DNA from: Amblyomma americanum
Taxonomy: Eukaryota; Arthropoda; Arachnida; Ixodida; Ixodidae
DNA: 64,000 bases
NCBI RefSeq assembly: GCF_052857255.1
Contig: NC_135500.1
Coordinates: 52,415,272-52,479,271, forward strand
Reading direction: 5' to 3'
How positions within the stretch are numbered: the first letter of the stretch is position 1; each line of letters opens with the position of its first letter. This document shows positions 1 through 64,000 of this stretch, in pieces. A program made the position numbers and the translations under genes. The notes under the pieces are model-generated. The model did not search any database. It saw nothing but the letters and a program-made list of their open reading frames with translations, and was not told where the DNA came from.

Positions 1-151
1 CCAGGTGGTCGAAATTATTCCGGAGCCCTCCACTACGGCACCTCTTCTTCCTTTCTTCTTTCACCCCTCCTTTATCCCTTCCCTTACGGCGCGGTTCAGG
101 TGTCCAACGATATATGAGACATACTGCGCCATTTCATTCCCCCCAAAACCA

Positions 152-188
<37 letters not shown>
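1..188 (+). mobile_element. Ruka-like SINE, 3' part with (ATT)n tail
   Basis: This is the 3' two-thirds of a tRNA-derived SINE. It starts at the block ccaggtggtcgaaatt that follows the tRNA-related head in the fuller copies at 3957-4238 and 29838-30161, and it ends in an (ATT)n microsatellite at about 161-188. The head lies outside the window or is missing. SINEs encode no protein and depend on LINE machinery. An open frame starting at base 5 runs through the SINE into the following LINE by chance. Confidence 0.85.
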
Positions 189-189
<1 letters not shown>

Positions 190-2065
190 AAATGTCACCC
201 CAGCAACAATGGAGGCAGTTTATTGCCATAAGAAAGCACGAACGAAGACGCAGCAGTTTTTATCGGAAAAGGAGATGCTCCTTCACTTTGAAAAATGCCC
301 TCTAGACGTCGTGAAGCTTCAGAACACCATGCTACACACTGTTCTGAAGCCACGCAGGAAACTACCCACAGGTGGTAATGAAATCACAATTGATGGCAAG
401 ATTGTGCGCGGTGATGCTCTCGCCAATGCTAAGAACATGCATTTTATTAAAGTAGGCTCGAATGCCTGTACAACAAAGAATTGCACTGATCAGTCAGTAT
501 CGACCATAGCACCGTTATGCGAGTCAATTTATATGCGCCCAACAACTCCTCACGAAGTAGAAATGTTAATAAACAAGCTTAAAAATAATGCTGCTGCTGG
601 AATCGATGTCATCGGCCCGATTGAGTTGAAGTATATATCCGCAGTGATATCCGTTAGTTTGGCCTTTATTATAAACCTTACGTTGTCCACAGGAGTCTTT
701 CCACAAAAGTTAAAGGTAGCAAGAGTCACCCCTATATATGAAGTCGCGGGCCCTGAAAACTTAGCAAATTACCGCCCTATATCCGCCCTGCCAACGCTTT
801 CAAAAAGTTTTGAAGGTGTCATTCATAACCGATTAGTGTCATTTTTTGATAAACATAACATTATTACAGAAAGTCAATATGGTTTTCGAAAAGGGAAATC
901 AACGGAGCAGGCTTTGTTATACATTAAGGATAAAATAATTTCTAACATTGAGGATCGAAAATACACTGTAGGACTTTTTCTCGATATTAAAAAGGCGTTC
1001 CATTCTATACAATACAACATCTTACTACACAAATTATCTATGTACGGTGTACGTGGTGTTGCCCAGCAACTTCTATCTTCTTATCTTTATGATCGATATC
1101 AAATAGTACTCATTAATGGCTCATGTTCATCACAGTTAAAACTAACTCAGGGTGTCCCACAGGGAGCGATATTAGGACCGTTGCTCTTCCTCGCGTATAT
1201 TAATGATATTGTGAAAATACCTGAATCACCAGAGATCAGTATGTATGCAGATGACACTAATATTTTTTTCACATCGCATGAGATAACAGCACTCGAAACC
1301 AAAGTAAATAACTATCTAGTGCACTTGTCCAGCTGGCTGAAGGAAAATATGCTAGAACTGAATTCAAAAAAGACAACATTTATCGTATTTCGCCCAGTTA
1401 ACAAACCACTGCATAAAAGAATAACACTTAAGTTTGATGACAAATGTCTTTCCTTGGTTAAAGAACAAAAATTCCTTGGCGTATGGTTCCAGGAAGAATT
1501 GTCATGGACGCCACATGTGAATCATCTAACAAATGAACTAGCACGAACCGTAGGATGTTTATACAAAGTAGGGCACATAATTCCTCTATGCCTAAAACAA
1601 CTGTTGTACAACTCCCTGTTCTATTCAAAACTAATATATGGGATGATGGTGTGGGGAACCACCACAAAGGGCAATTACAATAAGCTCATAATACTGCAGA
1701 AAAAGATATTACGTTGTTATGAAAATTATTATGGACGTTACCAGCTCCTACAAACTTCTCCTTTGTTCTTAAAATATAAAATGCTGAGGACTGATCAGCT
1801 ATACTACTATAAACTACTTCAGTTCGTACAACTCCGGAAGCTGCACATTTGTGACAGGGAAGAAAACTCCACTTATCCTTTCCGACACAATAAAAGACGC
1901 ATACCAAAAACTAGAACCAATTACGGTAAACAAACAGTTCCTTATCAAATGGCTTCGATTCTTAATAAACTTGAAGGTAACTTGAATTTCGCATCTAATA
2001 TTAGCAGATTCAAAAAGCACATTAAAGATGTCCTAATAATATCAGGTGTTTTGTACGGGGAGTGA
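189..2065 (+). CDS. CR1/jockey-like non-LTR retrotransposon reverse transcriptase, 5'-truncated
   Basis: Reverse transcriptase region of a LINE, copying element RNA at a nicked target. Numbered from the upstream in-frame ATG at base 5, the fingers motif NYRPIS lies near residue 256, the first catalytic Asp in FLDIKKAF is residue 327, GVPQGAILGPLLF starts at 383 and the catalytic YADD box is residues 414-417. A long C-terminal thumb region follows, ending in the IPKTRTNYG block seen in related LINE tails. The endonuclease and ORF1 are absent, so the copy is truncated on the left. There is no internal stop, unusual in this window, so it may be young. KAFH replaces the usual KAFD. The true start is not in the window because the in-frame ATG at 5 lies in SINE sequence. 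Clade assignment is from motif style only. Confidence 0.85.
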
Positions 2066-2420
2066 CGAGTACATATGACATGCATACTCAGGATGTATTC
2101 TTCTTTTGTACTTTGGTTTTTCACTTTATTTTTGTAATAAGTGTCCTTCAATGTATTGTCTACTGAACAAAATCTCTGTATAATATCCTTGCATTTTTTT
2201 TTGTACTTATCATATTGTGTTAATGTTGTGGTTATAATAGCATAATTTACCCACATTTGTTTTAATTATGTGACTTACCTTCTTGTTATGCTCAAATTTG
2301 TATTGCACTTCCGTCGACTGCAGAGGGACAGAGGCCTCGTCAGGCGCCACAGCCTTTAGCCTCTGCCCCTGCAGCAGATGCTGTAACTGCTCTGCTGAAA
2401 TAAATCTTTCTTTCTTCTTC
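2066..2420 (+). other. 3' UTR of the CR1-like LINE
   Basis: A/T-rich stretch directly after the RT stop codon. It ends with an aataaa signal at 2399-2404 followed by a pyrimidine-rich run. Position and the terminal aataaa fit the 3' end of the LINE. The exact element end is inferred. Confidence 0.5.
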
Positions 2421-3781
2421 AAAAGATGGCCGTGCATGTAAGAAAATTATTTCCTGATGTTGCGCATGGCTGACTCAACTAAGTGAGTAGAGCAGGCATA
2501 CGGGCTATCATTAAGTGCAAGTAAGATTGCCTTGTAGGTTTTGTTGCATACGTGTACATTTTGTTCGTTTAAATGCGGTCAGTTTCTATAAAGACGTTAT
2601 GCATAAAGATTTGCTCTTGCAATGTTCAAAACAGCACATGGAAGTGACACCTGCTTGCGGTTGAACCATCCCAATATACTGGCTGTAATGCTTAACCAGC
2701 AATTAGCATTATAGCAGAGCGTGCATCTCGACATTGAGACGTAATATAGCATCAACAAGACCTCTTTCATACTCATTTATGCATTCTCAGCGGTTCACCA
2801 TGAACTGTTGAATATAACAGTGCATGAACTACCGCAGTTTTTATCAAGTTGTGACAGTTTTTTGTGCGATGATCTCACAAGGTTCCTCTTAGCATCTCTG
2901 CATAGTTCCAAAGTTCTAGGTGCACCGAGAAACAGCTATTGCTAATGCTGCAGCAGATTTCATATTTCCAACGCCTTTTGCTTTTAAATTGCTCCTACAC
3001 ATGGCCTTACATTGCATACTGACCGTGATTTTCAGGTTTTAGACACCATGAGCCTGTTTCGAGTATGCACAGGAAGTCGGTAAATTAAGCAGACCCTTCT
3101 CGTGCTCCACAGTTTTCCAGTAAGAGCATGGGCAGCACACTGCAAGCGGCTGTGCCAGCCATGCCAAGATTTCTTCATGGCCAATGTGCTGCAGTCTCCT
3201 GAGTAACACTGGCAAAACACCCTCAGGGAAGTGCAGCATGGCACAAAGAACGTTTCCTCAAGATAACTGCCAGTGAGGCCCGTACCATTCCCATCAAAGC
3301 TGGCCCTGAGAAGTGGGTACCGAAGCAAACACACCCAAGCTTCTATCACAACGCCAGCACACGGTAAGGAGACTCATTGACGGCAGCCTTTGGTGTTGTG
3401 CCTCAGTTGCTCTGCATGGCATGCTGAAGTTTACGCCTAGGATTCAAAAATGCTATGGCAAGTTTTACAGTACAAGAACTATTGCTAAACCCTGTTTTGC
3501 ATGTGATGCTGACAATAGATCGGTTGCGGCACTATGCTTTGATTTTGTACAGCAGCACTTTTGCGTATTTGCAGTAAGAGCTCTCTATTACTGCATTATG
3601 CAGAGTGGCAATTTGCAGGCCGGATTTGCCTGCAAAGCATGAAAGTAGCACTGTGTGGTTGTAATTTGCGATGTAAATTTCTATTCATTGATTCCAACAG
3701 CAAAGCACAACTTGACTGCCGGTTCATTGCAAATCGCATGTAAATTACAAGCCTGAAAGCATAAATTGGAAGTTGATATTT
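2421..3781. other. no recognised gene
   Basis: About 1.36 kb without a gene I can support. Reverse-strand frames over 3032-3349 are open for 66-105 codons, but no motif is recognisable and the apparent continuation switches frame. It could include a decayed exon. No tRNA, terminal repeats or tandem repeats were seen. Confidence 0.4.
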
Positions 3782-3956
3782 GAAGGAGGTGCCGTAGTGA
3801 AGGGCTCCGGAATAATTTCGACCACCTGGAAATCTTTAACGTGCACTGACATCGCACAGCACACGGGCGCCTTAGCGCTTTTTCCTCCATAAAAACGCAG
3901 CCGCCGCGGTCGTGTTCGAAGCCGGGAACTCCGGATCAGTAGTCGAGCACCCTAAC
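3782..3956 (-). mobile_element. Ruka-like SINE, left arm of a head-to-head pair
   Basis: Reverse-strand SINE copy holding the tRNA-like head (missing its first bases) and the central body, but lacking the pyrimidine-rich region and (ATT)n tail. It abuts the forward copy at 3957. The box-B region reads cccggcttcgaa instead of the family cccgggttcgaac. The neighbouring copy has the same change, so the two are probably an inverted duplication. Arms of roughly 150 bp face each other around a 20-base loop (3938-3957). Confidence 0.85.
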
Positions 3957-4238
3957 CGATCCGGAGTTCCCGGCTTCGAACCCGACCGCGGCGGCTGCGT
4001 TTTTATGGAGGAAAAACGCTATGGCGCCCGTGTGCTGTGCGATGTCAGTGCACGTTAAAGATCCCCAGGTGGTCGAAATTATTCCGGAGCCCTCCACTAC
4101 GGCACCTCCTCCTTCCTTTCTTCTTTCACTCGCTTCCTTATCCCTTCCCTTACGGCGCGGTTCGGGTGTCCAACGATATATGAGACAGATACTGCGCCAT
4201 TTCCTTTCCCGAAAAAACCAGTTATTATTTATTATTAT
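3957..4238 (+). mobile_element. Ruka-like SINE, right arm of a head-to-head pair
   Basis: Forward SINE copy. It has the tRNA-like box-B region, the conserved body (atggaggaaaaacgct, then ccaggtggtcgaaat), a pyrimidine-rich segment, and an ATT-rich tail at about 4210-4238. The first ~30 bases of the tRNA-related head (box A) are absent. It shares the cccggcttcgaa variant with the reverse copy immediately to its left. Confidence 0.88.
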
Positions 4239-4339
4239 ATTTATAACATTGTGAATGCTTGGTTTCTGTATTGCAATATACTAGTCGCCGTTGAAGTTAC
4301 TTTAAGATGAGGCAGACTAATTCATTAGAACATGAATGT

Positions 4340-4895
4340 GATTTTTACATGAACGAATGGAAAAAGAAAAAGCACCGGAAAAAACATGTGAAACGTGTGA
4401 AAACCGGAGTCTACGAAATACCTCTGTCACGCGGACGCGCCTACATTGGTCAAACAGGGCGCTGTTTGAATAAACGGTTTCGAGATCACAAAAGATCCCG
4501 AAAGAGCGCCATTAGCAGATAATTAGAAAAACATTCCAGAGGGCATGAATGCGATCCGCAGCTTAGCAACACAACGGTCATCACGTCATATTTTGATCAA
4601 CGGACCAGAGAGATTGAAGAAGCCTTCAACATCCGACAAAAGAGCGACGTATGCGGCAGCATACCTTCAATAGCGCTTCGTGACAGAGAAATTGATTATC
4701 TGCGTGTGATGTCTTAATATTTTACCATGTGTACATCTTATGTGTTTTTCATTATTTCCTTTCCTTCTTATACGAGCGAGATGTATATATTCGACGAAAG
4801 TGCATTAAAAATGTGGTTGTTAGAGCCGTGTCCAGCCTATCGTCTCGTGCTGCGCTGCTCCCGTCACAAGATCATGCACCAACCAGCCCAAATTT
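4340..4895 (+). mobile_element. Penelope-like element 3' fragment with GIY-YIG endonuclease and intact 3' tail
   Basis: C-terminal part of a Penelope-like retroelement. After a Lys-rich linker the frame reads GVYEIPL, then AYIGQTGRCLNKRF, the two halves of a GIY-YIG nuclease domain. An in-frame TAA follows near 4522, and the downstream frame continues to TREIEEAF and a final stop near 4717, the usual PLE C-terminus. The RT is missing. After the stop a ~150 bp 3' region ends with the tail ATGCACCAACCAGCCC at 4874-4889. That tail is important because the same type of terminus occurs on the palindromic mini-elements in this window. GIY-YIG plus RT is the known PLE architecture (Athena-type PLEs lack it). 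Confidence 0.8.
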
Positions 4896-5276
4896 TCACC
4901 TTGTTAAAGCACATTTCATGTAAAAAGGTAAGTCCGAATGGCCGAGCCAGCATGCATTCACGCGAGTGGACAGATGTATTACACCACCTGTAACTAAAGC
5001 ATGTGCCTGAAATTTGGCCCATACGTGCGCTCAGATGTCTGAAGTATGCATGAAAAAGAAGAAATAATTTTATTGAGCCAGAGCCAAGAAATCCAGCATT
5101 AACCTTCTGGGGCTTTCCCTGAGACGCACAACTTTTTGGGGACGGCTGGGTGTGGGGTCGTTTTTTGGATGTGTTCGAGAAAAATGAGCACCTCCTGGGG
5201 AGATTCCAAATGTCCTGATGGGCTATTTCTTGGAGATTGTGAGGAGTTGGGCCTAACAAACACAAAACCAACAAAC

Positions 5277-5655
5277 ACAAAAAGCACCGAAAAAACATGT
5301 GAAATGTGTGAAAAGCGGGATTTATGAAATACCTCTGTCATGCGGACGCACCTACATTGGTGAGACAGGGCTCTGTTTGAATGAACGGTTTCGAGAGCAC
5401 AAAAAATCCTTTAAGGGCGCCATCAGCAGTGAATTAGCAATGGTCATCACGTCATATTTTGATCAACGTACCAGGGAGATTGAAAATAAATCAGCGACTA
5501 TTCTCGGCTCTCTCTTCTTTGTTTCGTGCTGCGCTGCTCCCGCCACAAGAACATTAAATGTGCTAAAATTTTACGCACAAACGAAATATGAATTCAAAAA
5601 GTCGCCTGATCCCGCCCATATAACAAGAAATAGCAGCGCAATACAGATGTAATTT
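5277..5655 (+). mobile_element. Second Penelope-like GIY-YIG fragment, internally deleted
   Basis: Same family and orientation as the fragment at 4340. It has a Lys-rich start, GIYEIPL, then TYIGETGLCLNERF, so both GIY and YIG half-motifs are visible. Part of the downstream linker is deleted, and the element then joins the same 3' region (cgtgctgcgctgctcccg) used by the first copy, but without its terminal tail. The 380 bp between the two fragments (4896-5276) shows no gene; ORFs there are antisense or chance frames. Confidence 0.75.
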
Positions 5656-6164
5656 CAGTTTATTAGATGTGTTGTTTGTATTGAAATGTTTAGAAACAGG
5701 AGGTGCATATGAATGCCCCATTTAACACAGAATGTACGTAGCACTACGGCATCAGCATATAATAATAGCCAAATTTTTCTCTAGCTCTGAGAAATCTAAA
5801 AAAGGAAGAAATAAAAACTTAATACAGGCTTGAAGTTAACGCACCTTAAGCAAACATTCTAAGGGGTCAAAAGCATATATGCACACGCAAAAGGAAACGC
5901 ATGCAAAGAGAAACCTGGGTGAGAAAAGAAAAGACGATATGGGCGTACGATACAGATACGCGGTTTCAGGTCACGGATTTTCTGCAGGCTGAAACCTCCC
6001 TCTCGCTTTGCCTCTCGCATCAGCCTCGGAGTAAGCTTCAGCGACGTGTTATGAAAACAGGAAGAAAAAAAGTATTTCTACTAGGCGAAAATAAAAATCG
6101 AGCATAAATCAACATACCTTGACAACGTTGCCAACGAAAACTCGGGGATGAAATAAAATGATGC

Positions 6165-6167
<3 letters not shown>
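5656..6167. other. no recognised gene
   Basis: A/T-rich sequence with no supported coding region. A 68-codon frame at 5901-6107 shows no motif. Confidence 0.4.

Positions 6168-6251
<84 letters not shown>
6168..6251. repeat. (AT)n microsatellite, about 84 bp
   Basis: Uninterrupted alternating TA/AT run of about 42 dinucleotides. The open frame across it (repeating Ile-Tyr) is an artefact. Confidence 0.98.
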
Positions 6252-6253
<2 letters not shown>

Positions 6254-8531
6254 AATTCAACGCAACCTTCTGTCCTGCGCCTTCTCACGGCTCAGCGAAC
6301 GCTCAAACAAACGCGTTACATCCTCGTTACACCTCCGTTTTATTTTCTTGTGACTAATTGTGGAGATAAGACTGCTTGGAGCCGGATGGAAAGGGGGGGG
6401 GGGGGCGTCTTGAAGCAGGAGCCCTGGCGCGCCGCACCCATGTATAGCAGACCTCGCGTACGGCACAATACGGCGTGGGAGGCGAGATCAAGGTGATCAA
6501 GGCACAAGTAATCCGGTGGGGGTGGGTTGGGAGTCAGCGACGCGAACACAACACAAACTATACCGCTGCGACAGCACGACAATGTAGGTAGAACAGGTTA
6601 TTCCATGGGCACTCGCAGCAAGAGTGTAGTGGGCCTCCGAAGATCTCTCCCGCCTATGACCGCAGTGGACGGCCACGCTGCCATCAGCATTACGGCACAG
6701 TCGTCGCAGGAGCTTAGGGATGCAGAGTGCGCGCTAGGAGTCGCCCATTGCCTTGAAATCCGCTGCCGCGAACGACGCCTGTAAGAGAGTCATTACCTTG
6801 AAATCCGCTGCCGCGAACAACGCCTGTAAGAGCGCGATTATGGTGTAGGGCCGTGAAGCTGCGCAAAAAACTTGCGATGCGCCGCGCGCCGCTGCACCAG
6901 TTCCAAAAGGAATTATGTGGGCACGCCGAGGTGCGCGGGAAAGGTGCCATGAATTCGTAGCTACGAAGTTCACGACAGCCTAGTGATGCAAGAGCTGCCG
7001 CGCTCTGGGGCTTGCGCGCGAGCGGCTAGGGGCTGCGCGAATACGTCTGCGCAAGATGGTGTCCGTCCAGCGAGGAAGCCGGGCGAGCGACGGGAGGCCA
7101 TTACTGCGCCTCTGCTAGACAGCGGCGCAACGAGGACTGCTGGTAGTTGGGTAGCTGCGCATGGCGCAGAGACCGCCGCGCCGTGCTGAAGTTGGAAACA
7201 CTATAGAAGGCGGGCACGTTGGTGACCGCCGCTCCCGGCGGTGCGATGAAAAGACAGACCACCGTCGCCTTTCTGTCTGCAGCATGGAGCCGACGGCCCA
7301 CGAGAGAGATGCTGGGTGAACTGTGCTTCCTTCGGCTTTTCGAACAAAACTGTTTGATCTCTCAAAACGCCGAGTGCAAGAGCAAAACTTTCTCTCCCCC
7401 GTAGCTTTTGGCGAGAGGGAGAGAGAAAAGGAAGCGAGGAGTCAATTTGTATTTTTTGTTGAAAAGCATTGGTCCCAAAAATATTCTCTCAGTTACCTTT
7501 CTGGGACCAAGATGCTATAATTTGTTTTTGTTTCTGCTTAACACCCTCGAAAAACGTTTCTAGGCTATTAGTGGGCACACTGCCCTTTTGCTTGCGTTTC
7601 TGTGTCCTGCCTCTACGGCCTGGAAATGTTCGATAAATGTTGTACTGGCACTGGGACATTCCATCCTTTCTGGGCGCACCTGGGGAGGTATGTTGTATGC
7701 TGGGACATGTACCTCCGTCGGACGTCCATGGGAGATCGCGGATCTACCACGGATATCCGTATATCCGAAAAGGGACGTACATCGTATGCCCGCTGGACGT
7801 ACAGTGGTTGATTGGGCGCCGACAGCAAAAGGAATTTAATTCTTCAGCGAGAAAAGGTCGTCGGCCCCCGGTAACTCTGACAATGCAGTTCGGGGTTCTT
7901 CCCCAATTTTCTCACAGGTTTGGGCAGCGTCCGAAACGCGCGATGCACTGTCAGTGTTCTACCCCTCGTGTACGGCCGGTCAGCAGCGGATGAGTCGGCG
8001 CCGGAAGGATTAGCGCGGGTAGCTGGCATCGAGGAACCCTAAGCGCGGGCGTCGCGCATCTCAGTAAATCACTACTTCCTACGGATACGACCTCTCCCGA
8101 GAAACGGAGGGGGGACGAAGACCCAGCTTCTGGCGCGTACCTGGGGAAAGAATAGAGAATTTGTGCTTTCCACTCTCCTCACTCTATTTTGCCGCGCGTG
8201 GAATAAACTTCCAGTGGCTGTCTTTTTCTTCTGCATACGTGCGCGGTTTCGCCGTGCTCGATTTCCTTCCGAGTTGCGGTAGCTCGCTGGTGTTGATTCA
8301 AGTTCAGTCTGGAAAAAAGTTCAACAACGAAACCATGCTTGCTCCTACTGAGGAGGGCCTTGGCTTCGGTTGGGAATGCCTCCTGGATGTTGCTGCTTCG
8401 GCAGAACATACTGTCGTTTTGCGAAGCGACATTGCCAGCGAAGAAGGGGTCTCGGAGTGGGTGAAACGTTACAGTGCTGCTACGAATACATCATGGATCA
8501 TCTGCAGCGCCCAAAAGGAGGGCAAATGTTT
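6252..8531. other. unrecognised region, mixed G/C-rich
   Basis: Contains a 13-base G run at 6393-6405, a 45-bp tandem duplication at 6751-6840 (listed separately) and several frames under 150 codons with no recognisable domain. It is more G/C-rich than its surroundings. It may contain promoter or first-exon material, but nothing decides this. Confidence 0.35.
6751..6840. repeat. 45-bp tandem duplication
   Basis: Two adjacent copies starting with ccttgaaatccgctgccg at 6751 and 6796, differing at a few positions (for example aacgacgcc versus aacaacgcc). Confidence 0.92.
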
Positions 8532-9235
8532 TCAATTTCAATTTCAATTTATTTCCCATGTATACATGGTGAGGGTCGAGGGAAGAAAGCCAGAATTTTT
8601 GGCTTGACATTCCCCTCGGCCCCTACATTGCAACGCAGCAGGCAACATACATACACAAAAATCATCAGAAAAGACAATGAAGAAATGAAGCGTACACAAA
8701 AAAATGATAACAAAAAAGCAACAGAAAAATATACTGCACAGAAAAACATGTCATTGATTATTCAAATCAGGTCAACACTTTATGCAACGAAAGAGATAAG
8801 GAAGTAATGAAAGCATGATGAAATCTAAAAAGTTGCACATACATCCTGTATAATTTTTCGGCATGCTCGTGATACATCAACTTTTGCGGAATGAAACTTA
8901 TTTAAAAAACGGGGCAGCGTGTTTGCTAGGCTATATGTACCATATATTGTGCGGCATGTTGGAATATGCCATAGTTCGTTGTGTCTGCTAGGGTAAGCTT
9001 GCACATTTAGCGAAAGGTGTGCCGTGTCACGCAACTAATTCACATTTTGTCTTAGGTCCTTCTTATATCTTTCAGCCAGCCTAATATTATACATTTCAGA
9101 TAATGTTACGGCCTTGAACTGGCGGGATAAGTCGCATGTGTTTATATCTGAACCGACGTTGAGTATTGCACGTAGAGCCAAAAGTAGATCTAAATTTTTT
9201 ACTCCGCGCTTTCGGCACATACTTTATTGTGCGAT
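8532..9235 (-). mobile_element. CR1-like LINE 3' end, 5'-truncated
   Basis: On the reverse strand a frame from 9220 to 8825 holds one in-frame stop (between 9037 and 9034) and matches the C-terminal tail of CR1-like LINEs (SRHNELWHIP, then TIYGTYSLANTLPRFLN). This is comparable with the IPKTRTNYG tail of the LINE ending at 2065. The 3' UTR runs down to 8532 and ends with short (tttcaa)n-type tandem units, typical of CR1 termini. RT core and endonuclease are missing. Confidence 0.65.
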
Positions 9236-10754
9236 TATGACCCGGGTCGCCGGCAAACGCATTAAAAAAGTGTCTTGTTAGCAGTTTTTGAAAATGCCTA
9301 CCTCACTGGACCTTCAGCTTTCTTTGTAATGCCAAAAAAATTTGCAAGCCTCATGCCAGGAGATAGCTTTCCTTAACGTAAGTTAGGAACAAATATTTGT
9401 TCTCCTTACAAAGAAAGCAATCTGCCCTAACCCTTTTCAGCCAAATATTGCGCCTAGACAAAACTACAACGTAGCACACCCACCAAACGGGCAGTGAGCG
9501 TAAACATCTGCACACGGAGGTACTAACATGTGATATGCCTTGAAAGAATTGTACCCCTTTGTGTAACGCAGGTGCATGAGCACTTTATGCTCCGAGTGAA
9601 AGAAAGATCCCACCCAATCCCATTTTTAGAGAAATTGTCAAAACATAGAACAGCATACAACGGAGATAAAGGACTTGCGATAAGTTGATCACAAGGCCAG
9701 GACTTATGAAGGACTACTCAATAGAATAACAAAAAAAGGGCTTGGTGAAGTTTTGAGGTCTGACTAGCAGTAATACCAAATTTAAAGCACTGTTAAACTG
9801 CGACTCCTGAGGTTTATCAAACATTTAAAGTTGACAGTATCATCACATCTATAGAGTCCACTCTACAAGACAACAAACCATTTTTAAAGTTATTTAATGG
9901 AAGCATTTTAAAAAAGCAAAAACAGCAAGCCGAAACTGAAACTCAGCCTGTGGCCAGGGGCGTGCTTCGCGTGATGCTGAAATGCCTTCACAGCATTATT
10001 GAAAAATATGCATATTCGTCTTGCATGGCTGGAGCAGCGACTGAGAACTGAGTCATTTCATAAAATTTTACGATGACCTAAAACAGCATGAAAGTTTTGT
10101 TAGTGAAGTAGCCAGAAAGTCTTAATGCACGGGGAATGTTTGTGATGCCGAAAATGCAGTCTTGCTTAAAGCAGTCACCTCAACAGACGCCACGGAAATG
10201 ACAAACTTCAAAACTTATTTGCGCCGGAATGGAATATTGCGTAGCCACCAAACTCAGAGAAAACCATACCGTATAGGCATGTTTTTGCTGAAAAAATTAG
10301 GAGTTAACACTGCAATACTTTTGCCCTACTTTAATGTAGACTTGTAACGGCGGTGATGGCATTGTGTTGCGAGTTTGTTTAGTTATATTTTGCACATTTA
10401 GCTGTTTCATTTCCCTGGTGAGATGAAAGTGAACTGCCAGTAGCAATGCATAAAGTTACATTATACAGGCACATCATGCTTTGTTCTTTGTTGCATGGAA
10501 CAAGAAATCTCGCCTGAAATCACTAAAATGTCGCTGTGAAGATGGGCAGTAATGGCAATACCCTTCTTTCATTTTAATGTCTTTCCTACCATATAAAAAT
10601 TGTTTTCAGTGAAAATATGCTCTTCGTCCAAATAAGAGTAGGAATCGATGTAGGAATCAATTTGTTCTCAGTACCTCATAAGATAATCTGTGTTGCAACA
10701 CAAACTATGCTTTCATGCTATGCCATACTGAATCATTAAAACCCTTTTATGCAG
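9236..10754. other. no recognised gene
   Basis: A/T-rich. No domain-bearing frame was found. It lies directly upstream of the first recognisable exon of the MULE/SWIM gene, so earlier exons or 5' flank could be here. The 61-codon frame at 10162-10347 has no recognisable motif. Confidence 0.35.
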
Positions 10755-12059
10755 AAGTTGATGTGAAGGTGCACTCAGAGGGAGGAGCAGGCAGCTGGAC
10801 ACTCCTGGTAACTCCAATCATGAAGCATGCCCAGCAGCTGGAATCACCCTCCAAAGCCATCTTCGTTTATTCCACAGCGTCATGTGACTCAACAAGGAGC
10901 AGCGTGACAGTTATGCTGACAGCAACGTCAGCTGGTGTCATACCCATAGCAGTCATTGTACACAGCTGTCAGAATACTGAGGGCTACTCAGCTGGCTTCG
11001 AGCTCCTGAAGCACAACTACCTCTTTTGCTTTGGAGGCTGCGAGGTGGGCACATGTAAATTGTAAATTATACTGCACGTGTTTGACGAAATGCCAGGTAA
11101 AGCTAGAATACATGAATTAGGCAACATTATTTCAGAATACTGATCTGCACCAGCCTGTACTTTTTGAAAGCAGCAGAGACAGAGCCACTGCTTAACAATA
11201 CCAGCATTGGCCACAAGCCATGCCGGCAACTTCAAAGCTTCAACAGTTTGCTGCAAGAGGCGGTGTGACAATCTGCAAATTTTAAAATATCTGACTTTGC
11301 ACTTCAATAAAAAAAATCTGAGCTAATGCAAGCCTATCCCAATGATTCATAAATTCCTGCATGCCCAACCTGTCATGTCAGTAGAAAGTCCACTATATAG
11401 AAGACGAACCACAAATGAACAAGCTATAGAATTGAAGTGGTTAGCTTAAGCTTTCTTTGGTATAGGCTGCCTGACACGTTGAACTACGCTGTGTAAATAT
11501 CACCTCTACAGTGAAATATGAAGCTATGTTTGGCAAGGATAGAAATTATAGTTGCATAGTGTTAGGACCGTTTAAGTAATGCTGTCAAAGCCGAAGTGAA
11601 AAATACCCTCATAGCAACACAGAGTAATGTAGCAAGGTCAGATAAACTGACATACAATGCAGCTAAACTGTTGCCTCCCAAGGTTCGTTCTAATCATGTT
11701 ACCCTGCACCCGTAAATGTCTGTCATGGGAATAACTCAGCTGTTCCATAGCTGTCAATATGTGGCCTTTTCTTGTTGAAGGCACCAGAGACTTTTATGAC
11801 TGACATAAGTGCTGCTGAGAAAGCAGCAGTTCTTGAATATTGGTCAGAAGCCAGGCAGCTGCTATGCCACTTTCATGTAGCGCAGGCTGAGTGGCGGTGG
11901 CTGACGCTTGCCAAGCATGGTGTAAGCCTAAGTGAAGGGAAGTCACTGATGGCCATTTTTCAAAAGGTATAGAGTTTATTCATTATCAGCGATATAAAAA
12001 TCTGAATGCATGCAGAAACACCAATGAGCGACCGATTCAGAAGAAAGAGTTTCGATGTT

Positions 12060-12288
12060 TTTATGGGTGTTTATTCACCCAAAGCAACTCAGGCTATGAG
12101 GGACGCCATAGTGAAGGTCTCCGGATAATGTCGGCCCCATGGGGCTCTACATGCACTGACATCGCGCAGCACACAGGCCTCTAGCATCTCGATTCCATCG
12201 AAATGATACCGCTGTGGTTGGGATCGAACTAGCGTCTTTCGGGTCAGCAGCCAAGCGCCATAAGCACTGAGCCACCGCGGTGGCAAGG
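12060..12288 (-). mobile_element. tRNA-derived SINE, second family
   Basis: Reverse-strand SINE in intron 2 of the MULE/SWIM gene. Its tRNA-like head at about 12215-12288 carries box-A-like (ccaccgcggtggctcagtgc read on the reverse strand) and box-B-like (ggatcgaac) segments. The body shares the tgcactgacatcgcgcagcac core with the Ruka-like copies, but the 3' end is different (gcctgagttgctttgggtg). No convincing target-site duplication was seen. Confidence 0.75.
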
Positions 12289-15200
12289 CCAGGTATTGTA
12301 CCGTTGATACTATGTCACAGGACAATGTCTCACAAGTCATAGAGTGTATGCGTGCTGTGCAGGTCTATGGTATTTGGTTGAAGAATGGGAGCTACTGTAG
12401 AATGTCTGGTACATGATGCAGCCAAAGCACTGACCACTCGTGTTTCAGTTTGTAGGTATCATACACACACTAAGTAATTGTAAAAGTACAGCCTAGTCTA
12501 GGAGAGTTTTCACCTCTCAATTCATCATCACAAAGATTGTGGGACTACTTATGCAGCACACCAGGGGCAGCACAGGTGTCAGCGACAAGCAGGCATAACA
12601 AGGAATCATTTGCAACTGTGGAATGAGACAATACTGTTCAGATAAAGAGCTGTACACAACCTCGTGATCGTGGACAAGGTTAAACAGTCGAGCCCACTTA
12701 TGACGGTCACGCGGATTAGGTTCGTTGTATCTAAAATTTGTAGTCACTGGACTTGCCCTATTACAGCCGAAAAGTAGTCAGGAAAAAGTGGCAGTTATTT
12801 GTTCAAAAGGTTGGCTGTGTGATCCTGTTTCTTCAAAGCGGACCCTATCAAACTGCTTTCCAAGCTCTCCAGAATGGTAATGTGCTCCTGGCCAAGACCT
12901 TAGCTACAGACGAGCCGTTTCAGGGACATAATAATACTGTCAGTGAGTGAGGTGCTCATGGCAACTGGTGAAAGTCGCTATCCTCGTCTTCAATCCTTAA
13001 CAAAGTTGTCAGGGTGCAAAGCTACTGCAGCACATGTGCACTCATAACGTACAGTATGCATAACCTTTCTGTAAAGCTCTCAAGTAATGCATAGAGTTCC
13101 AAATAAAGCTATACCTTGCCGTGACTATTAGGCTCTTAAAACAACCTTTCCACAGGAATAGGCTCGAATAGGCTGATAAACCAGGTGGGAAATAGCCCTT
13201 CACCAAAAATCAAAACAATGGCTACTACATGATTTCAGATTTCAATGATTGGTGCACACTGCTCGAGCGCTCTAAAAATGGGTGACACAGGCGATCTGCT
13301 GTTTACGAGTTCCTTGCACACGGCAGCCGCACAGAGGGCAGAGATCAGATTGGACAGGTGACGCATCAGCAGGTGGGCCTGCAAGGCATACCTCGTGACT
13401 GGCTTTCAAGCTTTTCAAATTCCTGTCATTGGCTGAGAACCAGCCGTGTGCTGCAGTTCACTTCCAACGCTGCACCTGTCTAGTGCTTACCGCGCTTCTG
13501 TTTCCACTTTAGACGCTTTACCCGGCTGGCGCGCACGCAAGCACCACCTGACCTTATAGTCTGTTGGAGCAAACCTGGCCGGCAGTTAAAGCTTCAAATC
13601 CACTTTTTAAATCTATTTCAGGGGAAGGGGTAGCTAAATTTTCTTTACGGGGATCACAGTAGCTGGGAGACTGTGGGAGTGAGCTTACAGCGCTTCCTCA
13701 TTATAGTTGTAACAGAGTGATATAGCCAAGGTTGTTCGCTTTATGTGAGATGCAATGTCATCGCCCTGATACATTTTTCTGATGGTAGCTCCACCTCTTT
13801 TTAATAAAACCACCAAATTTGGAAAAGGGAGCCTTGAAATGATTCAGTAGGCCTGTTAAGGGGACGTCTCCAGGTACTGCAAAATGGTACAGTAGCAGAT
13901 GGAATTGACTCATTTGTCGTTCTGGTGTCCGCTTTTCGTGCACAATGCCATGGATGCCAAGGATCGTCCTGAACACGCACCCGACTTCACACTTGTCTCA
14001 CCAGGCTCTTCCCTGGGAGGATGGTTGCTTTCTTTCAGAGTCATAATTGTAACACCAGATAGCCGCAACAGTGACCTGGAACAAAATGTTTGCACATTTA
14101 CAACAATCCTATTTAGCTCATCGCAGGTGTCAGTGCACTCCTCGTTCTTAAGAGTAGTGAGGATCTCAACCACAAATACGGCAATAAAATGATGCACAAC
14201 AAGAGTTAAATCTGCTGCCGTGTCTGTAACCAATTCAAGAAGTTTAATTTTGGTAACAGCATTTCATACAGGCCTTGCAATCCTGCGTGAATGTTTGCTT
14301 AATCACTGCCAAAGCCTTCATGAAACTTTTCCCAATGTGTACCCAAAAATAACGCACCTGCTCATTCTTCCAGGGATCTGTAGACCGAATTTAAAAACTC
14401 AGCATATGTATAAATCGATGTACTAACTGTGTTCTAGCTCATAATTAAGTGAGGATTTTTACAATGCCGTGGAAGCTATACTAGTGTTTCCACCTGCTTC
14501 TGGACTTCAATACAGCAGCTTCTCTTGAGATGGCAGCACCAGTGCTAAAAATTTTGGACACTGACTAATTCAAAGCTAAGCTCTCAGACTACATGTAAAT
14601 GTTTGGAATGTAGTTCATATGATATGATTCAGAATTGAAATATTTAGTTTGTTATATACTGCACTAGTGTATAAATGCTTCTGCTTGGAGCTAATCTTTT
14701 TTTTTGCTGGCAACCATGAAGATCATGTACGCTGATAGCAAAGACACATTGGAGGCCACCAAGCAAGACCTTTACCCCCAACAGCACAAGGGCTTCATCA
14801 CCCACGTCGAAACTCTACTAGAGAGGGAAGAAGAATGGGTGCTTCTCTTCCGACTGTCAGCGAAGACACGACGCCACAACACAAATGATTATTCAGAGGT
14901 CTTGATTGGGGTTCTAAAAGACATAATCTTGCACAGGACAAAATCGTTTAATGTGGTGGCCCTAGCTGAATTCCTCTATGTTGTGAGGGAGAAATATTTT
15001 TTTCTATAGAATACTAAACCATGCACACTCCCGTGTGACTGGGCACATGCTCCTCTATGAGAGGCTTTAAAAGAAGCTGCCAAAAGACACCGAAAAAAAC
15101 ATTAGGTGCAACGGAGATGGGCATTATGTCGTCCCAAGTGGCAGCAGTCCAGATAGCAAGATTTACACTGTGTACTCTGACATCGGCCTGTGCACCTGCC

Positions 15201-16390
15201 GCTCCGGTCAGGAGGGCGCATTTTGTAAACACCAGGCACTCGGGAACAAAGTTTGGTGGGATCTTCCCAAGTGCCCCTCTGCTGACTACAGAATCTCGCT
15301 ACAACCTTGGAAAGCTTGCGCTCGGAGACAACTGTCCTGGCATTGATTTCTTTGAAGGCCTCCTTGAGACACAAGTGCTGCAAAATGCTGCGTGCAACAA
15401 GGCTCCTACCGATGCTCTAGACCGTTGGGACACTCCCTCCACTTCAGCAGCTCCAACAACCCACTACAGTCTTCCAGAAAGTATGGAAACTTCCATTGCT
15501 CAACTAATGAACCAGGTGATATTAGCAAGATGAATTGCAGCAACTCTATGTTCGCCGCAGTCATTACAAACCATAGCCATTATAAACCATAGTCAGTGAC
15601 AATAGGCACCCTATGATGACTAAGGCCCATTTTTTTCTGTGGTGGAGAATATAAAATTCTGCGAATTCATAAAGAAAAATATGCAACATTTCGCAGAAAC
15701 TTTAACACACATAAAATAAATACAGGCTTATTTCTGAGACGCCGTGCATACTCCAAATGTACTTAATGTAAGGTAATACTTGGTATTCCCTTCACTTGAA
15801 GGAAGGTGCTGCTAAGACACAATGCCTCCCAGTGTCATGGTGCACAATCCTGCACCTGCTGTCGTGGCCATGCATGCAAGCCGGACAGTCATATATTAGT
15901 CTGGCAACGGACTGTCACTCATTCATTCCTGGACAGCCTGGTACCATAAAAGATAAAAATCTATGAATGGATGCTGAGCGTTACTCAAAACTAGAAACTT
16001 CGTCACTACCATTAATGCTCATTTAAAAATATGACAGTATCGTGGCTTTTCCTCTGAAAGAATGTGAACACAGTCACTGCAGCCGCCAAGCTCGACACGT
16101 TCACTTGCTTATGTAGATGGAGAGGTCAAGCATGTCAAGGCATCAACAAAACTGTGGAACATTATGCTGACTTTCATGAGAATATAAAACAAAGCAGTAC
16201 CATTTTTATTATGCACTCTGATTGGTGTCTGTAATAACAAAAAATGAAATTGTCGTTCATAACAAGAATTGTGCTGAAATGCTTAGACCATGGAGGAAGT
16301 AAATTTAAATTTACAGGAGAATAGAGCAGCGGCCCCACGATCAAACAATGCCCTTCCCCTCCATATGCATGACGCATCATCCTCCTCCTC

Positions 16391-16572
16391 TCATGCCTCT
16401 CTTAGGCACAGTAGCAGCGCAAAAAACACACACAAAAGAACTAGACACCAAGAGACACGCACAGACGCTGCGTGTCTAGTTCTCCTATTGTGTGTGTTTT
16501 TTGCGCTGCTACTGTACCTAAGACACGTAACGAACTCGCCCAAAAGCTCGTTTTACTGAATCATGCCTCTCT
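16391..16572 (+). mobile_element. palindromic mini-element 1 with 12-bp TSD
   Basis: A 158-bp insert (16403-16560) is flanked by the exact 12-bp duplication tcatgcctctct (16391-16402 and 16561-16572). It consists of an inverted repeat (left arm 16403-16448, right arm 16472-16520, a few mismatches) enclosing a short loop, followed by a ~40-bp tail containing CGAACTCGCCC. The tail relates it to the PLE 3' terminus at 4874-4889 and to the three other palindromic inserts. No coding capacity. It lies in intron 3 of the MULE/SWIM gene. Confidence 0.88.
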
Positions 16573-17258
16573 GTTGCCAACAGCAGCAACAGCCTGCACA
16601 TGCCGACTGGCATGCTGCCTCTTAGCCACCATGATTCTGTAGCGTAAAGTAGGTTTATGAATAATATGTTAGTACTGCTACTTTTTTCACAATACATCTG
16701 GGACACACGGCACTTCTCACTTTTGCTTCTTACATTTCAGCCACATATGCATCAAGGAACTTGGCTCATTTTAAATGGGAGGAAGTTTAACGAAGCCGGC
16801 CGTGCTGATATCTTTGACGAGCATCAGGTTCTCTCTTCGCATAGAACAAGATTAAGACAAGCCCACCGGTAGGCCAACAGCAGCCTTTAAGCAAAGAATT
16901 GTTTTTTGTGTTTGCTTTAGGACCCTTTTGAAGCCCTCATAGAAGCCTTTCTACCCCTGAAGGCTGAAGTTGGAAATGACCCGACATGCATAAGCATATA
17001 GCCAGACTGGCAAAAAAACTGAAAAGCCTTCCAAGCAAGCAAAGCTTTGTCACGGCAATGATAAACATGTCAGCTGCAGTCTGCAGGGTTTCAAGGTGCC
17101 GAGGCAAAATAAGTGTGCAGCCAACAAGCATCTCAAGGAGGCGACCTGGCCTGAACAAAGGTTTAAAACGTGTCCCCCCGGGCAGGCCATCAAAGAAGGC
17201 TAAGCGCAGTCACTCGCTGTGCCGCAGTGTGGAGGATAACGTCCCAGCTGCAAAGTGA

Positions 17259-20209
17259 CTGTGGACTGCTGCGTCAGCGTGAGTGTGCCTCCGAGTGCAA
17301 ATGGCAGAATCATGCAGTGCCAACAAAGGGTCACTCACCTTGAAACAATCATTCACAGTCTGGGCAAGCCGGCTAGCCCAGACTGCCCACTGGTGTAATA
17401 GGAGTAGGGGACATGTGCGCGTTGATACGTCACCCTAATCGATTGCATGCTACTGCGAGCAGTGATTTTTTAAAATGATTTCTAAATTATAGGGTCCACG
17501 CAGAGCTTTCAAAGTTGACTCGAATACCCACAAAGACCACCTCTGCAGATCTGCTGCACTAGAATATGACCATTGAAATCATTTCAGGGCCCTTTCAGCA
17601 CCACCAAGCTGGCCTCCCAAAGAGATCAGTTGTTGGCTCATCCCTCCCCCCCCCCCCCCCCCCATTGAGCAAACTGCATATGCACAAGACATGAACGATA
17701 ACACGACAAGTTACAAGAAAAGCAAACATGCCTTGCACAATTGGAGTTCGACGGAATTTCGAGATCGACGGAAGACTGGCACTGCATTTTTGTAAAGTAT
17801 TTTATTTTTATTTTATACTCATTTCACAAGATGAGACACTACTTTGCGTGCATTTTTTTTTCAAAATGGTTGTTTAAAAACTGCCTGTGTTATTATTCCG
17901 CTACATTTGGCAGACTTTGCTTTGTTGGTTGCCCTCTGGGTGCTGTTGGCTTGGAAGATGGCCGCGTCCACGGCAGAAAATGCGTTCACTTAAAATTTTT
18001 CTGCAGATTGCTTGCCTGCAACTTCACAGCTTTCCAGCAGTGATTTTTAGCAGTTGCGGTGTAGTTTACCTTTGTAATATGACGAGGCGTTCCCTCTTAA
18101 TGTGTGAAATCAACCTCCGAATATGCATTCGTTCTACACGCAGTTCATTGCATGGATTTTGGGCATCTCGGAAGGCCTTGTGATTTAAACGGCACAGGCA
18201 GCCACTGCCCTCGAGGTGCTGTTGTCGAGGTGGAAAAGTTTTGGTTTTGCTAGATTGTCAGGACGTGCTCAAGTGCCTAGCATGTGCACTGTGGTGAGAT
18301 ATTGGTGCCGACTTCAAACTGCCGAAGAACCGCAAGGTGCTTTGGTTACCTTGTACTGAAGAACGTGCTCTTAGGCTGAGTCACATTTTTGCTGTGCTAT
18401 GGGCACACGGTACGCAATGTAAGCCTGTTCTGGCTGTTTATACCCAATCTATATTCCTGTATGCTACTCGACATTTTTGCCTTTCAGTAAAAAAGTCTAA
18501 ATGAGGCCTATCGCATATGCCCCTTCCTATTGTTGTTTTTCTAACACTGGCATACTACGCGTTCGACCAAATAAATATTAGTGTACCAGCCTTACTTCAA
18601 GCAAGTTAGCACACACTGGATTCTCGTGAAGTGCTCATTCCTCGAGAACGTTATTGACATTTCGTAACGAAGCTATAAAATGTACTGATAGCAAAAACAT
18701 TCCATATTAAAAGGCATATGGGGTACTCATACAAGCTATCATCTAAAAATCTGTGGCTATCCCATCTTTCAGTAGAGCCACAAGTTATAGGAAACACACA
18801 GAACAGTGCAATATTTGAGCAATGCGAGCTCAAAATTAAAAAAGTTTAGCTCATAACAGCATGAACAGCTGGTGACAAATGCCATAACAGGAGGACTGAC
18901 ATCTCCAGGTGTGAGTTTCAGGTAGTGTAGAGTCCGCTAACGGGTGTGTTCAGAGTACATTTAAGAGCTAAGAAGTTACATTATATTTCAATTCCTAATA
19001 GGCAACCTGTGCTGAAGTCTGCTGCGTCGATTGCGGTGCTACAACACAGCCTAGCAAGAAGAGCATGCATTTTATGGGTGCACCCAAGGTGCTTTTCCAT
19101 GCCACCTGCCTGCTTTTATACGCATAAGCATGTGTGCTCTGTCTAAGCCACGCGTGATGTGTGTCAGCTAAGTGGGGTACGATGATGGCACCTAGGCAAG
19201 GGATGTTATCAGCCAAATGTACACACTTATAATCATTCCTAATGTGGTGTTGCATTTGGCGCTGCCAACGCAGCTGGCAGCAGCAGTTTTTAGATGCACA
19301 TTTGAACAGTACATATTTTTTTCACGGGAGGCATTATCTTACAGGGAAGATGTGAGAACTCGTCTGCCACCCAGAAAAATTGTTTGAAAACAAACGCACA
19401 TTGGTGACATGGGCGTGACCAAATTCTACAAGGCGCCAGCTGCACCTGTGAAGTGAAAAGAACCACCGTGCGTTGCTTGTGCATGTCGATAACGTGAACT
19501 GCACTAGAACAGTAGAAGCTGGAGGTTTGTTTTCAGCCTGTGAAGCTCGAGGAGTTGAGATGCGAATGTGCAGAGCGGCCATGTGAAACAGGCAGATTAC
19601 AATGCTGCCTGGGCACTGCAGGTTGCCTATGAACACAAAAGTTACAAATGTTTAATCCTGAATGCACCCATTTCAATTGTTTGTCAATGCACCTTACAAC
19701 TCTCAAGTCAGCTCTGAAAGTAAACTATTGAAGTCGCTTAACTTTCTATTTTCATAAAGCAGCTAAAATTTTAAGAATATTTATAGTATAATTATTTGAA
19801 AGGATTCCTGAGCAATATTAATTAAAAGTAGGATTCGATTTTTACGCACCATAGCAGCATCATGTAGAGTGCTTCACAGTTTTAAGCTTTGTGCTCAGCA
19901 CTGTAATACACTACTTCGTAGTGGTGCGAGTAGCTTCTTTATACAGTCATTGCTATATGGACATTAAGTTAAGTATTCTCCTGTTAATACTTTTGCTCTT
20001 CTATGTTCACTTTCTCTGTCATGTGTTCCTTGCCATGTTCATTTCATTCATCTCATTGAATGAAACTTAAACAAATGTTAATGGACCTCTCTGGTAATGC
20101 AGCAGCAAAGCCATTTGTTGGACAAACCCGGTTACAGGTTTAATTTAACAGTACATCTTTCTTGGCTTAAAAACCAAACATTTTGACAGATTTGCCTGTC
20201 TAGGAGGCA
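17259..20209. other. no recognised gene, about 3 kb
   Basis: Downstream of the MULE/SWIM stop codon. It holds an 18-base C run at 17646-17663 and a small perfect hairpin at 17356-17385 (10-bp stem), otherwise A/T-rich sequence with only short frames. The frame around 17741-18183 carries no motif I can name. Confidence 0.4.
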
Positions 20210-20466
20210 GTAAACGAAAAAAAGTCGCCATTGACTACTCCCCACAGTGCGACAACGTGAATAACATCCTTAACCGCCCCCCTCCTCCCCCTCCCATGTC
20301 TTTCGCATCACAGCTTTCGTTCCTTTGACCCCCTCCTCCCCTCCATACTTAAAGACGCTAGCTACTGCCCTCAGTCTCCCTTGATGAAGGAGCCGAGCCG
20401 GCTTCGAAACGTTGGGCTAAAATTAAAGATTTTGGTTGGAGATGTACAGTTTATAATAAGTCTTCC
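20210..20466 (+). mobile_element. PLE terminal-region (pLTR-like) fragment with hammerhead-like motif
   Basis: A C/T-rich block (20270-20350) is followed by TTGATGA (20381-20387), one extra A, a 7-bp stem GGAGCCG/CGGCTTC closing the triloop AGC, then GAAAC (20406-20410). This has the order of a hammerhead ribozyme core (CUGANGA, stem II, GAAA), and PLE terminal repeats are known to carry hammerheads. However, the invariant C of CUGANGA is U here and there is an extra A, so activity is doubtful. It adjoins a PLE 3' end in opposite orientation. Confidence 0.4.
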
Positions 20467-20840
20467 GGGGCTAGTTCGCGGAGGATTGTCTAACAAAAGG
20501 CTAAAACAGCACTGAATTTAACACATCCCACAGAAAGACGGACAGGACGGGTGTTAACTCCAGCTGTGTTTATTGAAGGCCACATGTACCAAATATATAG
20601 CCCGAACAAGGTTAAACATGCACATTTACCATATAGCAAAAAAAGAAATTAAAAACCCCACACAGACTGAAGCTATCCATTATTGAGTATATTTAAAAAA
20701 TCTATGTTCACTTGATCGCAGGGAGATGGAATTGCTGCTTACGCACTTGTCAACTTTCTCTTTGATAAAGATGGCTCCAGCTAGTTCGTGAGCTAATCTA
20801 TCCTTAATTCCAGCTAGAATAGTGATGACTATAAATTTCC
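20467..20840 (-). mobile_element. Penelope-like element 3' end fragment
   Basis: On the reverse strand the frame from 20833 contains ELAGAIFIK..KCVS..SISL and ends in a stop near 20680. This resembles the PLE C-terminus after the GIY-YIG domain (compare TREIEEAFNI..CGSIPSIAL in the fragment at 4340). The 3' region contains an aataaa and ends with the tail CGAACTAGCCCC (reverse strand of 20467-20478), the terminus shared with the palindromic mini-elements. Confidence 0.6.
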
Positions 20841-21765
20841 AATAAGGAAGGGCACCAGGCAAGGAGACACGATCTCGCCAATGCTATTTACCGCCTGTTC
20901 GCAGGAGGTATTCCGAGCCATGAATTGGGAACGGTTGGGAATAAGAGTAAATGGAGAATACCTAAATAATCTGCGATTCGCAGATCACATTGCCTTGCTA
21001 AGTCACTCAGGAGGTGAACTGCCAGTCATGATCAATAAGTTAGACAGTCAGAGCAGAACGCTAGGTCTAAAAATTAACATGCTGAAAATCAAGATAATGC
21101 TCAACAGTCTAGCAAGGGAACAGTACTTAACAATTGAGAGTGAAAGCCTGGAAGTTGTAAAGGAATACGTGTACATAGGGCAGGTAGTGACAGCTGATCC
21201 GTATCATGAGAGTGAGATAACTATTAGGATAAGAATGGGGTGGAGCGCATATGGCAGGTTCTCTCAGATCATGAGGGGCAGTTAACCAATTTCCCTCAAG
21301 AGAAAAGTGTACAACAGCTGTATCTTACCGGTACTAACCTACGGGGCAGAAACGTGGAGGCTAACGAAAAGAGTTCAGCTTAAGGACGCCGCAGCGAGCC
21401 ATGGAAAGAAAAATGATAGGTGTAATGTTAAGAGACCGCAAGCGGGAAGAGTGGGTGAGGGAACAAACGCGGGTTAAGGACATCCTAGTCGAAATCAAGA
21501 GGAAAAAATGGGCTTGGGCAGGGCATATAATACGAAGGCAAGATAACCGCTGGTCCTTAAGGGTAACGGAGTGGATTCCAAGGGAAAGTAAGCGTAGCGG
21601 GGGGGGGGGGCAAAAGGTTAGATGGGCGGATGAGATTAAGAAGTTTTCAGGCAAAGGGTGGGTGCAGCTGGCAAAGGACAGGTTTAATTGGAGAGACATG
21701 GGAGAGGCCTTTGCCCTGCAGTGGGTGCAGTTAGGCTGATGATGGTCGTGATGATGAGAATAGTG
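20841..21765 (+). mobile_element. RTE-like LINE 3' half, degenerate
   Basis: RT C-terminal half of an RTE/BovB-like non-LTR element. Before the first ATG the frame reads KGTRQGDTISP, the conserved RT motif, so the element begins upstream of 20881. LRFADHIALLS follows; the catalytic pair is FADH rather than FADD. Then come GLKINMLKIK and EYVYIGQVVT. A TAA at 21283-21285 interrupts, but the same frame continues with KRKVYNSCILPVLTYGAETW. A frameshift near 21400 leads into 21401-21739, holding the typical C-terminus (WAWAGHIIRR, QKVRWADEIK). The 3' tail is a gatgatg-type repeat at 21736-21760, usual for RTE. A 12-G run at 21599-21610 lies in the coding part. Confidence 0.85.
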
Positions 21766-21769
21766 ATCT

Positions 21770-22196
21770 CCCCAAATTTTGGTTGTTTTTTCCATTTTTA
21801 TCAATGCAAGAGCGGCAATGGGCAGGTAGGTTTTCGAAAGAATATGATGCGTTCCCTAACGACCTTTTGTGTTCCCCAGCAGGCTCGTTTACGCAGCGTC
21901 CAGTCTGGCCGACGTACACCTTGCCACATGTAAGGAGGATCTCGTAGACTACTCCTGTGGCACACCTTATGTAGGGCATCGAGTGTTTCTTTCCACAGCC
22001 GAATGTTTCTTTAGCACCGCTGCTAATCTTGAGGCACATCTTGACCATTTTGCAGTCGGCGGAGAAGACCGTAGGAACTCCGTACTTGTTGCCAACTCAT
22101 TTTAGATTGTAGGACACCTTGTGAATATATGGTATCACCACTGGTTTGGCTTTGCCGAAATCTTCTTCCCGGCACTGCCTCTTCGCCCTACTCTTA
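21770..22196 (-). mobile_element. Penelope-like GIY-YIG fragment
   Basis: Reverse-strand PLE piece. From about 22190 the frame contains VVIPYIHKVSYNLK, then a TGA, then CATGVVYEILLTCGKVYVGQTGRC, which gives the GIY (GVVYEI) and YIG (VYVGQTG) halves of the nuclease. The preceding PYIH.VS.NLK block matches the linker in the PLE at 59409-59846, so the family is the same or close. RT and C-terminus are missing. Confidence 0.82.
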
Positions 22197-22722
22197 GTTT
22201 CTGCAGGTCCCCGCAGGGGGGCGTCTGCAGCTTGCAGGAAGAAAACGTTTTATGATAAGTCAAAAGGCAGTGCCCTCCTCTTTGAAGCTAGGTCAGGGTG
22301 TCTTAGAACGCGCAGCTACAAAAAGAAATTTAACGAAGAAGACACATGTTTTGTGTGTGGTAAATCTGTAGAAACAATAGAACACCTCATCCTAAAATGT
22401 GATGGTATCCATCCCGATGTCGATGCCGGCACAGTCACTCTTCCTGAGGCCTTAGTGTTCAGAGATAACAATAGTCATGTAAATAAATCTGCGGTGGAAA
22501 TTAGCAAAAAGCGATTGGAGGATTGGTGGCACAAAAGCAGAGAGGTGACACAAGTTTTAAAGTGTAGGAAGACGTATTTTAAAGAAAATGGCGAATTTCA
22601 TTAACAACTTACAGCAGAGTTAAACAAAAATAAAGGGAAAAAACAGAGCATAGTGGCAACAACCACTGCCCCGTTTCAAAGGGTACGCTCCTACCTTCCA
22701 TCCATCCATCCATCCATCGATT
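22197..22722 (+). mobile_element. LINE C-terminal fragment with Cys-His finger and (CATC)n tail
   Basis: The frame to 22604 contains LFEARSGCLRTRSYKKKF and CFVCGKSVETIEHLILKC, a C-x2-C-x7-H-x4-C finger found at the very end of several LINE ORF2 proteins. A short A-rich 3' region and a ccatccatccatc run (about 22700-22720) follow. Everything upstream of the finger is lost. Clade not determined. Confidence 0.68.
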
Positions 22723-23234
22723 ATGAGTGGCGACACCACGGGTTCCCGAGCATCCGCAGGGACATCCCCTCAAGGGGATGATGGTGAACAGTGCATCACC
22801 ACGGACACGAGCACCCGCGCCTAGCCGTGCGTGGCATCGCCGTGTCCGGGGAAAAGGGGATCCTGGTGGCTGAGCCGATGCCGAGAATTTGTACCTTTAA
22901 GGCCCCTCGGCGGAGGCAACACACCACTTTGGCCCCAGCTTCCTGTAGACGGCACCTCCGGCCTGACCCGACCGGGGGAAATCGGCAGTCGTCTTTTCCT
23001 TATCCTCCCCTCCATCTTTTACTTTCCTATCATCTTTCTTACAACTCTCCTGTCTCCTCCTCCTTCCTTGGTTTTTCCTTTTTTCCTGGCGGCTAGGGTT
23101 AGCCCTGTGTGGCGAACTATCCTGGGTTTCGTCATATTCGGTTATAGCAATGGTGTACAGCTGGCGTGGGCAGGTCTTGTTTTCAAGTTCCTGTCCTGTC
23201 CCCTAGTTGGGCTCCGTGATGGGTGGCTGGCTCC

Positions 23235-24447
23235 ATGACCGAAAAACTAAATATTTTATGGCTCCCCCTTTTCCAAACCTGATCGCTCTCTAAAAAGAGG
23301 GCGGGACGAAGCAGATTTTTTCTCTAAAAAGAAACAAACATTTTCAAAGTTTCATGCTATCCACAGTGAATTTGAACAAAAGCGAGCCCGAATAATATCG
23401 CCATATCTTGTGTCCAAACGCTTAACAGATGCCTTGAGCCCTGGTTACAAGGTATCAAAAATGACCAGCGGCGACCTACTCCTTGAATTGCGTGAGAGCA
23501 TCCAGTGCTCTAAGCTCTCAAGCATTGATTTGATAGGGGACATCCCTGTCTCCGTGACTCCCCACCGATCCCTTAACACAGTCCGAGGCGTTATCTCAGA
23601 AAGTGACTTCATCCATTTAACAGAAGCCGAAATGATTCAAGGGCTCACCGACAAGAATGTGATTGACGTTCACCAAATCAAATTCCGCAAGGATAATAAA
23701 GAAATAGACACCAAACACACGGTCCTCACATTTAACACCAGCACTTTGCCCGAAACGATCCAAGTTGGATATTTGAAAGTCAATGTCACACAATATATAG
23801 CCAATCCCCACCGATGTTTCAACTGTCAAAAGTTTGGCCACGGCTCACAGACTTGCCGCGGCTGCAAATCCTGCGCGAAATGCGCCTCGAAGAACAACCA
23901 TATATATCAGCAACGCCAACACAAAAAGGAAGAAGAAGGAGAAGATAGTACAGAGCGCTGAGCTCTGTACTATCTTCTCCTTCTTCTTCTTTTTTGTGTT
24001 CGCGCTGCTGATATTTATGGATCGCAACCAGCTTGCCCGGCAGATGGTGTTATTCAAGAACCACCGTTCTGAGGGATGTGACGCAGCACTCCGCTGCGCA
24101 AACTGCGAATGAGACCCCGCTGCGTACTCCAGGGCGTGTCCGTCCTGGAGAAAAGAAAAAGAAACCATCACCATAAATACCAAAGCAAACATTTCATTTA
24201 AAGAAGCAAGGAGGGGTTTTGCGCTTACCAGCACATTCTCTTTCACAGCAAAACCAAATTTCGCTGATGTGGTGCGCAGGGGCGTAGCACCACAGAGCAC
24301 TCCGCGGCACCTTCCGAGGCCACTTCCACCGAGCCAATGGCATAGCCCTCCACGCGAAGGCTGCTCTGCCACCATCAAAGCAGGGAGCGCCGGTCCATGG
24401 GTCGGCATCCCGCAGGACATCCCCCTTCCGAGGGAGGCTTGAAACTA
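23235..24447 (+). pseudogene. I-type LINE ORF1 (gag-like, CCHC knuckles), interrupted
   Basis: ORF1 proteins of I-group LINEs bind element RNA. The likely start is ATG 23235. An early frame change moves the reading to the frame open from 23254 (PDRSLKRGRDEAD) on to 23890. The knuckle CFNCQKFGHGSQTC is clear and is followed by CKSCAKCASKNN. A 156-bp palindromic insert then breaks the gene between knuckles. Coding resumes around 24065 with SEGCDAALRCANCE and runs on in another frame to a stop near 24447 (FADVVRRGV, then IPQDIPLPREG). The position between two zinc knuckles and the near-exact TSD show the insertion came after the LINE. Confidence 0.78.
23890..24065 (+). mobile_element. palindromic mini-element 2 inside LINE gag
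   Basis: Insert 23900-24055 is flanked by aagaacaacc (23890-23899) and aagaaccacc (24056-24065), a 10-bp target-site duplication with one mismatch. Arms 23902-23955 and 23963-24017 form a near-perfect hairpin rich in GAA/TTC, with the loop at cgctgag. A ~38-bp tail contains CAACCAGCTTGCCC. Its closest relative is the element at 34621-34889, which shares the same arm ends (atatcagc) and tail. Confidence 0.9.
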
Positions 24448-24624
24448 ACACAACCACGGCTTCTCCGCGGCCCTCCAGCACCTTTGTTGAGGTGATGGGT
24501 ACAACCCCCACTCCGCCTCTTTTACAGAGGCGGAACAGCCCACTCGAGCGAAAACAAGACAGGCCTCTCATAACGGGTCCAGAACATAAGTAAACCTCAT
24601 ATCGTTCCACCCCAAAAGATAAAC

Positions 24625-25330
24625 ATGGCTTTTTTTTAGTTCAGTGGAACTGTAGAGGCCGGTGGAAGAATCACAGTAACATAACAGATATTTTAGGGTC
24701 AATGTTTCCCGTAGCCTTATGTCTTCAGGAAACCAATCTAGGTCCACAACATATGAATATCCTGAAACATTACGAAACTTTTATACGCGATCGCGAGCAG
24801 GCTAATAGACTCTCAGGAGGCGTCGCGATTGTCGTTCGAAGCGGCGTCCCTGCTCGAGAAATCAAAATCAAAATAAAACTTGAAGCCGCTGCGGTCACCA
24901 TCATCAGCTACAAAACAATTACTATCTGTTCTGTATATATTCTTCCACATTTTACATTAACGGTTCATGATCTACAAGAACTCATTCATGAGCATCCACA
25001 ACCATATTAAGTAGTTGGTGATTTTAACGCTCACTACCCTTTTTGGGGAAGCGAGCGCTGTAACTCTAAGGGAAAAATAATCGAAGATTTTATCCTTACA
25101 AGTAATATATGTCTTTTAAATGCGGAAAAGGCCACATACTGCTCCCCTACCTCGGGGAAAATAACCTGTTTAGATTTCTCATTTACTTCTCCTTCAGTTT
25201 TTAACGATTTTAAATGGGATGACATTGACAACCCATACGGTAGCGATCACCTCCCTATACTAATCAGTTTGATGTGTCCACCGGAAATAATTCCCACAAA
25301 ACAGCGACGCTGGAAGCTGCATCTTTAGAC
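24625..25330 (+). pseudogene. I-type LINE ORF2: APE endonuclease domain
   Basis: Target-nicking endonuclease of the LINE. Visible motifs are FSGTVE/VQWNCRG-type start, CLQETNL (catalytic Glu), VVGDFNAHYPFWG and the terminal YGSDHLPI (Asp-His). A stop interrupts near 24633, another at 25008-25010 just before VVGDFNAH, and another near 25328. Coding lies about 180 bp after ORF1, as expected for a two-ORF LINE. Confidence 0.82.
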
Positions 25331-25879
25331 TGGGAACTTTCTAGAGCAAAAGCCACTTTACAAAATATAGATTTAGAAGACCTGACCATCGATCAGATGA
25401 ACGAAAAGCACCAATTTTATCGTAACGGCTGCAGAATTAGCTATTCCGCAGTCTTCTGGAGTGGTGCGGCAAAACCACAAAGTGTAGTGGACAAAAGACT
25501 GCAAGGAAGCAAAAAAAAAACAGCAAAATTAGAGCTTGGGGTAAATTTCGCAGGTATCCGACACATAAAAATCTCGTATATTTTAAAAAGGCAAGAGCTA
25601 AATCTCGGTACATCCGTCGCATTGCCGAGAAAGCTTCATGGAAGAGTTATGTTTCATCTTTAAACAGTCAAATCACGTATAAAAAATGTGGGAGCAGGTT
25701 CGAAAATTAACCAACAAATTCTCACCGCTCACAATTACTCTTCTAACAACCCCTGGCACAGAAACAAGCATAAGGGAACCGGCAGACATTTTGGGTGAAC
25801 ACTTCGCTGGAGTTTCCAGTTCATCGCAATATACGCAGTCATTTATAAAACACAAAAATGTAACCAAAAACGAAGACTT

Positions 25880-26955
25880 CTAATAAGTGGAGGTGAAAAG
25901 AATACAACAATTTAATTACTCTCCAAGAAATAAACACAGTACTGTCTGCCGGAAAGAAAACTGCTCCAGGAGCCGACCAAATACACTATGAAATGCTCGC
26001 CCATCTTTCTGTGCCTGTCGTTGAAGCACTTTTAAGATTCTTTAACAAATTATGGGTTTCGGGGAAAATACCCGAAGCCTGGAAAAAAGCTATTATTGTA
26101 CCGCTTCTCAAAACTAATAAACCTCCAACATCTCCTATCAGTTATAGACCCATAGCCCTTACCAGTTGCCTCGCCAAATCCATTGAAAGTGTCCTGAATA
26201 TAAGATTAAATTTTGTCCTTCAATCCTGCGAACTTCTAGATGCCCATCAATGCGGTTTCAAGAAGGGATGCTCCACAACAGATTACCTAGTCCGTCTATA
26301 AAATACTGTCAGAGAAGCTTTTATCCACAAACAATACCGTCTTGCAATTTTTTTTTCGATTTAGAAAGAGCTTATGATACAACATGGAGGTTCGGGATTC
26401 TCCAGGACTTAGCTGAGCTCGGCATCTGTGGCAGAATGCTGAACTCCATTAAAGACTTTTTGTCTAACCGTTCATTTAATGTCCGCCTGGGCTCAACGCT
26501 TCCGAGAAATTTTATTCAAGAAAATGGAGTACCTCAGGGCTGTTTATTAAGCACTACCGTCTTTGTTGTAAAAATTAGCTCTCTTAGTAAAATAACCCCG
26601 AGGTCCGTTATGTACTCGGCCTATGTAGGCGACCTTCAAATAGCTTGTACATACTCCAATGTATCAACATGTGAAAGACAAATACAATTGACAATAAATA
26701 AACTAGCAGCATGGGTGGATGAAAATGGCTTCCGGTTTTCGCCACAGAAATGAGTGGCAATTCTGTTCTCATTAAAACGAAGATTACATGCAGATCCGAC
26801 CCTACAGCTCAACGAAACCGAGTTGTCCGTAAAAATTGGGCACAAATTTTTAGGTATAACATTTGATCAAAAACTCCCTTTCCTGCCTCGTATTAATGCA
26901 TTAAAAAAGAAAACTTTCCGATCACTGAATATACTCAGTCTTTTAACATAAACAC
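25880..26955 (+). pseudogene. I-type LINE ORF2: reverse transcriptase domain
   Basis: RT motifs in order: KTAPGADQI, WKKAIIVPLLK, YRPIALTSCLAK, CGFKKGCSTTDYL, FFDLERAYDTTW, NGVPQGCLLS and a YVGD box in place of YxDD, so the first Asp of the catalytic pair is Gly. Stops or frameshifts occur near 26299, 26340 and 26751. The continuation holds KIGHKFLGITFDQKL. The gap from EN (25330-25880) holds the degenerate linker, mostly open in fragments. Confidence 0.85.
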
Positions 26956-27391
26956 TGGGGTTCTGACAGGGCAAGCCTTCTAAAAAGTTACTGCTGTGTG
27001 GTACTATCCTGCTTAGACCATGGCAGTATAGTATATGGTTCAGCAAAGCCATCGTATTTGAAACGACTCGACCCGGTGCACAATTTAGGTTTACGCCTTT
27101 CAACTGGTGCTTACAGGGCGTCACCTATAAACAGTCTTAATGTTGAAACCAACGAGCCATCACTTAAAGACAGAAGGGCCATGGTCACATGCTCGTACAT
27201 TCTAAAAGTTCGTTTACTGCACAAACGTATTTGTTACCCCATCGCTACAGAGTGCTCGTCTAGCGTACTCTTTTTAACAATAAACCGCAAGCTAACCGTC
27301 CACAGCTCTTACGATTCGAAGACATGTGCCAGACCCTTGGCGCACTAGACATATTGCCTAGCATTTCTCGAAGGCGAGGTGCACTTCCGCC

Positions 27392-28222
27392 ATGTTATAT
27401 AACTTTCGGGAAATCTGTGACCTCACTATTACAGATTTCCGCAAAAAACAAATTCCGCAAGAGCATATCATACAAGAATTCCTCACACTTGAAGAAAAAT
27501 ACAGTAATTACGCGGCTTTTTATACAGACGGTTCAAAAACAGACGCTTACGTTGGAAGTGCAGCGGCACACAGGAATTGGAATAAAATAGTAAGACTTCC
27601 ACAGTGTGCTTCAATCTTCACTGTGGAATGTTACGCTATCTGTGTAGCCATAGAAAAAATAGTAAATGAGAACCTCGCCAACAGTATTATCTACAGAGAC
27701 TCGCTAAGTGTGCTCACAGCCGTTCATTCTAGAAATGCAATAACCCCGCTGCTTGGCGACCTCATACAGAACATTACAACAGCCTTAGCTCAAGGGCAAA
27801 ACATAAGAGTCTGCTGGGTACCAAGTCACGTCGGCATAAAGGGCAATGAAAGAGCATATTTGTGTGCTGCTCAAGCTTGTGGCAAGCAAATAAAGAATGC
27901 AAATGTGGCCTATAAATATTACAGGAAAGTACTACAATGTAATGCAAGGAAAGTTTGGCAGTCCACTTGGGACAGCGAAGTAAATAACAAGCTACACTTA
28001 ATAAAACCAGTGCTCTGTGAATGGAAGTCATGTGTGCATCAGAAACGTTTCAGCGAAGTCATTGCCTGGTGCCTCCGTATAGGCCACACACACATTACTC
28101 ACAACTTCATGCTAACAAAAGAAGACAAACCAGTTTGTGCATGTGAAGATGAACTTATTCACATTTTAATTTCATGTTCGAAACTGGAAAAGCTACGGAA
28201 AAAGTGCTTCTCTCCGTTTTAG
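27392..28222 (+). CDS. I-type LINE ORF2: RNase H domain and C-terminal finger
   Basis: A 276-codon open frame. RNase H removes RNA from the hybrid during element integration. Motifs: FYTDGSKT (first Asp), FTVECYAI (Glu), IYRDSLSV (Asp) and VCWVPSHVGIKGNERAY, where the last acidic residue (usually NERAD) is Tyr. The C-terminus has RIGHTHITHNF and the finger CACEDELIHILISCSKL. The first part of the frame overlaps the RT-RNase H linker. This is the longest intact piece of the element, but the upstream RT is dead. Confidence 0.85.
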   Translation: MLYNFREICDLTITDFRKKQIPQEHIIQEFLTLEEKYSNYAAFYTDGSKTDAYVGSAAAHRNWNKIVRLPQCASIFTVECYAICVAIEKIVNENLANSIIYRDSLSVLTAVHSRNAITPLLGDLIQNITTALAQGQNIRVCWVPSHVGIKGNERAYLCAAQACGKQIKNANVAYKYYRKVLQCNARKVWQSTWDSEVNNKLHLIKPVLCEWKSCVHQKRFSEVIAWCLRIGHTHITHNFMLTKEDKPVCACEDELIHILISCSKLEKLRKKCFSPF

Positions 28223-28636
28223 AACCAACGCATCCCTTTTCATCTATCACTACTGTTAGGTTAAAATGCAATTGTGGACATGTCCTGGGTTTTTAGATTT
28301 TAACAGAAGCTGGCATTCTTAAAAATGTGTAAAACATGACCCAGTACTTTGCCTGATGCACCTCAGTCACTTTCGCATTCCAGAGAAAAGGGCTGACGTT
28401 TTTGTTTTGATTGGTTGGGGGCCTCCAGTCCTTGCCCAACCAAGGACGGCTGATGAGGGAACCCAGCCTCCTTTGAAACATTTAATATCTTGTTTTGCTC
28501 TCAATACTGGGAAGAATGGTATAACCTTTTAGGCATTCTAAACCGCCATATTTTTATACCTTTGTAAAAATCTACATAAAACAATTTCTTATACCTTGAG
28601 CTTGGCGCATGATAGCCTTAGTCGCTTATGCGCCAT

Positions 28637-28943
28637 TAAACTCAGCTCAGTTTCTGCAGCACTGCCTCGGTCACGGCAGCCAAGACATGGTTAAGGAACC
28701 GTGCTTTACGCAGTCTATTTACCTCACCCTGGAAGCTCGCCCACATCATGTGAGAGCACGGCTTGAGGAGTGCTGATTCCATGGAAAGGGTAGCAATAGC
28801 CCTCTTAACAGTTTTTGACTGGGCCGAATGAAACAGTAAAGAATCCTTCTTGGCCCTAGGAAGGTAGCGGCAGTGTTTTCTGGCGCTACCCTCTCGATAT
28901 CCCTGCTCTCTGTGTTTCTGCAAATCTTCCAATCTTCTTCCAT
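28637..28943 (-). mobile_element. Penelope-like element N-terminal fragment
   Basis: The reverse-strand frame contains HSAQSKTVKRAIATLSMESALLK, then a segment ending in FLNHVLAAVTEAVLQKL. This resembles the region N-terminal to the RT in PLE proteins (K.VKRAI..L..ALLKSC pattern followed by R.A.F....L..V). No catalytic motif lies in this short piece, so the assignment rests on that pattern. It abuts the 3' end of the I-type LINE. Confidence 0.5.
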
Positions 28944-29755
28944 ATTTCCTTTATTATCTTCCCTATATTTCCTTTATTTCCGCTGGCCACAGCTCAGCCA
29001 GAACTTAACACAGTAGATAGCAATTGTTGCTTCAGTCATACATATTTTGCTTCTGCTTTGTTCGTTAATAAAACCACAACAACGACAAGACACTTGAATT
29101 TATTTTTTTAGACTCCATTTTAGTGTGTTACACGAGGGACTGGTATTGACAAGATACAGGACGTTGCAGCATGCAGTCACCAAGTTTGATGGGTAGAATA
29201 TGGCAGCAGTATGGTACGGCTATGGTAGCGGTATGGATTTCTCTTTCACACTCAGTACGAAAATGCCAGTCTGCAGATAGTTTCAAAGCACATCGAACAA
29301 CTCTACGTGAAAACATTGAGAACAGCATAATCGACATTTACTCACTAAACATGCTGAAAGCACTACACTCCAGAAAACGCTGTACAGTTGTTATTAGAAG
29401 ATATCATGCATAATATGGCAACAGCCCCAACACATCGACATGCAATAAAAGTGTGCTGGGCCCCGAGCCATGCCAGCTTATGCAGTAACAAAAGAGCTGG
29501 CAGGAGTGCTTTATGAGCATACAACGAGAAACTAGAAAAAGTAAATATTCCACATACATTGCTTCAAGCTAGTGGGTAGTAAGCTAGAAAAGAAATAGTA
29601 GACCACCTCATATAATGCAATCAACAATAAGCTACACCTCGTAAACCCAATTCTCAGCGAATCAAATTTATGTCTGCACCAAATAATGCTTTATTGAACT
29701 TGTCTTACGCCACCTTCACATCGGACATATGCACGTTACGCATAACTTCAGGCCA
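28944..29755 (+). mobile_element. I-type LINE RNase H fragment, degenerate
   Basis: Broken frames from about 29260 show IIDIYSLNMLKALHSRKR, then (other frame) KVCWAPSHASLCSNKRAG, then LHIGHMHVTHNF. The same order occurs in the RNase H and tail of the LINE at 27392-28222 (VCWVPSHVGI, RIGHTHITHNF), so this is a second, more decayed copy. 28944-29160 itself shows nothing recognisable. Confidence 0.65.
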
Positions 29756-29756
29756 C

Positions 29757-29837
29757 CGTGGTGCCTCCGTGGCTATATGGTGCTCAGTTGGTGACCCGAA
29801 AGACACAGGTTCCATACTGGCCGCAGAAGTCACATTT
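29757..29837 (+). mobile_element. tRNA-like head of second-family SINE, truncated
   Basis: The sequence has SINE box-A-like (tggctatatggtgctcag) and box-B-like (ggttccatac) blocks and matches the tRNA-like head of the reverse copy at 12060-12288. It is cut after the head by the Ruka-like insertion at 29838. Confidence 0.6.
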
Positions 29838-30161
29838 AATAATAATAATAATTGGTTTTTGGGTAAAGGAAATGGCGCAGTATCTGTCTCATATATCGTT
29901 GGACACCTGAACCGCGCCGTAAGGGAAGGGATAATGGAGGGAGTGAAAGAGGAAAGGAAGAAGAAGGTGCCGTAGTGGAGGGCTCCGGAATAATTTCGAC
30001 CACCTGGGGATCTTTAACGTGCACTGAGATCGCACAGCACACGGGCGCCTTAGCGTTTTTTCCTCCATAAAAACGCAGCCGCCGCGGTCGGGTTCGAACC
30101 CGGGAACTCCGGATCAGTAGTCGAGCGCCCTAACCACTGAGCCACCGCGGCGGGTGTATAC
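29838..30161 (-). mobile_element. full-length Ruka-like SINE with 9-bp TSD
   Basis: The most complete Ruka-like copy. It has a tRNA-like head with box A (gtggctcagtggttagggc on the reverse strand) and box B (gggttcgaaccc), then the body, pyrimidine-rich segment and ATT-rich tail. It is flanked by gtcacattt at 29829-29837 and 30162-30170. Together with the surrounding fragments it forms a LINE > SINE > SINE nest. Confidence 0.93.
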
Positions 30162-30170
30162 GTCACATTT

Positions 30171-30660
30171 CGCGTCCGAATTTTTAATTCTAACAGCAGA
30201 GAACAGTTTTTGATGATACACAATCTTAGCACGCCTAAGCTCATCATTTAGTTTATTTTTTTGTTTTTGAATAAGATTAGAGATTCTGGAGACCATTATT
30301 TAAAAAAGCATGGTACAACTTGTTGCGCTTTATCATTCTTTTGAGCTCTGGCGTGATCTATAGTTTTCTTATTCGTTTAGACTGCTTAATGTTCTTGAAG
30401 AGAAAGTGCGTAGAGTATATTTCTACAAAAACCTTGATAAACTCTGAATATGCATTATTTGAGTCTTTTATATCGAATAACTAGGAGTCCTGTACGAAAC
30501 CATTTCAGCTTGTTATCTGGGTACCCCCAACCTGTTTTATTTGTGTTTAACTCCAGCCCTTCTTCAACTTTGTCATTGTAGCCGCTATTGTTTTTCAAGT
30601 ACCATGCACCATCTTGATATTAGCAGTTCCTAATTCAAGCCTTCTGCGGGGTTTGAAGCA
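30171..30660 (-). mobile_element. CR1-like LINE fragment between endonuclease and RT
   Basis: On the reverse strand, broken frames give PWITPELK-like, KMIKRKNKLYHAF-like and KLNDELRRAKIVYHQKLF blocks. This is the charged helical linker that follows the endonuclease in CR1/jockey-like LINEs. No catalytic motif is included. It could be the same family as the RT at 189-2065, which begins downstream of this linker. Confidence 0.6.
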
Positions 30661-31829
30661 CCTATTTAATTGGAAATGAGAACATGTGCGCAGGGTGGAA
30701 AGCGTGTAATCTGCCAGGAAACACTGAGGCGGCCCCGAGAAAGGCCTTTATTAAGGTTGACAGCCGTTTTGTGCCTCTTCACTTGGCAGCGACGACACAG
30801 CGTGTGCGGTCCCCATGGTTTTGCCTCAGCTGTCGAAGCAATCCTCGGACACGACCATGACCTTCGACATCTGATGTTTTTATTTAAAAAACACAGGGAC
30901 CAAAGTAGTGTTGTATGCAGTGCGATCGCCGTGTGGTTCCACTGACGGCGAACAATCATCCACCTAGCCCGGCTCTTTGGATGGATTCAGGAAACGACTG
31001 AAAAGAACAAAAGTTACGAGCAAACAAAGGTGTGCTCCATACGAGTAAGAACGCAAAGAAACAAAGGCGCTCTCCGCTGGGATAATGCTGTAGCGAGGTC
31101 CAATATGTAAATTTTAATGGCTGGCGTCGGTTTCTACAAAGCGCAAGTAGTCGCTACGGAGATAAACAAAGGCGCATTGGAGCTGGGTAAGTCTGTAGCT
31201 ACAAGCACGAGTTCTTTGTCTCTACCGCCGATTTCCACACCGCGCGATCGTCATAACTTTTCTCGGACTTGCTATTACAACATGCCATCGATCATAAAAT
31301 TAAGGGCGCCGACTGTAGTGGCAGAGGCTTGCCATTGAAAGGAACAAAGCCGTGCACTTTGTCAACCCGGCAACGAGGCTTAGCGCGAGTTTTAGAGCCG
31401 ACTTGGACAAAGCGCGAGACGGCGCGCGCTTCTAACGCTTGTCAACGCAAAGAAACAAAGGCGCGCTGCGCTGGTATAATGCTGTAGCGAGGTCTAATAT
31501 GTAAATTTTCACGGCTGCCTTCAATTTCGACAAAGCGCGAGAAGTCTCTAAGGAATTAAACGAAGCTGCACTGCACCGGGTGAATGCTGTATACCTAGGC
31601 CAAACGCTGGCCACTTTTACCCTGGACTTGCCACTGCAAAGGAACAAAGGCGCACTGAGGTCGATGCCCCGGCCTCTCGCCACGTGATATCGGTCCGCGG
31701 CAAACAAGGACAGCATCCGCTTACCAGAAGCATCCAAGAAACGATGCTGCAAAAAAAGTTACGTTACAAGCGCCGCAATTTGGCGAGTTCTGCACGAGGA
31801 AACTTGCGAAAACGTTGTTCAACCCTTAC
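30661..31829. repeat. diverged ~394-bp-spaced direct repeat region
   Basis: From 31052 and again from 31446 a ~115-bp block recurs (gcaaagaaacaaaggcgc, then taatgctgtagcgaggt and aatatgtaaatttt). Weaker echoes (aaggaacaaag) occur at about 31338 and 31634, so this may be a decayed tandem array with a ~100-400 bp unit. 30661-31050 shows no supported gene. Confidence 0.6.
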
Positions 31830-32024
31830 CTCGGGGTTGAGAATGTGCACGCCCGACAAGCGCTTCAGCGTGGCTGTCCATCGTGGCGGTTCAGCGTGGC
31901 GGTTCAGCTGTCGACGTCGGCGGTCCTCAAACCGCGCCTTATGTGGGTCGTCGTAATGGCGTGGCAAAACTTTGAACACAAGCACGACACTAGCCACGTG
32001 CTCCTGCAGCAGCAAAACGAGGTC
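31830..32024 (-). pseudogene. SGNH-hydrolase-like exon (reverse strand)
   Basis: A 195-nt phase-0 exon with acceptor CCAG before 32024 and donor GTAAGG after 31830. It encodes DLVLLLQEH..VVLVFKVLPRHYDD..., ending in VHILNPE. The same exon with the same borders is present on the forward strand at 32965-33132 (ALVLLL to ILNPD). The block corresponds to the part of an SGNH (GDSL-type) esterase after the GxND motif. A short in-frame duplication (gtggcggttcagc twice, about 31882-31907) is internal. No catalytic residue lies in this exon. Function of the whole protein is unknown. Confidence 0.5.
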
Positions 32025-32647
32025 CTGGAATGCGCAAGGCATGTAGGTAAGCGGTACAGCACTTCATGAAGCGAAATTTGAGATAAAATGGGTACCTTTA
32101 TGTGGCTGGCGATTTCTCGCAGGTCAGCGCCTTATGTGGGTCGTCGTAATGTCATGGAAGCGAGACTGTACAGAAATATCAGCTGGCTGTCGCCGACGAG
32201 CGCACCACGCAAAACAGCCATACCTGGACAGCTCCCGAAACGCGCGCGCCGCCGCCTCGGCTCACGAAGGGAATGCCCGCGGACAACGCACGCGCCGCGG
32301 ACGGCCGGACCTAGCGATTCCCTAGGCACTCTAGGGACAGGCCGAGAGAGGCGCGGCAACCCCACATCCGGTTGAGAACAAGAGCGAAGCGAAAAAAACG
32401 TCACGGAGACACGCATCCTACCGACCAATCGGCGTTTCCAGCCTACCGACCCGCAAACGCTTCTGCACAATGACCGTGTGCGTACTGGGGACGCGACTAA
32501 CCTCTGCGGAATCAACTAGGTACACCAGCCCTCTAGTGTCTCTAGCGCGTTGAGCCTAGCGTTTTTAGCTGCTCAACTTATTGAACCTAGAGCTTTGCAG
32601 TCCCTAGGCACATTGGTTGGCAATGGTTGCGTTATTTCAGTTTAGCA
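32025..32647. promoter_or_regulatory. CpG-rich spacer between divergent SGNH exon sets
   Basis: A G/C-rich segment dense in CG dinucleotides, with a ccaat-type element (cgaccaatcggc near 32424) between two divergently oriented exon sets. It may be a bidirectional 5' region. The sequence ccttatgtgggtcgtcgtaatg occurs at 31937 and again at about 32121, a 184-bp direct repeat. No start site or TATA box can be assigned. Confidence 0.3.
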
Positions 32648-33132
32648 ATGACTATGCGGGGCGTTCTTGTTGGCGGCAGCCAACTCAAGCGATTGTGCTG
32701 AAGTCGCCTACGTTTATGCCCGTCGGTTGAGACTACGTTTAGCTTCGGAGGCTACGACGCCGTGCACCTTGCAAGCGCTCTGCGGCGCTTTAATCTCAAG
32801 CCCGTAGATTTTGTTATCCTTTACGTAGGAGGGAATGACCTTGCGAGGCCTAATGCCAGTCCGCAAGCGGTATGCGTTAACGTCAAGGTAGTACGTAATT
32901 GCTGAGCACTTCCAATTGCTGTCGATTTCAGTACGAAATTCTCGTACATCTTTTCGTATCACAGGCCCTTGTCCTGCTTCTGCTGAGCGACGTGGCACCT
33001 GTCGTGCTTGTGGCAAAGGTGTTGCCGCGGTGTTTTGCCTCGACGGACGCCGAGGCAAGTGTTCGCTTGCTTAACCGCAAGTTGACGGCTGCGCTGAAGC
33101 GGATGCCGTGTGTGGGCATCTTGAACCCAGAC
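32648..33132 (+). pseudogene. SGNH-hydrolase-like gene fragment, two exons
   Basis: Exon 1 runs from ATG 32648 to 32887: VLVGGSQLKRL (block I; the usual GDS Asp is Gly, Ser kept), an in-frame TGA at 32699-32701, then FSFGGYDAVHLA and VDFVILYVGGNDLARP (block III GxND). It ends at a GT donor in phase 0. Exon 2, 32965-33132, begins after a CAG acceptor with ALVLLLLSD and continues VVLVAKVLPRCF to VGILNPD, with donor GTGAGT. A short 77-base intron lies between. The final Asp-His block is not found downstream. SGNH domains also occur in ORF1 of CR1-group LINEs, so a mobile origin is possible, though the conserved introns argue against recent retrotransposition. The stop makes it a likely pseudogene. 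Confidence 0.55.
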
Positions 33133-34059
33133 GTGAGTACCGATTCATGCTTGTCTTAGCCGTGTGCGAGGCAAGTGCAGTCAGCAGGCAGTTTCCTCGC
33201 AGCAAGCCTGGCGGGCGCTGGAGCGGTCTGCCGAAGAACCATAAAAGTGAAATATTGGCTCAGCTGTTCTATAACTGGTACAGTGCAGTCGACAGGACGC
33301 ACAGTGTGCCAGTGCGCCTTCGGTCTAGCACCAGCATAATATTGACAACCGAGTACAGGTTCAAAACTTTCACTTTCTTTGTGGTACTTGGTGGCGTTGT
33401 AGCGCTTTAATTTCGTGCACCCGGCTGATATAGCGATGGTGTTCTAGGCCTCTGACGACAGCAGCCGCAGATTCAATGCGCTCATTCCGAGTATGCGTTC
33501 AGACGCGGCCAAATATGCATATGGTGAACGTGTTTGGCGAGACGTTGAGCGCGATACGAGAGCATATGGTCTTCATTACATTTGCGCAGTGGAAAGGCGG
33601 ATATGCTTTTGAGAAATGCTTGATTGCTTGAAGCATGTGCTTTATTAAAAGCCCTCACGAACACATTGCTCGAGGCATCTGTGCGGGCATATATGTGGCC
33701 ACACAGTTGTCCCCCACGGCAGCCGAGGTGAGTGCTCATTCTGTCGTCGCCTACTGCCGTACAGCTCGATTCTCGCGCCTGCTGCCACAAAAGCTTAAAA
33801 TATCTAAGATGTACAGTAGGCATGCATCACCTCGCTCTATGCTCATTAGAGAGACAGGCGCCGACAGGCAAGGCCGAATTGATTGAATAGCGCCTGTAAT
33901 TCTTCGAGCGCCAGCCCTCTATACGGTAACGCTGTATCATTGCAGGTATGACACGCAGCTAAATTTGTACAGTACACCTGCTTGATCTAGATGTACGTTC
34001 AGTCAGCTGATGTGCGCTTTTGCCGAGATTATGCGTGCATTCCTTGCCGGTAACAAAAG
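33133..34059. other. no recognised gene
   Basis: Should contain the last exon(s) of the SGNH-like gene if complete, but I could not identify one. A reverse frame at 33482-33823 (113 codons) has no motif. Confidence 0.4.
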
Positions 34060-34612
34060 CCGATGACCGACAGACTACAGTTGAAAGGAACGTATCCCGA
34101 TTCTTTTCTGATTACAGTCCATACGAAGCAGTTCACGGACGTAGAAATCGCAACGAACAACAGCTTTCTCTGCCCAGCTCTACCTACAGCACTCCAGACA
34201 TATTCCTACTTCACAGAGGCGCCGCTTCCCACTGTGATAGCAGAGCTCATTGCCATTCGTGACGGCTTGTCCACTGTAAAGGACCTCCTGTGCACTCCAT
34301 CGAACTGTCTTATCCTATATACTGACTCAATACAAGCAGTAGGAGCTCTACGGCGCGTAGCCTGCCCACTGGGCACTGTTGTCGATGTGTGCTCCATCGT
34401 GGAAACGTATCCATGCCTTGTTCGAGTGGTATGGGCTCGACGCAATGCGTACTATCTTATGGAAGCGGACAGTGCGTCCCATCCACTGCAAGTGCCATAC
34501 CCGCTTCCTCTACTGAAATAATTCGCATGATACGCCGTCCTACCTAAAAAGGGAATTTCTCCGCTGCTCTACGCGTGCCAATTCCACCGCGTGGATCTAA
34601 CCTTCCCGGTTA
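34060..34612 (+). mobile_element. LINE RNase H fragment
   Basis: The frame 34063-34521 contains VIAELIAIRDGLSTV (RNase H Glu helix), ILYTDSIQAVGAL (Asp) and LVRVVWARRNAYYLMEAD, the layout of the second half of a LINE RNase H. The first Asp strand is poorly preserved. It differs from the I-type LINE at 22.7-28.6 kb, so another family is represented. The element resumes after the palindromic insert at 34898. Confidence 0.62.
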
Positions 34613-34897
34613 TTCAACTCCATATGTATCAGCATCGCGAATAAAAAACCAGGAAGAAGAAGGAGAAGATAGTACAGAGTGCTTTCTGGTTTTGTGTTCC
34701 TTTTTCCCGATTTTGTGTTTTCTTCTTCCTGGTTTTGTGTTCTTTCCTCTTCCTGGTTTTGTGTTCCTTCTTCTTCCTGGTTTTGTGTTCCTTCTTCTTC
34801 CTGGTTTTGTGTTCCTTCTTCTTCCTGGTTTTGTGTTCGCGCTGCTGATACTTATGGGTAGCAACCAACTAGCCCGGCAGATGGTGCTGTTTAACTC
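34613..34897 (+). mobile_element. palindromic mini-element 3 with expanded 24-bp repeat
   Basis: Insert 34621-34889 lies between ttcaactc (34613-34620) and tttaactc (34890-34897), a target-site duplication with one mismatch. Left end catatgtatcagc and right end gctgctgatacttatg pair, and the tail contains CCAACTAGCCC. It is a sister of the insert at 23900, but the right arm has expanded to about six units of a ~24-bp repeat (ctggttttgtgttccttcttc type, 34684-34840). Only one unit, in reverse complement, remains in the left arm. Long frames here on both strands are artefacts of the repeat. Confidence 0.87.
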
Positions 34898-35135
34898 GGC
34901 GTGAAGAGGTGGCGTTGAGGAGAATCCGGGTGGATGCTGCGCGGACGCCTGCCGTCAGGGCCACCTGGACATCCGCTTCTGAACTGCCCCTTCTGCACCG
35001 GACACTCGAACCTGGACTCATGGGCCCCAATACCGGGCATTGTTGGCATTCATAGCCGAAACCGGCCTGCACATACATGTGCATAAAACTCCCTTATGCC
35101 GAAGGGCATATTTTCGCAATTAAAAAAAAATTGCA
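34898..35135 (+). mobile_element. LINE C-terminal remnant after the palindromic insert
   Basis: Immediately after the insert the translation gives LRRIRVDAARTPAVRATW and LPLLHRTLEPG, then degrades. This looks like a LINE ORF2 C-terminus continuing from 34060-34612. No Cys-His finger is preserved. Confidence 0.4.
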
Positions 35136-35652
35136 ACGACCACCGCAGAGCCAACCACCATGCAGGGTTGATCGTCTGTGGTCAACCAGTACATACTGCG
35201 TAGAAAAACACGCGATAATCCGCAAGTATGGCGCGTAGTTTGATGCGCGTCTCTCATTAGGCGCTTTTCTGTCTTTATAGATTTTATTCGCACGCGCCAG
35301 CGTGCTCCGTAGTTTCTTTTACGCTTTTAATGTACGACCACCTGCGCGACCACCGCCCACCACGGGCCTGTCGTAGAAGAGGGGATGGGACCAACATGGG
35401 CAACATAAAATGCAGAGACTTTCGCCTCGGCCGGACGCCGCAGTATCCGCTTCCGCTGACTTCCACGTAAAAAAATTAAACAGTCACTGGTAAGGCCATT
35501 GGATGGCGCCACGGGACCTGTGCTGTAGGGTTCTTGCGCTTTACGTAAAGACTGCAACTCCGGCGGCGCTGGCGCCTCGCTTATGATGCGCTAACAGGAC
35601 TGCGCATGTGCCTCTCGGGCTGCTGGGCAGAACCTCGAAAAATTGAAAATTG
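35136..35652. other. no recognised gene
   Basis: Only short frames without motifs; nothing repetitive seen. Confidence 0.4.
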
Positions 35653-35735
35653 TTTTTTTTTTCGGGAAAGGAAATGGCGCAGTATCTGTCTTACACCTCG
35701 GCGGACACCTGAACCGCGCCGTAAGGGAAGGGATT
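35653..35735 (-). mobile_element. Ruka-like SINE 3' end only
   Basis: The reverse-strand 3' end of the SINE (from the cggcgcggttcaggtgtcc block to atggcgcagtatctg's complement), with an A-run tail in place of (ATT)n. Head and body are missing. Confidence 0.8.
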
Positions 35736-36308
35736 CTCGATAAACACTTCCTATGCGTACGCGCGGAGCGTTGCGCGCTCAGCGCCACGCCTCGACGGGC
35801 GTCGAAAAGGGGCATGCATCTGCATGTTCCTGGTGCTGGCTCACTCCCCCTCTCGAGCCGACTCAAAGAAGGTCAAGTCGCATAGGAGTAGAGGTTTGAA
35901 CCCGCGGGGGGTGGGGGGGATGCGCAGACCGGCTCCGGCTGACGCGCGCGCCTCGGTGCGCGCGGCGGAAGAGTCTATCGAATTGGCGCTTCGTGTTTAG
36001 CCTATCACATGACCATGAAGACGCTGCTGTTGACACACGAGCTGCTCAGGTCGCAGCGCAGCATGTAGGCCTCAGAGGCCCGGGAGCTCTTCGCCAAAGT
36101 TCGTTTATGTTCGCCTCCGTGTTCTCTCTTCTTCGTGGCGCCAAGGTCCTTCGCCGTGAACCGACAATGGGAGCTAAAAGCATTCGCCACGCCTCTGCAC
36201 AGAGACCATACTGTACGGGTTACAGGGATTGTTATAAGACCGTGCGGGGATAATTAATGTGAAGGATTAGGGGAAAAGGCGCAGAGCGTGCCGTGAGAGG
36301 ATACATTC
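35736..36308. other. no recognised gene
   Basis: G/C-rich to 36000. No supported coding region or structure. Confidence 0.4.
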
Positions 36309-36600
36309 AGCAGCGCAGCGAAAGTGTCCTCTTGATCACTTCGTTAGGGCTTCACTTGGTGAGGGAGGATTTGCACATGCAAATTTGTTAGGGGTGTCCT
36401 TCCCTAACCCCTACCCACAGCAGCGCAGCGAAGGTGTCCTCTCCCTCACTTCATGAAGGGTTCACTCAGTAAGGTGAGGGTGAGGGGGGATTTGTGCACG
36501 AATATTTGTTAGGGCGAAGGTGAAGGAGGGCATAGGTGGTAAGATGAGGGTGAGGGAGGGAAACATGCACGGGTTTAAGGTGAGGGTGTGTCAAAAAGTT
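36309..36600. repeat. ~110-bp direct repeat and gtgaggg-rich array
   Basis: The block starting cagcagcgcagcgaa occurs at about 36309 and 36419, each followed by tgtcctct...cactt, a (g)gagggatttg segment and atttgttaggg. A diverged run of ggtgaggg/tgaggg units follows to 36600. Confidence 0.75.
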
Positions 36601-36719
36601 CATGTCTATCCTGCCATATGTTTCTCGCCACGGGCGTAGCCGATTACAGAACACCCGTGTACGAAGGGACGAAGACTCAATAAAAAAACTAAATAAGAAC
36701 TGCGGTTTACAGGCAAGCA

Positions 36720-37023
36720 TAATAATAATAATAATAATTGGTTTTTGGGGAAGGAAATGGCGCAGTGTCTGTCTCATATATCGTTGGACACCTGAACCGC
36801 GCCGTAAGGTTAGAAATAAAGGAGGGAGTGAAAGTAGAAAGGAAGAGGTGCCGTAGTGGAGGGCTCCGTAATAATTTTGACCACCTGGGGATAATTCACG
36901 TGAACTGACATCGTACAGCACACAGGCGCCTTAGCGTTTTGCCTCCATAAAAACGCAGCCGCCGCGGTCGGGTTCTAACCCAGGAACTACGAGCGCTCTA
37001 ACCACTGAGCCACCGCGGCGGGG
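36720..37023 (-). mobile_element. Ruka-like SINE, near full length
   Basis: Reverse-strand copy with ATT tail (36720-36738), body and tRNA-like head ending at the ccaccgcggcgg block near 37020. A ~10-base deletion removes part of the head (ctacgagcgctctaacc). It lies about 150 bp left of the LTR element. No clear target-site duplication. Confidence 0.88.
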
Positions 37024-37172
37024 TACAAATACGTTTTTTGGACGACTGTGTTGTTCGACGTACCAAACCACGCTTGTTTATGCCGCAGGATGTTCACCAG
37101 AGGCTCTTCCACCCCCACCCCCCTTCTCGCTGACGCCGCCTCTGCACAGGCGCACTGCCCCGTGGCTGCTAC

Positions 37173-37929
37173 TATCACGACCCAGCTGGCGACATGACTT
37201 TTGACCATCCGACGACCCCACAAAAAAAAAGGGGGGGGTATGTCGCTGGGAAAGTACCTCCGAAATTTTTTCCACGCTTCGCTCGGTGGGAATGACCTTC
37301 CCTTTGACTGATTCCCAGCAAGAAGGACGCCTGGGGCAGCGACCTACGATAGATAGACGACAGGGGAACAAAGGAATGGTGCCTTCGAGTAATTAACCGT
37401 GTCCGACAGGAGCCGGCCCCACCGGAGAGAGCTTGCGGCAGTTGTGGCCCGCGGCGCAGCACGAATCACCTGTGTTTTTGATGGACAAATGCCATTTGCA
37501 ATACGGTTGCATTACTGTGCCAAATACCATCGGACTTGCGATTCCTCCTCGCCAGTTCCCACGGGTGGAGTTTGCAACGAGTGCCTCCGCTTGCTACGTG
37601 CTGTGCAACTTTTCCCACCTTGGAGAAATGCGCCACGCATTGGATTGGCCACCGCCTGATCAGGGGCGGTACCTTAGGGGATTTAAGGAGCCTGCTGAGC
37701 GAAAATGAACGCTCTGAGACCTCGCGACAAGGCTCATCCAGTCGCTCGACGCATGAACTCTTGAATTTTTTACTGTTTGCTTTTTTCATAATGTAAATAA
37801 GTTTAATCAAAGTGCCATTCAACCCGCTTGTTATTGCTTTCCCAAAGTTCAAGTTCCGTATTTCCTCAACCCGAAGGCTCGGGCACTCTACACACCGGAG
37901 TCCGGGCTCAAGCCCCTGCGTCCGCGACA
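37173..37929 (+). repeat. 5' LTR
   Basis: Matches 42938-43690 over its whole length with scattered differences and small indels, for example the shared block gtgtccgacaggagccggcc and the shared segment cctgatcaggggcgg. The ends were chosen from the flanking ctac repeats and from where similarity stops (tccgcgaca / tccacggca). Open frames within the LTRs are not genes. Confidence 0.85.
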
Positions 37930-38161
37930 ACTGGTTGCCATCGGTGGGATACGAACCTACAAACGCCAACGGCCGGTTAGCGATAGAGCAGCTGTCTTGC
38001 GACATGGTCACATGTGTGGGTGAGTGCTTGGCTTTCCTCTGATGTGCACCAGATTCTAAAAGAGGGTTAAATTGTAGAACAGGTAAAGATCTGCTTTTAA
38101 ATCCTCGAGGGTTGGCATTTTTGCAGAGTTGTTTCGAAAATAGCCTAGACTCAACACTATC

Positions 38162-39270
38162 ATGGACCTACAGAAGCTGCAGAAGCCAGACCTGCTGCTG
38201 TTGTGTTGGAATTGGGGATTGATACAAAGGGTTTGGCACGAAAACCTTTGAGCATTCAGGCAATCGCTGATTTGGTGGCAGCTAATGAGTTGCTCAGTGA
38301 AGCGTGGAGCTTCATAGTTGTAGAACAAAAAAAGGAACAGCAGCTCAGACAGCAGAAAAGGCACGAGCGTGAAAGTGAGAATGAAGAAAAAAAACTGAAG
38401 CCAGAGATAGAGCAATGTAAGAAAGAAATGTAGTTGAGCTAAAGGTCGGGCAATTGTACCCAGAAAGTGGCACATCTTCCCAACAAGGAAGGAGAGTTCA
38501 AAATGGCTATGTAAATGCAGTCATATGTGGTATCAGGGGATATCGGTCTGTAACTAGCAAATTTTGAACGAATGTGCGAGAAACTGTCCTTCAGTCGAGA
38601 CACTGGGTCTCTAGAGCTACTGACTGTTCTGCCCTGCAAGGCGGCGGAGGTTGTCGGGCGGCAAAGCAAGGAGGACGCGGACAATTATGAGAAGGTCAAG
38701 GCTTGCCTTCTACGAAAGTATAGACTTAGCGCCGAAGCGTTCAGGCAACGATTTCGGGGAGCTAAGAAGTCGAAGGACGAAAACTATCCTGATTTCCTGC
38801 ACAGGTTGGAGGCTAACTTGGTCGAGTGGCTAAAGAGCACCTAGTCCTATAGTCACCGGGACGCTTTAGTTGAGAGGAAAGAAATTGGCTACAGGACCAG
38901 GACAACGTAACGTCTGCGGCAAAAGCTGCCGATCTGATCGCCGAGTACGCTTCGCGCTGACAGTTGTGCAACATAACTAGAGTTGACAGGCCCCGTAATT
39001 TCGGTAGAAGAGCGAATTACCTTCACGAGATGCAGTTTGGGAGCTCTACAGTCGAGAAGCAAGAAAGTAAGTTGTCTTCTAAAAAACCTCAAGGAAGGAT
39101 GACTGTGAGAAGGGCGCAAAAGTGGCCAAAGCGCAGAAAGAAAAAGTCGCGATCGAGGCTAGGAGGCTGCTCACTTGCTATAGATGCAATGAGCCGGGTC
39201 ACATAGCAGTGAACTGCAGAAAAGAAAAGGTTGCGTTCTCGTATGTCAGTAAGTGCGATGGAAACATGAA
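38162..39270 (+). pseudogene. gag of the LTR element, with CCHC knuckle
   Basis: The start ATG 38162 begins MDLQKLQKPDLL and shifts frame at once to LELGIDTKGLARKP, followed by a charged coiled-coil-like segment (38310-38430). The capsid-like part is 38572-38844 (LSFSRDTGSLELLTVLP..., YRLSAEAFRQRFRGAKKS), then a stop. A zinc knuckle CYRCNEPGHIAVNC lies at about 39175-39216. Gag proteins package the element RNA. Several stops and frame changes are present. Confidence 0.8.
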
Positions 39271-39284
39271 GCTGTTGGAACCTT

Positions 39285-39504
39285 ACATGCATGACTTGGT
39301 AGTGAACGGGAAGTCATGTAAGGTGCTGCGCGACTCAGCCGCAACGATGGATGTTGTCCATCCGTCGTATGTGTCACCATTTGATTACACAGGCCAATGT
39401 GCATTGATCCGACAGGTAGTGGAGGAACAAAGCGTGTGCTTGCCCATAGCGACAGTGGTAATTGAGGGCCCTTCCCGTACGCTTACAATCAAAGCCGCCA
39501 TTTA
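39285..39504 (+). pseudogene. aspartic protease region of the LTR element
   Basis: The frame 39122-39505 continues past the knuckle into DLVVNGKSCKVLRDSAATMDVV. The LRDSAA motif takes the position of the retropepsin D-T/S-G active site, with Ala replacing Gly. This DSA form may be normal for the family. The frame ends at a stop at 39503. Confidence 0.65.
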
Positions 39505-39939
39505 AGGAAAGCTAAATGCTATCTATATAGGTTCTCCAACAAAACGCACGTGTTATTTCTAGAGAAGGTCATCCATTTTGGTGACCGAGTTGTGCAGTCC
39601 TTAACACGTTCGAAAGCGCGAGAACTTGCAACGCAGCTTACTTCTGAGTATTCCACTGCGGAGGAAACAGCAGTTAAACTTGGGGAATAAATGGATGAAC
39701 AAGGGTCACAAAATCCCGCAAACGAGGCACCCGAGACCGGTCAGCCTGGGAGTAAGCATGACGAACCGCGAAACGAGGAAATCCTAGATAGTGGCTTTTT
39801 GCCGCCAGTGTCAAGCAGTTTCACGATGCTCCTATGGGCGAACCGAGAAGAGCTACGTATGGAACAAGCAAATGACCTGACCATACAGGAGATGAGAAAG
39901 CTCCACAGAACGAGTGAGGGATAAAAACCGAATATTGCG

Positions 39940-41035
39940 TTCCAGTTGAGAGGCGGTGTGCTTTATCGCTTATACAAGGATAAGCGTGGAGTGGAGCGAG
40001 ACCAATTAGTCGTCCGCCAGAAGTACCGACAAGACTTACTGCGACTTTCCCAAGGCAATTCGTGGTCATACTACCTGGAAAAAAGGACAAATAAGCAGAC
40101 TTTTGCAAGAGTACTATTGGCCTGGTTGTTTTAAGGACATGAAGCGTTTTGTAAGGCCGTGCGACACATGCCAGCTGGACGGAAAGGCGCGAGATGAGTG
40201 GAAAGCACCGAGAGTTTTAGTACCGATCATTACTGAGCCGTTTCACCGGTCGGTGATAGATGTAGTTGGGCATCTTCTCGTGACAGAGTCAGGGTGTCGT
40301 TATATCCTCCCCCTGCCACAAAGTTTCCAAGGGCTGTTGCGCTGCGCGCGGTGACACCACACAGTGTTGTGAATTCACTGTTATCAGTCTTCACCTGAGT
40401 TGGATTCTCTTCTGAGATCTAAAGTGATCAGAGTAGTGTATTCACTAGTGCCCTTACCACCTCATTTATAGAGCGGTGCGGCACTAAGATAGTGCACAGC
40501 TCAATGCATCATCTGTAGAGCAACAGCGTAGAAAGGTGGCATTCTGTTCTAAAGCGCGTACTTAGGGAATGCGCTGCGAAAAGAATCGCGACTAGGACTC
40601 ATGCCTACCTGGGGACTTTTCGATTTGCGGTCAGTGCCGCATGAATCCACGGAATTTAGCCCCGCCGAGTTGGTGTACGAAAGGTCACTGCGCACACCTC
40701 TGCTAATGGTACGCAAGCCTGGGAGGGGCGCGGAGAGGACCCGGCGGTAGTAGAGTTCGTGTTGACTCTGCTGGATCGTCTACATAACGCTACATAATTC
40801 GTGGTGGCCACCATGAAATCAGCCCAGCTCGTTCTAAGGTCTACTATGATCGGGCAGCCCACCAAGGGACATTTTGTAACGGTGACAAGGTAATGTTTGT
40901 GAGAGCTTCAAGGCAGAATAGGCTCCAAGTACAGTGGGAAGGACCTGCTAAAGTAGTTTCCAAGCTTTCTAACACCAACTACGTGGTGAAAACCCCTGGA
41001 AGGCGTAAAGAATTGCGCATTTAGCATTGTAACCT
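39940..41035 (+). pseudogene. integrase of the LTR element, located before RT
   Basis: Integrase inserts the cDNA into the genome. Zinc-binding half: GGVLYRLYKDKRGVERDQLVV, RQDLLRLSQGNSWS, then (frame changed) WPGCFKDMKRFVRPCDTCQ. Catalytic core: SVIDVVGHLL (first Asp), SDQSSVFTSAL (Asp codon 40426-40428) and SNSVERWHSV (Glu codon 40531-40533), 34 codons apart including one TAG. Then comes FAVSAA and a PAELVYGRS-like block, and a C-terminal region (QVQWEGPAKVV, NYVVKTPGRRKELRI) to about 41025. It joins the RT without an intervening LTR. Confidence 0.8.
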
Positions 41036-41159
41036 AATGAAGCCTTCTGTGCAGACAGAGGCCGCGGTAAATCTAACCTTGAACTTTCCTGAGGAGATTG
41101 AATTAAGACAACCTTATCATTCTAAGCAGAAAGGAAAGCAGCGCGCAGGAACTACTCAC

Positions 41160-42050
41160 GAGGACTGAGCGGAGAGGAGAACTAAAAGAATCTCAGTTGT
41201 CTGATCTCGGCGAGCTGATAGCAGAGTTTGATGACTGCTTCGTAGGCAGGCCGGACAGAACTGATTTGATTGAGCATGATATTGAGCTAACTTCCAAGGA
41301 CCCAGTGCGGTCAATGTGCTATCGACTCTCTCCAAGGCAGATATATATCCTTGATAGGGAGGTAAATCGCACGCTGGAATTAGGAGTAATCAAGCACTCC
41401 GAAAGCGAATACGCTTCGCCTATGATCTTGGTGGAAGATCCGGGTAAAGGCCCAAGGTCTGTAGATTAGTGGAAGTTAAATGCTTTCACCAAGGATTAAG
41501 TGTACCTTATTCCCAATATCGAGGAGAGAGTGGAACAGGTCAGTCGAGCAGCCTATGTAACTACGCTAGACCTTACACGAGGGTACTGGCAAGTGCCGCT
41601 CACTGAGCGCGCCTGCAGATTCTCAGCTTTCGTCACTCCAACGAGAAGCTATCAACCAACAATCAAAAGCTTCGTGGTCAGAAATGCTCCATTTTGTTTT
41701 TGCCGTCTAATGAATAGGGTTTTATAGGGCTGTGAAGAATTTGCGGTGCCCTACTTGGACTACATTTCTGTCTTCTCACATTCATAGGTTAACCATTTAT
41801 TGCATCTGAAAGCAGTGCTGAGCCGTTTGCGTCAAGCTGGGCTCAGTGTAAAGGCCGAGAAGTGTTGCCTTGCGGGGGGCGACCGTAGACTATTTGGGTC
41901 ACAACGTAGGCCAATGTTTCAGGAAACCCAGTAAGGTTAAGATATCGGCTGTTGCAGACTTCCCGCGGCCTAGAATAAGGACGGCCATTCGGGCATTCTT
42001 AGGGCTCACGAAATAATATAATCACTACATCTGTGGTTTTTCCTCTTTGG
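41160..42050 (+). pseudogene. reverse transcriptase of the LTR element
   Basis: It begins LSDLGELIAEFDDCFVGRP, IEHDIELTSKDPVRS and continues with YASPMILVEDPGKGPRSVD. A stop follows at 41467-41469 and one at 41497-41499. Then YLIPNIEERVEQVS and TLDLTRGYWQVPL (catalytic Asp), and PYLDYISVFS, where YLDD is changed to YLDY. Further stops and a frameshift after 41870 lead to RNase H. Confidence 0.85.
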
Positions 42051-42547
42051 CAAGCCCCCTGACCGATGCTCTCCGCAGGACAAAGCCGACAAATGTAGTC
42101 TGGGAAGCGTCCTTCTTAAACCTGAAGGCGGTACTGATTAGCTGCCCTGTTTTGGGAGCTCCGGATTGCGACCGAGAATTCATGGTCCAGTGTGATGCGA
42201 GGGATCGAGGACCACGTGCCGTTCTCTGCCAGAGGGATGACGACAGCAACGAAGATCCCGTCCTCTGCCTGCGACGAAAACTGAGCTCTGGAAAGATGGC
42301 GTACTGTGCGTCTGAAAAAGACTACGCTTGCATTGTTACGGCTATCCAGAAACTACAATGCCATCTCGGAAGCGCCAAATTCATCGTAAAGACGGACCGT
42401 TGTCTCCTTTCCTGGCTGCAAACCACGACATCAAAGAACCATCGCCTTCTGAGGTGTAGCTTGATTCTGCAGCAGTATCATTTCGGCATAAAGTACAAGA
42501 AGGGCAAATTGAATGAAAACGCGGACGCACTTAGCCGTTCTTTCTAA
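42047..42547 (+). pseudogene. RNase H of the LTR element
   Basis: A 166-codon open frame: LTDALRRTKPTNVVWE, FMVQCDARDRG (Asp), KMAYCASEKDYACI (Glu), FIVKTDRCLLSWL (Asp) and KGKLNENADALSRSF at the end, typical of Ty3/gypsy RNase H. It is the last domain before the 3' LTR. In conventional Ty3/gypsy elements integrase would follow here; instead 42548-42937 is non-coding and contains a purine-rich stretch (agcagggaaggaag) just before the LTR, a candidate polypurine tract. Confidence 0.85.
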
Positions 42548-42937
42548 ACAGTCCGGGGTGCTCTTCAGGTATCCAAAATTACTTCTTAAGTTTTTTATTT
42601 TGTGCGTTTATGTGTGCGAATGTGTGTAGTAGCATGTTTGGTTTTCTCAGCATTTGGGGCTTTGATGGTTTTCAGTGTGGGCTTTTCTCCAACAGCTATA
42701 GTAACCAGGTTTTATAGCAATCCCTCTTTTGAACTGGTTTTCTTGGAGGGGAGTGGAGTGCTTCCTTGGGCATGTGTTTGAGGTTTCAAAGACGCCTCAA
42801 AGGTTCTGGTCAACGCCAACGAAGACAATGTTGAGAGCGACGAAGAAGTGTTGGTTCTTCTGCAAGCAATTAAGTAGTCTCTTCGTGCAGCAGCGGCGAC
42901 TTCCACCCGCCGAGCCTCGTCAAGCAGGGAAGGAAGC

Positions 42938-43690
42938 TTTTACGACCCTGCTGGCGACACGACGTTTGACCATCAGATGACTCCACAAAAAAAAAGGATG
43001 CCTGGCTGTGAATGTACTTGCGGAGATTTTCCCGCACATCACTCGGTGGGAATGGCCTTCCCTTTGACTGGTTCCCAGCAAGAGGGATGCTTGGCGCAGT
43101 GACCGACGATGGACAGACGACAGGCGAATAGAGGAGCGGTGCTCCAAGCAATTAACCGTGTCCGACAGGAGCCGGCCCAACTGGAGAGAGCTTGCCGCAG
43201 TTGAGTTCCTCGGCGCCCCAGCCTTAGCTGTGTTTTCGATGGACACGTGCCGCTTGCAATACGGTTGCTCTAGTGCGCGAAATAGCAGCGCACTTGCGAT
43301 TCCTCCTCGCCAGTTCCCACGGGTGGACTCTACAACGAGTGCCTCCGCTTGCTACGTGCTGTGCAAATTTCCCATCTTGGAGCAATGGGCCACGTGTAGG
43401 ATTGGCCACCGCCTGATCAGGGGCGGAACTTTAAGGATTTAAGGAGCGTAAAGAGTGAGAACGAGCGCTCTGGGCCCTGGCGACAAGGCTCATCCAGTCG
43501 CTCGACGCAGGAACTCTTGAATTATTGACTATTTGCTTTTCTTCACAATGTAAATAAGTTTCTTCAAATTGTCATTAAACCCGCTTGTTATCGTTTTCTC
43601 AAACTTCAAGTTCCTTATTTCCTCAGCCCGAAGCCTCGAACACGCTATCCAACGGAGCCCGGGTTCGAGTTAGCTCCTGCGTCCACGGCA
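42938..43690 (+). repeat. 3' LTR
   Basis: Partner of 37173-37929. It is preceded by a purine-rich tract at 42923-42936 and followed by ctac. Confidence 0.85.
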
Positions 43691-43694
43691 CTAC

Positions 43695-46600
43695 ACACGT
43701 AATCGACACGGCCAATGCACACAGCTGCACGATGGAGACTGCTTTAAAAACATGTTTCTCTGGAGCTTTGTGTCGAACCCGTCAGCAACTGCTGATCACT
43801 GCTCTTAAGGGGGTCGGGACAGTTCGGATTGCGCTGCTATCCCACCGCTGCTACCAGTTGTTGGGACTGAGGCAGCGTGATCGGGCCGGAGAATGGACGA
43901 GGAAGTCGAAGACGTGGTCACGAGGAAGAGTGAAAACTTTAGACAAATATTTACATTATGTCCAAGTTAGCAAGAATTGAGAGTGCATCTCAGTAAAAGG
44001 GAACATCTAAGTAGAAGGGAGCCTCGATGAAAGGGAGCTCCACGGCCGTATCCGACTATTCGATGCCGAGTTTTATGGTTTTTCCTTCTCTGAAATCCCT
44101 AAGTGAAAGGCGGGTCTGCCAAAGAAGGCATGTCCTAAAAACTTCACCTTGGCACTCATCACACCCTGTCTCCTTAGGGAACATGCCCACGTCACGTGAT
44201 GAGTTTGAGGGTGAGGAGCATATCATCTATGTCGCGCAGACACCGGAATTAAGGTCCGCCAGTGGCGTTGCTATGGTCTGCAGGTGGTCGCACTTGTTCT
44301 TTATCTGTGTAAGGCCGGAAGTCCAAGGCTAAGGCCCCGTGCAAGGCCACGCGGCACGCGGAGTAAGAACACCATTCGCCGGAAACTACTCCTTTGACAA
44401 CTTATGGCGCGGCCAAACACGGTGACTGGGCCCAGCTGACACCCGGGTCCTCTCTTAAAGGTGCATCACGGCTGGCCTTGACAACTATCTTCGTCGTGTA
44501 GATGAGGGTGCACTGGCACAGCTGCACTGGCTGCTTGCAAGGGGGCTTGCTCTCGCCGCTGCCGTGGCTACGCCGTCCGCGTTTTGATCCACTTAGGCTG
44601 GAGGACATCCCGGGCATAACAGAGCTCCCGCCGCCAGACCATGTGTTCGGAAGATGATCTACTCCCACGCAACTGGGCTGACTGGGCGCGCGAGAATGTG
44701 CTCTCGTTCTGCAGTCCTCCAGGCCGGTCCTCATCGGCAGGGGATGTCCAGCTCTGGGAATTTCTCAGGGAGGCGAGCCAAACAGGACACCAAACGAAAA
44801 GCCACACACGACAAAAGCAAGTGACACCTGAAACCCTCTCTTTCCGCAAGGCCAACACTAAAGCAATAGTGATTACACATAGAGATCCCTCTAAGGAAAA
44901 CCTGAAATTAAACGAAACTTCCCTGGACAAACCCGAAATGCGAACCGATTCAAGGTTCAAGGGTTCGGACCTCTTGAAAGCGTTGTCATTATGCACGACA
45001 TGATGAGACAGACGGAAAATTATTGGTCTGCAATTGGTCGGAATGGTTGAAACGATTCTCGATGTCACCTGGTCAGCGAGGATTCAACCGAGACATGAGA
45101 CCGAGGCTTTCAATTTTTCTCAAGGTATTCTTCATTCGTAACTTGCAAAGTTGACCATGCGGTATTCTTTTGCGTTCTGCATGACAGCAGACACCTGCAC
45201 TAAGTGTGAAAAATTTGCACGACAAACACAGAAGTATAAAAACTGCCGTAAATGTACAAAACTAGCACAACAAACTCTGCGGAAGTAACAACATACTGAA
45301 AAACTTAATACGAGCTCTACCCAGCTACTTAAGATAATGTCCAAGAGAGGCTTAGCTCGTGCTTCCGTATCAGCGGACACTAGCACCTAACAATTAAGCT
45401 GGTAAAGTTTGCGTACAAAAGCACAAAACAAACTTAACAAAATTAAAGCTCGAAGTAATCTTGAGTCGCCCTCGGGAGAGTCTACGCCAGATCGGCCCGC
45501 GTGTGACTTCGCTGTACTTCCGCTCGTCAGCCGACACTCACAATGCTCAGCTAAACATATGTACAAGTGCATGCTGCAAAATAATTTGCAACAAATCTTC
45601 AAACATAAGCGATGCCGTGAAAGACCAACAAAACATAACAAGGTAAACGCGCGGTTGAGACTACAGCTCACAAACCACTGTGGCTTCAGTGCTCGTTTGC
45701 GCTACACTGAACTGTTGAACACTTAGGTGACATAAAAAGCAAACAGTTTTATGTTACATCATTACGGAACGAAAAATAAGGAATACAACAATGAATGCAC
45801 TAAAGAATAAAAGATCAAAACTTCGTTTGCGCTTTTCTACAGGGGTAAATGAATAAAGAAAAAGCAGACAGTGAGTACAAGAAACACTTATTCCCGGAAA
45901 CCGACTGGAAACCGTGTTGTGATTCAAGGAATCTACTGGTCAGAAGCGCCCAACTCGGTCGCGGTCCTGCGGCCGCTCGACCAGCCGATGCTTCCTAGAA
46001 GCTGAGAGACTGACCAGTTCCTCCTCTGCGGGATATGCGTCCAAGGCCTGGGTAGCGCTTTCAAAGCTTAAGGCGAGAGGGGCGCTTCGTCTATCTAGGT
46101 TCCCTGCATGTCGTGTCCCCTTCCGCCTCGCGTGTGCTTTGCGGCATCCATGACAACTCCTGCTGTAGTCCCACAGTGACGCGGGCAGCTTTAGACCAGG
46201 CTGCGCGTGATGAGTCCGCTTGGCTTTTATTCTACGCCTGCGAAGTCATTTCCGCCTTGGTGATAATTGCCGAGTGTCACAAGAATGGCTAGTCCTCAAA
46301 ATCACAGGCTTTTTGACCCGTGCTTTTTCTTTTAGTGCGACAACGCATGATTTGGCTTCCTTCGGACGCAGCCGAGTCCGGAAAAAATTCACGGTTGATT
46401 TTTCTTTTCTGTCATCATTTCTAGCGGTGCCGTCGCGTGTTAAGCTGCCGGGCTTTGCCTCCGCATCAACAGCTGACCTAGGATTCCTCAAAGGCTTGTC
46501 GCGGTTGGAATTTTTCTTGCTTAACGAAACTACTTGCGCTTTGCTCACAGTGTCAGGCGACGGCTCTCCTGACTTTTCGTCCGCTCGTGTGGTTTCGTCT

Positions 46601-46879
46601 GAGCACCATAAGCTCATTTCCCTGTAATCTGTCACTAGCCGCTGCGATTTGACATTCTATTAGCTGTTCTTTGTTTTTATGGAACGCTGAGCCGCACCCG
46701 TCGCTTACGATCTGTCAGCTGGCGTTATCCGCGGGTCACTGTCCTTTGACCAGTGTTATGAAGGCTATTATAGGCCTTCCCGTCCGGCTCAAGTCCAGCA
46801 AAAAGGCCTTTAATTTGACAAGGCTCTGCAGAGGAGCTACAGGTGATATTTTTATTTCTAATCCTTATTGCACGTACTA
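43695..46879. other. unrecognised region, about 3.2 kb
   Basis: No domain-bearing frame. The 46220-46635 interval is open on both strands for 129-135 codons. The reverse frame is rich in Lys, Arg and Ser (SLSKKNSNRDK, EAKSCVVALKEKAR), and a second reverse stretch at 45960-46110 reads TQALDAYPAEEELVSL, so a decayed reverse-strand gene is possible but not identified. The 44568-45068 frames have no motif. Confidence 0.35.
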
Positions 46880-47125
46880 GCGTGGCGGCCGTCTTTTGAT
46901 CGAGGCGAAACGTAAAGGCGCCCGTGTGCTGTGCGAGTCAGTGCACGTTAGATTCCCCATGTGGCTGAAATTATTCCGGAGCCCTCCACTACGGCACCTC
47001 TTTCTTCCTTCCTTCTCTAACTCCCTGCTGTATCCCCTCCCTTAAGGCGAGGTTCAGGTGTCCGCTGATATGTGAGACAGATACTGCGCCATTTCCTTTT
47101 TCCAAAAAAAAAAATCAATTGTAAT
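46880..47125 (+). mobile_element. Ruka-like SINE, diverged, head truncated
   Basis: Begins in the head-body junction (gcggccgtcttttgatcgagg), has the core ggcgcccgtgtgctgtgcg and ggagccctccactacgg, and ends in an A-rich tail near 47110-47125. There are several small deletions. Confidence 0.85.
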
Positions 47126-48044
47126 TTTCATCTACTGGCTACCCAAGCTACTGTTGTAGTTGTAAGTGTTTAAAGGAAAAGTAAAAAAGAAGGTCAAAGA
47201 TTTTTTGCTAACTTCGGCATCTGCCATCACTACAGCGGTGGCACCTGAGCTGGGGCAGCGGATAAAGGATAGCAGGCAGTTTGAAGAAGTGAAATGATAG
47301 AGGTGAGGGGACAGTATAGAAAGGATAGAGGGAGAGGTGGTAAATACACCATTTATATAACAATACATTTTTACAAGTTGCGCACGTGCAGAGTTAAAAA
47401 AAATGAAAAACACGCGCGCACAACATTTTGCACACAACAGCTCGGGTGGGGCGCCCAGCTGTTAACCGTCCGATGTAGCACACGGGGAGCGTTCGGTCAC
47501 TGCGGGACACTACCTGGCGCAGAAGAGACGGGACGATTATCCAAAAATGCATTTTGCTAAATAACGTTTTCTTTTGCGGTTTGTATGTGCAGATGCCATC
47601 AAAAAATTGGAGAAAACAAATGTGCAGGTTGTACCGGCATACGTCGGCCGGCGGCTGCCCGCTGACCGGGGTAGGCGGCCATAAAAAGCGCATGGCTGAG
47701 GTGTTAGCTGGCTTGGATAGCCCCGGGGCCGGCGTTCAATGCAGCCGCTCCCTCAAACCCGGGGCCTGCTACAACAGCTGAGCCTTTGACGAGGCGGTCG
47801 AGCCCTGATGAGACCCTACTAGACTTCGCTTCCGCAGAGCCTCAACATGCCCGCCTAGACATGTGGCTCTTATTTTTTTTAATAAATGTTGAAACATTAA
47901 ACTTGCTGGTTTAATTATTTTAAGTTCCTGTAACAACAGAATGTGACATTTAGAAACTCACTTCATAGACAATATTTTGCCAAAATAAAGCATTCGTCAC
48001 AGATGTATTTGGCAGTGCAAAGCACATATTGCATAATAAGCAAT
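47126..48044. other. no recognised gene
   Basis: Short frames only. The 75-codon frame at 47554-47781 has no motif. Confidence 0.4.
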
Positions 48045-48335
48045 GTTCGGGAACGACTAATGGGACTGTAACTGAGTGTGCCAGGATACATGCGGTGAAC
48101 AACCAGCGTGTAAGCTTGAGTGGGAAATATTAGGTAGTCAGTGAGTGGTTGGATGCCTTTGGCGAACAACCAGTGAATTAGCTTGGGTGGGAAATATTCG
48201 GTACCCATTGAGTGGCAGGATGCCTGTGGCGAACAACCAGTGGATTAACTTGGGTGGCCGACATCTGGTAGCCAGTGAGTGTGCCTGAATACCTGTGGTA
48301 AACAACCAGTGCTTGGGCGGGAAATATTCGATTTC
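48045..48335. repeat. 67-bp minisatellite, about four units
   Basis: The anchor gNgaacaaccagtg (variants) starts at 48095, 48162, 48229 and 48298, giving spacings of 67, 67 and 69. Each unit also holds ttgggtgggaaatatt and a gNcagtgagtg segment. The last unit is shortened, and a partial unit precedes the first. Confidence 0.92.
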
Positions 48336-48974
48336 CTTGATGGGAACCGCAAATTCGATGGATTCAGCGCTAGTGGAGGCAATCACCTCCTTGCTGACCC
48401 CATGAATGGTGCAGACGTAGACGACCGCTGGGGGAGAATCGAACGCCTAGACCGAGATGGAGAGCAGGGTCCAAGTCAAGAAGGTGCTGCCGGGCCTCCG
48501 TCAAGACATCGGCGGAGATCAGGCTCCGGCGCCTGTTGATACGCACCTCGCAGACGACTGGCCTGCAGTAGAGGAGGGTGCTCCAGTCCTCTTAGACAGC
48601 AGCCTGGGGCGTGGCTGGTGGTCGGGTTCCTGTTTGAGCCGTGTTTTGCGGGTGGCAGGGCGGCGGTTCTTGCGGTGCACTGGCATCCCCACCTCCTGGT
48701 CCTCAGGCTCCGGGACGGAGTTGGAGGTTGGATGCTCTGAGCTGAGCCCAGGGCGAACTGGTGGGTGGCATCTGGTCATCACAGGGATCGCACTTCTGGG
48801 TGGGTAGTTGGCTGTGGGCTGGTGGGACCTCCGTAGTAGGCTTCGCGGACTGGGACTTGGCATAGGTTCCAATCATGGCGGCTGCACAAGATGGGGCCGC
48901 GACGTTTTCCGCCGGGGTCTCTGCTTGCAGGGTCATCTGTCTCACGTCCCGGTGTACAGCCGAACCTTGCTTAA
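48336..48974. other. unrecognised G/C-rich region
   Basis: Reverse frames of 80-117 codons are rich in Pro, Ser, Arg and Thr (MEPMPSPSPRSLLRRS, TRKTRLKQEPDHQPRPR). They could be a low-complexity gag-like remnant, but no knuckle or RT motif is present. Confidence 0.35.
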
Positions 48975-49200
48975 AAGTAAATAAAGAAGGTAGGAGTGAA
49001 AGAAGAAAGAGAGAAAAAGGTGCTGTAGAAGAGGGCTTCCGAATAATTTAGACCCATGAACGATCACCGACATCGCACAGCATACGGGCGCCGTTGTGTT
49101 TCGCCTCACAGGAAGCGCGGCCGCCGCGGTCGGGTTCGAACCCGGGAACTCCGGCTCAGTAGCCGAGTGCTCTAACCACTGAGCCACTGCGGCGAGGTGA
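48975..49200 (-). mobile_element. Ruka-like SINE, diverged
   Basis: Reverse-strand copy with a good tRNA-like head (box B gggttcgaaccc, box A gtggctcagtggttagagc on the reverse strand) at 49130-49197. The body is shortened and ends at the pyrimidine-rich region without an ATT tail. Confidence 0.87.
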
Positions 49201-49295
49201 AGGGCTTTGAGTTTTGGTGACATTCAGACTGGTTGTTTCCGAGAGAGATAAAATAACATATGTGAGCTACCTCTGCGATAATACGCGAAAAACAG

Positions 49296-49463
49296 TAGGT
49301 TAAAGGAAGGAGCTATACACCGCAGCGGACACGGGACAGAGAAAGAAGACGACACAGGGCGGTCTTCTTTCGTCTTCTTTCTCTGTCCCGTGTCCGCTGC
49401 GGTGTATAGCTCCTTCATGTCTCACCAACTGGCCTACACATCTACCCTCCTAGGTTAAAGGAA
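49296..49463 (+). mobile_element. palindromic mini-element 4, perfect 44-bp arms and 13-bp TSD
   Basis: The cleanest example. The exact duplication taggttaaaggaa (49296-49308 and 49451-49463) flanks a 142-bp insert. Left arm 49309-49352 and right arm 49370-49413 are perfect inverted repeats of 44 bp around a 17-base loop. The tail 49414-49450 is ttcATGTCTCACCAACTGG followed by cctacac..., closely matching the PLE 3' tail at 4871-4889 (ATGCACCAACCAGCCC). No coding capacity. Confidence 0.95.
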
Positions 49464-50060
49464 CATTCGTAGTTTTAAAATAAAAAAGAAGCCTGTATTT
49501 TCTGATTGGTTTTCATTAACCGCTTTAGCCTTAACGCTTGATTCTTGAAGCTCAAAGCATGGCAGTTGTCCTTCAAGTTGAAAGATCCGTGGAGAAAGGA
49601 TTTCTTCGCTGCGTGTAGTTTTTTTTTTTGTTCACGGTTGGCAGAGGCATATTCTCAGCTTCCAGCACGGTACAGTTGCGTGTTCAGATAGGAGATCTCT
49701 CTTGCAGTATTGAGTTGATAGCTACTGACACTGCTCTCTGTTGCTTGCCTTCGTATGCAGCCGCGTTTACGTAAATCTGGGTTCAACAGGGCGTTTGTCT
49801 TCTGGATATATTTTAACCTAGCTTCTCTTCTTCCCTTGCAGAGATTTGGGTTCATGTATCACGGTACTGGCGCTATCTTGAGTCTGCATCGAATTGCGTC
49901 AGGGACCCTTTCGGTCCTTGCTGATTCGCGGAGTTTCCCGTTGTACCCGAGTATACGCAGAAGTATTCTTGTTGTGTTCGAATAGTGGTAATCTGATCTT
50001 CTAAACAAATTAGAGCAGTGATTTTTTACACCAGTTACTGCAAATGCCAAGATACCTGTG
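49464..50060. other. no recognised gene
   Basis: Nothing recognised. The frames at 49655-49985 overlap antisense to each other and have no motif. Confidence 0.4.
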
Positions 50061-51060
50061 TACCGCAGCAGATGAAATGGGGCACAAAAGTTCAACTTAT
50101 CGCTAAAAGTTCCATGTTCCGAAAACCGATCCCAGATCACCGACTTGGATATGAAACAGCGTGAGCCAGGACACCTGCCCGGATTTGACGTTAATGAGGG
50201 ACGGGGAGGAGAATGAACGCAAAAACTTGGGGAGTTACCACTACGCAATGATCACGAAAGTGGCAGTAGGAACATTCAAAGGAAATATTGGCACAGCCAG
50301 AATTACTGATTGGGAGGCCTTCAGTGAAGTAAGCGAAGGGAACCTGGGAGGCTCAAAATCAACGAAAAAATGGTGCAAGACGCTGACTGACGTCAAGGAA
50401 AACTGCCTGAAAACGCTGGACAAGACTTTGGAGACACCGGAAGTGGACGGCCGAATTCTGGACCTATAGGAAGCCACGAGGGGGTTAACCAGGAGGCGGA
50501 AGCAGCAAAAGCGCAACAGGTAGCTGAAGCTAACGCTAGCGGATATCACGGCGAAAGCCGCGGAATACGCTACAAAATTCGCAAGGCACACTTGGGAATA
50601 CTTTAATAGTTTGCTCTATGGAAGGCTAGGTACGGCTAAGGCGTGGCGAATGCTGAGGGCACTCATAGATCCGACACAACAAAGGCCGAAACCGGGAAGG
50701 CCATAAGCAGAATGGTGCACACCTTCCAGGGCACAGATGAAGAGCTGACCGAGAAGATCAAGCTCACGTGCTATTGAGACCCAATACATCTAGGAGTCAA
50801 GGACACACCCCATAAAGGAGAAGACAACGAGTACCTACATGGAACCATCACCAAAGAGGGCTATGAAGCGGTGGGTAAGGCTTAAAATAACACGGCTGCG
50901 GGGGAGGATAACAGCGACCTGATTCGGACCCTGTACTACGAGGCGATCCAAGAGCTTACGAATCTGTTGATCACAATATTGAAGACGAAACGATTCCGGA
51001 TTAACGGAGACAGGCGTACGTGGTCATTATTCCCTAGCCAAGGAATTAACTGGTTATACA
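50061..51060 (+). mobile_element. LINE fragment: endonuclease-RT linker and RT N-terminus, degenerate
   Basis: From 50240 the frame reads TARITDWEAFSEVSE, WCKTLTDVKENCLKTL and, past a stop at 50467-50469, LTRRRKQQKRNR, ADITAKAAEYATKFARHTWE, and TAKAWRMLRALIDPTQ. That is the charged linker between endonuclease and RT. Frame changes lead to an NNTAAGEDN-like RT N-terminal piece near 50890. The catalytic RT core is missing. Family not fixed, but different from the I-type and CR1-like copies in the window. Confidence 0.62.
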
Positions 51061-51261
51061 AAATTTGACACCGATCTAGCTAACTTCTTGCCTCGGCAAA
51101 CTGTACTAGAAGCTGGTAACCGCAATGTTACGAAGTTACATTGAAGATGTCCTGGCCTCTTACATCGTGCTCGGCTTCCAACCGAAACTATCAACGTAAA
51201 CCTTCGTGCTACAGCTAAGAGAGGAAGTCATATATGCATCCAGAAGGGAGCGAAGTCAAAC

Positions 51262-51425
51262 AAGTGTGTAAACTAGTGTGTTGAGCAAACGCCTCTCAGG
51301 CCAGAGATGTGGGTTTCGGTCCCCAGAGCCACCGGGTACCCACTGGGGATACAATCTCTGCAACCTTTCCCGTGACCTGGTGTTGGGCTTATTGGGGGGT
51401 GCACCATAAATATTCATCATAATCA
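51262..51425 (+). mobile_element. third tRNA-derived SINE
   Basis: Box-A-like aactagtgtgttgagc (51273-51288) and box-B-like gtgggtttcggtccc (51309-51324) are spaced as in a tRNA gene. A body with gccaccgggtacccactgg and a short ATCATC-like 3' end at about 51413-51425 follow. It differs from both other SINE families here. No intact tRNA fold or CCA context, so it is not a tRNA gene. Confidence 0.6.
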
Positions 51426-52879
51426 AAATGCTTCTAAACCTCTTTCGAACTAATAGACCTTTGCATAGAAGGCGATTAGTACAAGCGTTGAGCAGTCTTT
51501 AGTCCATTTTTCAAAGAACATCTCAATAACCTAAATTTAGTAGAAAAGGACAGGCTGCACAAAATGCGAGGTATATGGGAGACTATAGGTACCAAAATCT
51601 CGAAAACAAGCCTTTTGAGGTAAAATATGGCTGGGAATGTTGGCGGAAACAAGAAAACCGGTGAATCGTCTTAAGACAGCAGCTAAATTAATTGCTCAAA
51701 TTTATCGTTTTAACTGTTAGAGTTAGGCACCATGTTGCAAATAGAGATTTGAAGCCGGCCATTAATAATAGCTACGACAGCGTTTAGAAATTTGAAAATA
51801 CGATTGGGGCCTTGGCTCTCCACCTTGATAAAATTTCCCTACTTCACTACTCAAGTGCACTGGAGCTATTTTGAAAACGCAATAATTTCGGCGCGAGGTA
51901 GCCTAATTTGTGCAAGGAGGATCAACGCATTTTCGAAATTCCAAACACTGATATTGAAATTACTGGTGACGGGCTAAAAATCTTTAACTGCAACCAGTTG
52001 CCTAAATGGGAAAGGTAACAAGTCAAATTTCAAAACTATTTAATCAGCTTACTACTTGAGATGATTAAATTTCTGCTCTCCGGCAACGCTGGCAACTTTA
52101 TGTCGCAAAGGACATTTTTTTTCACCCAAAAATCCTATTTTGGAAGTGGCTTAATATTCCTTGAAGCACGTGATAGATCTCAACTGTTCTTCAATAATAT
52201 CAACGCAATTCCATAGACGTGTAAGGTTTTGCAGCCCTCTGTTTACTATGCACATAATTAGAAGGTACATGAGCTAAGAAACAATAAAGAAGGTTTTCCT
52301 AAATACCGCGCATAAGCTCTTAAGACCACGTCTCACTACGTCTGAAAAATGCAGCAAGGGCCTTAACTAAACCATTTTTTTGCATTTTAGTTCACTCTCT
52401 CACAATAACATATTTTTATTGAAAAAGCGCCCTCTATCAAACACTAGATTTTCTTACACAGTTAGCGACACGAGTAGCTCGATGATAAACAATTCCCTGC
52501 GCGACTGTAGTAGACTGAACCATACTTTTTTTTTGGTTCATAAACAGAAAGTCGAAAACTTTTTCTCAGGTTTTGGAAGTCGGCAAATAGACCAAGCTGC
52601 TTATAGAGTATATTGCAAAAGGCAAAGTTCATCGCCGATCGACGTACTTGGAACGAAAATTCGCCCTTTGAAACGACATCTGCCATTTGAATTCGTCGAA
52701 AAAAAATCATATCTGAAAATATGATTGACAGGGATTTGAGACACCGTGAAAAATTTTCGTATTGCTTTCACTTAGTTTTTTGCAAAAAGATGGTACCGAA
52801 ACGTTATTTGCATTTCATAAGTGGTTTCTGATGGAAGGAAAATGACCAGAAAGCTCTTTCACCTGTCGGTGGACACTGT
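51426..52879. other. no recognised gene
   Basis: A/T-rich. The 114-codon frame at 52380-52724 shows no motif and is open on the reverse strand as well. Confidence 0.4.
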
Positions 52880-53020
52880 CGAAATGGGAGGAGGAGGGAT
52901 TGAAAGGAGGTAGAGGTGCCGTAGTGGAGGGCTCCGGCGTAAATTCGACCACCTGGGGCTATTTAGCGAGCGCTGACATGGCACAGCATAAGGCCGCTTT
53001 TTGCGCTGCGCCTCCGTTCA
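52880..53020 (-). mobile_element. Ruka-like SINE body fragment
   Basis: Reverse-strand body (ggagggctccgg, gaccacctgggg, gctgacatggcacagca) without tRNA-like head or ATT tail. Confidence 0.82.
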
Positions 53021-54454
53021 AATGGAAATTTGCATCACACATAGCGTACAGTCCTGAACACAATACTTTGATATCGTGAATGCCGCGCGTGAATTGCGCG
53101 TCTACTAATAGGTGCTAATGAGGAAGCGGAGAAAAGAGCCAGCTACAGAAACCGGCTACATTGCCACGCTGCGTACGTAAAACCACTTTCAGATATGAGG
53201 CCTCATTAACACCTGTACACTCACCAGAGCAATGACCAGCAGCCATACTCGAGAGGCACTTGACCATGTGCCCTGGCAGGTGGCGGGTTCTGTGTCCAGG
53301 TAGTATAGCTGAGGCAGGAAGACAAGGACGTTGCCCAAGTTGGCAATCTTCGTAGGTCTCCTCGCCTCCTGTAGCCAACAGGATATCAGTCGACAACTCT
53401 CCGCCGGTGGGATATGTGGCAGCCACCCGCGATATCCACGAGCGCGTTTCCAGGCATGAGGCCAGGTTGGCACTCTAGATCTGGGGTGCACTGGTGGAGA
53501 AGGAGGAAGGCCGGAACCCCACCCCCCGCTAATGGTTCACTAACAGCTAGACCCAAAGCTGGGGTGTAATGTGGGGTTCAATGAAGGAGGAAGGAGCGGG
53601 TTGCTTGTCCCACTTCATGAAAGTTGCTTTTAGGGCGAAATCGAAGTGAGGCACTCTTTTTAGCATTGTGAAAAGAGGCGATCGGAAGCTTTAATTTTTG
53701 TTGTTCTAAGAACATATCGTTCTGAAGACCCCTCAGTTGCATGTTTTATTGTCTTGCGGGTTGGTTCGAGTAAACCTGCTGATGTTCCTAATTTTCCATG
53801 GTTGAGTTCAAACAGTATACCTAATATAACAACAAAAGCTGATAGTGAGCTCTCTACAGCGAAGCCTCAGTCGTGCTGCTGATTTCTGGCAGCGCAATAC
53901 CGCCCCATCATATAAAATCACATTGCTAGCGCTAGTCATTCGATTGTAACCCGAGACTTTTGCTGCACATCAGGCTTAGCGATCGCAATCATCATTGTTG
54001 TGTGCTTTTGTGTGTGCGAAGATCGTTCAGTACGCAAAATAAATCGAGGTTGCTTTTATGTGCCTGTTTTCATGAGCCCATGTTCTTCTGCAGTCCCTGC
54101 TACTCTGTTAACCAGGCACATCTAGTTAAAAAGTGAGCGCTCTCTTGAACCAGACGATCGATGAAACAGAAAGATTTAGAAAAACGGCGAAAGGAAGTCT
54201 GAAGGCAATGCCTTCGAAAACACTTGTCCCCCACTGGGGCAACAGAAAAGTTTTGGCGGTGCCCGAATCCTCAACCATCGTCGATGCCGGGCCGCCGCCC
54301 AGCTGGAGGAGAAGTAAGCTTCGGGATGCCAAAAGGCTGCTTATAGGCAGGCAGCCCACACGTGCTTACCGTGTCGGGAGTAACCTGCCAGGTGTGCACG
54401 CTGGAAGGCCTTAACTTGAGCGGTCTTCCGCCGTTCGCCCAGGTCTTTGCGAAA
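53021..54454. other. no recognised gene
   Basis: Reverse frames at 53115-53491 and the forward frame at 54133-54414 have no recognisable domain. Confidence 0.38.
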
Positions 54455-54588
54455 GGCTGTTAGGACAAAGACCTTGTAGTAAAGGTATGCAGGGTGATGG
54501 CCTTCATGGCAAATGCCTTGCAGGTGAAGGCCTTTATGCAAGCGGCCTTTAGATCAAATGCATTTAGGTTAAATGCCTTTACAATTTA
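54455..54588. repeat. 15-bp minisatellite, about nine diverged units
   Basis: Consecutive 15-mers from 54499: ggccttcatggcaaa, tgccttgcaggtgaa, ggcctttatgcaagc, ggcctttagatcaaa, tgcatttaggttaaa, tgcctttacaattta. Looser units precede from 54455 (ggctgttaggacaaa, gaccttgtagtaaag). The consensus is near ggcctttaggtcaaa. Confidence 0.85.
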
Positions 54589-55290
54589 AGTACATGAAGT
54601 CTCCTCCCTAACTAGTTCTTCCACGCGATTTTCGGCCCTTAGCCATGCAAACCTTCTGCAATTGCACGCCTGCATTTCATGCTGCTATTGCTTCCGTTAT
54701 TAGAAACTGTTTCCCGAATGCAATCACATCACTTGGTACAGCGGTGAATTGAATGTAAAGCCGCTGCAGCTGTATTTTTGTCCTTTGCTTTGCTTCTGTG
54801 TGGTGACAGGTACACAAGGTACTGTACAGTTCACAGTCTGCGGCTCCCCGCCCCCCCCTCCCTTTTACCCTCCGCGTATGAAGTGACATTAATGCTGTAT
54901 CGAAGAGCCCGCGAGACGCCCTTCTATTCGCATTTCGTAGGTCCTACCACGCCCCATGTGGAATAAAATAGATATCTAAGGATATCAATACAGGTCCGAT
55001 TCCCGAAGAAAGTGGACCAAAGAGCGGAGCTGCGGTCCCTATATTCAGTTATCTAGGCGGTCGACATGAGGGTGGTCCGCACCCGCGTAGGTGTTTCTGT
55101 AGAAATGCATGCAGATTCGGGAGTCGTAAAAGCGACTCCTGCACCTTCCTGCACCTCCGGAGTCGTCAAAGGTGCAGAAGTTGTCAAAGCGGAGAGGAAG
55201 AGGAAGACGAAGACATTGTTCGACCTACTGTCGCCTCAGCTCTTTCTTTACCTAATTTTGCCTAATTTACCTAGTTTTATTTGAATATTC
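54589..55290. other. no recognised gene; possible LINE 5' flank
   Basis: Nothing recognised. The right part may be the 5' UTR of the LINE that follows. Confidence 0.35.
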
Positions 55291-56762
55291 GAGGACAGCA
55301 GCATCTTCAAGGCGGTACTGTCCTATGGGAATAGTACGGCTGCTCCGGTGTGGGCAAGCCTAAAGGGACCACGCCGATCTAAGGAGCCTGGCTCAGAAGA
55401 GGCGGCCATGGCTTCCCAGGCTGTTGAGCGACCGAAATGGAGACGACAACCCGTCTAGCAAGACCTCATCGTTCAGTGGGGATGAGTCAACGATTGTGAA
55501 CGGTGACGAGTCAGTGACCGATATGGCTGACGTGCACAACGAGGGCTTCAAGTTGTTGAGTCATCGCAAGCAGCTAACGGTCGGGATCCCGGTAGTGGCT
55601 GAGCCCACAGAGAAAGAGGTTGATCTAAGAGAGAGGAATCTCAACTTACTTTTCGCGACCATTCAATCACTGCTGGGATCAGCTCCGATTCGTAGTAGGT
55701 TCACCATGCACGTGGCTCTTCAGCTGGATGTCTCGACGGAAGAGCAGGTTGAGAAGCTCCTGCAGAGCTCTCAGAATGTTGGCATCAAAGTTAACATGCG
55801 GTTGCCCCATTCCTACATGAAGAACACCGGTGTTATTAAGGGCGTACCAAAGTGGTATTCAGAACGCGACTTCCTTGATTATTTGAAACCAGAAGGTGTT
55901 CTACACGTGTAACGACTTGTGCGTCGTGTGGAGTCTCCAGGAAAAGAATAGGCTGCGAAGCCTACCAACTCTTTCGTGTTGACATTCGCTCCCAACTCAG
56001 AGCGACCAAAAAATTGATCTAGGATTCACAAAACACGCAGTTGCCGATTTCACTGAAGCTCTTCCACAGCGTTTTAGATGCCAACGGTTTGGGCACGTGG
56101 CCAATGTTTGTACAAAGGATCGACGGTGTAAGCGATGCGGAGTGGACCACGACTTTAAAACCTGCAAGGACGACTTTGCTTGCGCCAATTACGGTGCTGA
56201 TCATCCAGCGAGTATCGGAGGCTGCCCCTTCTATGTGAGCGCTCTGCTTTGTCAAATATCCTTTATTATTGGTCCCAAAACCCAACGGACTGAGACTCCT
56301 GTCCCAGGATTAGACGAGTTCCCAGTGTTGGAGTCTGATCATGTTGTTGCGTTACCCAACAATGTCCGTAAGAGACCTGAGTCCAACAAGACGCGAAGGT
56401 CCATTGCGTGCGAGTCGGTTGTTCGACCTCCAGCAAAAAGTGTCCATGTTCCTGAGCGACCGGATCACAGCCAGACTTCATGGCAAGAGGGATTCTCATA
56501 TGCACATGTGACAAAAAAACGAGCTACTGAGGCCTGGAGTGTGTCCTTATCGGCATCTTTTGTAGATGCTGTGAGTGAGTGCATTGCGCAAAATAAGGAG
56601 CTCAAAAATCAAGGTATGTCTGACGTTCTTCATGTTTTGTTTGGGGCCCTGCGTTCACATGTTGCAGCGATGGTGCCCGGTAACCTGAAGAACTTCCTAC
56701 AGCTGGTGCTTTCTTTTGAGTCCCTAATTACCACCTTTGCAGCGAACTTCATTGCGATCTAA
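55291..56762 (+). pseudogene. I/R1-type LINE 5' UTR and gag-like ORF1, frameshifted
   Basis: ORF1 opens at ATG 55424 and runs 162 codons to 55912 (RSRFTMHVALQLDVS, GVIKGVPKWYSERDFLDYL). A frame change leads to FTKHAVADFTEA and then the frame 56097-56762. Knuckles follow the pattern FRCQRFGHVANVC, RRCKRCGVDHDFKTC and ACANYGADHPASIGGCP, where one knuckle Cys is Tyr. The start was chosen because the region upstream to ~55290 has no coding signal and ORF2 follows within ~20 bp. ORF1 proteins chaperone element RNA. No RNase H is available to fix the clade. Confidence 0.78.
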
Positions 56763-56763
56763 T

Positions 56764-58605
56764 ATGAATGGGATAAAACCTCGTGGATCTAATATGCACA
56801 GAAAAGTGCCGTTTATATTGCAATAGAACTGCGCTGGGATGTTAAGTCGGTTAGCTGAACTAAAACTATTCTTGAAAGAGACTTGTGTTCCAGTATTGAC
56901 TCTGTCAGAAGCTGACCTGCCAAGCGGGAGCTGTTTGACTGGACATGTCGCCCATAAAAATTGCAGCATAAAGGCATTTCCTGCAGGAAGTGCCGCACTT
57001 TACATAAGAAGGGAAATTCCACATGTTTCTCTAGGCGTTGCCGATCTTTGCACGGATGACATTCATTTAGCGGCTGTGAGAACGCAGCTCGGCTCTCGAA
57101 CTCTTTCTATCGCATCCGTGTATGTGTCCCCGCGGAAGAAGGTAGCATTGGATTTGTTTCTGTAGCAGCTCTGCGACCGCTGTCCAGCTCCTCGAATCAT
57201 CTGCGGTGATTTCAACATCCATCATGCCATCTGGGGTGACAGGAACACAGATTCCCGTGGACGCAAACTCGCAGACGTTATTGACAGTTTGAGCCTGTGT
57301 GTTGCAAATGACGAAAGCCTCACTTTCTTCTTGCCTACAGCCTCAGCGACAGCTATAGACCTGACTGACACTGCATTCACCTTACGTCCGCGTGAGGTGG
57401 TCAACAGCACCTGACCGCATGGGAAGTGATCACTATCAAATTTTTGTTTGCTGCCGACTTTCATGTGCATGGTCCTAAAATTATCATTGCGGTCAAATGG
57501 GACAAGTACAGAGAGCACCTAGAACGTGTTTCTGGTTATATTATAGAAATGATTTCTAGTAAGCTGGCAGCAACCATGGCGGTCAAGTTACCTGATCATT
57601 TTCCGGCCCCGGATTTAAAACTCAGGAACCTTTGCGCAGCGAGAAGGGCGGAGCGCCAACTCGTGCATAAGGAGGACGACAGGCAAATGAAGACTACCTT
57701 CAATAGGCTGAGTTCTGCTATTAGACGGCACTCGAACAAGCTGTACAGGTCGAAATGGGCCTCATTCTGCGCTAGTTTGGGTTCTCACCGATGACGAGAA
57801 TATGGGGAGTAATTGGCAGTTTTGCTGGAGAATCTCGCCCTTCGAAGCCTTTTGATGCTCTTGAAATACGCAAGGAAAAACCTATTGCGTGCTAGGCATA
57901 GGAATTTGCAGACGCACTTGTACGTGCTAATTCTGGAATTGATATATATACACCACCTGCTTTCTCCCGGTCTATCATGGACGTCCCGTTCAGGCTTCGT
58001 TAGCTTCAGACTGCGCTCAGTGGCCTGCGGCGCCGGTGTGCACTAGGTTCCGACGGCATCACAATAAAATGCGGAATAATCTGCCCTTGGAACTCAGAAA
58101 GGAGCTTCTAAACTTCATCCTTCGAGTTTGGGAGACTGGCGATGTTCCTCCGACATGGAAGGTGGCACATGTAGTTCCAGTACTGAATCCGGGCAAAGAC
58201 AGGACGGACCACCCTTTTATCGTCCTTTGTCATTGACCTCCTGTGCAGCTAAGTTGAAGGAAAAGCTGGTAAATGAGCGCTTATCCTAGTGGCTTGAGGA
58301 CAGCAAGGCACGGCCAACATGTATGATAGCTAGGATTCGGCCGAGGTTTTAGTGCCCAAGATAGTGTCTTAGACTTGGTGAGTCACATTGAACACCAGAT
58401 AGTTTTCGGCCTTTCTACCTTGGGCATTTTTCTTGACATTGCGGAAGCTTACGACAACGGGCTTCAGACCTCAATTCTAAACAGTTTGCAAGGCATGGAC
58501 ATACAGAGCCATATGTTAAGATTCATTTACAAGTTTATAAGTGATCGTGCGGTTCGTGCACGATTAGGGAGCACCTTAAGCACCGAAAAGGTTCTATCAC
58601 GAGCA
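56764..58605 (+). pseudogene. LINE ORF2: APE endonuclease and partial RT, cut by a PLE
   Basis: It starts at MNGIKPRGSN (ATG 56764). Endonuclease motifs are a weak LSEAD (the catalytic QE site is altered), IICGDFNIHHAIWGD near 57200 and GSDHYQIF near 57423. The RT begins with a KARR..W/SSAIRR linker (57650-57780), then KMRNNLP, WKVAHVVPVLNPGKD, a PLSLTSC-like block, FLDIAEAYDN and VRARLGSTLSTEKVL. The domain ends at 58605 before the catalytic YxDD, where PLE sequence begins. At least six stops or frame shifts. Confidence 0.8.
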
Positions 58606-60271
58606 TCATGGAATCGCAGCGCTAGCAGGCAAGGACACAGGGAGGACACAAACACACGCTTGCGCTGAACTGTAAACTTTATTTTGAACTTGTCTGAACC
58701 CTGCCTTATATGTAACAGAAGAGAATTAACACGCAAGCGCGTCTACTGCACAGATACGACGAGGATAGTCTCAGTCACGTTTTGATAGTGCATTCAGGGA
58801 GGGTTTGATCCCGACAAAAAACACCGGCACGAAAAAAAAGAGCAAAGCATTCAAGGCTCGGTCGAGAATTTACAAACGCGAACGAACCAAAAAAAGGTAA
58901 CAAGGAAAAAGCCAGGCATAAACATAAGTGGAAAAAAGCGAGACATTAAAAACAGGCGAAGAATCGGAATAAAATCAAGTCAGAAAATGGCATTGATGGG
59001 GCAACAATTAACAGGCAAAAATTCATGAAAAAGATAAATACGAATAACAAGGGTGCAGGCTAAAAAATAACAAAGCCAAAAGTTCAATGGGGCGCCAAAA
59101 GCAAGTAAAAAGATGACGTAAGCGAGGCAACATTTAAGAGGCCAAAAAAAAAATAGACGTGAAGAGAGCTGAGATGAGTGCCGAAAACTGTTAAGGTGGC
59201 CTCGAAAACAGTACAATCATACTGACCCAGACAGGAATGCGATCTCTTGTTCTAAAAGGGCTACTGAAGGCACTCTGACGCAGCCTGCTTTCAGGTTGTC
59301 AATGATGGCTGCTTCAATTATTTCCCGAGTTAGCTGGTTTTTGTTTTTTGCCAAGATTCTGGTGTTCGCAAAGATTGGAGGGCGGCTCTTGCAGGGTGGG
59401 CAGTCACGTCAGTGGATGGCCAAGTTGCTTGATTTTTTATCTTTCAAGTGCAAGTTGTGCTCCTGCAGTTTTTTGTTCAAACAGCGACCTGTCTGTCCAA
59501 CGTATTCTTTGCCACAGGACAGAGGGATAGAGTAGACCACTCCCGTAGCGCATGAGACAAACGAGTCTTTATGTCTTATTGTGCATTCTTTCTTTCGTTC
59601 GGTTGGTCTGTTTACGCGCCTGCTCAGTCTGGAAAGGCGGTGAGGAGCGGAAAAAATAACCTCCACTCCCCCCTTTTTCCCAATTCTTTTTAAATTGTGG
59701 GAAACCTGGTGAATGTACGGAATTACTGCCAGTTTCTTGCTCTCCTCTCTTTCGTTGGATGTACTGTGCTTATCGCTTTGCATGGCGCTGAGCAGTTTTT
59801 TGGCTATTGAGGAAAGAAGCAATGCCGGGTACCTGGAATGAAGCATTCGCTGGGCTTGATTCTGGAAACTTGTCTCTTGAGAGTGCTCACAGGACTTGGT
59901 TAACGCGTTGTTGAAGACGGCTTGAACAATGTTTCTCTTGATTAGCTTCGAATGCGCCGAGTCATAAGTTAAGACTGGATTGTTGGCCCTTGGCTGAAAA
60001 GACCAGCAAACGTGTTCTGGTGAAAACTGAAACCTGAGCTCGAGAACGCGAATGGAGCCATTTCTTTTTGGGAACTCATGTGTTAAAATCAGGGTGATAA
60101 ACTTTGATTGAAGATCGCCAACACACTGTCAACCTGCTGCAGGAAACCGTCTTCGTGGCTGTCTAATAAAAGAAGATAATCATCCACGTACCTAAAATTT
60201 TAAGAACCGGTAAATTTCTTAGTTTTGTGCTTAGTGCTCTTTTCTGCTTGGCGAGGTACAAGTCGCTCAAG
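58606..60271 (-). mobile_element. Penelope-like element, reverse copy (RT C-terminus, GIY-YIG, 3' region)
   Basis: On the reverse strand, from 60271: an RT palm segment with RYVDDYL, then IFNQ, an RSRAQ-type thumb and (59846-59409) PYIHQVSHNLKRIG, CATGVVYSIPLSCGKEYVGQTGRC (GIY-YIG) and NLAIH followed by TGA. The same frame resumes with RDCPPCKSRPPIF, REIIEAAIIDN and ends at a stop near 59222 (VPSVALLEQEIAFLSGSV). The 3' region to 58606 holds an aataaa-type signal and a gtgtcctccctgtgtcc block. It inserted into the RT of the LINE at 55.3-58.6 kb. Its coding half is repeated in inverted orientation at 60490-61392. Confidence 0.87.
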
Positions 60272-61392
60272 TACTTGTATTACTCAATCCCTCATGATGA
60301 GTTGTTCCGATGTGTTAGCGAGCCCATTGATCAGCATGGCAGCGTGACATTCCAAATTGCTAGCGGCATCTCAGTTACCGGTTTTCTGGAGCTTTTATCC
60401 ACTTATGTAAAATCCACTTACTCTGAGTGGAACGGCTCGCTTTTCAAACAAAAACAGGGGATCTGTATCGGTTCATGTATCGCCCCCATCTTGAGCGACT
60501 TGTACCTCGCCAAGCAGGGCAGAGCATTCAGCACAAAACTAAAAAATTTACCGGTTCTTAAAATCTTAGGTATGTAGATGATTATCTTGTTTTATTAGAC
60601 AGCCACGTAGATAATTTCCTGCAGCAGGTTGACAGTGTGTTGGCGATCTTCAATCAATGCTTATCACACCTGATTTTAACCCATGAGATCCCGAAAAATG
60701 GCTCCATTCGCTTTCTCGAGCTCAGGTTGCAGTTTTCACCAAAACACTTTTGCTGGTCTTTTCAGCCAAGGGCCAACAAGCCAGTCTTACCTTATGTCTC
60801 GACGCATTCGAAGCTAATCAAGAGAAACATTGTTCAAGCCGCCTTCAACAACGTGTTAACCAAGTCCTGTGAGCACTCTTAGAGACAAGTTTCCAGAATC
60901 AAGCCCAGCGAATGCTTCATTCCGGGTACCCGGTATTGCTTCTTTCCTCAATAGCCAAAAAACTGCTCAGCGCCATGCAAAGCAATACGCACAGTACATC
61001 CAACGAAAGAGAGGGGAGCAAGAAACTGGCAGTAATTCCGTACATTCACCAAGTTTCTCACAATTTAAAAAGAATTGGGAAAAAGGGGGGAGTGGAGGTT
61101 ATTTTTTCCGCTCCTCACCGCCTTTCCAGACTGAGCAGGCGCGTAAACAGACCAACCGAACGAAGGAAAGAATGCACAATAAGACATAAAAACACGTATG
61201 TCTCATGCGCTACGGGAGTTGTCTACTATATCCCTCTGTCCTGTGGCAAAGAATACGTCGGACAGACAGATCGCTGTTTGAACAAAAGACTGCAGGAGCA
61301 CAACTTGCACGTGAAAGATAAAAACCCAAGCAACTTGGCCATCCACTGACGTGACTGCTCACCCTGCAAGAGCCGCCTTCCAATCTTTGCGA
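60272..61392 (+). mobile_element. Penelope-like element, forward inverted copy (RT to GIY-YIG), 3'-truncated
   Basis: Starts with YYSIPHDELF and STYSEWNGSLFKQKQG, GICIGSCIAPILSDLYL (RT), then after a one-base shift near 60565 YVDDYLVLLDSH, FLELRLQFSP and, from 60912, the same linker and CATGVVYYIPLSCGKEYVGQTDRC, NLAIH-TGA as in the reverse copy. The segment 60490-61392 is the inverted repeat of 59366-60271. It stops abruptly at 61392 inside the coding region, where Ty3/gypsy sequence takes over. PLEs are known for inverted, 5'-truncated neighbours, though this arrangement with truncation at the far 3' side is less usual. Confidence 0.87.
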
Positions 61393-61511
61393 TGGAAAAA
61401 GTCTTTTTCTTCTTCCACAGTGGGACGTATCACTGCCCCCTCTTGTGCAACATCGCCACGATGCGGCTAGGAGGAAAATATCAGCAAAATACAGCTGCAA
61501 AGAACCGCTGT

Positions 61512-62590
61512 TCAGTGAGGGAGTCCGTCGTGGCAAGGCTTCATGCGAACAATGTGCACGACTTCAGTACGGTGCGGCCGGCGCGATGAGCAAGCCGCTT
61601 GGACGGAAGTAACTGCATACGTCACATCACTGATGCGGCGCACTACTTCGTAAGGGTCGAAGTATCTGCGCAGCAACTTTTCAGAAAGGCCGCGGTGACG
61701 CACAGGTGTCCACACCCGCACCAAGTCGCCAGGCGCGTAACTGACGAAAGCGGCGTCGGAGGTTGTACCTAGCGGCGTCAGTCTCCTGTTGGCGGTTAAT
61801 TCGCAGGTGTGCCAATTGCCGCGCTTCATCAGCTCGCTGAACGAAGGTCTCTACGTCGAGGTCAGCGTCAGAGTCGCAGTACAACGGGTCACATAGCATC
61901 CAACGGAGTGGTCACTTGCCGACCGAAGACAAGCTGAAAGGGGGTCAGTCGGGTTGTCGCCTGCAAGGCGGTATTGTAGGCAAACGTTACATACGCAAGA
62001 ATGGTATCCAAAGTTCGGTGCTCGACGTCAGCATACATAAAAAGCATGTCGGCTAGAGTGCGGTTGAGTCGCTCTACCAATCCGTTTGTCTGTGGGTGAT
62101 AGGCCGTAGCACGTCGATGGCTGGTGTGCGTCAGAGTCATCATGAACTGGGTTAAGCGGGCAGTGAAAGCAGTTCCCCGGTCAGTAACAACAACGGCGGG
62201 GGCTGCATGACGCAGGACAATGTTGTGTATGAAGAACTGCGCCACTTCAGCAGCAGTGCCTTTGACAAGAGACGTGGTCTCAGAGTACCGTGTCAGGTAG
62301 TCGGTGGCAACGACGATCCAACGCTTTCCAGATGAAGACTTCGGAAAAGGGCCAAGAAGGTCCATGCCCACTTGGTGAAAAGGGGTCTTCGGTGGTTCGA
62401 CGGGGTTAAGAAACCCGGCTGGTTTCAACGGAGGAGACTTACGACGTTGGCAGTCGCGGCATGTTTTTACGTAGGCCCGCCCTGATGGGAGTAACCTGGG
62501 TCAATAATACTTCTGCTTAATGCGCGCGAGTGTACGACTTACTCCGAGACGGCCGGCGGAGAGTGCATCATGACAGGCACTCAACATCTC
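61512..62590 (-). pseudogene. Ty3/gypsy integrase
   Basis: The zinc-binding end at 62590-62450 holds LSACHDALSAG, KQKYY and CRDCQRRKSPP. The core frame 62428-61889 has GMDLLGPFPKSSSG (Asp), VVVTDRGTAF (Asp), and YHPQTNGLVERLNRTL (Glu). A frame shift near 61890 leads to 61829-61512 with DLVRVWTPVRHRGLSEKLL and YFDPYEVV, the GPY/F-type C-terminal module with Asp for Gly. The protein ends at a stop at 61512. Confidence 0.9.
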
Positions 62591-63165
62591 TGGCCGCAGC
62601 TGTGATGGTACGACAAATAGGAACGCTTTTCTGCTGCTGGAAAAGTTGCGCTTTTAGAGAACACCAGATTGTAAACTGAAGGTGTGGAGCCCGCGACGAA
62701 AGACATGCGGGATGCGAGCGTCGACGCCTTCGAGGTAATCGATGAGCGGCGCGAAATCCGAGTCCGCCCGCTGAAGCTGTGCCATTTGGGTGGTACTACT
62801 AGCGCCCAGGAAAAGAAAATCATCGGCGGGTTCCTCGGGACCGATAGTGATAGGCGCACGCGACAGACAATCCGCAACCTGATGCTTACGGCCCGACTTG
62901 TAGACGACAGTTAAGTCTTATTCTTGCAAGCGTAGCTCCATCTAGCCATGCGTCCTGAACGGTCTTTGAGGCTCGCCAGCCAGCATAAGGAGTGGTGGTC
63001 GCTTACCACACGGAAGGGTCGCCCGTAGAGGTACGGCCGGAACTTGCTGATGGCCCATATCACTGCAAGAAACTCTTTGTCCGTCATAGAATAATTGGTC
63101 TCGGCGCGCGTAAGTGTTCGGCTGGCATAACTGATGACCCGTTCGGCACCGTCTTGCCACTGGAT
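62590..63165 (-). pseudogene. Ty3/gypsy RNase H and linker
   Basis: The reverse-strand reading contains [33 protein letters not shown] (Glu), [18 protein letters not shown] (Asp), then linker sequence. In-frame stops occur near 62940 and 62650. The region connects the RT part to the integrase zinc finger. Confidence 0.8.
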
Positions 63166-63998
63166 CAGTACCGCACCAAGGCCGACTTGCTGGCATCAGT
63201 GTGGATGTCCGTGGCAGCGTGTTCATCGAAATGGGCGAGTATCGCAGTACGTTGTAGACGGTTGCGAAGCTCGACAAATGCAGCCTCTTGGTCGCTTCCC
63301 CACACGAAGGGCGTGTCGTCTCGAGTCAGTGAGTTTAACGGTTCGGCGATTCGCGAGAAATCTTGAACAAAGCGCCGATAATACGAGCACAGACCCAAAA
63401 ACCGGCGAGCGCCCTTCTTGTCACTTGGGTGCGGAAAACCTGAGACGGCAGCGGTCTTGTCGGAGTCCGGGCGAACACCTTGTGCGCTGAGAACGTGAAC
63501 AAGAAAGCGAAGTTCTTCAAAGCCAAAATTGCATTTCTCGGCTTTGATGGTGAGTTGTGCGGATTTGAGTGCATGTAGCACAATGCGCAGCCGCTCCAAG
63601 TGTTGGTCAAACGTGGCTCCAAGTGTTGGTCAAACGTGGTCGAAAATATAACGACATCGTCCAGGTACACCAGGCAGGTCTGCCATTTCAAGCCGGAGAG
63701 AACGGTGTCTATCATGCGTTGGAACGTGGCCGGTGCTGAGAACAGACCAAATGGGAGCACCTTAAACTCATAGAGGCCGTCGGGCGTCACGAAAACTGTC
63801 ATCTCTCAGTCCCTTTCGTCCACTTCAATCTGCCAGTACCCACGAGAAGTATCGGGCGTCCCGCAATCGATCGAGCGCGTCGTCTATCCTGGGCAGTGAG
63901 TAAACGTCTTTTTTTGGTCACGTTAAGTTTTCGATAGTCAACACAGAAACGCAGAGTGTTGTCCTTTTTTTGACAAGAACCGCCGGCGATGCCCATGG
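63165..63998 (-). pseudogene. Ty3/gypsy reverse transcriptase
   Basis: The fragment at the window edge has LRFCVDYRKLNVT. After a frame break near 63800: FVTPDGLYEFKVLPFGL, SAPATFQRMIDTVLSGL and the catalytic YLDDVVIFS. A 23-bp tandem duplication (63594-63639) shifts the frame, and the reading continues in 63599-63165 with LTIKAEKCNFGFEELRFL, GVRPDSDKTAAV, ARRFLGLCSYYRRF, and LTRDDTPFVWG leading to the RNase H start [15 protein letters not shown]. Confidence 0.9.
63594..63639. repeat. 23-bp tandem duplication
   Basis: Two exact copies of ctccaagtgttggtc+aaacgtgg (63594-63616 and 63617-63639). The length is not a multiple of three and breaks the RT frame. Confidence 0.95.
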
Positions 63999-64000
63999 GC

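Follow-up and report, generated by a model that had tools for sequence, protein, structure and literature searches.

Four short inserts in a 64,000-nucleotide stretch of the Amblyomma americanum genome (contig NC_135500.1, positions 52,415,272 to 52,479,271; hereafter the window) appear to be the smallest representatives of a very large class of Penelope-type insertions. All four are palindromes with a single unpaired tail of ~35 nt, bounded by direct repeats of 8-13 bp. They are probably short insertions of Penelope-like elements (PLEs) made by bidirectional target-primed reverse transcription, with priming at two sites, A and B. The preliminary description of the window, which regarded the inserts as a repeated class, PLE-derived, made at insertion and sharing a common PLE tail, was right in these respects. 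It took the tail core to be a PLE 3' terminus and the arms to be self-inverted copies, and on both points the evidence below leads elsewhere.

The four inserts were confirmed with palindrome, tail and target-site duplication (TSD), all on the forward strand, as was the count of two exact TSDs and two with one mismatch. Mini-element 1 (16403..16560) is a palindrome with a one-sided tail. Its outer arms lie at ~16403-16438 and 16485-16523, with the inner hairpin continuing inward; the tail (16524-16560) carries the core CGAACTCGCCC at 16531-16541, and the TSD of 12 bp is exact (left 16391-16402, right 16561-16572). Mini-element 2 (23900..24055) sits in multicopy sequence and interrupts an open frame that has no Pfam match; the arms are at ~23900-23956 and 23962-24020, the tail at 24021-24055 with the core CCAGCTTGCCC at 24028-24038, and the 10-bp TSD (left 23890-23899, right 24056-24065) has one mismatch. 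Mini-element 3 (34621..34889) belongs to the same PLE family as mini-element 2. The proposed uniform hairpin plan holds for it as regards palindrome and tail, as in the other three, but it is no simple hairpin: 34621-34664 pairs with 34813-34857 across a loop in which a ~23-bp unit is repeated about six times. Its tail (~34855-34889) has the core CCAACTAGCCC at 34865-34875, and its TSD (left 34613-34620, right 34890-34897) is 8 bp with one mismatch. Mini-element 4 (49309..49450), again a palindrome with a one-sided tail, has arms at ~49309-49352 and 49370-49413 that are 100% complementary, a tail at ~49414-49450 with the core CCAACTGGCCT at 49425-49435, and an exact 13-bp TSD (left 49296-49308, right 49451-49463).

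The flanks of the inserts, joined with a single TSD copy, were compared with the rest of the genome. The implied empty sites were found, as paralogous sites in the same genome, for the inserts at 23900 and 34621 and not for the other two. For 23900 the junction was crossed in 40/40 rows (the best 40 of 799 candidates), 39 of which showed no net length change; for 34621 it was crossed in 40/41 rows (the best 41 of 135 candidates), with no net length change in 36 of the 40. A search of the genome for a site paralogous to that of 49309 found none. No row of the joined-flank comparison crossed the junction of 16403, and its two flanks lie ~150-165 bases apart at 20 other places. The host repeat of 16403 thus carries something insert-sized there, which looks like passive carriage within a larger repeat.

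Genome-wide, the tail core CCAACTNGCCC has 75,435 exact sites compared with 2,408 for the reversed pattern, a control that rules out chance and upholds the recurrence of the tail; within the window alone the core is not beyond chance, with 8 matches (at most one mismatch) against 3.97 expected and 8 reached in 6 of 100 shuffles. The core encodes the N-terminus (M..NQLAQ..LL) of a PLE ORF whose frame is open in tandem arrays; the tail therefore corresponds to the start of the ORF following the pseudo-LTR (pLTR), comprising its first ~12 codons. In one such array (L055) the core forms codons 4-8 after the ATG (M-Y-P-N-Q-L-A-Q-Q-Q-T-L-L). The core is thus a coding start at the pLTR/ORF junction and not the 3' terminal PLE motif of the preliminary description. 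The same is seen within the window near 4874-4889, where the core had been thought to close a PLE 3' end and instead marks the ORF start at a PLE tandem junction (4409..4889, forward strand), in which the C-terminal coding part (4409-4711) is followed by the pLTR and then by the ORF start, with the core CCAACCAGCCC at 4879-4889. A degenerate tail-like core, CGAACTAGCCC, lies on the reverse strand at 20468..20478. In genome-wide pattern counts, the synonymous form CCAACTNGC[AGT]C occurs 21,347 times (control 11,269) and CCAGCTNGCCC 6,051 times (control 1,510). A purely coding core was rejected: synonymous forms are rare, yet the Leu codon varies freely at its third position, and so a nucleotide-level constraint seems to be added to the coding one.

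The tandem PLE units of L055 are spaced 3,161-3,169 bp, with the pLTR running into the ORF start, where the core lies; the frame is open for 820 codons from stop to stop and for 801 from the ATG. The ORF translation (P0001) contains a reverse transcriptase (RT) domain (Pfam RVT_1, E 4.6e-8) and has no match among solved structures. For a C-terminal GIY-YIG endonuclease, a Pfam search extended to E = 5 gave no match; by eye, the translation reads GVVY..C...YVGQTGRC..N.R..EH, which may be the motif of such an enzyme. The arms do match a PLE, as had been expected, in the leader immediately upstream of the ORF. A larger head-to-head inverted pair is present in the window at 59366..61392 (antisense 59366-60271, sense 60490-61392), with arms 93.8% identical across 907 aligned bases. 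A conserved upstream block, AGTTGnnAGT, is found in 0/21 minis compared with 13/31 other copies, which speaks for the mechanism proposed below; the AATAAA directly upstream of the block could mark a polyadenylation region as well as an RNA 5' end.

The class was surveyed in 52 sites, picked by the tail core from a single 1.4-Mb stretch of one contig. An upstream inverted arm is present in 34 of these (0/52 with shuffled arms), and a TSD stands at the outer arm end in 25 of the 34 armed sites, compared with 0/18 armless sites and 6/136 displaced controls. The other nine palindromic sites have no TSD with a score of at least 8; among 14 further core sites, one reached a TSD score of 8 without an arm. 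The same plan extends from ~80 bp to a 5.4-kb palindrome (L057), which obeys the same one-tail and start-point rule as the minis. There is one tail in 28/28 curated TSD-flanked palindromes (displaced controls 11/132), none of which is two-tailed; in curation, 14 of 42 rows were set aside by judgement because they matched tandem repeats or were internal: nine belong to the tandem repeat of L058, two fall within the L015 arms, and L022, L031 and L067 supply one each. No tailless palindromes were found in this sample, which could under-see them since its sites were chosen by the core; by our estimate, only 2-3 would be expected in the sequence sampled under an independent choice of start by the two sides. 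Scaling 34/52 to the excess core count gives ~48,000 palindromes genome-wide, a rough figure from one stretch.

The outer ends of the inserts fall at two narrow positions. Measured from CCAACT, the start of the tailless arm has a median position of -8 (range -18 to -2) in 33 of the 36 curated inserts, the other three (L011, L035, L036) lacking a usable left-end match and being left out of the count; the insert lengths of L035 and L036 are not valid, the wrong left TSD copy having been taken. In 24 of the 31 inserts having an ATG, this start lies within 4 nt of it. On the tailed side the median end position is +26 (range 21-38, 36/36 inserts), which gives a tail of median 35 nt (range 25-46), and TSD length is variable (8-20 bp). 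The inner arm ends, taken as local-alignment ends that can overrun at the palindrome centre, vary among copies of one family, where the longer arm is the tailless one in L066 and L069 and the tailed one in L071.

The junctions of the curated palindromes agree with both strands having been primed on the element RNA, as do the head-to-head bias of adjacent RT matches and the concordance of arm subtypes described below. In the mechanism read from them, both target strands would be cut with a stagger of 8-20 bp that yields the TSD, and both 3' ends would be extended on the RNA, with site A, at the ATG, serving as the start for one and site B, ~35 nt downstream of it, for the other. Both cDNAs would proceed toward the RNA 5' end, after which their 3' ends would be joined, AGCGCT, which is self-complementary, being the joining point in some copies. 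This would produce a tailless inverted arm, a tailed sense arm and a TSD. Less surely, the ~150-bp size of the minis may reflect the use of start sites near the RNA 5' end, from which both cDNAs would soon run out of the ~60-85-nt leader, while kilobase-size pairs may have started at the copy of the sites in the downstream pLTR. The minis would, on this reading, be dead-end by-products of internal initiation. Independent truncation alone does not predict the short loops (at most 8 nt) in 13 of 30 measured elements, so either a shared RNA 5' end or annealing at AGCGCT must be added.

Fold-back copying, as in the 'self-inverted copies' of the preliminary description, is opposed by the single tail and the independently truncated arms, which argue for two primings, one per break side. 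Self-priming, in which a single cDNA (or antisense RNA), folded back, serves as its own template, is a published hypothesis for inverted PLE pairs, proposed for the Penelope elements of Adineta vaga from palindromic junctions (PMC3846280), and seems unlikely for the inserts described here. The short loops (4 of 34 elements, without an inner helix, being left out of the measurement) would suit it, as would the concordance of arm subtypes within elements in 9/9 typed pairs, typed with words hand-picked after inspection of the sequences and with the left arm untyped in L070 and L071, two of the 11 palindromic members of the family. A self-copied arm should, however, include the tail, which is one-sided in all 28 curated palindromes; moreover, the tailless arm of L066 and L069 has leader sequence absent from the tailed arm, and one arm of L056 contains ORF and pLTR parts absent from the other. 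Zero-loop centres are difficult to make by intramolecular folding, and three are present, at AGCGCT.

That the minis form a non-autonomous family, each copied whole from a master hairpin element, is very unlikely. Their narrow size mode, 19 of 21 minis having their left end between -107 and -192, and the insert-sized content in 20 other copies of the 16403 host repeat would fit such copying, but the latter looks like passive carriage, inner ends and centres differ among copies within one family, and the end regions, compared without gaps, show below 70% similarity for 42/52 sites. Other origins considered are a later rearrangement of tandem copies, two separate insertions and an assembly artefact such as missed hairpin adapters, long-read sequencing being known to yield palindromic reads. 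These are highly improbable given the TSDs at the outer arm ends, the empty sites that match two of the four inserts and carry a single copy of the TSD, the 69-95% identity between the arms of small palindromes and the orientation of adjacent RT matches less than 6 kb apart (n = 38), with 27 head-to-head, 0 tail-to-tail and 11 tandem. Foldback or MITE-type DNA transposons also have inverted repeats between direct repeats; the asymmetric, one-sided unpaired tail of the 28 palindromes, the unfixed TSD length (8 to 20) and a core that is the N-terminus of an RT-bearing ORF make this origin barely credible.

The two primings proposed here differ from L1 twin priming, where two primings, one per break side, give an inverted segment: the L1 inversion involves another stretch of the RNA, whereas the two arms here are copies of one and the same stretch, begun at fixed points. 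The extension of Drosophila virilis Penelope, presumably ~34 bp, is similar in length to the median tail of 35 nt. A Penelope tail of 30-40 bp is given in PMC11167929, and a curation guide notes inverted pLTRs and short 3' extensions (PMC8969392). The PLEs of Adineta vaga (Pen2a_Av and others) resemble the inserts in having inverted pLTRs, one of them with an optional 31-bp tail, a TSD (8-10 bp there), a pLTR that extends into the first ORF codons and palindromes at head-to-head junctions; inverted pairs with tail and TSD in this rotifer are said to be typical of fruit flies and fish too (PMC3846280). The copies described there are few and mostly ORF-bearing, whereas here there are very many, in dozens of families, often of leader arms and tail only and commonly ~150 bp, and a palindrome has, as a rule, a single tail. 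The form had been thought undescribed; its architecture is published for larger PLEs (PMC3846280), while no miniature palindromic PLE insertions are described in the titles and abstract openings among the open-licence matches listed. Relative to that literature, the miniature, very abundant form and the evidence on its formation were not found in print and appear new.

The closest parallel to the starts is the Poseidon element of Anolis carolinensis (PAc), whose active enzyme, studied in vitro, cuts and extends both target strands and starts synthesis internally, at two sites close to the beginning of the ORF whose interval equals the genomic tail; later steps are unvalidated in that work (PMC11167929). 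Two starts and a tail as their interval are likewise indicated here, and cutting and extension of both strands are suggested by the junctions. The main PAc start site lies 111-118 nt inside the ORF, unlike the start at the ATG here, which counts against the proposed mechanism, and the account of PAc initiation in PMC11167929 does not connect it with palindromic insertions. Other PLEs can have a hammerhead ribozyme at the pLTR/ORF junction. PAc has a hammerhead (PMC11167929), whereas a scan of six loci here (L055, L057, L025, L029, L060, L061) with E values up to 1 gave none, nor is there one at gathering score within the window. The six loci gave nine microRNA-model matches, all below gathering score, which reflect the hairpins.

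The finding bears on how PLEs insert and why inverted, tailed pairs are so frequent, questions left open in the accounts of PMC3846280 and PMC11167929. The tens of thousands of short, readable junctions that this genome seems to hold make PLE insertion testable by counting the start of each side, the occurrence of two tails and the point at which the cDNAs are joined. The finding also accounts for a large class of hairpin repeats, which might otherwise be mistaken for MITEs or microRNA precursors. A wider reading, which we put forward tentatively, is that a palindrome with one tail is the normal outcome of PLE insertion, with one strand always A-primed and the other B-primed, so that the one-tail rule would reflect a fixed asymmetry of the insertion complex, and that the minis are abortive products from leader-proximal sites, so that their arms would record the 5' end of the PLE RNA. 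If this is true, the minis would spread hairpins through the genome as a possible input to small-RNA pathways.

Each of the four inserts, at window positions 16403, 23900, 34621 and 49309, reads directly as two complementary arms and a single unpaired tail of ~35 nt, bounded on either side by a direct repeat, and the inverted repeats of all four were recovered by a separate scan (I4, I5, I9 and I18). The direct repeats are exact at 16403 (12 bp) and 49309 (13 bp) and contain one mismatch at 23900 (10 bp) and 34621 (8 bp); the common plan claimed in the preliminary description is seen in 4/4 inserts. Two of the four, those at 23900 and 34621, are members of the same family. The loop of the insert at 34621 (window 34680–34817) contains a ~23-bp unit, similar to the right arm of this insert, repeated in tandem about six times. 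Elsewhere in the window there are three tRNA-like matches on the minus strand (30080–30151, 36960–37019 and 49122–49193), which may be the heads of SINEs and not tRNA genes, and minus-strand open frames (61512–63805) resembling, by eye, an LTR-retrotransposon pol (integrase and reverse transcriptase (RT)).

To look for empty sites, the flanks of each insert were fused with one copy of the direct repeat kept and compared with the whole genome. The junction of the 23900 insert was crossed in 40/40 rows (40 of 799 candidates scored) with 88–91% identity and a net length change of zero in 39 of them. For the 34621 insert it was crossed in 40/41 rows among the matches listed (85–92% identity), 36 of these 40 having no net length change. 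The genome search with the 49309 flanks matched only the flanks themselves and that with the 16403 flanks gave no row crossing the junction; empty sites with one copy of the target-site duplication (TSD) were found for 23900 and 34621, with none found for 16403 and 49309. The two flanks of the 16403 insert (window 16391–16572) are ~150–165 bases apart at 20 other genomic places, so its host repeat seems to have multiplied after the insertion, with the insert carried inside.

The tail had been assigned to the 3′ end of Penelope-like elements (PLEs), which is not borne out, as its core, the short motif shared between tails, reads in frame at the start of the PLE ORF. In most of 42 families the core lies in frame behind an ATG (M..(Y/N/H)QLAQ...LL). 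A tandem array on contig C5 (unit spacing 3.16–3.17 kb) has the core right behind the ATG (M-Y-P-N-Q-L-A-Q-Q-Q-T-L-L-K) of a frame that is open for 820 codons from stop to stop, or 801 from that ATG; a reverse transcriptase domain was found in the encoded protein, and a putative GIY-YIG endonuclease is discernible by eye alone. The window family continues likewise beyond the tail in locus L078 (MDRNQLARQMVLFKYIFCSTGPFL), akin by eye to the contig C5 protein. The tail is therefore the first part of the PLE ORF, with the preceding pseudo-LTR (pLTR) leader making up the arms. The suggestion that the core exceeds chance fails within the window alone and holds genome-wide, with 75,435 occurrences of CCAACTNGCCC vs 2,408 of the backwards-read pattern.

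The 40 loci sampled on contig C1, drawn from the first listed places, contain 52 exact cores, and the sites are diverse (<70% alike in 42/52, ungapped comparison). Upstream sequence recurs in inverted orientation within 2 kb of 34/52 cores (shuffled arm, 0/52). A TSD borders the outer end of this arm in 25/34 armed sites, compared with 0/18 armless sites and 6/136 displaced left ends. At a further 14 core sites in RT-bearing loci on several contigs, including C1, the 2 kb examined contain no inverted arm, which is what internal ORF starts or elements >2 kb should show; one of the 14 reached the TSD score. Miniature copies make up 21/52 sampled sites, and in 19/21 the left end is 107–192 bases upstream of the core. 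Otherwise different PLE families share a block 5′ of the ORF, AATAAA-(a few nt)-AGTTGnnAGT-(0 to 2 nt)-AGCGC, located between about −95 and −65 relative to the core (L008, L019, L029, L041 and other loci), which may be a promoter or polyadenylation region. Scored as AGTTGnnAGT, it was found in 0/21 miniature vs 13/31 other copies. The simplest inference is that the miniature arms reach close to the RNA 5′ end.

Among curated inserts, the median start of the tailless arm is −8 relative to CCAACT (33/36 inserts), at or near the ATG and within 4 nt of it in 24/31 having one. The median end of the tailed side is +26 (36/36), and the tail has a median length of 35 nt (range 25–46). Of 132 inverted repeats tested, 42 are TSD-flanked (displaced controls, 11); 14 were set aside as tandem-repeat or internal matches, and all 28 retained have exactly one tail. 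Independent and equal start choice on each side would leave two tails in one third of tail-bearing palindromes. The one-tail rule covers a wide span of sizes, between ~80 bp (L010, with a TSD of 8 bp) and 5.4 kb, the latter being a palindrome whose arms are 99% identical (L057). Scoring 150 RT matches of 16,638 genome candidates gave 38 neighbouring pairs within 6 kb: 27 head-to-head, of which three with the same contig and spacing are probably one duplicated event, 11 tandem and none tail-to-tail. A larger PLE head-to-head pair is present at window 59366–61392 (93.8% identity across 907 aligned bases), and a ~33-bp tandem repeat with AGCAAGGTCACGTGACC is found on both sides of a PLE inverted pair in L058 (1–620 and 4405–4801).

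Eleven of the 22 copies of the window family (two from the window and 20 further) are palindromic, and their inner arm ends vary from copy to copy, which excludes one master hairpin as their source. The tailless arm reaches further than its tailed partner in L066 and L069, the opposite being the case in L071, and L056 has ORF and pLTR sequence in one arm and not in the other. Arm subtypes are concordant within an element in 9/9 typed pairs, so both arms probably derive from the same RNA species. Loops are 0–76 nt long (30 inserts measured of 34); in the three inserts with a loop of zero length, the centre is in each case the self-complementary AGCGCT.

pLTRs in inverted arrangement, with a TSD and a single optional tail, are already described in PMC3846280 and PMC8969392, and the inserts are therefore not a new kind of element. 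Among the papers listed by a literature search mostly outside subscription journals, there was no report of miniature palindromic PLE insertions or their abundance, nor any linking PLE palindromes to two-site bidirectional priming. Self-priming, proposed earlier (PMC3846280), leaves both the single tail and the longer tailless arms unexplained. For an anole PLE in vitro, cutting and extension of both target strands and two internal reverse-transcription start sites near the ORF start are described, the genomic tail being the interval between the two sites (PMC11167929). If one target strand were primed at each site, the product would have a tailless antisense arm, a tailed sense arm and a TSD, the structure seen here. 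Synonymous-variant counts suggest an additional constraint on the core at the nucleotide level, from which the third base of its Leu codon is exempt; a recognition or start site that overlaps coding sequence would be expected to behave in this way.
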